Below are positions 1 through 64,000 of a stretch of 64,000 nucleotides of DNA, one piece after another; the stretch's first letter is position 1, and the number at the start of each line of letters is the position of its first letter. Location: positions 15,341,147 through 15,405,146 of the forward strand of contig OZ038457.1 in assembly GCA_964036195.1 (NCBI GenBank). Reading direction: 5' to 3'. Both the position numbers and the translations under genes were made by a program. The notes under the pieces are model-generated. The model had not been told where the DNA came from. It saw only the letters and a program-made list of their open reading frames with translations, and ran no database searches. The DNA is from Sphaerolaimus hirsutus. Taxonomy: Eukaryota; Nematoda; Chromadorea; Monhysterida; Sphaerolaimidae.

Positions 1-74
1 AGTTGACACGCATGTGTGGACCGCCAAAAGTATGGGGTACCACACAGGATTAACGATTCCGACGAGACAATGTA

Positions 75-1335
75 AACTGGTGGAAAATATAAATGAGAAA
101 ATCACTTTATTGTATTTTACAGATCCCACATGCAAGCTGTCAGGCTGTCATCTTGTGTGAGGGTGACCCCAAGTGTTCACTATATATACCCTAGGGGGCA
201 CCCCCCTCAGGCCACCCTTGCTGCAGAAAATAATTTTTTAATCATTTTTTTCTGGAAAATATAAATGAGAATTCCATACAAATTTTTGTTCCTGATGAAA
301 TTCATATTTTTCATAATTTTTTTTCTATACACTTTAGACAAAAAAGTTTTTTTGACATTGGTAGAGTGTAAGTACGCGCAACTTTTCTACCCCCTCAGAA
401 ACCCCAGAAGCCCCACACGATGATGGCATTGTTGATCAAATAAAAAAAAATTTTTGGTTAAAAACGTAGGTTAGAAAAAGTGGACAATCCACTATCCCAA
501 GCTATTTATGGAGCACATGGGGGCCAGAATTGGCTTGCTCAGTGTCAGGGGCAACATATGGCTGCTCCTGGGCCCCGTTTTTGCACTTACGTATTTTTTA
601 TAGCAAATGGTAAGAACAGCCCTGTGTAAAGAGGGCAATCACGTGACAGCGCGTCCAGCGCCTGCAGTGTCATGATGCAAATCACAAAATACTTGTGCCC
701 ATTCAATGTGGGCACTAATTATCTGATAAAAACCTATTGGGGCTGATGGGCAATGTGCCCTGTATCTAGTGTGACTGGCCCAAACAAATAAAGAGGTCAT
801 GTCCAGAAAATCAAAAATCACAGTTTTTTTATTACAACCACAATTGAGGTAATCACAAAGTTTAAAATCATTGTTGACATGGCTTCGTGGCACATGTCTG
901 TATATTGGGGGTAATTTTTGTGTGGGGGAGTTGGCTCGGGGTCAAAATATACCCCCTACTTACCAGTGGGTCAAAACGATGGCTTTGGGCAAGCCACAAG
1001 GAATTTTTATTTTTTGAAAAAGCACCAACACAAGTGTATTCATCGCTTGTGTTGTTAGCACACCAAAAAAAGGCTGCACACTTTACCGCAGCCATATTTT
1101 GTGTGGTTTTTTGAAAATTCTCATTTATATTTTCCGGGAAAAAATTGGCAAAATTTTTTCATTTATCTGTAGCAGCAGAACAGGGGGGTGCCATGGGGTG
1201 CCACTTGGCATTTATGTAGGCAAATGTTGTGGGCACCCCCACAACAAATGGCAGTCATATTGGGTTGCACGTTTCCCTGTGAGATTGTTATGAAAAATGA
1301 GGTACCTGATTTCTCATTTAAATGTGCCACCAGTT
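75..1335. mobile_element. TA-flanked inverted-repeat element (mariner-like MITE)
   Basis: The termini AACTGGTGG and CCACCAGTT face each other and are each flanked by TA, as expected for a Tc1/mariner-type insertion. The inner arms also pair: an AAAATATAAATGAGAA block near 245-275 recurs inverted near 1110-1140. No transposase-like reading frame is visible in the 1.26 kb, so it is probably non-autonomous. No gene is seen in 1-1456. The first 20 bases resemble the right end of the TTGACA repeat found elsewhere in the window. Confidence 0.6.
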
Positions 1336-1456
1336 TAGTTTTACTTTAAGAAACTTTGCTTCTCTTCGATTAGGTGGTGTGTTCAACGACTTATGGAGAG
1401 CATAAGGAAATATAATTATTCTACATTGCTATTCGCAAGAACAAGATTATAGTTTA

Positions 1457-4400
1457 TCATTCATCGGCATGCCGATGCATCAATCGGAAGCTCCACTTCT
1501 GTTCTGGGTTTATACTCGATGTCAAAAATACCTGTAGATTTGAACATTTTGCTTGATTTGTGAAAATAATGTGGTGACCTTTTTCATCAACACAACTAAC
1601 ACATGAATCCATTTGTTCTTCTGAATAACAGTTTTCCAAATCTGCTAATGCCATCTGCAAATATTTGCAGAGTAAAATTGTTGGTGTTGATATTGCTTAG
1701 TGTTTGCAGCACAAGATTTCTAGCACAGCGCAGTCTCTGCGCACATTAGTAAACCACCGAAATTTGGGAGGTTCAAATCTGTTTTGAACATATTTGAGTT
1801 TACCAGGCAGAGAAGGTTGTCAACTAGTGTTGACAGCGATCAAAAATTATGCATTGTAAACTCAAATGTCATGAAAACACAACAGACCTATGCAAACATG
1901 TGTTTCCCAAATTTCGACGGCGCAATGGTGGTATGCGTGGCCACATACCGTATTTACTGCCGTGACGATGGTCATTTTTCCCAGTAACCCGTAGCGTATT
2001 GCGGAGTTTCCCAATGCCATCTCTCCCCATGCGTTATTTCGTATGAATTGGGTGCACCTTTCCCACTCGGTTCCCTGATATCTTGTGGAGATGTCAAGTG
2101 GTGTTAGTGATACTCCAGACGAGTAGTGGTGCTCAACCTCAATCATGAAAGGACGTGCCTGTGAGAACAGTTTTGGCGCGGTGTGATATTTTGTGTTTAT
2201 GGCTCGCGGTGCATCGGCTCGGCACACTCACCCCTGTGAGCATCAACTTCTCATTATATCCCACTTGCTCCATAGCCAATCTCAAGTCATCCAGACATTC
2301 CGACTGATCGTGTTCATCCGCGGTTTGTTCATCCAGCTCCATTTGGTGCAGTGCGATGAAACCACGCATTGACAACTCATCTTTCGCTGTTGTGTGCAGT
2401 TTGGCTGCGCGTGTACAATTTAGTGACTTCACGCATTATTCTGTTACGTCTGTAAGGGCACACACACTAGTTGACATAACAAATAAATGTCAACTAAATA
2501 ACAAAAAATGTTGAAAAGCGTCACACTTAGCAGAAACAATGAAAATAAAGTGCCACAATATAAAATTAACTATGCTCTTTCACATAGGAATGTTGAAATC
2601 ACGTGGTTATTCAAAATTTAGTTGACACTAATTTTGATGTCAACTAGTGTATGTGGCCCCTAAAAGCGGATTCACATTTGACTACTTCCCACTCCTCATC
2701 GCCTACTTGCTCGTCACCAGTTCTCTGATTGTACAGACTGAATTCGCTCTGATTAAGGCCCCCACTATCATCTAGGTCAAACATGTCGAAAATGTTCAAT
2801 AGTGACATGCGCAATCGTTTTGACAATTTGTTCCCATTCTCGATCATGATTTTGGTGTCCATTTTGTTTGGTTCTTGGCTTTGGTGCCTTTGTAATCCGA
2901 CGGCATACGGTACCAGTGTGTAAGTAGAGTGTGGATTTGGTGTGAAGGTGCAGTAGCTGCTACCCTGTGTTTTTGTAAGTGTATTTGGGAAGGTTGATGG
3001 ATTTTTATGTAGGTACATTGTGGCAGAGTTGTTAAAAGTACCTAACTTTTTTCAAAGTATAAGTAAACGTAAAGTATCTAAAAAAATTACTCACCTCCTG
3101 AGTACCGAAAGCGTAAAGTAAAATTTTTTACTTTTACTCATGAGTAAACATGAGTAAAATACTTTTCCACCTAGAAAACGTAAAAGTGAGTCTTTTTTCG
3201 GAATTTTGTCCCAATTTTCACTCGAAATTACTAATTTTCGTATTTTTTTGACAATTTTTATTTTCAAATTCATTAGTTCTTGTGTTTTATGCCTATTTTC
3301 AGTAATTTTTCCCTTTTTTCGCTTTTTTCTCCTTTCTTCCCCATCTATGCCTTGAAATAGACTATAACAAAGCCTATCTGAAATACGTTTTCTGTACTCG
3401 AGTACTTTTAAAAAGTATACGTAAAAGCGAGTACAGGTGCTTTTCCCAAAGTATAGATAAACGTAATTACTCAGTACTCGAGCATACGTACTTTTTGAGT
3501 AAACGTAAATACGTATTACCAACTACCGTATTTCCTCGAAATACCCCCGGGGGGTTTATTTTTTCAGAGTGAGAATTTTGAGGGGGGTTAAACGAGGGGG
3601 GGGGGTATTTCGAGGGGGGGGGGTTTATTATTTCGCCAGAAATTTTTTGAAAACCAAGTACTAAAGTGTCGTCTGAAACGTACGCAGACGTCGAAAATGC
3701 AACAAAAATCGCCATTTATAAGACTCTAAAGACTTGTATAAGTGTGTAGACGTATAATCACTGTTCTCACGTAACAGAGTCATCGTTTTTAACGTGTGTT
3801 TTGCATTACCCAGATGACAAACCGCAGCCTTTGTCATTTACGTTCTCTATACACTTAATTTGGGGGGGGGGTATTTCGAGGGGGGGGGGTTTATAAGTTC
3901 ATAGTGTCCATTTTGAGGGGGGGTATTTCGAGGAAATACGGTATGCATTGTGGTCGATGGTTCATGGGGGATCATACGCATCTAGTTTTCGATAAAAAAG
4001 TGATTATGCCGAGTTTTCTTTGTGAGGGTTTTATATACACCAAAATCTCGGGCATCAAAATATTCCAGAGTAATACCAATTACCTAACTTTTGCAATTGT
4101 CCTTTCGTAGAAACTATTTTCTGGATCAGATAAATTCTTCCATTGTACAATTCCGGGTGAATTAAGCTTTTGGTACATTTTGCAAAAGAGAACAGGATGA
4201 TACAATTTATCATGATTAGAAGTATTGGATAATATTTAGTCTTAAAGCAAATTCCACCCATAACATCCAGCCGACCTCAGTGGTACACCCTTCAGTCACA
4301 GCAACAACGGTATTGCTTTTTTTATCCAGAACAGCCAACCAGAATTCTGTTGTTGCTGATGTTGCCGGTATGTCAGCTGAATGATTTGAAATGCAAATTG

Positions 4401-7400
4401 ATTCTCTATTTTGAATGGCGTTAGCAATTTGGAAAGCATCGTGAAAGGTGGACTTACTGCTGCTGACATCGTTGATTTTGACTGTTACAGATCCTGATGT
4501 TCCATTGCACCGCAGGTCATATGTGTTGCTGTCTATGCTGCTATCCTCATTCCTGAACACACATCCCTTCAGTTTCGTCGCAAGTGTATCCTGTGAAACA
4601 TGTTTCCTGGTATAATATTTATTTATGGTACATGTGAATATTTACAGACACCTTACTACCTTTGCTTGTTTAACCCAACTTGTTTTGGTGAGAGTTACTT
4701 TCGACAGGACATTTACCAGAATTACCTTTCACCACCACAAACTCATTATTTACGTGTTCGAGATGGGTAAAAAACAGTTCCTAGTACTTTTTTTGACAGT
4801 ATCGGTCAAGCAAGACTCCTGAGTAGTGATGTAAAAGGCGCCAGGAATTTGGCGCCAAGCGCCATGACCAACTCCAGTTTCTCACCTTGTTCCCTTCTGT
4901 GTGTCTTCCTGATTTTACAATTTTCTTAACACTTTCTACCCTGAATTGAACAGAATCACCAGTTGGTATAGCTTCAATCAAATTTTTGTCTCCATCTAAA
5001 ACTGTCGAATGACTTTGACCATTTTCTGATTCATTCTGAGAGACTCTCTGGGAACCTATAATTGATTGTAGGTCAATAAATTGAAGCTGGTCAACAACTT
5101 TTCACAAAAATGCATTTTTAAAGAAGCCCAACATCGAACACTGTCCCTTCCGCTGCTGAGAGCACTGTCTATATCGCTCTTGTAACTGGAACTGGGCCCT
5201 GATGATGATGCCTGAGTGATTGTTGCTGCAGTAGTTTGAGATTTGCTCAATTTGAGATCTGTTTGATTGGAGCTCATTGAATGCGATGAATTGTATTCTG
5301 TTACGTGTGGTTTTTGTCTCACTGGGTCACTTATTTTGTTTGTCTGAAATCGAGGTTCTTGAGTGTTTAGGTACCTATTGTTTAACCTGCACCATTAATA
5401 TGTAAAAACGTAACTTGGTATGCCCGGCAGACAGCACACCTAGTATGAAAACCTACCATAATTTAATGAATAAATTTTGATAAATTCATTAATTTTGATA
5501 AATTTTGTAATTGATTAATTCATATTAAAAACGAAATATTATGATAACAAACTGTAAAAATTTTGGTTCATTATTCAGATGGGTTATGGTAGGTTTTCAT
5601 ACTAAGTGTGCTGTCCGCCGCGTATACATAATTACATATTTGTTATGACCTATTGGGGTTAACACCTGAGATTTTCTGAGATTTTTAAAATATTAATTTC
5701 GCAGAGATTTTTTCAATGCTAATCGCGGTAACTAGGTACAAATGTTTCCTTACAATACAAACTACAAACGGTTCACAGCGGATTTATGTGTTTCCTAATT
5801 TTCGAAATTGGTAGAAAAGGTGTGTAGACACATTGTGCATTTTACCTTTTCATTCGAACTTCTCTCTTCCCTGTGTTCCCGGACCCTCGGCTTACATCTA
5901 ATAGCCTCACGTTTCTCAAATGCATCCAAAGAAGCCAAATTTCTCATCAAAACCCGATGTGTGTTGCGCTCGATCATGGCAATAAATTCTTCATAATCGA
6001 TCCTGCCATCCCTGTTTTTGTCTGCCTTTCGGAAGACAGTCTTGATCTCAGATTCAGGCATTGCATTGGTGTCACTCTGAAATTTCTACCTTGCAGAAAG
6101 TGAAATATCGGATTTAAGGTAAAATAGAATTGTGCACAATGGCCAACAATTCTGAGCATTTCATTCAATTCTTCTACTGACAGAAAACCATCGTTGTCTG
6201 TGTCGAGCTTGCGGAATGCCACCCGCAGGTCGACTGGCTTTCTGAACACATTTGACCAAGAACTGATAGCTCTCTGGCAGGTTTCCAGCGACATTGTATC
6301 CTCCACACCAGCTGTAAATACTTCCGGATATCTCGATGCGTTTACAACTTACTTTTTAAACCGTATTTACTCGAATACCGTATTACCTCGAAATACCCCC
6401 ATGGGGGTTTATTATTTCGCCAGCAAAATTTGAGGGGGGGTTAATTCGAGGGGGGGGTTCATTCGAGGGGGGGTTTTATTATTTCGCCAGAAAATTTTGT
6501 GGAATTCATAGTAAAGAATACGCTATTTCTTACACAAAAACGGTAATAAATGTGAGAAATTAGGTTATATTGAGGCTATAGATGTACATCTGTACACAAA
6601 TGAGCGTATAAGAGTAGCTGCGATGAAAATACGTAGTAATAAATACATCATGTACATTGCATACATGATGTACATCATTCCGGAGGGGGGGTATTTCGAG
6701 GGGGGGGGGTTTATTATTTCCCCAGCCCATTTTGAGGGGGGGTTAATTCGAGGGGGGGTTCATTCAAGGGGGGGGGGCTAATTCGAGGTAATACGGTAAA
6801 TCCCCCGGGAAATTTTTTTTCTTCACACTTTTTTGAGGGGGGGGGGGGGCTATTCGAAGGGGAATTATTCAAGGGGGAATAAATTTTTTCATAAAAATTT
6901 TCAAGCGAATTTCTATCAATTCGTTTTATGAAATATGCTTTGTAACAAAAAAATTCATCGATTGTTTTAAAGATATTGGCAGTATATTTTCTTCCATCGC
7001 TGAGGGATTATTCGAGGGGGATTTATTCAAGGGGGATTATACATTTGGTGGCGCATTGGTGGAGCGAATTTGATGGGATGAAATTGTCCAGGATTAAAAT
7101 ACATAGTTTCAAATAGGCTTTTATCAAACATCGAGCATTTTGCCATTGTCATTGATAGACCTGCGGCACTGTTCAACATACACGCAACCGACCGTGTTCT
7201 TTCCAGCACTTTTTTATTTGTCTCCCAGTAGCTGTCAATCCAGCCTGCTGTAGCACCGAGTGGAACTGCCCAGAACTTTTCAGCGGCTTGTCCAGGCAGC
7301 CCACCACCGTCAGATATGCCGCTTTGACAATCTTTGTCATTTTTTCGTCATTTTCGAATGTCTGTGGCGATTTACTCGACAGCCGTTCTCTGGCGGGACT

Positions 7401-7427
7401 TTTGCCCCCCAGGTCGTGTGGCCTCAT
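1457..7427 (-). CDS. EFCAB7: EFCAB7 homologue, EF-hand ciliary protein
   Basis: Exons in transcript order: 7427-7193, 6311-~6134, ~6090-5846, 5343-5142, 5055-4886, 4590-4289, 4166-~4088, ~2880-2676, 2404-2232, 2158-1958, 1654-1457; stop TGA at 1457-1459. About 640 residues, close to vertebrate EFCAB7. The N-terminus has the family signature KAAYLTV...VLQQAG. Two paired EF-hands follow (LDTDNDGFLSVEELNEML, then ADKNRDGRIDYEEF), a Ser/Thr-rich linker, and a late EF-hand-like loop (FDLDDSGGLNQSEF). The C-terminal part (DELSMRGFIALHQMELD, CVDEKGHHIIFTNQAKC) also follows EFCAB7. In vertebrates EFCAB7 with IQCE tethers the EVC-EVC2 complex at the base of the primary cilium for Hedgehog signalling; that role is inferred here. 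Most phases were checked; boundaries marked ~ were not settled. Introns hold several MITEs. Confidence 0.88.
2455..2660. mobile_element. TTGACA-family MITE in an EFCAB7 intron
   Basis: About 200 bp, bounded by inverted copies of CACACTAGTTGACAT and ATGTCAACTAGTGTA, with a second internal pair of GTTGACA motifs. It fills most of the intron between exons 2404-2232 and ~2880-2676. Related copies lie at 52780-52990 and 54935-55130, and fragments at 1-20, 18770-18805 and about 55848-55880. No coding capacity. Confidence 0.6.
3018..3522. mobile_element. GTAAACGTA-rich MITE copy (CAGAGTTGT family)
   Basis: Begins near GCAGAGTTGTTAAAAGTACC and ends near GTATTACCAAC. The interior is dominated by degenerate TACTCA/GTAAACGTAAA motifs. 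The same family is complete, with an 8-bp duplication, at 33134-33659, and fragments lie at 22300-22625 and 61000-61150. It is in an EFCAB7 intron. Confidence 0.5.
3528..3941. mobile_element. TA-flanked CCGTATTNCC MITE with TTCGAGGGGGG blocks
   Basis: TA precedes CCGTATTTCCTCGAAATACC and TA follows its inverted copy GGTATTTCGAGGAAATACGG. Inside are several TTCGAGGGGGGG units with long G runs around an AT-rich core. Other copies are at 6380-6798, 10487-10911 and 29573-29983. TA duplication and perfect terminal inversion suggest a Tc1/mariner-type MITE. Confidence 0.7.
5415..5630. mobile_element. GGCGGACAGCACAC-type hairpin MITE
   Basis: Inverted arms: GGCAGACAGCACACCTAGTA with CTACCATAA on the left, and the matching TATGGTAG with CTAAGTGTGCTGTCCGCC on the right, about 215 bp. 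Related pairs with the same CTACCATAA/TATGGTAGGT arms occur at 41130-41335 and 41660-41850. Non-coding, inside an EFCAB7 intron. Confidence 0.6.
6380..6798. mobile_element. TA-flanked CCGTATTACC MITE
   Basis: TA|CCGTATTACCTCGAAATACC on the left and GGTAATACGG|TA on the right, with repeated AATTCGAGGGGGGG and TTATTTCGCCAG units between. Same family as 3528-3941. It lies in EFCAB7 intron 1. Confidence 0.7.
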
Positions 7428-7863
7428 TTTTGAATAATTTTCTTTGTGTATGTAGGTGACTTATTTCAGTTTGATATGCGTTCGCTGGCGTGCATGCATA
7501 TTTTACGTTGCTGCGTCGCTTCCCGCGCAGTGTTGCCATGGCAATAACCCGAGTCTTGGTTGCACGTTGCGCTGATTACACGTTGGCTTACACATGCGCA
7601 GTGCGGTGTTGTAATTCTGGCTGTGTGCCAGCAAGTCAGCTGTTGCTGGGCATGAAGTCTGCTTGAAACTGACAGTTATCTGCTGGAGACTGCTAAAACG
7701 ACCATGTATTCGCTAAAAAGGCGGACCGTCGGCGCTCTTTCACTGGCACAAGTTATGCTGGAATAATGCCAATCAATGAAAAATGGAAAACACCTCGGTG
7801 CAGTCCTGATATTTTAAGTTGTTTGCCAGCGACCTCTGCGTCGGCTCTTTCGCTTGTGAAACC
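7428..7863. promoter_or_regulatory. Bidirectional EFCAB7/FBXO4 promoter with an RFX X-box
   Basis: The EFCAB7 start codon (minus, 7427) and the proposed FBXO4 start codon (plus, 7864, in the strong context ACCATGG) are 436 bp apart and head to head. The interval is richer in CpG than neighbouring introns. At 7532-7545 lies GTTGCCATGGCAAT, matching the palindromic X-box consensus GTTGCCATGGCAAC at 13 of 14 positions, about 105 bp upstream of the EFCAB7 ATG. RFX factors drive ciliary genes through such sites close to the start codon in animals. Binding here is inferred. Confidence 0.65.
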
Positions 7864-10800
7864 ATGGCTGAAGCACTGGTAGAATGCCCACCGCGTGCGA
7901 TTTCTGGCAGACCCACTGTGGTGGATGAGGTGCCCTTTTTAAGGAATAGCCTTGCTTGAAAAGGTTTTGGCTGGTTGCCAAAATGTGTTGAAATTGCAGG
8001 TGCGCCGATTATTTTCCATCTACCGGCTGCACACGGGCGCCGAACCGATGGCGGGCGGTGCCCAGAACTTGCTGAAGTTGTTCACCAGCTCCAAGCAGCG
8101 CGCCACCGCGGCCGACTGCAGCGCGTCCGACGTGCTCTTCGAGCTGCCCGAGATAAAGGTGGCGCGCGCCAGATGCAGAATGGAGATGCTGCCCGTGTGT
8201 TTGGTTTGAATTTATGTTTTCTTGCTTTTATCATTGAAGTAATAAACACTGTTGTCATTTAGAAAGATATGGACTTTGTTAAAAAAAACGCTAATGGACA
8301 ATGAGTGTTGTTTGTTATAAATGTTTAATTTTCGATTTTACGAAAAACAAAAACAAAAAAACATGACGAGCACCTCGTTGGATTCGGGGGGGGGGGGGGG
8401 TTGGCATATTTTCAGATCGTGTACTCCACCGTTTCCTACCGATGAAACCGTCAACCGTTGATGATAGATTCGCTAGTTAAGCAATATGGGTCGAAGGTCA
8501 AATTTACCTATAAAATTGTCGCATGATGGTTTATTCCACAGATTACTATTCGCCTGAAAATTTGCGGCTACTTGACGCCCGGTGATCTCTGCAATTTATC
8601 AGCAACTTGCCTTTCTTGGTTGGTTTTTCGACTGATTTCTGCTCAGGGGTTTAGTGGATTTGGACCCACCCGGGGTTCAGATAGATTCATCGTTCATAGT
8701 TCACTCCTCCAGGGGGATAGATAGCAAAAAAAATGGGGGGGTCAATATATAGGCTTTTCCAAGGTACAGAAGGGAGAAAAGGGAAACATCGCTAAAAGTA
8801 GGTAGGTGAAAAACAGCTCAAAATAGGTATATAAACATATATAGTGCACAAAATAGCTGAAAATAGGCAATAAACACATGAACTAGCGATTTTGAAGGTG
8901 AAAAACTATAAAAAGTTGGCGATTTTTGACCGAATATCGGGGTAAAATTTCTCAAAATCGCTCCAGATAGATAGATAGCTGGACGATTGGGGGGGGGGGG
9001 TTAGGGGATAGTAGCCAAAAAATTTGCCTCCGGGATAGATAGATAGCTGAGCGGCCTCCGGGATAGATAGATAGCTGGCGGATTTGGGAGGGGGGTAACC
9101 CCCCCCCCCAACCCCCCACCCCATACTGAACCCCTGTTTCTACTAGCTGCTGAAATATTCACTGAGACTTGCAGGTACATCGTTGCCAATGATGAACTCC
9201 TATGGCGCCACATTTTGCAGCGCGAGTCCGCTTATTGGCCTTTCATTACTGATGACAAGAATCCCGAAATGTTCGCTGATTCGAGCTACAAACAAGTGTG
9301 AGTGTGTTTGATTCTTCTCTGTTTTATTGTTGTGTCAGACCATTTGGCGTTGTGTTGTTGGCGGTTTCAAACGTTTTATTAAAAAGGTTTCATTGAAGTA
9401 AAGTTTTGTCATAAAATGTAAAAAAAGTTTTCAAAGTTTAATGTGTTTATTCAATTGTAAAGAACTTTCTCGATTTATCGCCGTTCCATTTTGACGCCGA
9501 TACTCAGTATCTTTTCATTTTTATCGATATTCAATGGGTTGTGTTGTCCCACTCCAGCTCTAAATCGCGGCTCGTCATAATAAACCCATATATCATGCAC
9601 GCAGTTACCTGCGCTGCCGCCCCCATTGCGACAAGGCGGCCAGTGCGGCCAGTCCTTTGAGTTTATCGCTGCCAACTGCATCCGTGCTGCTCAACTTGAT
9701 CACTGGACATTGTCCACGCTTTTTCATGTTCGGTCCCGGCCTCGAGTCATCTTCCAGCCGCGTTGTACGCATGATACTCACTGACCAAGTGCGCAAGTTT
9801 TTTTTATCAACGGCGGATTGTTTATTTTTGTGTGGTCGACGTGCTTTTATGGCACTGTGCCGGTGCTCTTTACCCGGTGCTCCTATTTACTCAGTGCCAG
9901 GGGTATCCTTGATTTTGACCCTCTTGGGGGGTGGATAGATAGCAAATCGCTCCAGAGGGCTAGATAGCTGGAAAAAGGGGGGGGGGTTTGCGACTAACAA
10001 TATACGTGCTTTTTCAAGGTGTAGGAGGAAGGAAGGATGAAAAATTACGAAATTGAGAAATTCAGTAGATGAGCACCGGGTAAAGATGATCACTGGTCCT
10101 TAGTTTGCTTTTATATCAAATGCAATTGTCGCAGCACTTGCACGAGTTGAGCGATGGTGCTGCGAGACGGCGCGTGCCGCAAAACGGTGTCTACAGTCAA
10201 TTGGCCGGCTTGGAACGCAATCTTAGGTTCACCGTTACTGGCATGGTGCCAGGGGAAACTGCAGGTTTGTGATCGAGTCAATGATGCCCTCGCAAACTGA
10301 CTGGCAGGGGTCTTCTAGATTTCGACTCTCCGGGGGGTTGGGTAGATAGCAAATCGCTCCTCCGGAGGGATATAAAGCTGAAAATTTTCTGGGGAGGGGG
10401 TGGGGTTCGCGTGAGTTCAATATATAGGCATAGAAGGAAGAAAAGGGAGACAAATCGCTAAAATTAAGTTAAAAATGGGTATATACCGTATTACCTCGAA
10501 TTATCCCCCCCTTGAATTAACCCCCCCCCTCGAAATACCCCCCTAAATTTCGGCTGAGGAAAAAATAAACCCCCCCCTCGAAATACCCCCCCTAAAATTG
10601 AGTGTAACGTGAACGTACATGACAAATACCGCAGTTTGTGATCTGTACAATGCAGAACACCCGTTAAAACTGATGATTAAGTGCCGTTAGGGAAGGGTTT
10701 TTGTGTATATACAGTAATATATGCCTATAAACACACATAAATCTATGTGATTGTTAGATTTTTCTACGTCTGCGTATGGGGAATTTCCGATAATTTCTGG

Positions 10801-13800
10801 CGAAATAATAGACCCCCCCCCCTCGAATAAACCCCCCCCCTCGAATTATCCCCCCCTCAAATTTTGCTGGCGAAATAATAAACCCCCTGGGGGTATTTCG
10901 AGGTAATACGGTAAGCACATATACGACTAAAATAGCTGAAAAAAGGCAGTTAGACGCATGAACTAATGATTTTGGAGGTGAAAATCTATAAAACGGTATG
11001 AAAAATAGCGGAAATTGGGGTCGTGTTTCTCAAAAATCGCTCCAGATAGATAAATAGATAGCTGGCCGATGGGGGGGGGGGTTTAGAGGATAGTAGCAAA
11101 AAAATTTGCCTCCGGGATAGATATATAGTTGAGCCGCCTCCGAGATAGGTAGATAGCTGGGCGGTTTGGGGGGGGGGGTAACCCCCCCCCCCGAACCCCC
11201 CCCCTTTCCTACCTCTGCTAACTGGAGTTCCACTGGTCGCAGGTATGGGCAGTGGTATTCGCTTATCACTGGCAGATCATGCATTCACATTGATCACGCT
11301 GTACAGTAATGTGCGAGCCATCAGACAGCAACCTGTGGGCAATGATGACAATGACAGAATACAGAGAAATAAGGTCTGTAAATGTTTTTACACCTCGGTT
11401 GTTTCGGCTGTCGGCGTAACAACACTTCAAATTTGCAGCTGTTTGTGCTGCAAAGTCGAGGCACTGAAACGTATTATCAAGTGAGCGACAATGTACAGAA
11501 ATTGTGTGCTAAGACGGGAGGCTTTGTGTTTGTCATCGACGCGGCCGCGAGCATTGATGAACGTTGGTGGCAGTTTTTCGTGTGCAGTTGCAAATATATT
11601 TATGAGTCTGTCTAGGAATCACGCGTGATGTTTGGACAAAAATCCGCATAGAATCACATATTGCTAAAAGGGTCCTTCACACGGTTTCCTGTGCCGACAA
11701 AAAAATTGAGTTAGAAAGTTCCATAATTCCGGAATAAAGTTCCATATCTGCGGGAAAAGCCAGTGAAGTATACTCACATGCCAATTTGCACATAATTTGA
11801 ACCTATCGTTCAAGACTTATAAGCATTTGAAGATGAATTTCAGTTGTCGGTTCGGTTTCAAAATGAAAACCGAACCGACAACTAAAATTCATCTTCAAAT
11901 GCCTATAATTCGTGAACGACAGGCTCAAATTATCTGCAAATTGGCATGTGTGTACACTCAAGTAGTGAGCACACTTCCCCGCGTTTTCTTGCAGATATGG
12001 AACTTGAAGTTTTTTTGAAGTTTATTTTCGTTTGCTCCGATTTTCTGATATTGAGACTGCTAATGAATTGTCACTATACATGAGTCTCATCGGATCCTAT
12101 ATTAAAGCTATATGTACCATGAAAAATAAACGCGAATTTAACATGATCATAAATGTATCAAATGCACAAATCACGGGACAATGTCCACCATAGTCCGCGA
12201 GGAGTGTCGACGTATCGATCAGCCGGCGCGGTGTAGAAGCGTCGTAAGGAGAGCTTTATACTACTCTCGAAGATGTCCCATATGTGCGGGACCCGGCGCT
12301 GTTTGATGCGCGCATACACTGCCACGCGCAGTGTTTAATTCGTTTGGCTATGAATCGCGAAATTACCTCGCAATGTTTGTGGCATCGATTCTCTGCTGTT
12401 AGCCAATGCAGTTTGGCTGTTGCGCCCGGTGATGCCGTAAAATCACACAGGCAATTTGCACCCTGTTTCTCCGTTAGGGTATTCATTTCTGCCCTGTGAT
12501 GTAAGCAGGTGACCAGCACATGCTTGGCTGTCAATATCGCACCCCCTTGTGCTTTATTGCAGTCCATGCATCGGACTCCGCTCGGTACTTTTATCATATT
12601 GTACCGTGCCTGCAACCACCTTGCATGCAAATTTCGATTATTTCTTAATTGGAGGGTGTCATCAACATTCACAGCCCTCAGCGCCATGCTATCTCTATTT
12701 TTCAGCGCAGCATTTTGTCTTTCGACATACCGCAATTGAATTAATTTGTTCATCCACCATTTTTTCATTGTTACCAAGTTTGCAAACTCTGTGCCGTAAC
12801 TCTTGCCATAAATTTTGGCCCTGTCTGGGATACACGTTCCCATCAAATCTCTGCCAGTCGCATTTACGCGCCTTGGGAGGTTTTCACTCATGAAAAGGTA
12901 GGCATCTTTTGTCAGCCCTTTTTCTAATTGATGTAAATAACCGCAGTACATCATTGTGTGTTTTTTAATTCTGTCTGAGGGCCGTATCGAGCCCACATCG
13001 TGCCAAATGGCATCGCTGCACGTTGTTTTTTGAACGGACAGACTTAGTTTGACCGCTTTTAGGAATGCCCTGTCTATGGCCTCTAATTGAGGTTTCCTTA
13101 TTCCGGTTACCTCCAGCCCGTAGCTGACGGCGCTTTCATGTATTGTTTCCAAACGAAATCTACGCACCAAAATTTTGCGTCTGTTAATTGGGTGGATTTT
13201 AGCACTAAAGCAGCTAGTCTTTCAGCTTTTGCAACCGATTGTTTCCGGTGCTCTTCGAATGTATCCCGGGCACTCGAGATAGTGACACCAAGATATTTTA
13301 TGGTGTTTGTTTCGGAAATATACATGTCTTCTCTTTTATGGGTTTTTCCCAAACGCCACTTTTTGGCAGCTATTGCTTTTTGTCCCCATCTTAGCACGAA
13401 ACTTTTTGTCGCATTAATTGCGACATCCCAATTCCAACTCCATTTAGTGAATATATCTAATATTCTTTGTAAATCTGCTTCTGTATTGCTCAAGAAGCAG
13501 ATGTCATCAGCAAAAAATAGTGCTGGCACTTTATGCACCCCAAATCGGGTGCCTACGTCTGCTGCCTCTAAATGCAGGCGCAAATCAGCTAAATAAATTA
13601 TGAAGCCGGTGGGCGACCAGCAGCAGCAGCATTTTCCGGCGGCGCAATTTGTGCCACCGGCTCGGGGTGCCACGGCACCCCCCTCCTGCCTGTCGTCAAG
13701 CAGTTGACCGTCTTCTCGGTCTTCACCCCCGTCAGCTGGGGGCGGTGCATTTTCAACACCTGAAAACCTGAAAGTTTCCACCTGAAAGTTTTGTTGAGTG

Positions 13801-16786
13801 AACGGTTGGAACATGTTGTACGAATTGCCCGATCTTACATTTGCGCGGTTGCCTCGTTGCTGGTTGTCACCGCCGCCAGGTGGCTGTGTGAAAAATACAC
13901 GTTTACACACTAAAACCACATTGTGGTTGTAAAGTTGTATTCCATTCATACGAATACTAACATGATTTTCTGGGTAGTAGCCAATTCTACTCGAGCGCCC
14001 GGAACCCACATTTTGTTCCGGTGCATCACGCGCCCTGACCAGCTGGCTGAAGTGGGCCACGTAGCGCGTCTTGTGAGACGGCTCCGTGTAGTTGTCGGCC
14101 CAGATATTTGTGGCCATGTACTGGGCGAAATCTTGATCGTTGAGACGCCGCGGGCCGTTTTTCTCAACAAATGTGTTGATCAGCTCGGTGCGGATGTCCA
14201 TCATGGCCTCGCCGAGCAACCCCATAAAGGGGTGAAGCCAGAATTCCCTTCGCTCTTGGGGTAAGTCGACCTGATTTGGGATAAACACCGTTACAAGTGT
14301 AAGTCCGGTTAATAAGTCCAAAAAACGCGTAAACGCGTTTACCTCTGCTTCATATTTTTCGGCGCCAATCATCAAAGTTGACCGGAAGTCCCATGGATTT
14401 TGTGGGTTGAACGGATGGCGCCCGCACGAATGCAGAGGGCGCCAGCATTTTTCGTCGCCCACCATCGTGTAGGTGCGCATCAAAATGGGAGCCAGCGTCC
14501 TACTGCAGTCCACAGTGGCGCGAATCTGTGAAATATCACAGATTGAATTTATACCGTATATAGGTATACATACTAGGTGTCGGGTTTTATCGACGCTAAC
14601 CACTTTCAGAAGTGCGACATACGCTTCCAAAGTTTTGGCCTCTTCGATCGACAAAATATCATCCAGCGAGAACCAGTGGTTGCCTCACGGCAACGTGACC
14701 CATAGTTGCTGGGTGCTACGGTACCACGCGTGCCATTCTTCGTCGTAACCACCAGGGTTGTGGTCACGATGCGTGGCCAAGATGTTATCGAATTTGGCCA
14801 GATCGTCTGGGCCGGCGCCAGCCACAATGTTCACATTGAAGCTGCATCAAGATCACATTAGATAAGACGCATGATGTAATCCGCGAATGGGATACCTCCA
14901 ACTCTAAAAAGCTCACCTTCATGAGGGCGAGCATCATGCATGGGAACACATCTTCAAACCCCTCCAGCATGATTGGGTACATCCATGAGAGCCCCAATTG
15001 TTCGGTGTATTTGAACGTCGAAAATTTTATAGGCAGAATACGCGGGGCTTGGTCGCCCGCAGGGGCCGCGTTGATCGACAAATCATCCAATTTGTCGATT
15101 GTGTCCGATAGCCGTTTGTCGGTTTTGTGGCACCTTTGTTCCACGGCGCACACACGGCGCTCGGTGTCCAGCATGATACTCAACAGATAGTCGAGATCGG
15201 TCAGCATCACACTCATGTTCGAGCCGTACTCTTTGGCCGTTTCGCGGACCTGTCTGCGCGCTCGGCAGATAGATTCTTCTTGGGTCAGATCGACATCCGC
15301 GCGCGGTTGCTTAGCCAGCGGGTCGTCCACGTTGTTCGCCCGGCGGCGTTTTGCCGCCAGGCTCGACGAGCAGGCTCCAGATGGCACCTGCAACACTTTT
15401 GGCACTCTGCCAAAATTACGAAAATTAACCCGAATGTCGGGTTCTAATAGGTTGCTGTAGTCGCGATCAAAAGACGAAGTACTTGTACAGGCCATCGCTG
15501 CACATTTCGAGCTGTCACAAAGCTCAAAAAATGGCAGTGTCCCAAAAAAAATGAACAGCAGCCATATAGCAAGGATACCGTTCGTTGCACACAATGAAAC
15601 AGAAGCGCCAAACATCACGCTTTTTCGACGAAAAAGTAAACCCACTTCTTCGGGGGGATCTTTGTTTGTCGCATCCTGATCCACGTTGTGCAGCATGGAT
15701 TCGTCCGCCTCCATTACAGTCTGGCCCTCGTCCGAGTCATCCGAGTCCTCTTCGCGATGTTCGGCCTGCCGTTGGTCGCGATCGCTATCTTTCAAGTCGC
15801 GATCAGACATTTTCGCTTGGCCTGCTATTAGTTTTTCAAATTGAAGCGAGTTTACGATTCATTTTTCATCGGATTGGCACTTTGCCAATCTTTGCTAGTC
15901 GATAACTTGGATTTGGCAATCTTCCAAATTTTGACGTTGAGTCTCACTGTCAACGATAAGTTTATTCTACAGCTTAAATAACTCGTGCCACACTTTATAC
16001 CGAGTGCTAACACTTTAGCTGTGGTAGTCAGCACGAGAATATCTTCTATGCGTAGAAGAAACGTATTTGGCACTCTGCCAAGAAGTCGCAATTCTCGACT
16101 TGCAACCCAAGCACTTCCGGAAAGTCACAAAAACACCAAAAGGGTCGTAAAAAACAACAAACCAGGTCCAATCAAAACAAACACAGTAAAAAACGACCAC
16201 GTCGCACCTCCAAAACTCGTCCCAGACGCTTTCGCACTCAGTTTCAAGAAAATTCGACTTTCCAGAATTTGTTTTTTTTTCCTAATTTCAACTTTATTCC
16301 AGAATTATAGAACTTTCTAACTAAATTTTTTTGTCGGCACAGAAACCGTGTGAACGACCCTTTATCAAAAACCCAAATATTTTTCATTTATTAGCTATTT
16401 ATTTTGACTTTTTTGGTATGTCACACATTCACAATATCCCTGCGGCTGGTTTCTCAGTGTCGCACTACCAGCGCGAGCTGACGTCGATCCTGTGCGAGAT
16501 CTGGTCGCCGGCGGGCGCGCCCCTGCTCGTGCTTCTCGTGTCGTCGGGCGGTGAGCCGGCGCTCAAGCCCATCCACGTGGTCAAGGCGCTCAAGTTAGGC
16601 AGGATGAAAAGGAAGTGGATGGTGTGTTGCTTTGAATCCATGCATTTAATGGTGTTGTGCTTATTTACGTTGAGCTTTGCTATGTGGCAGGTTTGTGCCG
16701 GCGACGTGAACTCGCTGAGTGGCGTGCGCTACGGCTTCAGGTGGTTGTGCACAGTCGCCGGCAGTGTGACACGATACTTCGCCTAG
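7864..16786 (+). CDS. FBXO4: FBXO4-like F-box protein
   Basis: Exons: 7864-7929, 8000-8158, 8542-8618, 9175-9297, 9605-9788, 10135-10264, 11243-11373, 11439-~11562, 16458-16621, 16691-16786. Roughly 400 residues; all phases close except the donor of exon 8. The F-box spans exons 2-4 (LPEIK, then KICGYLTPGDLCNLSATCL, then NDELLWRHIL). The C-terminal part carries FBXO4 landmarks: CPRFFMFGPGLE, GMGSGIRLSLADHAF, LCAKTGGFVFVIDAAAS, GAPLLVLLVS and SGVRYGFRWL. FBXO4 is the substrate receptor of an SCF ubiquitin ligase whose C-terminal domain has a small-GTPase-like fold; known vertebrate targets are TRF1 and cyclin D1. The ATG at 8048 is an alternative start. Exons 8 and 9 are separated by the 4.7 kb element at 11667-16363. 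Confidence 0.87.
8644..9136 (-). mobile_element. CAGCTATCTATC-family hAT-like MITE
   Basis: Termini CAGGGGTTTAGT and ACTGAACCCCTG. The flanks TTTCTGCT (8636-8643) and TTTCTACT (9137-9144) match at 7 of 8 positions, as an aged 8-bp target duplication. The interior holds several GATAGATAGATAGCTG units, long G/C runs, and the family core ending in a CCTATATATT-like box. It occupies most of FBXO4 intron 3. Confidence 0.75.
9869..10085. mobile_element. Short inverted-repeat insertion with CAGCTATCTATC-family fragment
   Basis: CTTTACCCGGTGCTC at 9869 recurs inverted as GAGCACCGGGTAAAG ending at 10085. Between them is a partial CAGGGGTATCC...AGCTGGAAAA segment of the family at 8644-9136. It sits in FBXO4 intron 5. 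Confidence 0.45.
10301..11225 (-). mobile_element. CAGCTATCTATC-family element interrupted by a CCGTATTACC MITE
   Basis: The outer sequence starts near CAGGGGTCTTCTAGATTTCG and ends in the GATAGATAGCTGG...CCCCCCCC block near 11200. A complete TA-flanked CCGTATTACC MITE (10487-10911) is nested inside, so the CAGCTATCTATC copy is the older insertion. The whole lies in FBXO4 intron 6. Confidence 0.6.
11735..12010. repeat. 280 bp near-perfect palindrome
   Basis: The arms 11735-~11862 and ~11863-12010 pair closely around the centre TTTCAAAATGAAAA. The left arm includes CAGTTGTCGGTTCGG, the right CCGAACCGACAACT. GATATGGAACTT in the right arm mirrors AAGTTCCATATC in the left. It lies just inside the left terminus of the 4.7 kb element, like a fold-back end. 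Confidence 0.75.
12200..13615 (-). mobile_element. 5'-truncated LINE, reverse transcriptase C-terminal half
   Basis: The minus strand encodes the end of a non-LTR reverse transcriptase: IIYLADL, then VPALFFADDICFLSN with the catalytic A-D-D, then the thumb region. After a frameshift near 13110-13170 comes the downstream domain, ending in a Cys/His cluster CMDCNKAQ...H-x4-C. The N-terminal RT and endonuclease are absent, as is typical of 5'-truncated insertion. The upstream junction near 13615 reads in frame with the host element's coding unit, apparently by chance. Inactive as seen. Confidence 0.8.
13620..15810 (-). pseudogene. Unrecognised coding unit of the 4.7 kb element
   Basis: An ATG at 15810 opens a frame with an acidic Asp/Glu-rich start, a basic AAKRRR segment (possible nuclear signal) and a helical region. 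A canonical GT-AG intron (donor near 14915, acceptor near 14845) joins a second part that runs to about 13620, where the LINE interrupts it. A TGA near 14694 breaks the second part just before the long reading frame that starts at 14654, and one further intron near 14600-14520 is possible. The C-terminal part is Pro/Gly/Gln-rich. I do not recognise the family. It has no visible transposase, helicase or polymerase motif and may be structural or nucleic-acid binding. As it stands it looks inactive. Confidence 0.45.
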
Positions 16787-17155
16787 GTGAATCTGTGAAT
16801 ATGTATATGTAAATATATATTTATATAGACTTCTTTGCCTCTAAAAATAGTTTTTAAAATCCGCTGTCACTTATAGATTTTTGTATTCTCATCATAAAGT
16901 GTTAAGTGCATAAGATTTGAATGATTGCCTCTCTTCTGTCGTCAAATGCAAAATAATAAAAATAGACTTACTGAAAAAGTGTTGTACTATTCACATAGCT
17001 AATGAACCGACACGCTTGGCATTTTCAGCTGTTTTATTTTCGTGGTTGACTATGGGTGAAGTAATAGACATCGTGGTGTAAAGTCGCCACTACCTTGGCC
17101 TGTCAGTTTTCTGGCCTGTCATTCGACTGCATTCACGGCGTGTCAGCAGTGCACG

Positions 17156-20100
17156 ATGGCGCGACCTCTTTCACGTATGGTGTGGCGGCGGCCTCCTGCA
17201 TTCCCGTCTGTATCTGCGTCGCGGCTGGTGAGTGGCTGCTCCTGTGTGGAGCTTATGTCGCTGCCCTACTTTTGTGTACATACTTGGGCGTTCATTGATG
17301 CAGAGACCGTCAATATACTCTCAACTGTAAGCGGAGATGAACTCTGTTTAGTTGACCCAATATGAACAGTCTCAGTATTAGTGTAGATTTGTCAAACGAA
17401 TTAATGTCATCATGAAAGAAGCTGGATTGTCATAGTGCAGAACCAGGATTGATTTTTCTGGTCAATAAAATTTTTTAGTTTTAAGCACCAAAGATCCTGG
17501 TTGTTGGGATACTTTTGTGATAGAAGGTAATTGGCAAGTTTAAAAAACAAATATACGTGCAGGGGTTCAGTAGGGGGGGTACCCCCCCCCCCAAGTCCGC
17601 CAGCTATCTATCCCGGAGGCCCGCTCAGCTATCTATCTATCCCGGAGGCAAAATTTTGGGCTACTATCCCCTAACCCCCCCCCCCAATCGGCCAGCTATC
17701 TATCTATCTGGAGCGATTTTAAAGAAATTTTGCCCCATTTTTCGCTCAAAATTTTCATACATTTTTATAGTTTTTCACATTAAAAATTCTAAGTCATGTT
17801 TCGTATTGCCTATATTCGGCTATTTTTTGTACCATATGTACTAATATACCTTTTTTCAGCTGTTTTGCTCCTACTTTTAGCGATTTTTCCCCTTTTCTTC
17901 ATTCTATACCTCGGAAAAGCCTATATATTGAACCCCCGCGACCCCCCCCCCCTAAAACCCCGCCCCAACCCCCCCCCCCCAAAAAAAAAAAAAAAATTTC
18001 AGCTATCTATCGCTCCGGATTTACTTTGATTGTGGAAATTTTTGCATAAGATTGATCAAGTGGTCTCAGCTCAAACATGCAATTTTTGCCAACTAAATTG
18101 TAAATGGTCAATGAGGTGTGATTCACACAGCAAATCTAAGAAATAAATTATTTTAAAAATATTATTGGGAGCTTCTTTTATGCTTTTCCAAATCTCTACA
18201 GCAATCATATTACCACGGAAGGTACGACCTATACACTGGCTATCATATTATATATTATATCTTCTAGTCTTATCTTTATCCCCCTTAGAGGTGATTTACA
18301 AGAAAAATGAAATTCAATGTGACTCGAGCGGTTTAAAGAAAGTCGATTTTATAGTAAAAAAACCCGGCCACTTAAAAAAAATGGGTTTTTAACGAGCCCT
18401 AGGCAGGACCGGCTTTCACTTCTCTCGTTTCAGGTTCCTCGTGAATGCTGCGCCCGACCACTGGCAACTGCCGCCAATGCTGCCCAGCGAGACGAAATTG
18501 ATGAGTGAGTGTCACCTTTTTCTTGTTAGGCGTCGAGATTTTCTGATCGTTGATAGTCTCATTTGGACCTCATCGCGAACCTTACCTAATGGCGACGCAC
18601 ACACTTTTTGACACATTTGACACATTGTCAACTGGTCGTGGTCAACTCTCATTTCAGCTCCACGTCTCGCGAGCGATCTTTCAACGCACCTGCCATAATA
18701 TTCATTTTTCAACATTGCCGTATGTGCATTTGGAGATCGCCCCGCGACACGTGGAGCCGGAATATGAGTTGACACAGACCTGTTGACACACGTGTGTCAA
18801 CTAGTATGCAGGCCGACATTGATGCATACAATATCCACAGCACTAAAGCCCCCCCCAGGGGTCTCGAATGGGGGGGGGGTTACCCCCCCCCAAACCGCCC
18901 AGCTATCTATCTATCCCGGAGGCCGCTCAGCTATCTATCTATCCCGGAGGCAAAATTTTGGGCTACTACCCCCTAAACCCCCCCCCCCCAAATCGCTCAG
19001 CTATCTACCTATCTGGAATGATTTTTCAGAAACTATACCCCAATTTTCGCTCAAAATCGCTATTTTTCATACCTATATATAGATTTTCACCTCCAAAATC
19101 ACTGGTTCATGCGTCTAACTGCCTATTTTCAGCTATTTTAAGTACTATATGCTCTTGTATACCCATTTTGAGCTATTTTACACCTACTTTTAGAGATTTT
19201 TCTCCCTTTTATTCCTTCTATGTCCCGAAAAAGCCTATATATCGAACCACCACAACCCCCCCCCCAAACCCCCCCCCCAACCCCCCCCAGAAAATTTTTC
19301 AGCTATCTATCCCTCCGGAGGAGCGATTTGCTATCTATCCAACCACTCGGAGGATCAAAATTCAAGATACCCCTGGCCCCCCCCCCCCATGCCCACTAGT
19401 GATGGAATGGCGCCATGGCGCTGGCGCCATTTAAGGGCGCCAAAGGGCGCCGCGCCATGGCGCCATTGGCGCTTGGCGCCCTTTTTCTGTGGCGCCCATG
19501 GCGCCTGGCGCCCACTTTCTGAAAAGCGCCATGGCGCCCTTGGCGCTTGGCGCCCTTTTTCCGTGGCGCCCTTGGCGCCTGGCGCCCTGCTTTAAAAGGG
19601 CGCCAAAATGGCGCCAGCAGGGTTTCAAGGTGAGCGCTGCGAAAATGATAAAAAATAAAAAAGCGCGTCGGTGGATAATCGAAATTCGCTGGAAAAATGC
19701 ACGTGGAGCCAGGCCAGTGGATTGAAATCTTTTGTCGAATGGTTTTCCAGACACTTCTGCTGGATCAGAAGCTGAGAATGATGGCCGTGGAACCTGCCAA
19801 ATCAACGGATTCAAATCATTTTAATTCCGTTTTCGTCCACTTTGAAAAAACACCCGTTGGATCACTCTATTTGAGATGAATGCATTGTTTTGTGAAATGA
19901 CAATTTTCATTGCGTTTGAATTGAAATTATGTGTGAGTATGATATTCTGCAAAAGTTTTGTTGCTAGTTTCGTTTTTGTTGATTACATCCTAGAGAACAT
20001 TAATAAAGAAGTGTATGTGTGCAATACAGTGTTGGAGAACCATTTTTAGCACACGAGGGTATCATACACACTTATTATCCTGGCGCCCTTGGCGCCTGGC

Positions 20101-23013
20101 GCCTAAGTTTCAAATGGCGCCATGGCGCCCTCTTTCCGTGGCGCCCTTGGCGCCTGGCGCCCAGTTTCCGAATGGCGCCATGGCGCCCTTGGCGCCTGGC
20201 GCTCTTTTTTGGCCTGGTGGGGGCGCCCACTTCCCGAATGGCGCCATGGCGCCATTGGCGCCTGGCGCCCTTTTTTCTGGCGCTTTTCCATCACTAATGC
20301 CCACCACTCAGCTACATCCGGTCGCACTGGAACACCACAGTAGCCGCCGACGACGCCGATGTGCTGCAGCTGCACGAGGCACTCACCAGCGGCCAGCGTG
20401 CCGCCCTCGCCCGCGCCATAACTCTGGTTGAGTCCACGACCAGCATTAAGCGAGCCAGGTGCCCGTCCCAGAACCTGTAAAATGCCGTGTGAAATGACAA
20501 ATGTGATGTAAAGTGTCAATAGTCATGTAGAATGCCCAGCAAAATGGCAAACACGTTTGCATGATATTTATGTATTTGTTATTTTACAGGGCATTTTACA
20601 GGCTCTGGGACCGCCCCCAGGGGTGACCGTTTGCTTGCAATGCTGCTGGCCGATGCCAGGGAGAAGATGCGCCAAAAGGGCCCTCAGAGCCTCATATTTA
20701 GAATAGGTATGTCTATTAGCTCATTTGGTGTTGTCCAAACTGGCGCCCACATTCTGGTGGTCATAAACCTTTTTATCGTATACTGACCATCAGGCATTTC
20801 TGGATCACCGGGTGTGGGTAAATCGTCTTTCATCGAGGCGCTCGGCATGCGGCTTTGTGAGCAGCACAAGAAACGTCTCGCAGTGCTCACGGTCGACCCT
20901 AGCAGTATGTCCGGCGTGCATCCACCAGGCCACGTTGGCCACAAATACGTAGGCGGTAAGTTTCACCACTTGAAGCATGTGCTGGTGAGAGGCTCGAGCT
21001 GAGTGTTTCACCCGACCCTGTGCCCCGTGGACCTGTATTATATTTGTGTAGATAAATGTGTGTTTAGGTATTTACGATTTACGTAAATAAATAAACATAT
21101 TTATCTGCCTACATGAATTTATTTACATGATTACAAATCTGTATATTACTTGTCTCTTTACTTTTAACGTACGTCTTTCAAGGCCGTCTACCAGCGCAGG
21201 CTCGATCCTGGGCGACCTGGCGCGCATGCAGAACCTGTCGTGCCACCCCAACGCCTACATCCGACAGTCGCCCACGTCGGGTGCGCTGGGCGGTGTGACG
21301 CGCGGTACACACGACGCCATCGTGCTGTGCGAAGGCGCCGGCTATGACGTGGTGCTCGTCGAGACTGTTGGTTGGTTAATGTGTTCAGTTCACTAGTTTT
21401 TCCAGATTTTCAGCCTCCGGGGTTGGATAGATAGCTGAAAAAATTGGGCGGGGGGGGCGGGGGTTCCATAGAGGGTTGGCACTTGATTTTTTTAACTGAT
21501 TTTTTTTAAATCTGATTTTTAATTAAAAAAAATCAAAGGGTGGAAACTGATTTTAATTTAAAAAAATCAAAAGGCAATTTTTCTGGTAGATCTGTACTAG
21601 GTATTTTGCATTTTTTTTGCGCGCAAGCGCGCAATTTCTCATACATATATTTTTTCTCTATACCCCCATTTTGGGCGATTTTTAAAAAAATCTGATTTTA
21701 ATTTTTAAAAATCAATTTAAAAAAAAAAAAATTGATTTAAAAAAAAATCAAGGCGTTTAAAAAAATGATTTTTTTCCAACCCTAGTTCCATATATAAGCT
21801 TTTACAAGGTGTAGAAAGCAGAAATGGGGGGGGGGGTTGCTAAAATGGAATATAAGCACATTCTACATAGGTATTTAGAAAGCGCATAGAAAAATGAGCC
21901 TGAATAAACAAAAATGGCAAAAAAGTTAGCCTCCAAACCGAAACTGAAACAGAAAAATTTTGCCGGCGGGAAACAGAAAATGGAAATTTGACACCCTATT
22001 TAGTTGTGACTGTTTTCCAGGCGTGGGCCAGTCCGAGACGACGGTGGCCGACATGGTGGACATGTACGTGCTGCTGGTGTCGCCGGCGCAGGGAGACGAA
22101 GTGCAGGGCGTCAAGCGCGGCGTGATGGAACTGGCCGATCTTGTCGTTGTCACCAAGGCCGATGGTTCCATGGAGAGTGCCACCAAGATGACAGCTTCTG
22201 AGTATATGTCTGCGTTGAAATATATGCAGCCGCGGCACAAGTTCTGGAAGCCGTCTGTTAGTTTAAACTGAACTGTTTTTCCACATGCAAATTTGATCGG
22301 GTTGATAGTGGGTATTTACGTTTAGTCTGAAATACGCGTAAAACCGCGTACTCGGTAAATACTCATGGGTGAATACTCATAAATACTTACTCACAATACT
22401 TAAATAGTACCAGTACCAGGGGTCTCCTAGGGGGGGGGGGGGCTGGGTGGGGGCTGCCCCCCCCCCAAATCCGCCAGCTATCTATCTATCCCGGAGGCCG
22501 CTCAGCTATCTATCTATCCCGAGGCAAAATTTTTGCCTACTACCCCCAAAGCATTCGTAAAAGTGGAAGTATGGTAAAAATGGAAGAATGGTAAAAAGTT
22601 CAGTACTTTAACAACTCTGCAACCCTGTCAGGTTCAACGCGCCTCATCTGTGACCGGGCTGGGGCTGGACGACGTGTGGCAGACCATGCAGGACTACTGG
22701 GCCACCCTGGGTCAGACGGGCGAGCTGAAGTTGATGCGCGACAGACAGATGACCTCCTGGATCTGGCAGCACGTGCAGGACGAGGTCATGACCGTGTTCG
22801 CTAAACATCCGGATATTATTGAAATGGTTGGTTTTACAGATTTTTTAGTGCGCTTGGGTAAATACATTTAGTTGTCTGACCGAAATTGTTGGATTATTTT
22901 TACAGTTTCCAAAATTGGAGGATGCTGCTAGACGAGGTGAAATAACCCCGGGCATGGCGTCGGAGCGTTTACTCAAATGCTTCATGAGAGTGCTGAAGGC
23001 TGGCGACGAGTGA
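17156..23013 (+). CDS. MMAA: MMAA homologue, mitochondrial cobalamin-pathway GTPase
   Basis: Exons: 17156-17227, 18434-18504, 20312-20458, 20621-20706, 20794-20904, ~21183/21200-21370, 22021-22256, 22632-22826, 22906-23013. Exon 1 encodes a basic, Ser/Arg-rich leader ([14 protein letters not shown]), a likely mitochondrial targeting peptide. The [15 protein letters not shown] helix, P-loop [32 protein letters not shown], the [10 protein letters not shown] strand, TKADG base-recognition motif and the C-terminal dimer arm are all MeaB/MMAA signatures. MMAA protects and reloads adenosylcobalamin-dependent methylmalonyl-CoA mutase in the mitochondrial matrix. The start of exon 6 is unsettled: the best donor and acceptor would remove the conserved Ser/Gly loop after DPSS. 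The intron 20459-20620 is nearly a single MITE. Confidence 0.92.
17562..18010 (+). mobile_element. CAGCTATCTATC-family element, right end decayed
   Basis: Starts CAGGGGTTCAGTAGGGGG and has the family order: two CAGCTATCTATC...CCGGAGG units, ACCCCCCCCCC, CCAGCTATCTATCTATCTGG, AT-rich core, CTCGGAAAAGCCTATATATT, and a C-tract followed by CAGCTATCTATCGCTCCGG. It lies in MMAA intron 1. The family's right terminus is lost. Confidence 0.6.
18850..19381 (+). mobile_element. CAGCTATCTATC-family hAT-like MITE, complete
   Basis: Runs from CAGGGGTCTCG to GATACCCCTG between C-rich flanks consistent with a GCCCCCCC duplication. It is the clearest full copy (about 530 bp): paired CAGCTATCTATCTATCCCGG units, the CCTATATATCG box, the right-hand CAGCTATCTATCCCTCCGG unit, and GAGGAGCGATTTGCTATC. 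In MMAA intron 2. Confidence 0.65.
19397..20296. mobile_element. hAT-like element with GGCGCC-repeat interior
   Basis: Termini TAGTGATGG and CCATCACTA are flanked by a perfect 8-bp duplication, ATGCCCAC (19389-19396 and 20297-20304). Both subterminal regions are built from GGCGCC, GGCGCCATGGCGCC and TTGGCGCC units. The middle (about 19625-20080) is unique sequence with only a short open frame and no transposase match. The right duplication abuts the acceptor of MMAA exon 3 (20312). A short relic of the family lies at 4831-4870 and others at 46205-46275 and 46515-46575. Confidence 0.85.
20459..20620. mobile_element. Candidate introner: CCTGTAAAATG inverted-repeat MITE forming a whole MMAA intron
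   Basis: The intron runs from GTGCCCGTCCCAGAACCTG to CTGGGACCGCCCCCAG, and the ends are inverted copies (GTCCCAGA-CCTGTAAAATG). Exon 3 ends GCCAG|GTG and exon 4 starts CCAG|GGGTG, so a CCAGG-TG target copy appears on each side and seems to provide the donor and the acceptor. Related copies are at 39262-39480, 43632-43795, 51765-52185 and 58515-58650. Confidence 0.55.
21410..21860. mobile_element. CAGCTATCTATC-family fragment with nested hAT-like MITE
   Basis: Outer sequence: GGTTGGATAGATAGCTG with a G-run on the left and TATATAAGCTTTTACAAGGTG on the right. Nested at 21471-21784 is a GAGGGTTGG...CCAACCCTA element flanked by the exact 8-bp repeat GTTCCATA (21463-21470 and 21785-21792). Its interior alternates AAAAATCAGATTT-like blocks around a GCGCGCAAGCGCGC core. 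In MMAA intron 6. Confidence 0.75.
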
Positions 23014-23604
23014 ATTTGAAAAACGTTAGCTACATTCTGCGTGATGTTGATATTTTACACTCAAAAATTAAGAAGCGTCGCCGGGCTAACTGAAGATGAA
23101 ACATAGAATTCTTTAGAATCAAATTTAGTTGATTGCACGATAGACGTGCGAACTCGTGCGTGTTTTCTAGTGCTTCATGTCAGTTCATACACTTGTCAGT
23201 TCATTTGTACGGGCAGTGAGATGTCCGCTAGGAAACGTCACATAGAATTTTGTGTTGGCGTGGCTGTTTTTGGTTAGTCGAATGTACGGATGTCGAATGT
23301 CGAGCCCGGTCGCTCTTGCTGATAGTTTTCAGTGCATCCTCGTTCAAGTACCAAACTTTTTCCTGTGGAAAATTTACTACTAAAGATTTTTATCATATCA
23401 AATAGACGTTTAGTTTTGCATTTGCTGGTGTATGGTATTGTACTCCCATTTAATACATTTCGTTCAAGTTTCGTATGCTTACTAAAGACCGCATCATTGC
23501 TGAAAGTATTCAATATTTGTTTATCAATAAAACGGGAACTCTACCATATTTCTGACATAAACGATTGACAGTTCCTGGTGTTCGATTTACATGTCTCCTT
23601 CACA

Positions 23605-26600
23605 ATGCCTACACCTCGCATGGGTATATCCTACCTGTTCACTCTCACCAATAATCACGCAACATTGAATAGGTGTCCGCTAGGCTCCGCCCATCCTCGA
23701 CCTAGGTTGATCCTAATGGGTCATTTAGCTGGAGAAAGTGGCTGGGGCACCTGCGACAGCATGTGTCCCGCTTCAGAGGTGCGCTTCCGTACGACCCACG
23801 ACTTGCTGCACCGTTTTGAGATGCAACAGTGTACGGCTAAGAAGGCTGGTGAGTTTGTCGCTGGGATAGCTGGGAGCGTGGAAATAAAACTAAGTTGGGC
23901 CTATTAATGTACTTACCTTGTGTTTTACGGATTTCGATTTGGTTTCGCTGTGGGTGGGTGTCATTAGCGTGTCCGATCCTTTGCGCGTCTTCCAGGGCGC
24001 TCTAAGTCTTCACTGGATACGTCGCGTATGGTCAAGAAATACTCCAGGCCGGCTGCTGGCAAGGCAGACGTCTCTCCACGCGATGTGCGTCCGCCGCCGA
24101 TACTTTTGATTACTGTGCAGCACTTGAGCAGGTCCGAAAATGAGAATTGTGACTTGCCACTTTTCCAGTCACTCTGCGTGTCTGCCCGCAGTTTGTACGC
24201 GAGCGAGGGCGCCAGCTCGGCCTACGAGTTTGTCATGGACAGGCTGCGCGCCGTCAACCAGGATCTGTTAATGCAGCGGGTGAGCGGCGAGCCGGCGATC
24301 GAACTCGCCTCGATTATGGCACCTCTTTATAGCAAGATGGAATATGAGTAGGTTCATCGAGCACAGGGGTTTCCTAGGGGGGCTGCCCCCCCCAATCCCC
24401 CAGCTATCTATCTATCCTGGAGGCCGCTTAGCTAGCTATCTATTTCGTAGGCAAAGTTTTGGCTATCTATCCCCCAAATCGGCCAGCTATCTACCTATCT
24501 GGAACGATTTTTGATAAATTTCGACCAAATTTTCGCTCAAAATCGCTAATTTTCGTACCTTTTTATAGTTTTTCACCTTCAAAACCGCGTCTTTCGTCTA
24601 TACACATGTTTACATAAACACCTTCCCGGTCACGTCCGGCACCCAATTTTTGATTTTACTTGTAACATCCTATCTCCAGTTCTAGGGCGCGCCAGAAGCT
24701 GAAACTTGGGTGAGATATTGGCACAACCTCCCTCTACTTCGCATGAATTGGCGGGGTCACGGCGACCACTCTCAGGGTGGGTCGCCTTAAGTGCAAAATT
24801 TTTATTGGCTTTTTTGGTGTCCCGCACAGGTCCGGCACCCACTTATTTCTGAGCTGTGGCAGGGATATAAATCTAAAATTTTGGGGAATTGTTACCAACA
24901 CCCTTCCCCTACTATACACCATTCAATAATGTGAGATTCATGTAAAAAATTTAAAAAAATTCTCTAATTCTCTAAAAAACACCACCTCCCAATAGATGGA
25001 TGGCAAAAAATTCAAGTTTTGGAACTTTTTTATTAGACATGTGAAAAGCTGGTTTACGATACTTTAAAGGGAAGGGTTTCATGTTAAAAGTTTTGTAAAG
25101 AACCTTACCTCTAAAATGCCTGCATTGCAAAATTTACTTGGGGGGAATTTCAAAGTGTAAATTTTGTAAATTTTTGTTCCTGCAATGATGTCATTGTGAT
25201 GGCATAAAATTCCCCCCAAGTAAATTTTGTATATTTTTGTTCCTGAAATGATGTCATCATGGTGTCATAAAATTCCCCCCAAGTAAATTTGCAATGCAGG
25301 CATTTTAGAGGTATGGTTCTTTACATAACTTTAAACATCAAACACTTCCCTTTAAAGTATTGTAAACCAGCTCTTAAAGTGTCTAATAAAAAAGTTCCAA
25401 AAAGTTAATTTTTTTGTCATCCATCTATTGGGAGGTTGTGTTTTTTAGAGAATAAGATAATTTTTTAGAAAATTTTCACATTAATCTTACATTATTGAAT
25501 AGTGTATAGTAGGGGAGGGTTGTTGGTAACACATCCCAAAATCTTAGATTTATACCCCTCCCACAGCTCAGAAGTAAGTGGGTGCCGGACCTGTGAGGGA
25601 CACCAAAACGGCCAATAAAAATTCTGCACTTAACGTGACGCACCCTGTAAGGGGTCGCCGCGATGCATCCAATTCATGTGAAGTAGAGGGGGGTTGCGCC
25701 AATATCTCCCCCAAGTTTCAGCTTCTGGCGCGCCCTAGAACTGGAGATATGATGTCACAAGTATAATCAAAAATAGGGTGCCGGACGTGACCGGGAAGGT
25801 GTTTACCTATTTTTAGCCATTTTTAGCCTATTTTAGCTACTTTTACCTGTTTTAGCGATTTTTTTCCACCTTCTGCTTTCTATGCATTGAAAAAGCCTAT
25901 ATATTTTGCCCCCGCGAGCCCCCTCCCCCCAGCCCCCCAAAAAATTTTTTCAGCTATCTATCCCTCCGGAGGAGCGATTTGCTATCTATCCAGCCCCCGC
26001 GAGGGCCAAAATCTTGGCGACCCCTGATTGAGCAGTTTTCTGTTGTGTTTTTGTTATAAATCGCTGCTTGTTGTGCAGTTGCCGCTCGCAGTGCATGGCC
26101 AATTTCGATGAGCGTCTTCACCGGATGCAGCTGGTCGAGTGCATGACCAGTTGGCGCGGCGCACACGACCACCACTACAGGTGCTGCGTTTCAAAATTAG
26201 GTGTTGTGTTGACAGATAATGTGCAGTTAGTTGCATTGCATTGTGCTGTCGCAGGACAGACACATTCCACTTGCGTCTGGCTGACGTTACTCAGTCCTTG
26301 CGCGATCATGAAGCGACGTGCCGCGCCAACATTTACTTGGACTTTTCTCATCACGAGAGAAAGTCGCCTCTGTGGTTGGCTGTACGCGACCTCGTGGACA
26401 GTTTCTTATTTGGAAATTTTGTACGATTCTTCAAAGCTGTCCGAAAGTTAGTGCGGTGCGGAGATTTGCGCCACGCAGGTGACTCTACTCCAGTCGATTT
26501 TTTGCTGCGCGTTACCCCGGAACAATGCGACACTTTCTTCCAGTCCTACTTCTTTCGAGCGACGTGCGCTACCGAGCTCTCAAGACCATCCGAGCTGCTT

Positions 26601-27284
26601 ACTCTCAGGGACGGCAGCAGATGCCCGTGGATGTGTTGACTAAGTGGCTTGGGTTTAGCGGGCCTGATGCGACGAGACGAGCCCTGAAGCTGCTCGAACC
26701 CTTGAATATCGTAAGTGGGCTTCTAACTGGTCTATAAGCCTCAATCTTGCTTAATACGCATGTGTGAACTCAAGCCAGGGGTTCTGTGGGTGGGGTTACG
26801 CCCCCCCCAAGGGCTCAAGCTACCGACAGGGTTTAAATGTTCAAAACCCCTGCTCGAAGCGATATTTTGTATACTCGGCGGACCGCGCCTAAAATTATAC
26901 ATGTTTTGATCGAGCAGGATATTTAAATATGTATACTTTCACAAAAAAAAAACAGTTTAAAAATAAAAAGGCGGAGTCACGGAGTGCGACGAATGTTTTT
27001 TCTTGAAACGTTTTTCCCCAGAATTTTTGTTTTATAAATTATGACGTCATGACGTCATTCCTTCAGAAAAATGCGGTCCGCCGAGTATATTAAACGTGCA
27101 GCATTCCCAGGCTGAACTGATCTACTAAATATTGACGCAGCACACTACGACCAGCGATGACGCAGTCACTTTCATCGGTGGTGATCGACCTATACCTGAC
27201 AGTGTAAATTCACTTTCTGCGGAGCAACAAGCAGCTTTATTGGACTTCGATCTCACGTTCGACGGCACTGGTGCTGGCGAGTAA
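23605..27284 (+). CDS. SAC3D1: SAC3D1 homologue (SAC3 domain protein)
   Basis: Exons: 23605-23848, 23996-24131, 24192-24347, 26079-26180, 26255-26478, 26544-26710, 27141-27284; all phases agree. The N-terminus has the SAC3 signature GTCDSMCPASEVRFR, followed by MVKKYSRPAAGK, typical of SAC3D1. The middle and C-terminus (FGNFVRFFKAVRKL, SSDVRYRALKTIRAAYS) continue the helical SAC3/PCI-like fold. SAC3D1 is a small relative of GANP/Sac3; the mammalian protein associates with centrosomes and the spindle. The ATG at 23716 is an alternative start. The 65-nt intron 26479-26543 is among the shortest here; intron 3 holds a 1.7 kb transposon. It follows MMAA by about 590 bp on the same strand. Confidence 0.9.
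24364..26026 (+). mobile_element. CAGCTATCTATC-family element carrying a nested 1.2 kb inverted repeat
   Basis: Left end CAGGGGTTTCC, right end GCGACCCCTG. Flanks ATCGAGCA (24356-24363) and ATTGAGCA (26027-26034) match 7 of 8. Inside, 24607-25805 is a large palindrome-like element: ACACCTTCCCGGTCACGTCC on the left is inverted as GGACGTGACCGGGAAGGTGT on the right. The arms match for several hundred bases (CCAGTTCTAGGGCGCGCCAG, CCATCTATTGGGAGG). No transposase frame is seen. In SAC3D1 intron 3. Confidence 0.7.
26870..27092. mobile_element. TATACTCGGCGGACCGC hairpin MITE
   Basis: TATACTCGGCGGACCGC on the left and GCGGTCCGCCGAGTATAT on the right enclose about 190 bp of AT-rich, non-coding sequence. 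It lies in the last SAC3D1 intron. The inner arms differ from the CTACCATAA family at 5415-5630, though the GGCGGAC end is similar. Confidence 0.55.
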
Positions 27285-28844
27285 TCTTAACACGGGTAAC
27301 TGGGGTTATAATTTTGATTGGTGATAATTTTGTTACGAAATGTGCATTGGAAACTAATGATTTGAGTTTTCACTTCAACTTTCAAACAGTAACAATTACA
27401 ATTTGTTACATTAGTAACAATTAACTGGTAAATCTTGTCACTAGGTCAATTTTGTACGTGTTTCTACCTTACACGGGTTTCCTACAAAATTTACAGATAT
27501 ATTTACGTTTAATTTGTATGAGTGTATTTTCAACCGGCGCTTACCACTAACACCATGAAGTTAAATTATAGTATGAAATGTGTGAGACAATCACTAAAAC
27601 AACAGTGCTTCGCTCATAATTTGAAGGAAGGTATCGAAAAACTGCACAAAATCTTTTCTGTTAATTTGGATATTTGGTTGCGTGTGGGGTGCAATCTCAA
27701 TGAGCACCGGTGATGTCTAGCCACTGATTTTATAATAAACAACACATATTTAATAACCAAGCACTAATTTAAATATTTTGCTCCGCCATTGCCAAAATGT
27801 CGTTTTAAAAGTATAAACAAGGCGATGTTTGGGCAGTTTTTCATCATCTCGTAAGCGTAATTTATGTGGAGATCACTTTTAAAAAACTTTACCGTCGCTC
27901 GCTTGAAAAAGTCGCCCTAAAATGCATTTTGTTTTGCACCAACTTCGTCAGAATAAGAAAAAATAATGCCGCCCGCATTTTCTGCTCTGGATATACATAA
28001 ATATTATAGGTAAATATTTACGAATTTAGTGCTTCAAAGTAAAACACCGTTGATGATTACTTAACTGATCGAAATGGCATATTAGAAAATTATGTTTGAC
28101 GTCACTCACCGCTACACTCTTGTGACAACAATCAGAAGTTTTTAAAATGCTCTATGCTTAAGTGACAGAAATGTTGTGAATATGCAGTTTATTCGAGTGG
28201 TGCTTGGTCAAAGATATTTTTTGATTACCTTATAACTATTTTTCTCTTTCATTCTGGACACCAAACAATCTGGAAGGACTGCATTTTTCAGGCCAGCAGA
28301 CTAGGTTTAAAAGTACTGAATGTTGTCAGAGAGTGGCTGTGAACAGGACTTAGTGAAACTGCAATAACAACGACAAGGTAGTCACAACCCGAGCATAACT
28401 GAAGTCTATGCAAAATATTGACACTCAAGCTACTACCGTGTGTCCTGGAGTTACCCTCTCGAAATGCCCCCTCCCCCAACTGAGAAATGTTGTATACACT
28501 GTACATGAGGTATTTCAACATTTTTGGTTACGTTAATTACCATTTTTATAATTATTTAATATGTGAATGCAATCTATTTTTCATAAACTTTCATAAAAAT
28601 TCTCACAAGTCAAGTAATATCCCCTCGAATTGAACCCCCTCACACGCTGCAAAAACCATAAACCCCCCGAGGGTATGTCAAGGACATACGGTATTTTGTT
28701 GTTCGGCAACTAGGCATGCATTTATTCAAGTAGGAATTCGCGGTAGAAAGGCACTGTCGGTTTTCATCGCGGCATTGCACATATGGAAGTATACTGCGTG
28801 CTCGCGCACACGTAAAGCTAGAGTGTATAGCGCAGCGTCTCGTC
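27285..28844. other. Intergenic, nothing recognised
   Basis: Convergent 3' flank between SAC3D1 (plus) and the GM2A-like gene (minus). AT-rich, with no long reading frame of coding composition. A relic of the CCGTATTNCC MITE (ACATACCCTCGGGGGG in inverted form) is visible near 28620-28692. Confidence 0.5.
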
Positions 28845-30833
28845 TCAGCCGTCGGGCCGCTGCCGCATGGCGGCCGCCTGCTGCGACAGGTTCGACAGGA
28901 ACCGCTGGAGCGCGTTCGGGTCGCGCAGGCACGTCTGCTGCTTGTCGTACAGGTGGTGCTTGCACACGTCGATCCAAACGCGCGCGCAGCCCACCTGCCC
29001 GCCGCTGCCGTCGGTGAACGTGAACGTCAGCCAGTATTGGTTCTGCGAGGGCGAGTGGTTGGTGTGGGTGTGACAGCACATTGGCGTGACCAGGGTTGGT
29101 TTTAGTAAAATAGTATAAAAATCGTATTTTATTCATGTTGCATTTTATTTTATACTCGCAAAATTTTCCATTTTATTTTTGTTTTAAGTTCGTGGCCAGG
29201 GTTGATTTTAGTAGAATTCTTACTAAAATTGTATAAAAATTGTATTTTTATTTTATTCATGTCAATTTATTTTATTCTTCAATTTTCCATTTTTTTCTGA
29301 CATTTTGCGAACCCTGGTCGTGACGTCTCACTGACCGATTGCAAGGGCCCGAAGATCCCTTTGGGTATGTCCTCCACGTTGAGCGTCTGGCTGAAGCTAA
29401 GCGTCCACTGTCCCACGGAAGGCGGGCACAGGCGCTCCTCCGACTTGAGGAAGTTCTTCACTTTGTCCGAATCGGCGTGCTTGTAGCCCGAGCGCACCAG
29501 CTTCTTGCACTTGGCCCACATTTCGCAGTATCGGCTGCAAATGTGGTCGTGTGTGTATTTATGACCTACCGTAGTTCCTCGAAATTCACCCAGGGGGTTT
29601 ATTTATGTTTTCAGGGTGAAATTTTAGGGAGGGGGGAGGGTATTACATATTTCGTTTAAATTTTTTTTGGCAAATTCATACTAAAAAATACGCTTTACAT
29701 ACCCAAAACCGGTAGTAAATGTGACCAAATAGGTTATATTGGGTCATATAAACGTACATCGCTACACAAACTAGCATATTTATATGTGTAACTGCGATGC
29801 AAAATGGCTGTATACATGCATACATGACTGGGGGTATTTCGAGGGGGGAGGGGTATTTTTCCTCAGCTCGAAATGATCTGGGAGTATTTCGAGGGGGGAG
29901 GGGTATTTTTCCTCAGCTCGAAATGACCTGGGGGTTTTTCGGGGGGGGGGGTAATTCAAGGGGGTATTTCGAGGAAATACGCTGTAAATAGTTGTAATTC
30001 GCGTTTGTCGTCGACTGACCATGAACCGACGCCATCGCAGCCATTGAGCAGGTCCCAGCCTTGGCAGGGAATGATCTGCCAGCGCGTGTCGCCGTTTTGC
30101 GACTGCACCAGCTGGCGCACTTCCAATTCCAACTCCAGCCGATCCACGGGCAGGGGCTCGTTGACCTGCGCTGGTCGTTTTCAGCTGGTCATTTGCAATG
30201 ACTAATCAAGTTAGGGGACGCACCGATGCGGTCACATTGAAGTAAACGGGGCCTGGGAAGCGCGGGTACTGCGGCCATATGACCAGGTCGTCTATGCTCA
30301 TCTTGTAGTCCGTCCACTGCTCCGAGGCGCACTTGGCGAACCGCCAACCCCTGATCACTATGCCGTACGGACCCGACTCGTATTGCTTCCAGAACTGCGG
30401 CAAGCCGATGTCCTGCCACAGGCCGTCCGAGTTCCACAGCCTGCGCTGGCAAAAGTGCCGCAATGCGTGCGAATGAGAGAACTAGGGCCCAGTTCCGCAA
30501 GTGGTGAAGTGAGAAGTAAAATGGCAAAAGCGAAGAGAAATTGTAAAAGCTTTGTGAATTGAGAAGTGAAATGGCAAAAGCGAGGTGAATTGAGAAGTGA
30601 AATGGCAAAAGCGACGAGAAATTACTTTTTTCCATTTTTTACTTCGCTTTTGCCAATTTACTTGCCATTTCACGTCGCTTTTGCCATTTTACTTCTCACT
30701 TCTCCATTTGCGGAACAGGCAACCGATGCGCCCATGCCAACCTCGTGCTGGTGGCCAGCGTGAACAACGCGAATGTGGCCGCGATCCTGGCAGCCAGCTC
30801 GACCAGCCCGCAAGCCGACGCCCGCCGTCTCAT
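28845..30833 (-). CDS. GM2A: GM2-activator-like ML-domain protein, secreted/lysosomal
   Basis: Exons in transcript order: 30833-30724, 30440-30224, 30165-30020, 29534-29336, 29042-28845; every phase closes. Exon 1 encodes a basic N-terminus and a hydrophobic stretch (AARIAATFALFTLA), a likely signal peptide. The mature part follows the GM2 activator: CASEQWTDYKMSIDDL, YFNVTASVNEPLPVDRL, a WQIIPC strand, the GSCRYCEMWAKC cysteine cluster, ERLCPP, and the final strands YWLTFTFTDG and GCARVWIDV. The GM2 activator lifts ganglioside lipids from lysosomal membranes and presents them to hydrolases. The Cys-rich loop between IIPC and the later strands is longer than in mammals, so the ligand may differ. 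Intron 1 is largely a hairpin MITE. Orthology, as opposed to family membership, is uncertain. Confidence 0.78.
29573..29983. mobile_element. CCGTATTNCC MITE, partly decayed
   Basis: TA|CCGTAGTTCCTCGAAATTCA on the left and TTTCGAGGAAATACGC on the right, with GGGGGTATTTCGAGGGGGGAGG repeats and a duplicated internal 55-bp segment near 29850-29960. Same family as 3528-3941. In intron 3 of the GM2A-like gene. Confidence 0.6.
30487..30718. mobile_element. GTTCCGCAA...TTGCGGAAC hairpin MITE
   Basis: AGTTCCGCAAGTGGTGAAGT on the left and CTCCATTTGCGGAACAG on the right, with many AAATGGCAAAAGC units and their inverse between. It occupies nearly all of intron 1 of the GM2A-like gene. A relative (AATTCCGCAAAAAGTGAAG... 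GCGGAATT) lies at 57907-58050 in an intron of the fibrinogen-domain gene. Confidence 0.65.
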
Positions 30834-33125
30834 CGCATGCGCTCGGCTATTTTGGTTGGCGCTGGAGTCTAGGTGCATGTCGTAAGCATGTTCTAGCTGG
30901 GCGGCACCGTGCCGCGCTGCGTGATGGGCTGCGCCGCTAAGTGCCACTGGTTGCTGTTGCTGCCCTGCTGCTTGGTATTTAGAGTTGCCGATTTGTCAAT
31001 GGGGTGGATCTGAATGCTGATTGTGATTAAGTGCTGCGACTGTATCCCGCGAAAAGTGTCAGAAAATTGCCTCTGCGTTCAAACATATTTTATAATCTCT
31101 ATTTTATAATGTCTATTTTATTTTCTAAAAAAATGGAAGTATCCCAGCAGCCATATACCAATAATTAGAGCAGGAGTACGCCTAATTAACATTAAATATG
31201 TGGCTATCTTAAAATACCTAAAGATTTGCGTATCCATCATCCATCATCCATTCACTGTGTATGTAATTAACTTGATTCAAATACTCGACTTACTGTACGC
31301 GCGGTAGTATTGCAATTACTCGTTTCTTCAGCACATAAGCGTAATTAGCGCTCTTTTACAACGGTAAAATGGATTCGCAAATCGCCGAGCTCAAACCGGT
31401 TCAGCCTATTGAAAAAAAAACTGGTTCACTGTACATCTATTCTAAACGCATTCGCACTGATGGTAAATAATGCTTTCAATCCTTCGATCAGCGGATTATC
31501 CACATAAATCAAATACAAAAATCAGAACAATGTGGACCGAATGGAATACATTAGTCCGCAATTATCGCGAATGCTTTTTATGCGATGACAAATCAAGACA
31601 AGATTAAAAAGTGATCTGCGCATGGCGGGGCCACAATGGCCGTGATCCAAGTTGAAAACAACGGGTGAAAAACTCATCCGACAAGATTAGTCGGTACGAT
31701 TTTGACAGTAGGCGCCTATGTGTCGGGTCGGAGATTATTTCAATTATGCGATACAATTATTATCTGCACAACATTTTGGGGGCGGCTGGAGCAGATCCCA
31801 TGACAGGACCTAACCTTTGCCCGCGCACTATTATCGGCTGTTCACGCCGGCGCGTTCATGGCGCTACGCACGCGCCAAGGTTTGCCGCGCCATTAATTAA
31901 TTTGATAGAAAATTGATTAATGAAGATACCTCACAAGCGGAAAATTCGTCATCAGTCATGGGGGGGCGGTGGTCACCTTGCAGCGGCAGCTATGCAGTCA
32001 CAACTGCGGTCTAGCCGCACAAAGAGCTCCAATTATCATAGTAAAATCGTCTGGCGCCGGCCGCTTCGCAACGCTACCGCCGGGCGGACTGGCGGGCGGC
32101 GCGACCGAGCGTGATTCGTCCACCTTTCGCCATGTTATCTATCCTATTGACGAGTGCGCGACTAGTGCGCTCCAAAAAGGCGGTCAAGTAGGCCGAATGC
32201 AGTCGGCCGCGCGCGCGCACACCCACCAAACGGCAACAACGGCGGCGCGCGCGTGCAGTAGTCGGTCCGGCGGCCGTGCCGCTGCAGTCGGGCCGTACCT
32301 GTGCGACGTCGGCGACCACGCCGTCACTACGTGGCGCGCCGTGACGCCGCCGCGCGTCTTGCCGCAGAGGCGGCGAAGCGCGTGCGCCGTCGGTGGTGGA
32401 TGCGGCGCGGCACAAAGCTGGTACCAACACTGCTGCCTGTCGAACCACAGCTGTAATTTAAGCAAGTTCTCTAGATAAGCCAAAGATTCGACGCATGACA
32501 ATTGCTGCTGGTACCGTGTCAACGACACGGGCGTAAAATCAAACGTTTGCGGTGTTGTAATGCGACGATCACCATATAAATAGGTAGCAGTTCCGTTTGT
32601 GCGCTGTCTGCGCGAAATGGCAAAATGGCAGGTGCAACGATAAACTGCGCTGCTGACCGGCGCTCCATTGACCAACCAAACCAATTCGTTTGTAATGAAG
32701 CGCGGGACAAAAGAACGACGGACAGTCTGTGCTGGAGCGAGAAACGGTCGTAGTAAGCGTCCATTATGGAAACGCACATCGCGGCAAAGTTTGAATGTTG
32801 CAGAAATGCTGCCAACTGTTGCAGTCGCGCTGGCATGCGACTCGACCAATGAATCGATGGACTGGCGCGCACAAATACGTAAAATCGTTATTTCTACTAA
32901 ATAGCGGCGAATGTTGACGTAAAAATGCGTACATGGTGGCGCAAGTGCGTAATATTAAGGTAATGGTATATATTTGCAGAAGTGAGGCAGTTAAAAAGGG
33001 CCATCCTGCAGTGGACTGGCGCGCAACTCGGCCGCGGCGATCAGCAACATTCGGACACTCGCACTCAGCCCCGTCGCCGCACCGTCGCCCACACGCCCCC
33101 CGTGTGCGTCACACAATCGCCACTA
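30834..33125. other. Intergenic region with a GC- and CpG-rich block
   Basis: 31950-32420 and 32995-33125 are much richer in G+C and CpG than the surroundings. On the minus strand 32849-32184 is open for 221 codons and ends in Arg/Ala-rich low complexity; an overlapping frame (32872-32519) is also open. I recognise no family in either. A CpG-island promoter, a short unknown gene or a decayed transposon are all possible. Nothing is seen in 30960-31900. Confidence 0.3.
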
Positions 33126-33133
33126 CAGTGGAC

Positions 33134-33659
33134 AATAGTTGTTAAAACGTATTTACATTTACTCGATAAATACGTATACTCGCGTACTGCGTAAATACTT
33201 TTACGTTTCCCCCCGAAAAAAATACTGGTACTCACATACTTGCGTACTTTTTGAATGAAAGTACGCGAGTACAGAAAACGTGTTTTAAGGGGACAGATAA
33301 TGCCATTTTGCCATACAGAAAGTGACTAACATAGGAAATTTTCCTAAGAAATACTTATGAGGTGAGAAAAACACACATTTTTGATGTATTTCAGAGTAAA
33401 CATTGAAAACACCAATTTGTGAGAAAAATACTCACTTTTACGTTTTCTGTGAGAAAAAAACAACCCATTTTTAATTTTTCCACGGAAAAAATACTCCTTT
33501 TTACGTTTTATCGGGAAAAAAAGTATTTTACTCACATTTTACGCAGTGTAAAAGTAAAAAGAAAATACTTTACGTTTGCTGTACTCAAGTGTGAGTAAAA
33601 TAAAAATACTTTACGTTTAGGTTTACTTTTAAAAAAGTTCAGTATTTTTCACAACTCTG
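33134..33659. mobile_element. hAT-like MITE, GTAAACGTA-rich (CAGAGTTGT family)
   Basis: Flanked by an exact 8-bp duplication CAGTGGAC (33126-33133 and 33660-33667). Left end AATAGTTGTTAAAACG, right end CACAACTCTG. The interior is a mosaic of TACTCAC and AAAGTAAACGTA-like motifs. Confidence 0.8.
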
Positions 33660-33667
33660 CAGTGGAC

Positions 33668-36130
33668 ATGTTCGAGTGTTCACCGGCCACACACACCGTA
33701 ATACAGCATGCTCAGTCGGCCATTCAGATTTTGTGACGTTTATAAAAAAATTACTGAAATGTTGGCAGAAACGCGCTCGATGGGTTTCGGAAGTGGGCGA
33801 ACGAATTGTTTTAAAAACAGGGCAACACCATATCGATTGTGAATTGGAAGAAAGTTTGGAGTTTGATTAGTAGTCTCTCATACCAACACTCCCGTAAATT
33901 TACATTTCCCGGGCTACCTAACGCATGTAAAACAACATGTTTGAAAGTCAACTTTCAGTCATGCGACCTTGACATAAATTCCGGTGGTGCAAAACTTTGA
34001 GTGCACACATTCCGAGTGACTCTACATGATTTACAATACTACGTGCAATGCGCAATTAAAATTCTGAATTTTGCGCGCTTAGTGTGGAAGCTACAGCGGC
34101 AAGCAGGGAAGTGCTGAATGTTCATGCACGTGTAGCTGCGAGTGCGCAGCGGCCAGCGCTGTAGTTGATTTTTGCATCCGCATAGTGTACAGTAGCTCAA
34201 AACGACTATCCAATTAAATATGCATGTAACTGCATGTGAAATAAAATAGCCAACAGATTCTATGACATCACTCCTGCTTATCGAATGCCTTCGATGGCAT
34301 ACCGTCTCGAAAAAGTTCTTGTTGTTCGATGTTTTTTTCTTCCAATACGACTTCTTGAATTTCGAATTTTTCCAAAGTTTTTCCATAGTTTTAAAATTTA
34401 GTTTGTGAATTTTCGAATCTTTTTGAATACTTTTTAAATCTTTTTGAGCACTTTCCGATTTTTTCCCACAATTATGAAGTGACAAAATTGAATCTAGGCA
34501 CTATGGATCCAATCAAGCGCATATTTTCCCCATGCGACCAAAATTACTGCAACACAGAGAGATATCTATTTACAGAGGCTGGACTTACTGACATCTACAT
34601 GAAATTTCACAATGTCTTTAGTGTAATTAACATTTAAAATTTTTTTGTTGTGTTAAATAGATTACAACAATCTTGCCATATCGCGCAGCAACAGTATTGG
34701 GGGGGGATAATTCAAGGGTATTTCGAGGAAATATAGTATATATGTACAATTTCCGTTTCCATAATACAAAGCAGTGATGAGCTGATAAGGTTCCCATCTC
34801 TAGGCTCGGTCAGTAGACTCAATAAAATTACTCGACTGTTTTATTTTACTCCGTAGACAACAATCGCTGTAAAATTCATAACATCATGCCATGAAGAAAC
34901 AAAGGAAGTGACACTAGCAGAAAAAGACGCGGTGTTGACTGATATTTACATATACAGATTTCGAATGTTCATGTTCAAACCATATTTACATTCAGTGTAA
35001 TATTCAACCTGTGTGGGTGTTGAAAATAATTCGCGAATGAAGTAAACATATCGATAGCAACGAAAAAATCAGACTAGGCACTAAAGGTAGAAATTCTAAA
35101 GAATCGATGAGTATATTTTAAACGAAACACCTGCAGACACCACAGAAATAGTGTTAACCAAAAGCTCAAAACGAAGGTGTTGAAGAAAACAGCGCAATCA
35201 TATTTCGTTTGCTTAAATTAAAATTCAGGTATTTACAATATGAATTCCCTTCTGCGACTGGCATTAGCAAGCATAAACAACAAAAATGTGTTAGAAATCT
35301 GTAATAATTTTTGTATTTGATCTAGCGACAAAAGTAAATCAAGTTGGTGCATTCGATTCGCTGGTGGTGGAATCGGGTAGTGCTTCTTGTTGAGTTTTGG
35401 CCTGAATAGGGAGATGATACTTGCAGTTACAGCGTTGTATTTACTTTTACATAGGATTCAGACACATCGAGATACCTTGTCATGTAAACCCGCTAATCAT
35501 GTAGAACCACCAGTCATGTTATTCTACCTGCTGGTAATCTATCTGTGGCGTACATGACTTGTGGGCAGTGTATTAGTGGTGGACATAGATGATCATATAA
35601 ATATAAATAGCACCTCCAAGACACCACGTCAGATAGTCACAATCAGCACACACATAATTCATGTGTACCGCTTGGCAGTGTAGAGTAACACAGCACACAC
35701 ATGGTGTTTGGTGACAGGGGTTGGGAGTAGGGATGGCCGAAAAAGTATTTTTTTCAATGCAAGGTTTTTTTAAAAATAAAACGTTTTTTATTTTAAAAAC
35801 CTTTGAAAACCCCCCTGGGTCATCCCTAGTTGTGAGGGTATTTATATGGTCATGTATGCCCGCCACCAAAACCTTGCCCGCTAGTCATGCCCTTTACATT
35901 ACTACTGGGTTGGATTGGAATACATGACTTAGGGGTTTACATGACTAGTGGGTTTACATGACTACAGGCACAGGTAAATTTTTTCAAACAACATTGAGTA
36001 CCATAAATATATCCAAGGTTGTTTAAAATGAGCCTGTGTCATCACTAATCTAAACCCACCACTCATCTAGACCTGGCACTTATCTACATCTATCCATTCC
36101 TTCTATATCCATGAAATGTGCACTGCCAGC
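33668..36130. other. Intergenic, no gene recognised
   Basis: AT-rich. It contains a 101-bp hAT-like MITE at 35728-35828 (TAGGGATGG...CATCCCTA, flanks GTTGGGAG/GTTGTGAG, 7 of 8 matching). Near 35500-35560, 35910-35965 and 36040-36085, CATGACT/CATGTAAACC-type phrases repeat. No exon of a known family was found. Confidence 0.45.
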
Positions 36131-36811
36131 TGGGTTGGCAAACGATTTTTTAAAAGCTATTTAAAAAAAATTCCGATTAAAAAAAAATCGCAGCCCCTGC
36201 GCCGATTTAAAAAAAAAATCGCTTGGGAAATTTTTTGGTAATCATGCATACTAGGTAAAATGCAAAAATTTTGCGCGCATGCGCGCAGTTTCATGCAAGC
36301 AATCCACCAATTGCTTTTTTCATGGCTTTTACAAGCAATTTGGTGGTGTAGTACCCATTTCTGTGTGCTTTTAAGCATGTGAGGTAGGCTGTGAATCATT
36401 CGGGGGAAGTATACATTGTTTTGCTATGTGTTTTCATATCACACGCGAATGGAAATGCATCCATGTTCACTAAAAAAAAGTGATTTTTATTGTGTTCTCA
36501 TCAAAAACATGCAATTTCTGCAAACATAATTGCAAATGGTCGCTGAAATTTTATTCACGCAGCAAATATAACAATTTTATTACTTTTAAATATCAAAATC
36601 ACTGACTTTTAAGCTTTTCCACAGCTCGACAGTACTCATATTACCACAGAAAGAATAACTGTGCACTGCCTATCAATTTAAATGTCTTTTATTCCCTCAG
36701 AGGCGATTTTTGAGATAAATGGGACTAATTTTGACCCCAGCGATTTTCAATAAAAAGTCGATTTTTTATAAATCGGGGTCGTTAAAAAAAATCGATTTTT
36801 TTCCAACCCTA
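36131..36811. mobile_element. hAT-like MITE with AAAAATCGATTT interior
   Basis: TGGGTTGGC and CCAACCCTA are flanked by an exact 8-bp repeat CTGCCAGC (36123-36130 and 36812-36819). Terminal blocks of AAAAAATCG and inverse; the central 400 bp is unique and includes TGCGCGCATGCGCGCA. Its termini match 21471-21784 and 39904-40056. Confidence 0.85.
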
Positions 36812-37099
36812 CTGCCAGCAGCGGCAGACTTGAACACATGCATGCACACAGTTGCCACCATGATTGCTGCGCAGTACATGTATGCGCATGCATCATAATC
36901 ACAAAATTGCATAAAATGCTGGCCAGGTACACTCGGTGAGCTTTTTTTGTGTGTGGGCAGTGCACATTGCATGATGTCTGTGGGGTATAGATTGGTAGTG
37001 GGTGAATATTTTATAAATGTGTGCCAGGTCCAGATGAATAGCGGGTTTAGATGAGTAGCGGCGTGGCGAGCTGAAGTCATATATTTAGATAGGAAACAG

Positions 37100-37582
37100 A
37101 CCCTGGCGGCAGTGGTCGAGTCTACAGCTGGGAGCTCCGGACCGGCTGCAACCCCGCCAGAATGCACCTGCCCGGGGGGAGCCGTGGCGCTGGTGTTGCC
37201 ATTGTTGCCACCAGCGGCGTCAGCGCTCGCACTCGCACCTGCTTTGAACAAATCAAAACTACAATTAAAGAGAATTATTTATTACAAATGGTACATATTT
37301 ATGTGTAACAAGTTTGAGGTTGGCGAAAGAGACACGAGAAAATCTTATAATCCCAACATATAAAAGAACAGGCTCTATGAGCTGAAAAACTGCAGACAAG
37401 CGAAGCCCCATCGCATTATACTTTCGTCCCATCAAGGTAATGTTGTAAACGTAGCGAACAGTCTTTCGAAAACATAAAAGGGGGTATTGTGAACAGCTTC
37501 CATATGTCAAAACGACGCACCAAGGGCGTGCGGCGGCTGTTGTCGAGGGGATGGTTGCCGTAGCTGCTGTGTTCCCTGTCGC

Positions 37583-37619
<37 letters not shown>

Positions 37620-40600
37620 GCTGTTGTTGTTGTTGCTGTTGTTGTTGTTGCTGCGGCTGGCTCTGTTGCGGCTGGTGCATGCCACCGGCAGCAGCCTGGG
37701 GCTGCGACAGCAAACCCGCAGCGGCGATCTGCCCACCGGCTAGCATGCTCTGTATAACCCGGGCGTATTCCTCGTTTGTCAGCTGTATGCCCACATTAGC
37801 GTTGGTCGAATTGCTCGACGGGTGCGTACCGGTGCCCAATGTGAACGGCACTGAGACCTGCATTCAGATTTCACCTTGAGTTCAAACGGGATTCCGGTAG
37901 CGATTCCTGATAATTTAATTCAGATTCCGAAAATTTTCAAGTCCAAATCCCCATAAAATTTCCCAATCCCGGATCTGCAAAATAACTTTTTGGCAATGAG
38001 AAATGTGAATGGAAACCTCCAGTACAGTGTGCATGTTACGCCACTTCTCTTGCATCGATGTGTGTTTTTAGACCATTTTTTAAAAAATTTCTGAGAAAAA
38101 CCCCGAATACCAGAACTTGTCCAAAATTCCGATTCTGATCTCGACACATTTTAAGGTAAAATTCCAATCCGTTAGAACCCCAATTCCATCCGCAATCACA
38201 CACATTCAATTGGTGACACAAGTGATTAATGAGACGAACATGTAGGGTGGCAGACGGTACGGCCTTGCGGTAAACCGTACGGTACGGTAAATTTTCCATT
38301 TTGCGGTAAACGGTACGGTACGGTAAATCTTAAATTTTGCGGTAAACGGTACGGTACGGTAAATCTGAAAAGTGCGGTACGCGGTACGGTACGGTACGGT
38401 AAATTTCCGATTGTCAGAAATGTATCAATGCCGGACTACAGACAACTTTTACTTCATAAATTGACACCAAATTCAATGACACAATTTAATAAATGGAGTT
38501 AAGAACACAATAACAGTATGATGACACACAATTACATTACCCACAATGTAGGGGCTCAATATATAGTTAGAAGGAAGAAAATGAAGAAAAATTGCTAAAA
38601 GTGGGTGAAAAATTGCTAAAAGTAAGTGCAATTTACACTTTAAGAGTGTGTTGAAATGAAAGGGCTTCAAATCAGGAAAACAGTGTTGTGAAATTTGCGC
38701 GCTTGCGCGTCAAAATTTCAAAACACTACATTAATTGTCATCAATAAATTGGCATATTTAAGGTAAATCTAAGTAAAATTTACCGCATTTTCTGCGGTAA
38801 ATGAGTGCGGTACGCGGTACGGTAAATTTTGGAAAATGCGGTACGCGGTACGGTACGGTAAATTTCTAAAAGTGCGGTAAATGGTACGGTACGGTAAATT
38901 TCCCAAAAATGCGGTACGGTACGGTAAATTCTGCCACCCTACGAACATGCGAGCCGGCCTGCTGTTGTTGCTGCTGCTGGTGGTGCTGCACGGCGGCAAT
39001 GAGTCCATGTGGTATGGGGGTGGTCCGCGGCGTGGTCAAAGGGCTGCTCAGCGCCGACACGTGCGCCAGCGGCGAGATGATGCCCGACAGAATGGGGCTG
39101 CATTGCGTGATGGTCGCCTGCGCCGCCCCCGCCTGCATCGATGTGCTAGGCAAATTGTGCTGGGCGACATTGCTGCCGGAGCTCGCTGGCACTGCGCTCA
39201 TTTGAACCTGAATGCGGGATTGAAATCAGCGAGCAATGGATTGATGGCGGGAACTACAGAGAAGTCCCAGACAGTGTAAAGTAAACTGTCAAATGTCATG
39301 TAAAATGTCAATCAAAAAAAAAGAAGAGTTTATTACTGAACTTTGCGTGACAATTGTGTTTACTTTACATTCTCATGACAATTGACACTTTACCTTACAT
39401 TTGTCATGAAAATTGACACTTTGCATGGTATTTTACATGAAATTTGACACTTTTACTTCACACGTTACAGTGTCTGAAAATGGCACCAGGAAGTTACCTT
39501 GGTGACTTGTTGATGCGCAGCGGGCGCCGACTGTATGACCACCTGACCGGACGCGTGCAGCAGCTGGCCAGTGTCCGAGATGAACAGAGTGGGCAGGCCG
39601 CCCATCGCCGTCAGTATAGTGCCCGTATGCGTCTGTATGTGCGTGTGCGCCGGCGGCTGCATGCCCGGCGGCCGGCCGGTGGACGAGTGCGCCGCGTGGT
39701 CCGGATGCACCATGGTGACGGACACGCCCGGCACGCTGGTGCTCAGCGCGATGCTGGCCGCGTTGGTGCCATGCACAGACGAACCCGTTGACATTATACC
39801 GAGTGTGGAGCTGGTCGATGGCGGCAGTACTTGGACGCACGGCGACGGCGCGCTGCGAAGTGACCTTGCAGTCGAGTACAAGAAAAAAGATAACAGATGT
39901 CAGTAGGGTTGGAAAAATATATTTTTCAAACGCCTTGATTAAATGTTTACTATGTCTACCTGAAATTTTGCGTTTTGATTTTTAAAAATCAGTTTCCCCC
40001 CTGTGATCAAAAAATCAGATAAAAAATCGGTTGAAAAAAATCAAGGGCCATCCCTAGATGTCAGTCAAAAAGCGCACCTTTGTTGATCTGAGTGAGTCAC
40101 ACTTTTCGTAGCCGTCACGGGTCTAGGCACGACAATCTGGTGCTGGTCCGGTGTCGGTGCTGTTACAAAATTCTTCACCGGAGACCGCACACCGAACATG
40201 TTCCCGCTGGACGCGTCGTCGCTCCGGTCCGGCATGGACACCTTTTCCGTGCTGTTCCGACTAGAGTTCAAGGGTGTTGAGGGGGCTTCGCTTTTCATAG
40301 TCTGCCGCTCTTTGACAGAATTGAGCACCTTTGAGAAGCTGATTACCTGGAAAATGATACACAGGTACTCAGGGGTAACGAATGAGCGGGGGTTAGGGGT
40401 TGGGGGTTAACCTGTCCGGTGGCGGTGGTGAATTTTGTCGGACTGGATTGCGATGAACCACCACTGCCTCTCAGCACGAAAGCACCAGCGGAACTACCGT
40501 TTCCAGCGGATGAGAACACGCCAGGCGCCGCACCTAGAAACGACAACACCCACTGATGAAAAGTTACAAGGTTGAGTTGTTAGGCTAGAGAAATGCAGAT

Positions 40601-43600
40601 CTAACCGGGTTTGCTGGCGCCCGGCGACCTGTTCATACGCGTCGCGCCCGATATAAGATTCGTGGACGGCGGCAATATTGATGCGCGCGTGGTCCCGGTA
40701 GGAGTCGCTGCGTACAGACGTGAGTGTGGTCGCGGCACGGCACGGCAGAAACGTACAAACCACAATAGCAAAACCCACTCGTCGGTGACAGTCCCTTGTG
40801 CGTCTCAGACACACCGGCAACCCCCAGGTGCTGTTGTTTGGCCGCGCCGCCCTGCTGCTGTTGTTGTCGCTGCTGCTGCGCGGGCGCGGCGCCGGCGGCA
40901 TCGGGAACGGCCACGCCGGCCACAGAGGCGAGTCTGGCCAGCGCGTCTTGTTGCTGTCTTTGGGAGGTGGACGGCTCTACCAGTGACGTGGACAGGTCTC
41001 GCTTTATCTCCTGTATTCGAGCTGCGCGGACGGCAGCTTCACCTCCAGCTGCTGATGGCAGGCACATGCCCAGACCTTTGAGTGAGTGCCGTTTTCGGGA
41101 CTATTTAGGTAAAATTTTAAAAGGCAAGTATACCGGGTGGAGTGCATACTTTGCGTAGAATCCTACCGTAATTTGATGAATAAAATCTTGTGACAAATTT
41201 CGTCATTACTTATTCCATAGTTAAAAAACTAAATATTACAATGAAAAAACCCGTATAATTTTTGGTTCTTTATTGAGATGGTGGGTTATGGTAGGTCTCC
41301 ATACTAAGTGTGATGTCCGCCGGGTATACACAGCTGCAGCAAATTTTACACGGCACCAACCATCGGATTCTTTATTCGTACTGTGTACGGCATCGTCGGA
41401 CGACATGCGCTGGGCGGCGGCCAGCTGCGCCATGTGCCTGTCCACGCCGGCGGTCACCATGCGCACTTCCTCGTTCACGGCGCTGTCGCTAGACTCGACT
41501 GACGCGTGCCGCGATCGCTGCAAAAGGGGACGCACGAAAATAAGGCTGGTTCACAGGGCTCATAGACTCGGACTGGAATTCAAAAATGAGCGAGACTGAG
41601 AAAATATAATTATGTGAACGTAATCTCAGAATAAATAAATAAAATGAAATGTGTTATACAAGGCGGACCACAAAGTATGTATGTGTATAATACTATATAA
41701 TTGAATGAATAAAATCTCGTGATACAGTTCGAAACTAATTTTATCATAGTATCAACGAATTATTATGATGAAAAAACTGTATAATGTTGGTTCATTATTC
41801 AGAAAAGTTATCCATATATGGTAGGTATCCATACTAAGTATCCGCTGAGTATATTTTCAAGAGTCGGTACCTTCAACGGCGGGCCGCCATGTTGCTGCGG
41901 CGTGATGTGCGCAGCGGCAGCGTCGGCGCCCGCAGGGGACAGCCCCACGGGCACTTGGAATCCAGTGTGCGCCGCGTTCACGCTGGGCACCGTGCCAGAA
42001 CTCGGCGGGCCCGGCGACACCATGTCCCCGCTGGCCACCGGCGACAGCCACAGGCCCGTCGAATCCAGCGCAGCCAGATCCGCGTCGTCCTTGGTGATCA
42101 ACGGGCGCGGCATCTGCAGCTCGCCGTTCACCATGGTTAAGATGGACGCTGCGAGATGGATCGCAAACGGTCAGAATTGACATGGCTGACGGTTTACGTA
42201 TATGTTGCAAAAAAAGACCACACTCACGTCTCGTCAGCGTTTTCAACTCGTAGGCATTGAAGACACCCGTGCCCCAAATGCCCTCGCTCGCAGGAAGGCT
42301 ATCTGCGCCGGTAAACAATGTTTAAAAAATGCAAAAAGAGGGCTGAGCCGGGGATTGAACCCGGGACCTCTCGCACCCGAAGCGAGAATCATACCACTAG
42401 ACCACTCAGCCGGACGGAGGTGGCTGCCTAAAGGAGAGATTGGAAATTCAGTTTTTATACGCACTTCCGAGTACAAAAGTCGAACGATACCTTCATGAGG
42501 CACCTATTGAATGAAAATGACGATGATCAAATCAATGTTTCAAGACTTCTTCAACGGGACTATTCCAACGAAAGCTTACAAAAATACATTTCATCATGTT
42601 ATCTGCTTAGGATATAGTCAGTGTCACTTTTGTCTACTGTCGGTTATTCGCTATTTGTGGTCATTGTCTAACTGAAATGACGAGCTTTTCTCAATTACAT
42701 GCTTCACTCGAAAATAAAAACACCTCAACAATTTAGCGCCATCAAAATGATAGCACGCCACGGTAGGGTGGCAGAATTTACCGTACCGTACTGCATTTTT
42801 GGGAAATTTACCGTACCGTTTACCGCACTTTTAGCAATTTACCGTACCGTACCGCGTACCGCATTTTCCTAAAATTTACCGCACCGTACCGCGTACCGCA
42901 CTCATTTACCGCAGAAAATGCGGTAAATTTTATACAGATTGACCTAGGATATGCCAATTTATTGATGACAATTAACGGGGTGTTCTGAAATTTTCTGCAC
43001 GCAAGCGTGCACATTTCACAACATTGTTTTCCTGATTTGAAGCCCTTCCATTTCTGCATGCAATATTGCTATAAGTCATGATTTACAATAGTATAATGTG
43101 TTTATGAAATCAAGCCGTGCACTTCAACATGCTCTTAAGGTGTGAAACATCCCCCTCAATGTATTTATTTTTAATTTAAGCTTATTTGTAGCAGTGATAT
43201 GTTTGATGTATGGTTATTTACCTATTTTCAACTACTTTTCACCTACTTATAGCAATTTAACACCCACTTTTAGCAATTTTTTCTCCATTTCTTCCTTCTA
43301 CATCTTGAATAAGTCTATATATTGAGCCCCTACATTGTGGGTAATGTAATTTTATGTCATCATACTGTTATTGTGTTCTTAAGTCCATTTATCAGATTGT
43401 GTAATTGAATTTGGTGTCAATTTCTGAACTAAAAGTTGTCTGTAGTCTCGCATTGATACATTTCTGACATCAGAAATTTACCGTACCGCGTACCGCACTT
43501 TTCAGATTTAACGTACCATACCGTTTACCACAAAATTGAAGATTTACCGTACCGTACCGTTTACCGCAAAAAGGAAAATTTACCGTACCGTACGGTTTAC

Positions 43601-46600
43601 CGCAAGGCCGTACCGTCTGCCACCCTACGCCACGGGGCAGCTCCAGACCCTGTAAAATGTCATGCAAAGTGTCAAAATTAATGTAGAATTCCCGGCAAAA
43701 TGGCCAACGTGTTTGCCATTTTACAACGCAATTTTACATGATTTTTGACACTTTGTATGACATTTTACATCTTACAGGGTCAGAGACTGGCACCAGGATT
43801 TTGTCCCAAAAACATTAATAGATGCATCAATGACACCATTCCACCACAACTCTACAAAAACCACAATCTAGGCAGCAATAATAAAAAGCGAGCACTTGCC
43901 TCTGCTGGCGGTCTCGTCGTGCTCGTGGTCGATGGCGTCGGGGTCGCTCGTGTGGATGAAGTTGGCCAGGAACAGGTCCAGCTCGCGCACCGCTATGCTG
44001 ATGTGGTAGGGGTTGACGCAGAGGGTCGGCTGCGCGCACTCGGCGCACTTCTCCAGGCGCTCCCCGTCCGTTGATTCAAGTGGGATGCCCTGCAGGGGGA
44101 ATTGTTCCTGTGTTCTGGAGTTGGGGTAAAAATGATAGACATAGGCTCGGATGGCATGTAAACCCGCTTGGCATGTAGACCCGCTTGGCATGTACCTATA
44201 GCCCGATAAGCGTTCCAAAAATGGCCGATTATGAGAAAATATAATCTCAGATAATCTATATGAAATTAAATTAAAATAAATCTCTTATGTCATTTGGAAA
44301 ATATAATCTCAGAAAATATGTATAAAAATAAAATTAAATCTCTCGTCTTTTGGAAAATATAGCTAAATCTCTGAGAAAATCTCCCATGTTTGAAAAAACT
44401 GAAAAAAATCTCCTTACTGGAATTTTTCATTTTTTTCTCAATACATTCGGACAACAGAGTCAATATGTATTAAATAAACTATTATGTGTTGCTTTAACAG
44501 TTATTAAACAGTTTAACAGAAATGACAAACAACAACAAAAAATAATAATTTCCAAACATAGCCACGCAAACTATAAAATCTTACACATTGTTCTTCAACC
44601 CCATCATTGAGATTTTTTATATTTTTTTACCACAGAAAAAATACAATTAAACCCCTCTGAAAACACCCCACAAAAATATAAATATAATTAAATCTTATAT
44701 TTTTTCAACGTAAATCTCCCAGAGATTTTAGAACGCTAGGCCCGATACATACCGGGCAGGTCATACATGCCAAGCGGCACGGGCTCGAAATGCTACTCTA
44801 CTTGAACGGCCCACTACAAATTACAAATTCAGTTGATATTAGGGTGTCAAATTTCCGTTTTCCGTTTCCGCAGGCAAATTTTTTCCGTTTTCCGTTCCGT
44901 TTTCCGGCTGCTGAATTTTTTTCCCGTTTTTCATTCTGTTTTCCGGCAACATTTTTTTTCGTTTCCGTTTTTCCGGCTCATTTTCTGTTTTCCAGCTAAA
45001 TTTTCAGTTTTTCCACCTTTTTTTCCATTTTCTGCCTCAATTTCCATTTTTTCTGCCTTTTTTCCATTTTCTGCCTCAATTTTCCATTTTTCCGCCTCAT
45101 TTTACCTTTTTCTGGCTCAACTTTCTGTTTTCTGATCAGCCAAACTGGTAAAAATTCATGCAGATTGTCAATATCGTAAAAAATGTTATGTTTCCAGCAA
45201 AGTTACTGCAATTTTTTTTCACTTCCAGCAAAATTTCAGCAAATTTTTTCCACTTCCAGCAAAATTTCAGCAAATTTTATCCGTTTTCCGGCAAAATTTC
45301 AGCAAGTTTTTTCATTTCCGTGCAAATTTGATTTTTCCGTTTCCGTTTTTCCGGCCTCTTTCCGTTTTCCGGCTGCTGAAATTTTTTTTCCGTTTCCGTT
45401 TTCCGCCAAGTGCAAAATTTTTTCCGTTTTCCGTTCCGTTTTCCGGCCGCTAAAAAATGTTTCCGTTTCAGTAAAAAAATTTTTTTGACACCCTAGTTGA
45501 TATTGTATGTCTGAGAGGCTAGAAAGGATATTATCTCAATTTTTTGGTTGTTATCACTTAACAAGGTACAGAAGTGGTTGCGTCAGCATAGAATTCTGAA
45601 TAGCGAACACAAGGACGTATCCAGGGGGGCGGGGGGGGGGGCGGCCGCCCTCCCCTTCCCGGGCCGGACCAAAAAATGTGAGTAGTGAATACCCTTTGGA
45701 TGGTACACAAAACAGACACTGCCGTTTTTGTCAATTCAGCGCTCGATCTGGGCAAAAAAAGTCATTGTTGAAGGTGCAAATGGTTCATTGTTGGACATTG
45801 ATTTCGGTCGGGTTTTTTAAGCTCGTTTTGTGTTGGTACATAAAACCACCCCTTTCTCAGAAAAAGAGGATTCGGTTCTTCTGGATAAAATTAAAAAAAT
45901 TCATTCCATTTTCATTTTTTTCAATTTGAAAAACAAAAACGTTTTTAAAAAGTGTTCCTCTTTTTCTTAAAAATTGTGGTTTGGGTGGTTTTGTGTACCA
46001 TCCAAAGGGTACCGCTACTAATGTGCCGGAAATGGCACTTTCAGAAGACGATTTTGTCGACAGTTTGAAAAAATGTTGCGCGCAAGCGCGCATTTTCCCT
46101 TCGCAACATATATTTTCGGCTGACCGTTCTCCGCGGCTTCAAAGCCAGTGAAAATGGACTCGATTCGTGTCGCTGTATATGCCTGTAAAATACAGACGTA
46201 TACTGCTGTGTTGGCGCCACTGCCAACGCCAGTGGCGCCATGGCGTGGCGCCTACGAATGGCGCCAGCGCCATGGCGCCATTCCCCTACTACAGGGGTAA
46301 AATTTTAGGGGGGGGCGCCGCCCCCCCCCCGTTCACCGGGCTCCGTATACAATCCGCCCCCCCCGCTCAAAAATCCTGGCTACGTCCCTGAGCGTACAGA
46401 TGACACAAACTTGACAAATTTGAAATCCACAGAACCAGGAGAACCACAGGATTTTTGAGCGGGGGGGCGCCCCCCCCCCTAAAATTTGGCCCTATAGTAA
46501 AGGAATGAAGCGATGTAGGCGCCATTTGTAGGCGCCAGCGCCATGGCAGTATTGGCGTTTGCGCTGGCGCCAACGTATACTATATAGGTATATATTATGA

Positions 46601-48667
46601 CCTAGGTATAGTTACTATGACCACGTGGGGCACTTTTATAATGCTGTTTGGACTCCTGAAATTACATATTAAACAACAGGGTGGGGTTTGCGCGCTTGGG
46701 CGCAAGAAAATTTCCAAAGTACCTACAAAATCGCTTTACAAAAGTGCCATTCCTGGCAAATTTTTATGACCGGCCCGGGAACGGGGAGGGGGGCGGGCGG
46801 CCGCCCCCCCGCCCATCCCTGCGTACGTCCTTGCACAGAACGTAAAACAACCTTGAACAAAATGACCATGACGAGGTCGAGCCGCCAAACTTTGTCCGCC
46901 TGTCTGAGGCAATCGATACGCCTCATCTTGCCTTTCTGGTCTGGATTACTTTGCACGCAAATGGCCGGCCGCTGCCCAGTTACCTGCAAAGCACAGTCAT
47001 AGTTAGTGCGGAAAACCAATGTTGAGCATAAATTCTAGTTACAAATACACAAACCGATAACACAAAGTCCTCTCTGTAATTGGGCTGAATATCCTTTCGT
47101 AACTTTCCCAGCAGTCTGGCCGCCCATCTTTGCTTCATTTCCGGACGTTCATTCTGCAAAGGAGATGATAGTGGTGTAATGAACTTCTGAATAGCAAATC
47201 GTTATTTCACTCAATCTACGTTCTTAACGTTGAAACGCTCAACACCAAAAGCACAGTAAATCTAGTAAACATATTTTAATACATGGCGTGCTGTGAGTGG
47301 GCGGGCTCATTCAGCGTCGTCCGGGTTTTTTTACTTTGAAATGTGTGCTCCTAAAAATGCCGATCCACATCAGCACCCCCCAAACGCTCCAGCTATCTAT
47401 CTATCCCGAATGCCGCTCAGCTATCTATCTATCTAATCGCATATTCGTTGGCTACTATCCCGTGAACCCCCCACCCCGCATTCTAAATGTACCCATTAAC
47501 AGCACTAAAATGTGAAGTCTTCAAATTTGTGCAAATAAATGCACTGATCTACATGCACATTGGTACATTCGGAATTACAAATATTATTTATGCATTTGAA
47601 TGCAACAGCAGTACATCTTACAACAGTATATCCAGAACCGCAAATTTGTTACTGTAGATTGCTACCCAAAGAACCAATAGAAAAATCACTATTTTATTTT
47701 GTGCTTTTAAATGTAAATACAGACATAAAAAAATGTACAGATAAGTACATAAAATTTGAAGGGAGTGTGTAGGGTTCAAACGGGATCCCGATCCCGATCC
47801 CGGATCCCGTGAAATTCCGGGATTTACCAGTCCCGATCCCGATCCCGATCCCGAAACCCCAATCCCGATCCCGATCCCGATCCCGAAATCTCAAAAATAC
47901 CAATCCCGATCCCGATCCCGATCCCGAAAGTTTTCAAATCCCGATCCCGATCCCGAGAAACTCCCAAGTCCGGGATCCCGATCCCGGAAAAATTAGTGGA
48001 AATTATAAAAAGTGAAATAATGACGTTTTTGCATGCAAAAAAGTGGATGCACACCCCCAGCGTCAATTTTATGCCACTTTTCTGGCATCCAACAGTGTTT
48101 TGAGACCATTATGAACAACTGTGAATGCCAGAAAAATGGCCAAAATCTCTATCCCTAGTACCCAATCCCGATCCCGGAAAAATGCCTATCCCAATCCCGA
48201 TCCCGATCCCGTGACCCCAATCCCGGCCAATCCCGATCCCGATCCCGATCCCGAAATCTCAAAAAACCAATCCCGATCCCGATCCCGATCCCGAAAAGTC
48301 AATCCCGTTTGAACCCTAGGAGTGTGTACAATAGATTGGTACTTGTAAAATACCAAGGGTTAAAAAAGCTTGTAGATATGCACATTCAAGATTTGGACAC
48401 CCGTATTCTTCTATTTTTAGTTGCAATTTTGACTGTGTATCTCAAAATTGATGGTTTCAACCCAGCACTAAAACTCCAGTACGCTGTAAGCAGTATCCAA
48501 ATAACCATTAATTCATCCTTCACGGCGCGCTCTTCATCAACACTCATGCGTTTCTCGTGTCGCTTGTAAAAACGTCGCTTAGCCGCTTGCAAGTTGAACC
48601 AAACATAGGAAAACTCCTTCACGTAGGGCAGCAGCGCCTCCACGAACGGATGGAACTCGTCTTGCAT
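37100..48667 (-). CDS. NFI: Nuclear factor I (NFI/CTF) transcription factor
   Basis: Exons in transcript order: 48667-48506, 47153-47055, 46983-46852, 44089-43900, 42302-42237, 42148-41871, 41517-41361, 41075-~40850, ~40631-40609, 40533-40412, 40346-40078, 39864-39498, 39207-38947, 37857-37521, 37238-~37100. The first four encode the near-invariant NFI DNA-binding domain ([61 protein letters not shown], then LCVNPYHI). NFI proteins bind TTGGC(N5)GCCAA as dimers. The C-terminal half is Ser/Pro/Thr-rich with glutamine tracts, one about 30 residues near 37560-37655, as in activation domains. The donor at 43899 is GC (AGAG|GCAAGT). An upstream first exon and the true C-terminus are not identified; exons 8 and 9 are approximate. 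Confidence 0.93.
37560..37660 (-). repeat. CAA/CAG repeat encoding polyglutamine in NFI
   Basis: An interrupted CAA/CAG tract on the minus strand, mostly CAA with scattered CAG. It codes for about 30 consecutive glutamines after a Gln/Pro-rich stretch in the penultimate NFI exon. Mixed codons tend to stabilise such tracts. Shorter glutamine runs occur in the exons at 39207-38947 and 41075-~40850. Confidence 0.85.
38243..38941. mobile_element. hAT-like MITE with CGGTACGGTAAA interior
   Basis: TAGGGTGGCAGA and TCTGCCACCCTA, flanked by an exact 8-bp duplication CGAACATG (38235-38242 and 38942-38949). Both arms are arrays of GCGGTACGGTACGGTAAAT; the middle 400 bp is unique. The duplication overlaps the 3' edge of the NFI exon 39207-38947. 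A sister copy is at 42764-43627. Confidence 0.88.
39262..39480. mobile_element. TGTAAAATGTCA-family inverted-repeat MITE
   Basis: GTCCCAGACAGTGTAAAG on the left and TTACAGTGTCTGAAAATGG on the right, with alternating GACACTTT, CATGACA and TTTACATG units between. It fills nearly the whole NFI intron between 39498 and 39207. Same family as the candidate introner at 20459-20620. Confidence 0.6.
39904..40056. mobile_element. Short hAT-like MITE in NFI intron
   Basis: TAGGGTTGG and GGCCATCCCTA flanked by an exact 8-bp duplication GATGTCAG (39896-39903 and 40057-40064). 153 bp, AT-rich with AAAAATCAG blocks. It makes up most of the NFI intron between exons 40346-40078 and 39864-39498. Confidence 0.82.
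42340..42411 (-). tRNA. tRNA-Pro (anticodon CGG)
   Basis: On the minus strand the acceptor arms GGCTGAG and CTCAGCC pair over 7 bp. The anticodon stem TCTCGC/GCGAGA encloses TTCGGGT (anticodon CGG), and the T arm CCGGG-TTCAATC-CCCGG is perfect. The A box TGGTCTAGTGG and B box GGTTCAATCC are intact, and a TTTTT terminator follows at 42334-42338. It sits in an NFI intron in the same orientation, 38 bp upstream of an exon. No anticodon-loop intron. Confidence 0.95.
42764..43627. mobile_element. hAT-like MITE with CGGTACGGTAAA interior, second copy
   Basis: TAGGGTGGCAGA and GTCTGCCACCCTA with exact 8-bp duplication CGCCACGG (42756-42763 and 43628-43635). It is in inverse orientation to 38243-38941 but shares its unique middle, including TATATTGAGCCCCTACATTG. 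In the same large NFI intron as the tRNA. Confidence 0.88.
43632..43795. mobile_element. CCTGTAAAATG inverted-repeat MITE
   Basis: GCTCCAGACCCTGTAAAATG and CATTTTACATCTTACAGGG with AGAGACTGGC. Same family as 20459-20620. It inserted right next to the CGGTACGGTAAA element. Confidence 0.6.
44840..45495. mobile_element. hAT-like element with TTTCCG-repeat interior
   Basis: TAGGGTGTCAAA and TTTTGACACCCTA flanked by an exact 8-bp duplication GTTGATAT (44832-44839 and 45496-45503). The interior is mostly TTTTCCG, TTCCGTTTTCCGG and CAGCAAAATT units on one strand, so it is strongly pyrimidine-biased. In an NFI intron. Confidence 0.88.
45610..46390. mobile_element. hAT-like element, CAAGGACGTA...TACGTCCCTG termini
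   Basis: CAAGGACGTATCCAGGGG and CCTGGCTACGTCCCTG with AGCGAACA (45602-45609) and AGCGTACA (46391-46398), 7 of 8 matching. The GGACGTAGCCAGG-type end with a following G-tract is common among hAT MITEs. A partial GGCGCC-family relic lies inside near 46205-46275. No intact transposase frame. In an NFI intron. Confidence 0.7.
47770..48318. mobile_element. hAT-like MITE with GATCCC-repeat interior
   Basis: TAGGGTTCAAACGGGA and TCCCGTTTGAACCCTA, flanked by an exact 8-bp duplication GGAGTGTG (47762-47769 and 48319-48326). Both arms are runs of CCCGAT interrupted by short spacers; about 160 bp in the middle is unique. In the first seen NFI intron. Confidence 0.9.
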
Positions 48668-49691
48668 CTGCGCAAAAATTTTTGGCACTTGGCCAACTCT
48701 CAAAAGGCGACTTCTGAAAGCGTGGAAGCGTTTGTAGACGAATGGAAACTATAAACAGACCTCCATCATCTTGGGTAATTAATAGGGAGCTGGTATAAGC
48801 AAATGTCGCGCCAAAAGGGGCTATCGCATGTCCACCATTTGCATTCTATACGTTTGTCGGCAAACCTCAAGTCGAAAACATAAGTAACAATTGAGACACG
48901 GCTTTGTCTTTTCCCATGGATTATTCTACCAAATTTGAGCCCACCCAAACGGTATTCTACAAAAAGCTTTGTGAATAATTCAGATAAGGATATTCCATTT
49001 CACAAGGTTTCGATTTGACACAACTGTTCTTTTCTGTCATTCCGTGTGTAAAGTTGTGTTTTTTTTGGTCAAGTGCGTTCGAGTCAGTACGACTGAATTA
49101 ATTACCCACGTGGGGTGCAGCAAGTCGGATACCCCTGCAACATTAGAAGCGCACAGTGATCAACGCATATTTGATTCACAGTCACAGTTTCGTAAGACAA
49201 AATAAAGATACACTCGGTTGACGTGTTTCAGGGAAAATGAAGCTACTCGATGGGATTTCAATTGAACACTCCCCGTAAAATGTTCCTGGTTCACTCACTT
49301 GGCAAAACGCCAATATCCAACAAGCCATCTCAGTCTTGGAAACAATCCAAGATTTTGTGCCAATAAAATGGGTCTTCATGCAATACAATTTGCATGGCTT
49401 AATATCAACTTCTTTCTTCAGTTACTTTGTCTGCGCGTCAAGGGGTGGAAATTGTTAGTGCGCCGGAGCCACGTCCACTTTTGAAGATGAGAGCGCCCTG
49501 GGGTCGGCTGTGTGTCGCCGCGCGCTCGCTTATCGCATCCCCGCGCACTTGTTTGCACACGGGCCGCCTTTGTGCCCAGTTTACAAGTTGGGTTTGGCTT
49601 AAATCAAGTTTTTCTCTTTATTCTCGCCGACGTATTTCAGTGTGAAACGCTCCACTGCGCGTGCAGGCGCGTCACGACTTGCAAGCACTCG

Positions 49692-52600
49692 ATGGGCGGC
49701 GGCATGGGCGCTACCGGCGACGAGCAGACGCCGTTCAACGTGGTGTTCGTGTTGGGGCCGCCCGGCTGCGGCAAGGGCACCCAGTGCAAACGCATCGCTC
49801 AGGTCAGTGCTTGCACGAGCTCGGGTTGCGGCTAGGGTTGGAAAAAAAACGTGTTTTTTTTTAACTCGATGTTTTTTTAAAAAAAAACAACGTTTTTTTA
49901 AAAAAAAAGTTGTTTTTTTTTATATAAAAAACGTTTTTTTTAAAAGCGCCCAGATATGACCTTGTGTCAACATATATAGGTATATCAGACAGTGGCAATA
50001 CTCTGTGATGTTATATATGACCATATAATGGCTGTGGAGCCATGGGATAGCATTATAAGTGGTGATTTGTGTCAAAAATATCCATTTTTCGTCGAGATAT
50101 CGTTCGTATATCGCCTTATAGTCAAATGTTTGTGACTTCAGGTAAAGTTTGGCACGGAATAGTGATCAAACAAGGTTATAAAAGGAGGTTGTTACTCTGG
50201 GAGTGAAGTTACACACTGTTGACGTACATGGAAGCACATTACCTCAATAGTATATAGTACAGCAACATATAATGGCTTATTAACCCATGGTAGCACATAG
50301 AAATGGATACTTTGATACTAAAAATGCCACAAAACCAATGAAAACAACCACCAATGTAAATTTGTGTGTGGAATTTCGCGCTTGCGCGCAAAAATTTTGC
50401 AAAATACCTAGTGCTTAGTACTAAAAATTTCGGTCGATGTTTTTTTAAAAAAAAAACATTTCGGACGTCATGTTTTTTTTTTAAAAAAACGTTGTTTTTT
50501 AAAAAAAAACATCGGCCAACCCTAGTTGCGGCTGCGCTGCAAGTGTATTTTCAATGTGATATTGAATTTTCGAAAATGCATTTTGCCGCACGTTGTTCGC
50601 AATGCAGTGAGTTACAATGATTTACGATTATATTTTTGATGGTGGGCTTGATTGTCTGTGGTTGTTACAATCGACGCTCAGTCCGATTTTTGTGAATTTG
50701 GCGGTTTTGACTAGGGTTCAAACGGGACCGGTTTTTCGGACCGGGACCGGGACCGGGACCAGAAATTTTTCTTATCGGGACCGGGACCGGGACCGGGACT
50801 AGGTGGTCCGGACCGGGACCGGGACCGGGACTAGCATTTTTCAATTTTCGGGACCGGGACCGGGACCGGGACTGGGGCATCCGGACCGGGACCAGAATTT
50901 GCCGAACCAGGTACCAGGACCACAGCCCCCTTTTGAGCCCTATCGGGACCGATAACCATTTGAATGCATATTTTCAGAAGTTTCATACGATTTTCACACT
51001 TCATTCAATCAAAATTGTCATCAAAAATATAGTAAAAGTCACAAAAATGACATAATGCACAAAAATTATGACAGTGAGTATTGATACATAAGCTGGCGCA
51101 GTGCTTTCTGAAGGTAAATTATATTTTCAGCCTTCTCTGATGTCGAACATGAATGAGAATGTTTGGAACTCACTAAAAAAACGTCAAAAATTCGTCGACA
51201 GAACGAGAATGCGCCGACTGGCGCGAATTTTTTTGAATTTTACAAGTATTTAAAAGGCAAAATCTGGATCCAGTCCGGTCAATTTTTCTTATCGGGACCG
51301 CTGAAAAATTCCGGGACCGGGACCGGGACCGGGACTGGGTGGTCGGGACCGGGACCGGGACCGGGACTGGCCTTTTTCAATTGTCGGGACCGGGACCGGG
51401 ACCGGGACTGGGGTGTCGGGACCGGGACCGGGACCGGGACCGCCCCAGTCCCGACTTTTTGCCGAACCATGTACCGGGACCGCGGTCCCGTTTGAACCCT
51501 AGTTTTGACCAGGGTTGGCAAAATCTCAGAAAAAAATAAAAATAAAATAAAAATAAAATGGAATATTTAAGAATAAAATAAAATAAAATAAAAAGGAAAA
51601 TTTAAGAATAAAAATAAAAATTGTATAAAAATTCGACTTTTTGTAAATTTTTTGTAAAATTGTATAAAAATTCGTATTTTTGTAAAATTGTATAAAAATT
51701 CATATTTTTCATAAAATTTTGTCTCATTGCTCGAGTCTCTACCAGTTTATTCATGTATCTGGGGGCAGTCCCAAGCATTGTAAAGTGTCAAATGTCATGT
51801 AAAATGTCATGCAAAGTGTCGTCATGACAAATGTAAAGTAAAGTGTAAATTGTCATGACCTGTAAAAATTAAAGTATCAATTGTCCATCAAATTGTGTTC
51901 AAATCTCATGTTTTGTATCCAAATAATGTTGTTGTTGACTCCAAATCTTATGTGAACATTTGGATACAAAAACATAAGATTTGGATATAAAACATACTAT
52001 GGATACAAAAACACAAGATTTGGATACACAATTTACACTTTGCATGACATTTGTCATGACAATTGCCACTTTGCTTGAAATTTTACATGAAACGTGACAT
52101 TTTGCATGGCAATTGATACTTGACATTAATTACATTTGTCATGACAATTGACACTTTGCATGACATTTTACAAATGTGCCCAGCACACTCCAGTAGTCCT
52201 TCTACTGAAAATGCAAACCATTCTTATCAATAATTGTAACTTTACACTTGCAGCTAGCTAACAATACAAACTGGATGCAACTTTTGAAAAGTAAGGGAAA
52301 AATTAGTCACAGGTTTTTCATGTATAGGTCTAATTATAACATTTTTCTGGCCTTGCATGCATGTTTCTGATTTTTTGTAAAAATTTTGTAAAATTTTTGT
52401 AAAATTTTTGTAAAATGTGTCATTTTATTTTATTAATGACTTTTGGGAATAAAATAAAATAAAATAAAATGAAACAAGAATAAAATAAAAATAAAATAAA
52501 ATTTTTATACAATTTTTATACAATTTTACTAAAATGAATTTTTATAAAACCAACCCTGGTTTTGACATTTAAACGAGACTCTTCATTTGAAATGGCTGCT

Positions 52601-53907
52601 GCATTGCAGACTTTCAACTGGGTCCATTTATCCGCTGGCGATCTCCTGCGAGCGGAGCGCGCCAGACCCGGCTCGCAACTCGGCGAGATGATCGAGATGC
52701 ACATTCAAAACGGCACCATTGTCCCGGTTGAGGTCACCTGCAGACTATTGGAGAATGTGTGTTTGTTTTTGAATGCCCACATACACTAGTTGACATCAAA
52801 GTTCGTGTCACCAATATTTTGGTTTATCATGTGGTTTCAACTTTCCCATGGGATAGAGCATAGTTAATTTTATATTGCGGCACTTAATTTTCATTGTTTC
52901 TGTTAAGTGTGATGCTTTTAAACATTTGTTGTGTGTTATTTAGTTGACATTCAGCTGACACAAATTTACGATGTCAGCTAGTGTGTGGGGGCTCAAAAAG
53001 TGGAAAGTATTTGTTTTTAAAAGTGCCTGAAATGCTAGCTTTTTTCAATCTTAATTTGATTGCAGGCTATGCACGAACACGCGCCAGCGCCAGGCTTCCT
53101 GGTGGATGGATTTCCACGAAATTTAGATAACAGGGAGGGCTGGGAGAGAGAAATGCAGGGCAAAGCCAACCTTCAATTTGTACTTTTTATCGAATGTCCG
53201 CAAGAGGTTAGCGTTCTTAGCTATAATCACATTCGGGTTTTGTTTCATGATTGATGTAAATGCTAGGGATGGCCGTAGTAATGGGCCCTTCTAACCTGGG
53301 TTAAAAGTTTCTCCCAATAGCGAAATTGCAGGTGTGTCTTGCTCGCTGCTTGGCTCGGGGCCAAGGACGTACGGACGACAATGAGCAGAGCCTCAAATTG
53401 CGCATCGAGACCTACCTATCACACACGCGACCCATCATTGAACATTACGAAAAGTTACAGCTGGTGCGCAGTATTGATGGATCCCGAAGCCCAGATCAGG
53501 TTAGAATTTATTTAGGAAGAGCTCTATTCCATAAGTGCATAGGTGCCAAATAAATAAAAATTGAGTAGGTTCAGGTGCACGTTAACTCACATATATTCGT
53601 CGGACATGATACGGTGCCCTCGCAATTATTTATGTCTCACGTTGGAAGCGTGCCAATTATGATAAAGCATGCTATTTTTGTATAAAAGATGAAATATCAT
53701 TGTTGTGAATAAGTTAACGTACGGCGTTATAACAGTGATGACTTTTTCAACTTTATATGAACTGTAAAATAAAAAATCGTGGGTGTATGAACTTTTGGAA
53801 TAGAACTTTTCATGTTTTTTTATTATTTTATAACCTTTTGAGCTAATGTTTAGTAATTTGTCGTCTTGCTGCAGATATTTGAGGATGTGCGCAAAGTGTT
53901 CACATGA
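49692..53907 (+). CDS. CMPK1: UMP-CMP kinase
   Basis: Exons: 49692-49802, 52610-52756, 53066-53206, 53332-53499, 53875-53907; all boundaries are phase 0. About 199 residues, typical for the family. It has the P-loop [10 protein letters not shown], the NMP-binding segment [11 protein letters not shown], the VPVEVT and LVDGFPRN motifs, the short [15 protein letters not shown], and the C-terminal PIIEHYEKL helix. The enzyme transfers phosphate from ATP to UMP or CMP in pyrimidine nucleotide synthesis. An upstream acceptor at 49641 and an open frame starting at ATG 49490 (RAPWGRLCVAARSL) might give a longer, mitochondrial-like N-terminus, but the phase does not fit. Intron 1 (2.8 kb) contains three hAT-like elements. 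Confidence 0.95.
49833..50524. mobile_element. hAT-like MITE with poly-T/poly-A blocks
   Basis: TAGGGTTGG and CCAACCCTA flanked by an exact 8-bp duplication GTTGCGGC (49825-49832 and 50525-50532). Both arms alternate ACGTTTTTTTT and AAAAAAAACA blocks; the middle is unique. A related copy with recognisable middle sequence runs to 60738, where its left end is decayed. In CMPK1 intron 1. Confidence 0.9.
50712..51501. mobile_element. hAT-like MITE with GGGACC-repeat interior
   Basis: TAGGGTTCAAACGGGACC and GGTCCCGTTTGAACCCTA, flanked by GTTTTGAC (50704-50711 and 51502-51509). The arms are runs of GGGACC, the middle is unique AT-rich sequence. Its termini match 47770-48318 although the internal repeat differs. 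In CMPK1 intron 1. Confidence 0.9.
51510..52558. mobile_element. hAT-like MITE with AAAATAAAAT interior, abutting the previous element
   Basis: CAGGGTTGGC and CCAACCCTG, flanked by GTTTTGAC at 51502-51509 and again at 52559-52566. The arms are AAAATAAAATAAAAT and TTGTATAAAAATT units. A CCTGTAAAATG-type MITE is nested at about 51765-52185. Confidence 0.88.
52780..52992. mobile_element. TTGACA-family MITE in CMPK1 intron 2
   Basis: CCCACATACACTAGTTGACA and GATGTCAGCTAGTGTGTGGG form the inverted ends, with the internal GTTGACATTCAGCTGACAC pair. Same family and length as 2455-2660. Confidence 0.65.
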
Positions 53908-55655
53908 GACTTCCCGTACCGTTAACGTCGATTTATACGTTAACTATAACATATTGCTGATCTGACTGAAGTTGTGTTTCATTTTCTAGGGACCGTTTTT
54001 GGGAAGTTGGATGCTGTGGGGTACTGTGTTGTTATTTTCACTTGTGGCGCCTTGATAAATCCCGTTTTTTTTCCTCGGGAAATTTGATTTGTGCAATACT
54101 GATGATGGTTCCTAATATACATTACTATCAACGGTTTTTTGCACTCAAAGTTTTTCATGGGTTGTTTGTTTGATCAGGTGTCACCCTGACAGATATTTGT
54201 GATGTACACAGTGAGCATGTGCTGCCCTGTCTACAAATAAGTATGGTAAGCCAACATCCATTAATTTGCATATTTCCTGCTTGATATTTATAAATATTGT
54301 TTACCTTGCGCGCATTTGCCCTCAGCGGCCAAATGACGAGCTTCTGTGTTTTTCCAGTGTCTTGTAAAATGTGGTGTTGGGATCGCCTCACCGATGATGA
54401 TTTTTGCTTCACTGTATTTGTCAAGGTCGATTTCACCAAAAATTAATATTGTATTCGTAACATAAAGTTTCACCATACGACGATCACCCAACAAATTTGA
54501 TCGGTATGTATCATATCGACAGATATTTACGACAGTTAGTGACTAGGTGAACAGTGAAAATAATGTTTGCACAATAATTTTCGCGGAAAACCCTTCTGCC
54601 TACATAGAACCTTGGAAATTAGGTACGCTTTGTTGTGGCAGTTTTTAGGCCAGAGGGACCAATACACCATGCAAAACATCAATGATCAGTGAAAATTTGT
54701 AAAAATCCATGGCATGGGTAGACCTTGGCTGCTACGGTTTAATGTTTACGCGTGTAACTCGGGCATGCTTTTCACAATACACTATAATTTACTTTTAATT
54801 AGCTGTGACATGCATACAACGCACAATATCGATATTAGGAGACGTTAGCGGCGCCACTGGTCCCAGCAAATCTGAACTCTTCCAATGCGCCTAAACACGT
54901 GCAGAAAAATGCGGTATCTTTGACGCCACACACGCTGGATGTCAACTGAATTCGTGTCAACTATATTTTGGTGAATTGTGTCATTTCAACTTTCCTATCT
55001 GATAGAGCAGTTAATTTTACATCATGACACATAAGTTTCGTTGTTTCTGTTAAGTGTGTGCTTTAAAAATAATTTTATGTTACTCAGTTAACATCGAGTT
55101 GACACGAATTTGCGATGCAAACTAGCGTGTGGGCCCATTGTGGTCAATTCCAATAACTTCTTTATAGAAGCTCTCTGTAATATTTATGTATGTACAAACT
55201 ACCTGACCAAGATAAAGCTATCTTGTAAATTATATCCTCGGCGGCAGCGGGCAATCGGAAGCTTTCGCCAGTACAGTCATCAGATTCTGCAGGGTGGTTC
55301 ACGACATTGATTATTATTGGTGCTGTGCAACTGGGTGCAAGTTTGAGTAATGTATGATATGCGTTTGAATGTGCGGGGCCTATGTGTGAAAGACAGCGGG
55401 TTAGGTGGAAAATCTGCTTAGGGTGGCTAAATTTACCCGTTGTGACGGTAAATGTACTTTTACCGGAAGAATTCCATGTTCGGCAGTAAAACATTGTCGT
55501 TTACCGTACAGTTCGCGTGGGGTCCTTATTTTTCCACCCTAGGTTCATGGCAGTATTCTGTGCCATCTGCGGTGTCCGCTGTTTGAACAACATCTTTTTA
55601 GCGTGGCATGCACAACAACGATAAATTATCTTCCAAGCCTTCGTTTGCTGTATTC
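53908..55655. other. Convergent intergenic region with MITEs
   Basis: Between the CMPK1 stop and the fibrinogen-domain gene stop. It holds a TTGACA-family MITE (about 54935-55130) and a 120-bp TAGGGTGG...CCACCCTA relic at about 55421-55543 containing TTTACCG motifs. No exon was recognised. Confidence 0.5.
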
Positions 55656-58600
55656 CTAATTGAGGGAACGTTTCGCGGCAGCCGCGAGCAGCAGCGCGAC
55701 CGCCAAAATCACCTTATCAGTTAGACTTCGTCGCTTGTCGCACGCGGCGCCCCAGAGCGCCTGCCGCACCGTCGCCAGGCCTGTCGGCTTACCCGGCGGC
55801 GCTGCGACGGTGGCAACGAATGTAGGTTATGGAAGGATGGCGCCACACACTAGTTGACATCGACACCACGTGTTAACTGGGTAAAATATGTGCTATTTGC
55901 AAGCGTGGTATTAAGTGTATGTGTATGCAATGATGCGTTGTGACTTGTGTTGCTTATCGGTCAGCTTTGAATTGGGATGGGACCAGTTGAAATTAGATGT
56001 CGATGTAAACCAGTGCATATGAGTGTGTGGAATCATTGTGGCAACGTGCCCCTGACCCGACCCCCGCGCGCTCACTTTTGTGATTCGTCGGGCGCACCAA
56101 CATGACCATGTTCTGCAGGGGCCGGCTGAACCAGGTCGCCCCCGGGTTCCGCGGCGCCAAGCCGCCCGGCGTGCTCGCGTTGACGATGCGCGCGTTGAGC
56201 ACCCCTAAATTAGTTGCGTACTAATTAAAGTCCATTTGTGGCTGCCACTTTGAGCTCACCGTTGACTAGATCGCATCGCCCCGCGGTCGGGTACCACCAG
56301 CCGGCGGCGCTGGCACTGGCGCAATCCTGCCTCGGGCCGCGATCCGGTGCGGAGAATTGCGCGTTGCGCATCTGCGATATGTTTATGTAGCCTCCGGGTG
56401 CCTTTAGGTACACAATTTGAGCGAAATGGTATTCCGTTTGACTGTGTGCAGCCTACCACATGTCTAGTGGGAGGGTGTTCTCACCTGGGCCAATCCGTTC
56501 GTGCCCATGACCAGCGGGCCCAGTGTCATTTTGTAGCCGCCCGTCTCGTTGGCGAAGGACACCCTCCTGTAGCGGGCAAAGTGCCAATTGTCTTTGACGT
56601 CGATACCGGCCACCAACAATTCTTGCGGCTCTGTGCGCGACATTCGGTGCAGCGCTTCGTTGCCTGAAATGCGGTGCCGTGTGTTTTTGTTGTCTTTTGC
56701 GGTGCTTCAAGTTTGGTCTACCAAGCCAGAAGTCGCCGTTTTTGCCGCTCGAGTCTCCAAATCCTGTCCGATATTCCGCCCATGTCTTGTTGAAGTTCAT
56801 TCCCGCGCCGGTCGTGTTCCGCAGTTGCACTAGCTGAATCGCGTTTTTGAAAATTATTATGTTACAGTTAAATTGAATGTTTAACTGTTATAATTTTCTG
56901 GGTTTTTTTCCTAACCGTCCATCCACCACCAAAGACGTCTTGTTGGCAGTAAGCATTAAATGTGCATTTTTGAGGCGAAAATGTGCGCTCAACGCAGTCC
57001 TCATCGAACACCTGTGTTGTTCCAGTCAGTGCCAGGTTGTCAATAGTTTGTGCTTTGCCGCAATCCGTAGGAATGCCTGCATTGTGGTCAATTTGAAGTC
57101 ATTCTTTCAACAAAGCTAACATCCTGATAATTTCAAACTCACTATCGAATTGAGGCCTGCAAAATTGGCTCTCTGCGATTGTGCGACTGGGGCAGCCGCA
57201 GCCGAAGGTGTGATCGAAGGCGTCGTAGGCGCACGGCGTGTCCGCGGCACAGGTCGTCGTCAGGTAGTTCGTGCAGTAGGCTAAATGCAGTAATGAGTAG
57301 CCATTGATGTAATGGCGGCCAGCATCGTAAAGATATGACTCGATATGGAAAAATACTCTACTCAATATTTCGTTTTTTATGCAGATAAATATCAATATTC
57401 GATATCGTTTCACATTTTTAAAATCGTATTTGTTATATTGATATTCAATGCTCGCAATCGTTCCAACACTACTCATCAGCCATGTAAACACTGAGCCACT
57501 CAAACTCACTCTCATCACTGCCATCCGCACAATGATTGACCCCATCTCTGATCAGTCGATCCAGCACGCACTCGCCGCTGCTCGCGCATCGGAACGCCGC
57601 GTCCCCGGGGCACTCGTTGCCCGTTGTGGTCGTCGTCGGTGTGGTGCTCGTTGATGTGGATGTTGATGTGGTCGATGTGCTTGGGGTGGATGTGCTTGTT
57701 GATGTGCTGGATGTCTGAGGTGAGGGGGATGGGTTGTTTGTGTGCGTTGAAAGGTGCTGGTGCAGTTTGCTTGCGTTGTCACAGTGAACAGACGGTTGTT
57801 GGCGTCGTGGTAGTGCTGGTGCTCGGTGTGGTTGATCTGCGTGATGATTTTCACTTGCGTCAAGTGCACTTCTTGTATTTATTATTTATGCGGAGCTTCA
57901 CGTCTAGCAGGGAGCAATTCCGCAAAAAGTGAAGTGAAATGAGAAGTGAGAAATATTGTGGTATTGAAAATGTTACCATATTCAAAAAAACTATTTCACT
58001 TCACGTTTCACTCACTTTTCACTTCACTTTTCTTCACTTCCTGCGGAATTTGCACCAGGTTCCAGCAATGTGTGTATGTACGTGTACTTACGTTGTGGTG
58101 GGCGTGGTGGTGCTGGTCGACGTACTGGTCGATGTGCTCGTCGTGCTTGTCGATGTCGATGTGCTGGTCGGTGTCGATGTCGATGTAGACGTCGATGTGC
58201 TGGTGCTCGTCGTAGTTGTGCCTTTACAGTTGTTTCAGTCATAAACTCTACTATTAGAAGATTTAGTATTTCTCCAAACAGCCGCACCAGTGCATCCGGT
58301 GCCTCCAAGAGCGGTGTTCCGCCCGTCACCAACAAAGCCAGCAGGACAAGTGCACGTGGTCTGCCCCGTCTGGCTGGCGAACGTGTCGTCCCAACTGCAA
58401 GTGGCCTGCGCGTCGCACGGGTACTGCGGCAGGGTCTCGCGGCCGGATATGCACGGATCTGTGGCGCGGCGACTAATGTTGTTGTTGGTGGTTGGTGAAG
58501 TGAGTGCAGCACTGGTAGCAGTCCCAGACCCTGTCAAATGTTAAATGTCGTGCAAAGTGTCCTACGTTTGCCATTTTACCGGGCATTTTACTTTTGACAC

Positions 58601-59560
58601 TTTGCATGACATTTGACATTTCACAAGGCATTTTACAGGGTCTGGGACTGCTCCCTGCTCGATGCTCTACCCGATGAGACCCACTTTCGTCGCTTTTATC
58701 AAAGCAGTCGTTCTCGCCGTCGAGTACAAAGCTCTGCGGCACGCAATTCACAGTGTTGGTGCAGGAGAACGCTAGCGGGTCGATGGCGCACGTGGCCTCG
58801 TCTGCGAGTGTCGCATTCAATTTTGGTGCCAATGTCTAGGCATCACTCAAGTGTAAAATGCAATCGGATCAGCGGTCACACATCGCCTGTCCAAGCAGAG
58901 GATGGTCTGATCGGTGGTGAGCGGGTCGAAGCAGTTGCCGCACTGCTTGACCGGGTTGCCCACGCCGTCGGTCACGCCCGGCAGCGGGTCCACGTTGCAC
59001 CGGTCCTCGTTCACGCCGCACACTGTGATAGGTGAAAACTGCACTCGTTTCACAGACTAATTCTATCGCACCAAACGGCCCAATGTGCATAAAAATTGGT
59101 ATTTACACACTAGTTTTCTACCGAAATTTCAAAAGTTTACAGGACCTCCATCAAATGTACCTACGCAGTTGATGAATGCCTCATTCTGGTCAACTCAAAT
59201 ACATTTAAAGCCTATTTCTCAGTCCTCAAATGTTTCCAATTTCAGTAGAAAACTATTGTGCGCGGGGCCAATAGCGAACATTCATCGGCGCCGGTGGAGC
59301 ACTCGTTGTTGCAGTCGCGCACCACGGCGATGTCGACGCACACGGTGGGCGTGGTCAGGCAGTTGAACTGGCCCGGGCACGCCGCCGTGTTGATGTTGTT
59401 CGGGTAGCCTTGGTCGGAACGTTTGTGGTTCATGTTAACGTTGTGCATACGTTTGGTTGGACTGTTTAGGGTTACGTTACTAACGTTGAGCGAGCGTTTG
59501 CGCTTCTGCCATTGCCGCCAAACCGCACAACACGAGTGCCGCGTACGAGGACATCGCCAT
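55656..59560 (-). CDS. LDLa/EGF/mucin/fibrinogen-C-domain surface protein
   Basis: Fourteen exons in transcript order: 59560-59485, 59408-59280, 59022-58882, 58801-58681, 58472-58288, 58221-58092, 57706-57510, 57280-57143, 57076-56916, 56833-56722, 56663-56485, 56371-56260, 56204-56076, 55801-55656; every phase closes. Order of domains: signal peptide (AALVLCGLAAMAEA), LDLa-like cysteine modules (one ends NDCFDKSDES), an EGF-like module (CTCPAGFVGDG), a Thr/Ser linker, another LDLa (CADGSDES), a Cys-rich module, then a fibrinogen C-terminal domain (FGGGWT, FNKTWAEYRTGFG, GDFWLG, AGWWYP). A hydrophobic stretch VILAVALLLAAAA near the end suggests a membrane or GPI anchor. Such proteins act in recognition or adhesion; the ligand is unknown. 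I know no named orthologue with this order. Confidence 0.88.
58515..58650. mobile_element. CCTGTAAAATG-family MITE in the fibrinogen-domain gene
   Basis: AGCAGTCCCAGACCCTGT and ACAGGGTCTGGGACTGCT are perfect inverted ends. It forms about two thirds of the 208-bp intron 58680-58473. Same family as the candidate introner in MMAA. Confidence 0.7.
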
Positions 59561-61440
59561 TTACTTTTCTTTTCTTTGTTGGATGAGATTATAAAATGAG
59601 CGCAAGCATCTGTTGATACGGTCAGCTGCACGATCAGCTGTATTTGAACAACGTCTAACAATATTGCTTTAGATTGTCATGGCAACGCTCATGATAATTG
59701 GCATGACAGCCAGGTTGACTAATTAATATTGTAGGGACAGTGTTCGATGCCTAAGCGGATGAGATTGGGTGTGTATTTAGGTAAACTATCTATCATAACA
59801 AGAACGATTCTCACTAATCCTGTCACATCACTATCAGTGAGTGAGATTTCAAGTGTCAAATTTGTTTAATGAAGTGCGAAGTGATGAAAGGTTAATATCA
59901 CGACCTCATTCCCATGGTGCATCAAAGTGACAACTTGTGCGCATTAGTGCACTCGCAGAAAGGAATTGCAATTCCTCCTGTCTTCGCGTGAGGGTGGGCC
60001 TAATTTTTTCTAAATTTAAATATTGAAATGAAGTGATGTTTTTTAAAACGTTTTTATTTATTTAAAAAACGTTGTTTTTAAAAAAAAACGTTGTTTTTTA
60101 AAAAAAAACGTTGTTTTTTTCTCTCAAAAAAACATGACGTCCGAAATGTTTTTTTTATTAAAAAAAACATCAGCCGAAATTCTTAGTACTAAGCACTAGG
60201 TATTTTGCAAAATTTTTGCACGCAAGCGCGCAATTTTACACACAAATTGACATTGGTGGTTGTTTTCATTGGTTTTGTGGCATTTTTAGTATCAAAGCAT
60301 CCATTCTATGTCCTACCATGGGTTAATAAGCCATCATATGTTGCTGTAGTATATAGGATTGAGGTAATGTGCTTCCAATGTACCTCCACAGTGTGTAACT
60401 TCACTCCCAAAGTAACATCCACCTTTTATAACCTTGTTTGATCACTAAACCGTGCCAAACTTTACCTGAAATCACGAACATTCGACTATAAGGCGATATA
60501 CAAACATGTCGACAAAAATGGGCATTTTTGACACAAATGACCATTTATAATGCTATCCCATGGCTCCACAGCCATTGTATGGTCATATGTAACATCACAG
60601 AGTATTGCCACTGTCTTATATACCCTATATGTCTTATATATATGTTGACCCTAGGTCATATCTGGGAGCTTTTAAAAAAACAACGTTTTTTTAGTAAAAA
60701 ACATCGAGTTTAAAAAAACGTTTTTTTTTCCAACCCTAGTTGTGGGTGAAATCACAACATCCATATACTAACAAAAATGAAGGCTCGTATGGTGGGGCAC
60801 ACACCCACAACCGCACTCAAATTTGAAATTGCCAATTTAGATAAAACTTGTTTACCTTCCCAGCGACCAGACGTATTGTTTGAGTGGTTCTAGTGCAGCT
60901 GATGCAAGACATTTATTGTGCATCTATGTTTGTCCTAATTTTTAGCAGTTTTCTCCCATTTTCCCTTCTATGCCTTGCAAAAGCCTATAAAAACGCTTCC
61001 CTGAAATACGTTTTCTGTACTCGCATACTTTTAAAAAGTGTATGTAAAAGCTAGTACAGGTACTTTTTCAGAGGAAACGTAAACGTATTTACCCAGTACT
61101 CGAGTATAGGTATTCTTTGAGCAAACGTAAATACGTTTTCACAAGTACACATATCCGTCGTTCAGGGCTTAAGATTCCCGATTCCTATTTTCCCTGCAAC
61201 CCGAGTAACTGGATTCCTCACTGAGCTAGCTCACGCACTTGATGATTAAAAAGGTGTCGCGTCTTATTTTAAGATGTTATTTATTTGTGCGTCGTGGCAA
61301 CGCATCCGTGTTGATAACAACGCGTGTTAATTAACGAATAGAAATCGGACCACCCAAGTTTTTGACAGTAACCCTTTTGTGTGTTTTTTTGCCCAGTTAC
61401 TGACGTTTACCAAGTTTAGGCGTTCAATGCTGACATTTGT
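59561..61440. other. Intergenic with a decayed poly-T hAT-like copy
   Basis: From about 60040 to 60738 lies a second copy of the element at 49833-50524: same middle phrases and CCAACCCTA right end, but the left terminus is degraded. A GTAAACGTA-family fragment is at about 61005-61150. No exon was recognised. Confidence 0.5.
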
Positions 61441-61448
61441 GTACTGGG

Positions 61449-62877
61449 TAGTGATGTTAGAGGCACCGGGAAAAATGGCACCGCACCGCACCGGCACCTT
61501 TACCATCGCGTGAAAAGGGCACCTGGCACCCTGGGGCACCAGCCAAAAAATGGCACCGCACCGCACCGGCACCGATGCCATTCTGAAAAAAATGGCACCG
61601 GCACCTAAGGGCACCGGAGGGTTGCCGGTGCTAGCACCGAAAGGCATCGCACCGGGTAAAATTTTGTGTAGTGAGTTTAAAAGTGCAAGGACCTTGGCAG
61701 GAAGTGCCAAAAGTGCCCTGGCACTTTTCCAACCCCCAGCACCAAAATCTATGGCGCCAGGGCAGTATGGCGCCAACTGCCATGGCGCTGCGCACCAATA
61801 GCGTCACAGCAAAATGGCACCGCAGGGGTCTCCTAGGGCGGGGGGCTGCCCCCCCCCCCCAAATCGGCGAGCTATCTATCCCGGAGGCCGCTCAGCTATC
61901 TATCTATCCCGAGACAAATTTCTTCGCTACTACCCCAAAAGACCCCCCCCCACCAAATCGCTCAGCTATGTATCTATCTGGACTGGTTTTTGAGAAATTT
62001 TGCCCCAATTATTGCTTGAATTATTATTTTTCGCACCTTTTTATAGTTTTTCACCTTCAAAATTGTGCTTTCCGGCTATATACATGGTTATATACCTATT
62101 TTTAGCGATTTTTAACCTACTTTTGGCTACTTTTAACTGATTATTGGCAATTTTTTCCTCTTTCTGCCTTCTTAACCTTGAAAAAGCCTATAAATTGTGC
62201 CCCAGCCAGCCTCCCCCCAGCCCCCCCCCAGAAAATTTTTTCAGCTATCTATCCCTCCGGAGGAGCGATTTGCTATCTATCCAGCCCCCGCAAGGGCCAA
62301 AATCTTGGAGACCCCTGTGGCACTGGAAGCCAAAAGAGTGATGGCGCTTTTTGTGTTGGCGCCAGCACCAACGCCATGCGCGTATGCAGGCACCAGGAGT
62401 ACTCGGTGCCAGGACAAGGATGTTTGTTCGATTTTAACAACATGCTCCTTTCTGACATGTCGGAATCACTTTTATCCGACTCAGAATCAATCATTGTTTT
62501 GTTTAAAATCACTAGTTTTTATGTTTGTCATAAGAAAATCAATAAAAAGAGGCTGTGGGCACATGTTCAACGTGAATTTGATTGGGTCACTTTTTAAATG
62601 AACACACATGTCCTGCAATAATAACCGCAGTTCACGCCCTTGAAACCCTGCCGGGGCTTTTCCCGGTGCCCCACTTTTTCTGACCGGTGCTAGCACCTAA
62701 AGGCACCCTCGAAGAAGGTCACCGCACCGCACCGGTACCGGTGCTATTTTGAAAAAAATGGCACCGGCACCGGCAGGGCACCTCTGAAAATTACGAGGGC
62801 ACCGCACCAGCACCAGTGCTGATGCTTTTCGGTGCCCAGCACCGGGGCACCGGTGCCCCGGTGCCTTTACATCACTA
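61449..62877. mobile_element. hAT-like element with GGCACC-repeat interior, interrupted
   Basis: TAGTGATGTTAGAGGCACC and GGTGCCTTTACATCACTA flanked by an exact 8-bp duplication GTACTGGG (61441-61448 and 62878-62885). The arms are GGCACC, GCACCGCACC and CCGGTGCC units. A complete CAGCTATCTATC-family element (61823-62317) with flanks TGGCACCG/TGGCACTG is nested inside. The termini match those of the GGCGCC element in MMAA. Confidence 0.88.
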
Positions 62878-63394
62878 GTACTGGGGAATATTTTATATCT
62901 TTAATGGGGTTGAATTTAAAAGATTATTAGTCTTACAGCCATCCAAGGACTCGCGTTTTCAATCTCTAGTTTATTCATAGGAAAAATTCCCGTGTCAAAA
63001 CTGACGGCACGTGCAGTGAAAAATACATCGATTCAATGTTATATACGACCGTTTTCTGGGGGAAATGTTTTTTGAAAGTACCCTGTGAAATGCCCCGTCA
63101 AGTGAAAAATCTCAGGCAATTGTCAAGTTTCAAATGCCTATGAAACACTGGCATTTGAAACTCGACCTGAAATTTCAGGAATGACGGAATTAACGCGTGA
63201 CCGCCTTAAAATATAACAAAATACGGTATTAGGTAAATATGCATCGTCGTGAAGCAGGAGTAATCATAGTATAAACAAATAAAATGGATAAATTAGTAAC
63301 CGATAATATTTAAATTTACAGTGACATCAGTGGGAATGACGAACTGAATCAGCAAAAAAACGTGATGGACTGAGATAAATATTTGTGTGATCAG

Positions 63395-63690
63395 CCCCAG
63401 TCCCGAGAAGAAAAATCCGGTCCTGGTCCCGACCACCCAGTCCCAATCCCGGTACCGGAGTTCTCTTGTGGTCCCGATCAGTGATGATAAAAACGTTTTT
63501 TTACGACCTGGGTTTATAAAACGTTTAAAAAATAAATAATGTCTTATTATTATTTACATGGTAGTCCTGCGACTGAGTCGGTCCCAGGATACCCCAGTCC
63601 GGATGCCCCAGTCCCGGTCCCAATTCCCCAGTCCCGATAAGAAAATTCTGGTCCTGGACCCAGCCCCGGCCTGAAAACTGAACCCTGTTT
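63395..63690. repeat. Degenerate CCCAGTCCCG-repeat relic
   Basis: Runs of CCCAGTCCCGG/GATCCC-like motifs ending near CTGAACCCTGTTTGAACC, resembling a decayed copy of the TAGGGTTCAAACGGGACC family. The left boundary is not identifiable, and an ACGTTTTTTT fragment is nested near 63490-63530. Confidence 0.4.
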
Positions 63691-63830
63691 GAACCGAAGT
63701 CACACCATGCTTTATGTGAACAATTTTTTCCATCCAGATAAAATTGAAAACGTACTACGCATCTCCCACTGACCTTACTGAACAATAAACATTTTTAAGG
63801 CAAGGTAAAATCTGCACGATATTGTCAACT

Positions 63831-64000
63831 ACAAGAATCACTTCTCCTCTGGAATGGGTGGGTGTTGGTCCTGTTCACTCAGCCGCTTCGGAACACTTTG
63901 GGCCCTATCCTTCATATAATCTACTGTGTCATCATCATTATCGGCCATAGAACCATGGCTTGATGCGCACGAAAATAATCGTACAAGAGTTCTTTTCACT
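63831..64000 (-). CDS. Possible terminal exon of a gene running off the right edge
   Basis: The minus strand is open from the window edge to a TGA near 63831, with a charged, coding-like tail (MADNDDDTVDYMKDRAQSVP, then KRLSEQ and a final IPEEK). The upstream residues RTLVRLFSCASSHG could be part of a mitochondrial leader. No family is recognised and no splice site was confirmed, so it could also be chance. Confidence 0.35.

Follow-up and report, generated by a model that had tools for sequence, protein, structure and literature searches.

The closest described counterparts of the elements reported here are the hAT transposons Hermes and Ac, whose transposases bind subterminal repeats through an N-terminal zinc-finger region according to the parts of the Hermes (PMC10368747) and Ac (PMC3260210) reports that were covered. 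Polar arrays of subterminal short repeats (STRs) are already known from Hermes: as far as the covered part of that report goes, the left end carries a quasi-palindrome of a sense STR1 and an antisense STR2 followed by antisense copies, the right end carries sense copies, about 220 bp of each end is needed, the solved complex shows right-end STRs that the BED domains do not bind, and the inner STRs were judged unlikely to play a role in cells (PMC10368747). Transposase-bound hexamers in the terminal 200 bp and filler middles are likewise known from Ac and its derivative Ds2; the covered part of the Ac report describes an 8-bp target-site duplication (TSD), three hexamers as sufficient, Ds2 as Ac ends around a filler middle, and some Ds1 elements that move without hexamers (PMC3260210). 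On the protein side, the covered part of a study of hAT-derived DNA-binding domains (CGGBP-type) gives specificities that are usually CGG/CGC and sometimes A/T-rich and that find matches in subterminal regions; of three adjacent paralogues in the coelacanth, two share no high-scoring 8-mers (PMC8097297). The words CGGGAT, CGGGAC, AACGGA, ACGGTA, GGCGCC, AGCGTA and AAATAA of our elements fit this range, although that study starts from proteins with measured motifs and our elements are known from the DNA side only. Coral CMITEs, related to piggyBac and with conserved middles (PMC2872659), and Atlantic cod hAT MITEs with 167-169 bp units (PMC12368964) are also MITE families whose internal or repeated sequence is unusual, but the word switch described below is absent from the covered parts of both reports. 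We found no account of a family-wide STR word switch on a conserved scaffold in the literature searched, a search that left most subscription journals outside its scope.

The window, which is the whole stretch of 64,000 nucleotides analysed here, corresponds to C13:15341147-15405146 in a 348 Mb genome. A sequence-only reading had described insertions with exact 8-bp duplications next to TAGGG/TAGTG/CAGGG termini, and all 12 of the 8-mers that it quoted do occur as flanking pairs around insertions. Eleven adjoin recognisable ends of these types, with the left end altered in two of these elements (it reads GAGGG at 21471 and lacks one base at 36131). The remaining 8-mer, CAGTGGAC, is a genuine duplication too and flanks an element whose left TIR has decayed to AATAGTTG. 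The elements of the window are as follows, with the outer coordinates including the TSDs.

19389..20304, + strand: TAGTGATG element 19397-20296, with GGCGCC arrays of 16 copies left, 0 middle and 16 right; TSD ATGCCCAC.
21463..21792, + strand: GGGTTGG element 21471-21784, left end GAGGG, with the word AAAAATCA/TGATTTTT; TSD GTTCCATA.
33126..33667, + strand: CAGAGTTG element 33134-33659, left TIR decayed, with the word AACGTA; TSD CAGTGGAC.
36123..36819, + strand: GGGTTGG element 36131-36811, left TIR one base short, with the word AAAAATCG/CGATTTTT; TSD CTGCCAGC.
38235..38949, + strand: TAGGGTGGCAGA element 38243-38941, with ACGGTA arrays on the + strand (12 left, 0 middle, 7 right); TSD CGAACATG.
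39896..40064, + strand: short GGGTTGG-like element 39904-40056, with the word AAAAATCA; TSD GATGTCAG.
42756..43635, - strand: another TAGGGTGGCAGA element, 42764-43627, in the opposite orientation to 38243-38941, with ACGGTA arrays on the - strand (6, 0, 8); TSD CGCCACGG.
44832..45503, - strand: TAGGGTGTCAA element 44840-45495, with AACGGA arrays on the - strand (6, 0, 10); TSD GTTGATAT.
47762..48326, - strand: TAGGGTTCAAACG element 47770-48318, with CGGGAT arrays (- strand 18 left, 2 middle, 15 right; + strand 2, 1, 0) and the left-like palindrome CGGGATCCCG; TSD GGAGTGTG.
49825..50532, + strand: GGGTTGG element 49833-50524, with an A/T-rich palindromic word (AAAAAACG, TTTTTTAAAAAA); TSD GTTGCGGC.
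50704..51509, + strand: TAGGGTTCAAACG element 50712-51501, with CGGGAC arrays (+ strand 17 left, 0 middle, 18 right; - strand 2 right); TSD GTTTTGAC.
51502..52566, + strand: CAGGGTTGG element 51510-52558, with AAATAA arrays (8, 1, 6; one copy on the - strand), bounded by the GTTTTGAC copy that it has in common with element 50712-51501 and by a third GTTTTGAC copy.
61441..62885, + strand: TAGTGATG element 61449-62877, with GGCACC arrays (12 left; right 7 on + and 5 on -) and a nested CAGGGGTCTCC insertion at 61823-62317; TSD GTACTGGG.

When the window was scanned for 10-bp TIRs (9/10 matching) with identical k-mers of any sequence on their outer sides, k values from 5 to 11 gave 16, 23, 3, 15, 1, 1 and 0 matches. 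For k = 7, 8 and 9, sets of 20 first-order Markov shuffles gave 14, 4 and 5 matches, respectively, and the counts of 16 and 23 at k = 5 and 6 stand without a shuffle control. Nine of the 15 matches at k = 8 are quoted elements, and the other six are chance or array-internal. Among 166 same-class TIR pairs, taken from the window and from loci fetched later and lying within 2.6 kb of each other, partners or not, the flanks were equal at 8/8 positions in 48 and at 7/8 in 13. Exact 8-bp duplications also flank 12/12 further copies picked from the genome-wide word listing; whenever a copy allowed more than one pairing of ends, the pair with matching TSDs was chosen. The 47 distinct exact TSDs, which take in two other hAT-like families with CAGGGACGTAGCC and CAGGGGTCTCC ends, lean to GTnnnnAC (G1/C8 in 40/94, p=9e-6; T2/A7 in 42/94, p=9e-4). 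This consensus resembles the GTnnnnAC-like one of Hermes, the termini resemble the TAGGG-type TIR of Ac, and the 8-bp TSD is that of the hAT superfamily. In this sample, the earlier description was refuted neither by genome-wide copies lacking 8-bp duplications nor by internal repeats varying freely within a family.

Each element consists of a TIR and a subterminal STR array at each end and of a motif-poor middle; the middle 30% of the element holds no copies of the word in 12/16 elements and one to three in 4/16. The interiors had been described as built from one motif and as amplified subterminal sequence throughout, a picture that has to be narrowed to two end arrays, since the words are subterminal and the middles are mostly unrelated filler. 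What does hold is that each family has one word and that families share termini with different words; the statement that the internal motif extends the terminal one applies to the TAGGGTTCAAACG families, where the word extends the TIR. The proposed amplification was upheld in part: arrays are gained and lost in 6-bp steps in the CGGGAT family, but the sister types of the CAGAGTTG family differ by a one-base switch in place. Being short, numerous and free of transposase, with conserved ends around variable filler, the elements are MITE- or Ds2-like. A simple microsatellite or satellite was rejected, as copies hold STRs and linkers in register; for GGGACC, this comparison is between the window and L002.

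In most families that are neither A/T-rich nor palindromic, STRs lie mainly on one strand (+:-, ACGGTA 19:0 and 0:14, AACGGA 0:16, CGGGAT 3:35, CGGGAC 35:2, AAATAA 15:1, AGCGTA 12:1), with a weaker bias for GGCACC (19:5), CGATAT (9:34), AGTGTA (3:13) and AACGTA (12:4 and 4:9); for the palindromic GGCGCC, strand bias is not definable. Mirror-image arrays were accordingly rejected for most families, the A/T families excepted. Three A/T families have no bias (4:7, 4:7 and 5:7), and its absence from A/T-rich palindromic families runs against the explanation that we come to prefer below. In CAGAGTTG and TAGGGTTCAAACG elements, the two ends are not mirror images: the left-like end has a word facing its reverse complement (CGGGATCCCG, CGATATATCG, AACGTATTTACGTT) followed by mostly antisense copies, and STRs run sense in the right-like end. 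ACTTTT stands behind the first word in 11/11 CGGGAT and 4/5 CGATAT right-like ends, and a similar CAGTTTTT does so in most CGGGAC right-like ends (all by eye). This polar layout is that of Hermes as given in the covered part of its report (PMC10368747), with several differences: arrays here are denser, words are longer, the word differs between sister types, and no full transposase was found. The first word copy is fused to the TIR at the right end only in Hermes and at both ends in the TAGGGTTCAAACG families. With Ac/Ds2, the likeness is one of layout and hexamer, as the TAGGGTGTCAA family word AAACGG is the Ac hexamer. Unlike Ac/Ds2, several differently worded families coexist in one genome here, and sister types stand one base apart at every STR.

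The assignment of these elements to hAT was borne out by the TSDs leaning to GTnnnnAC and by pieces of a hAT dimerisation domain inside elements of three families. Genome-wide, this domain (PF05699) is matched 28 times at E values of 0.001 or below. We inspected 12 distinct loci, eleven from PF05699 matches (L034 and L035 overlap) and L041 from a search with a 67-residue piece, and in 8/12 the hAT piece lies between two ends with 7-8/8 equal TSDs.

Fully bounded, TAGGGTGTCAA ends, AAACGG word: L026, L027, L030 and L031, relatives of the window element 44840-45495 with hAT C-terminal pieces.
Fully bounded, TAGGGTTCAAACG ends, CGATAT word: L036.
Fully bounded, CAGAGTTG ends: L029, L032 and L041.
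Weaker: L033, with both ends and a TSD that does not match; L028 and L034, with one end each.

The sequence of L037 allows no assignment to an element. Over 633 bases, L029 and L032 agree at 97%, which makes them close copies, and the PF05699 cut-off was passed by 3/4 pieces scanned, L041 falling below it. In 8/8 bounded loci, the hAT piece reads toward the right-like (all-sense) end, and the three weaker loci agree (by eye). For L029, L032, L036, L041 and the three weaker loci, whose left end can be told from the palindrome, this is an independent test; the four AAACGG loci, which lack the palindrome and share one polarity in 4/4, provide a consistency check only. The Hermes-like layout with left-to-right coding is thus present in 4/4 CAGAGTTG and TAGGGTTCAAACG loci with both ends and a TSD; the A/T families do not show it. 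The 67-residue piece has 147 matches in the genome, many of which are remnants, being only about 30 residues long. hAT pieces were located in the AAACGG, CGATAT and CAGAGTTG families only; the window contained none, and neither did the CGGGAT and CGGGAC elements examined. For the CGGGAT, CGGGAC, GGCGCC, GGCACC, ACGGTA and A/T families, hAT membership is predicted from TSD and TIR. The hAT nature of the pieces speaks against a P element, which also has an 8-bp TSD but a THAP-type transposase, for the three families that carry them. An intact transposase with matching ends was not found among the genome matches of PF05699, the 67-residue piece and zf-BED; the last has 10 matches, of which seven short stretches were viewed without regard to element ends. 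PF14372 gave 0 matches, but 0 in controls as well.

The genome holds thousands of small hAT-type elements with word arrays at both ends. The 16-mer TAGGGTTCAAACGGGA occurs 11,202 times (reversed control, 0), AARYGTAARYGTAARYGTAA occurs 7,925 times (control, 35), and CGRKAY triple runs number 33,483 (control, 12), overlapping runs being counted more than once and 11/100 listed runs being mixed (by eye). Array-family elements occupy 7,863/150,000 bases (5.2%) in a sample of 15 stretches of 10 kb at round coordinates, from which L010 and L011, chosen for TIR density, were excluded; the sample contains 11 elements, with 7-8/8 matching TSDs. Arrays at 43 TAGGGTTCAAACG ends are nearly pure for CGGGAT, CGGGAC or CGATAT. 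Among 29 CAGAGTTG 8-mers, some are chance matches or decayed, and in the intact ends one of AGCGTA, AGTGTA or AACGTA predominates. The first 100 AARYGT triple runs listed, which cover part of contig C1, comprise 39 pure AACGT, 27 pure AGCGT and 20 pure AGTGT runs (8.7, 3.0 and 1.2 expected under independence) and 14 mixed ones. Neighbouring pairs of such runs 300-1500 bp apart agree in strand and word in 34/37 cases among the runs listed.

The three CAGAGTTG types, AGCGTA, AGTGTA and AACGTA, are carried on one scaffold whose two ends, about 150 bp each, align almost base for base. Twelve further CAGAGTTG copies were fetched, four per word, for 6-7 copies per type in the alignment; since one triple run per end was known in advance to be pure, 6/15 STRs are ascertained and 9/15 are not. 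Counting as fixed those differences in which the majority bases differ and each reaches >=75% within its type, AGCGTA and AGTGTA differ at STR base 3 in 15/15 STRs, at 0/75 other STR bases and at 5/206 linker positions, three of the five lying at the inner edge. AGCGTA and AACGTA differ at STR base 2 in 15/15, at 16/207 linker positions and at 4/75 other STR bases, where column LE 140, misaligned for seven AACGTA rows, is one of the 15/15 and the source of the 4/75; in a smaller alignment this site reads AACGTA in 3/3. STR sites are pure in 92/98 (AGCGTA), 86/90 (AGTGTA) and 86/105 cases (AACGTA, seven of the misses coming from LE 140). Linkers of AGCGTA and AGTGTA are hardly more different between types (18/197 and 23/195) than within types (14/196, 25/196 and 25/201); AACGTA differs more from the other two types, at 30/198 and 31/196. 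In four cross-type pairs, fewer changes fell on STR bases other than the two switch positions than on linkers (p=0.09, 0.003, 0.008 and 0.08). Such base-for-base linker homology is confined to the CAGAGTTG scaffold: it is convincing only near the TIR for the TAGGGTTCAAACG families, and the alignment of GGCGCC with GGCACC is too poor for a switch test.

Middles are shared within word types to varying degrees. L018 matches L042-L045 at 81-85%, and L046-L048 match one another at 91-94%; L031 and L049 match L046-L048 over about 90-280 bases only (68-77%), L051 matches none, and the L041 middle has no match to other AGTGTA middles at E 1e-5. Between word types, only short or transposase-derived pieces of the middles match, such as 153 bases in L029 and L041. 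Because middles differ within a word type, one word serves several fillers, as a mobilisation group would.

These elements are probably non-autonomous hAT transposons of the Ds2/MITE kind, whose STR types were split by a shift in transposase specificity followed by selection, ending cross-mobilisation. We infer that the TIR at each end would serve cleavage, that the subterminal array is very probably bound by a hAT transposase DNA-binding domain (BED or BED/Hermes type), and that the middle would be replaceable filler. When a transposase lineage shifted its specificity, mobilisation would select the matching base at each STR and leave the linkers alone, and the word types would then stop cross-mobilising each other. 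This could account for the splits between AGCGTA, AGTGTA and AACGTA on the CAGAGTTG scaffold and between CGGGAT, CGGGAC and CGATAT behind TAGGGTTCAAACG. Dense arrays need not all be bound, judging from the results on Hermes right-end and inner STRs and on Ac/Ds1. The failure to find an intact transposase, the presence of hAT pieces in three families only and the confinement of base-for-base linker homology to one scaffold also count against this explanation.

A purely mutational switch, in which every AGCGTA of methylated elements became AGTGTA by CpG deamination and the word has no function, has the advantage that the switched base is the C of a CpG, and mutation bias may indeed help, which weighs somewhat against selection as the full explanation. 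Decay at single sites of the AGCGTA type goes both ways (AGTGTA 2, AGCATA 3 and AGGGTA 1 of 98 sites), and such symmetric decay predicts equal runs, whereas triple runs number 2,081 for AGTGTA (control, 4) and 5 for AGCATA, which refutes CpG decay as the sole cause. Moreover, L041 lost 15/15 STR CpGs and kept 4/5 linker CpGs, L018 lost 14/15 and kept 2/5, AACGTA retains the CpG and differs at another base, CGGGAC and CGGGAT are not related by a CpG change, and two bases separate CGATAT from CGGGAT, one of them by transversion. We regard this mutational account as very improbable.

Slippage, unequal exchange or gene conversion could instead have spread one variant neutrally through each array, as in satellites, and both the tandem runs of 2-4 STRs and the 6-bp gains and losses in the CGGGAT family are of the kind expected. 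Exchange should carry linkers along, however, and isolated STRs in unique linkers switched at both ends (columns RE 85 and 115; LE 95 and 106) with the linkers unchanged, which makes such homogenisation unlikely. A host arms race, in which a host repressor such as a domesticated BED protein binds the STRs and a family evades it by altering the word at every site, draws on domesticated hAT DNA-binding domains of varied specificity known elsewhere, in the covered part of that study (PMC8097297), and on C..C...H pattern frames in 6/7 fetched zf-BED stretches (10 matches in all), three of which lie within C1:7.466-7.483 Mb, where six zf-BED matches cluster. Escape needs loss of sites rather than a uniform new word, and a uniform new word suggests a positive binder; we hold the arms race to be quite unlikely.

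Extending the specificity-shift explanation, we tentatively suggest, at somewhat less than even confidence, a form of transposon speciation, in which hAT families of a single genome would split repeatedly by one-base rewriting at every site of both ends, faster than linkers drift, each word becoming a separate mobilisation group common to several fillers. If true, the word switch would explain how close hAT relatives coexist without mobilising one another, and it could reveal how one transposon family becomes several. Transposases and transcription factors both raise the question of how a DNA code spread over many sites can change while its reader keeps working; thousands of sister-type copies on a common scaffold, with little but the word to tell them apart, would make the steps, order and cost of a switch measurable.

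Few mixed arrays were seen, whereas gradual selection predicts intermediates, an observation that sits uneasily with the specificity-shift explanation; the word switch may have been saltational rather than gradual. The most mixed TAGGGTTCAAACG end, L010_1229, has six CGGGAC and two CGGGAT copies.

The repeated word of the TAGGGTGTCAA family (window 44840-45495 and relatives), AAACGG, is identical to the hexamer bound by the transposase of maize Ac, as described in PMC3260210. One adjoining pair of elements is listed here with the GGGTTGG-type elements.

Window 50704-52566: two head-to-tail elements of different families with one 8-bp site in common, GTTTTGAC being present three times
Window 21471-21784, 36131-36811 and 49833-50524; also 39904-40056, plus one end at 60737: GGGTTGG-type elements

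In the head-to-tail pair, the target site duplication of one element was probably reused as a target when the other inserted, which agrees with a GTnnnnAC target preference. The GGGTTGG-type elements carry the words AATCA, AATCG, and AAACG; in a sample of one or two copies of each, these are perhaps another switched trio.

Two further sets of sequences were noted.

Window 18856-19375, 24364-26026 and 61823-62317; fetched loci L011-L013, L023 and L025: separate CAGGGGTCTCC family
L012, about 8494-9588: ACTTGA/ATGTCA words, densely arrayed

Copies of the CAGGGGTCTCC family, in the window and fetched loci alike, contain C-runs and AGATAG blocks and lack a word array comparable to those of other families. 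The usual hAT ends were not seen flanking the L012 array.

Coding pieces were also identified.

L034, 1498-1680 and 2352-2531: a hAT C-terminal piece present twice next to CGATAT arrays, the copies separated by about 850 bp
C1:7466186-7488779 and C1:7679975 (L054-L056, L058): tandem cluster of zf-BED matches; also L057 and L059
Window 13107-14654, minus strand: reverse transcriptase domain (PF00078) in a 515-aa open frame

The paired pieces in L034 are a tandem duplication. Among short stretches inspected from the genome-wide zf-BED matches, six of seven hold a BED-like frame, and these frames may represent domesticated hAT DNA-binding domains.
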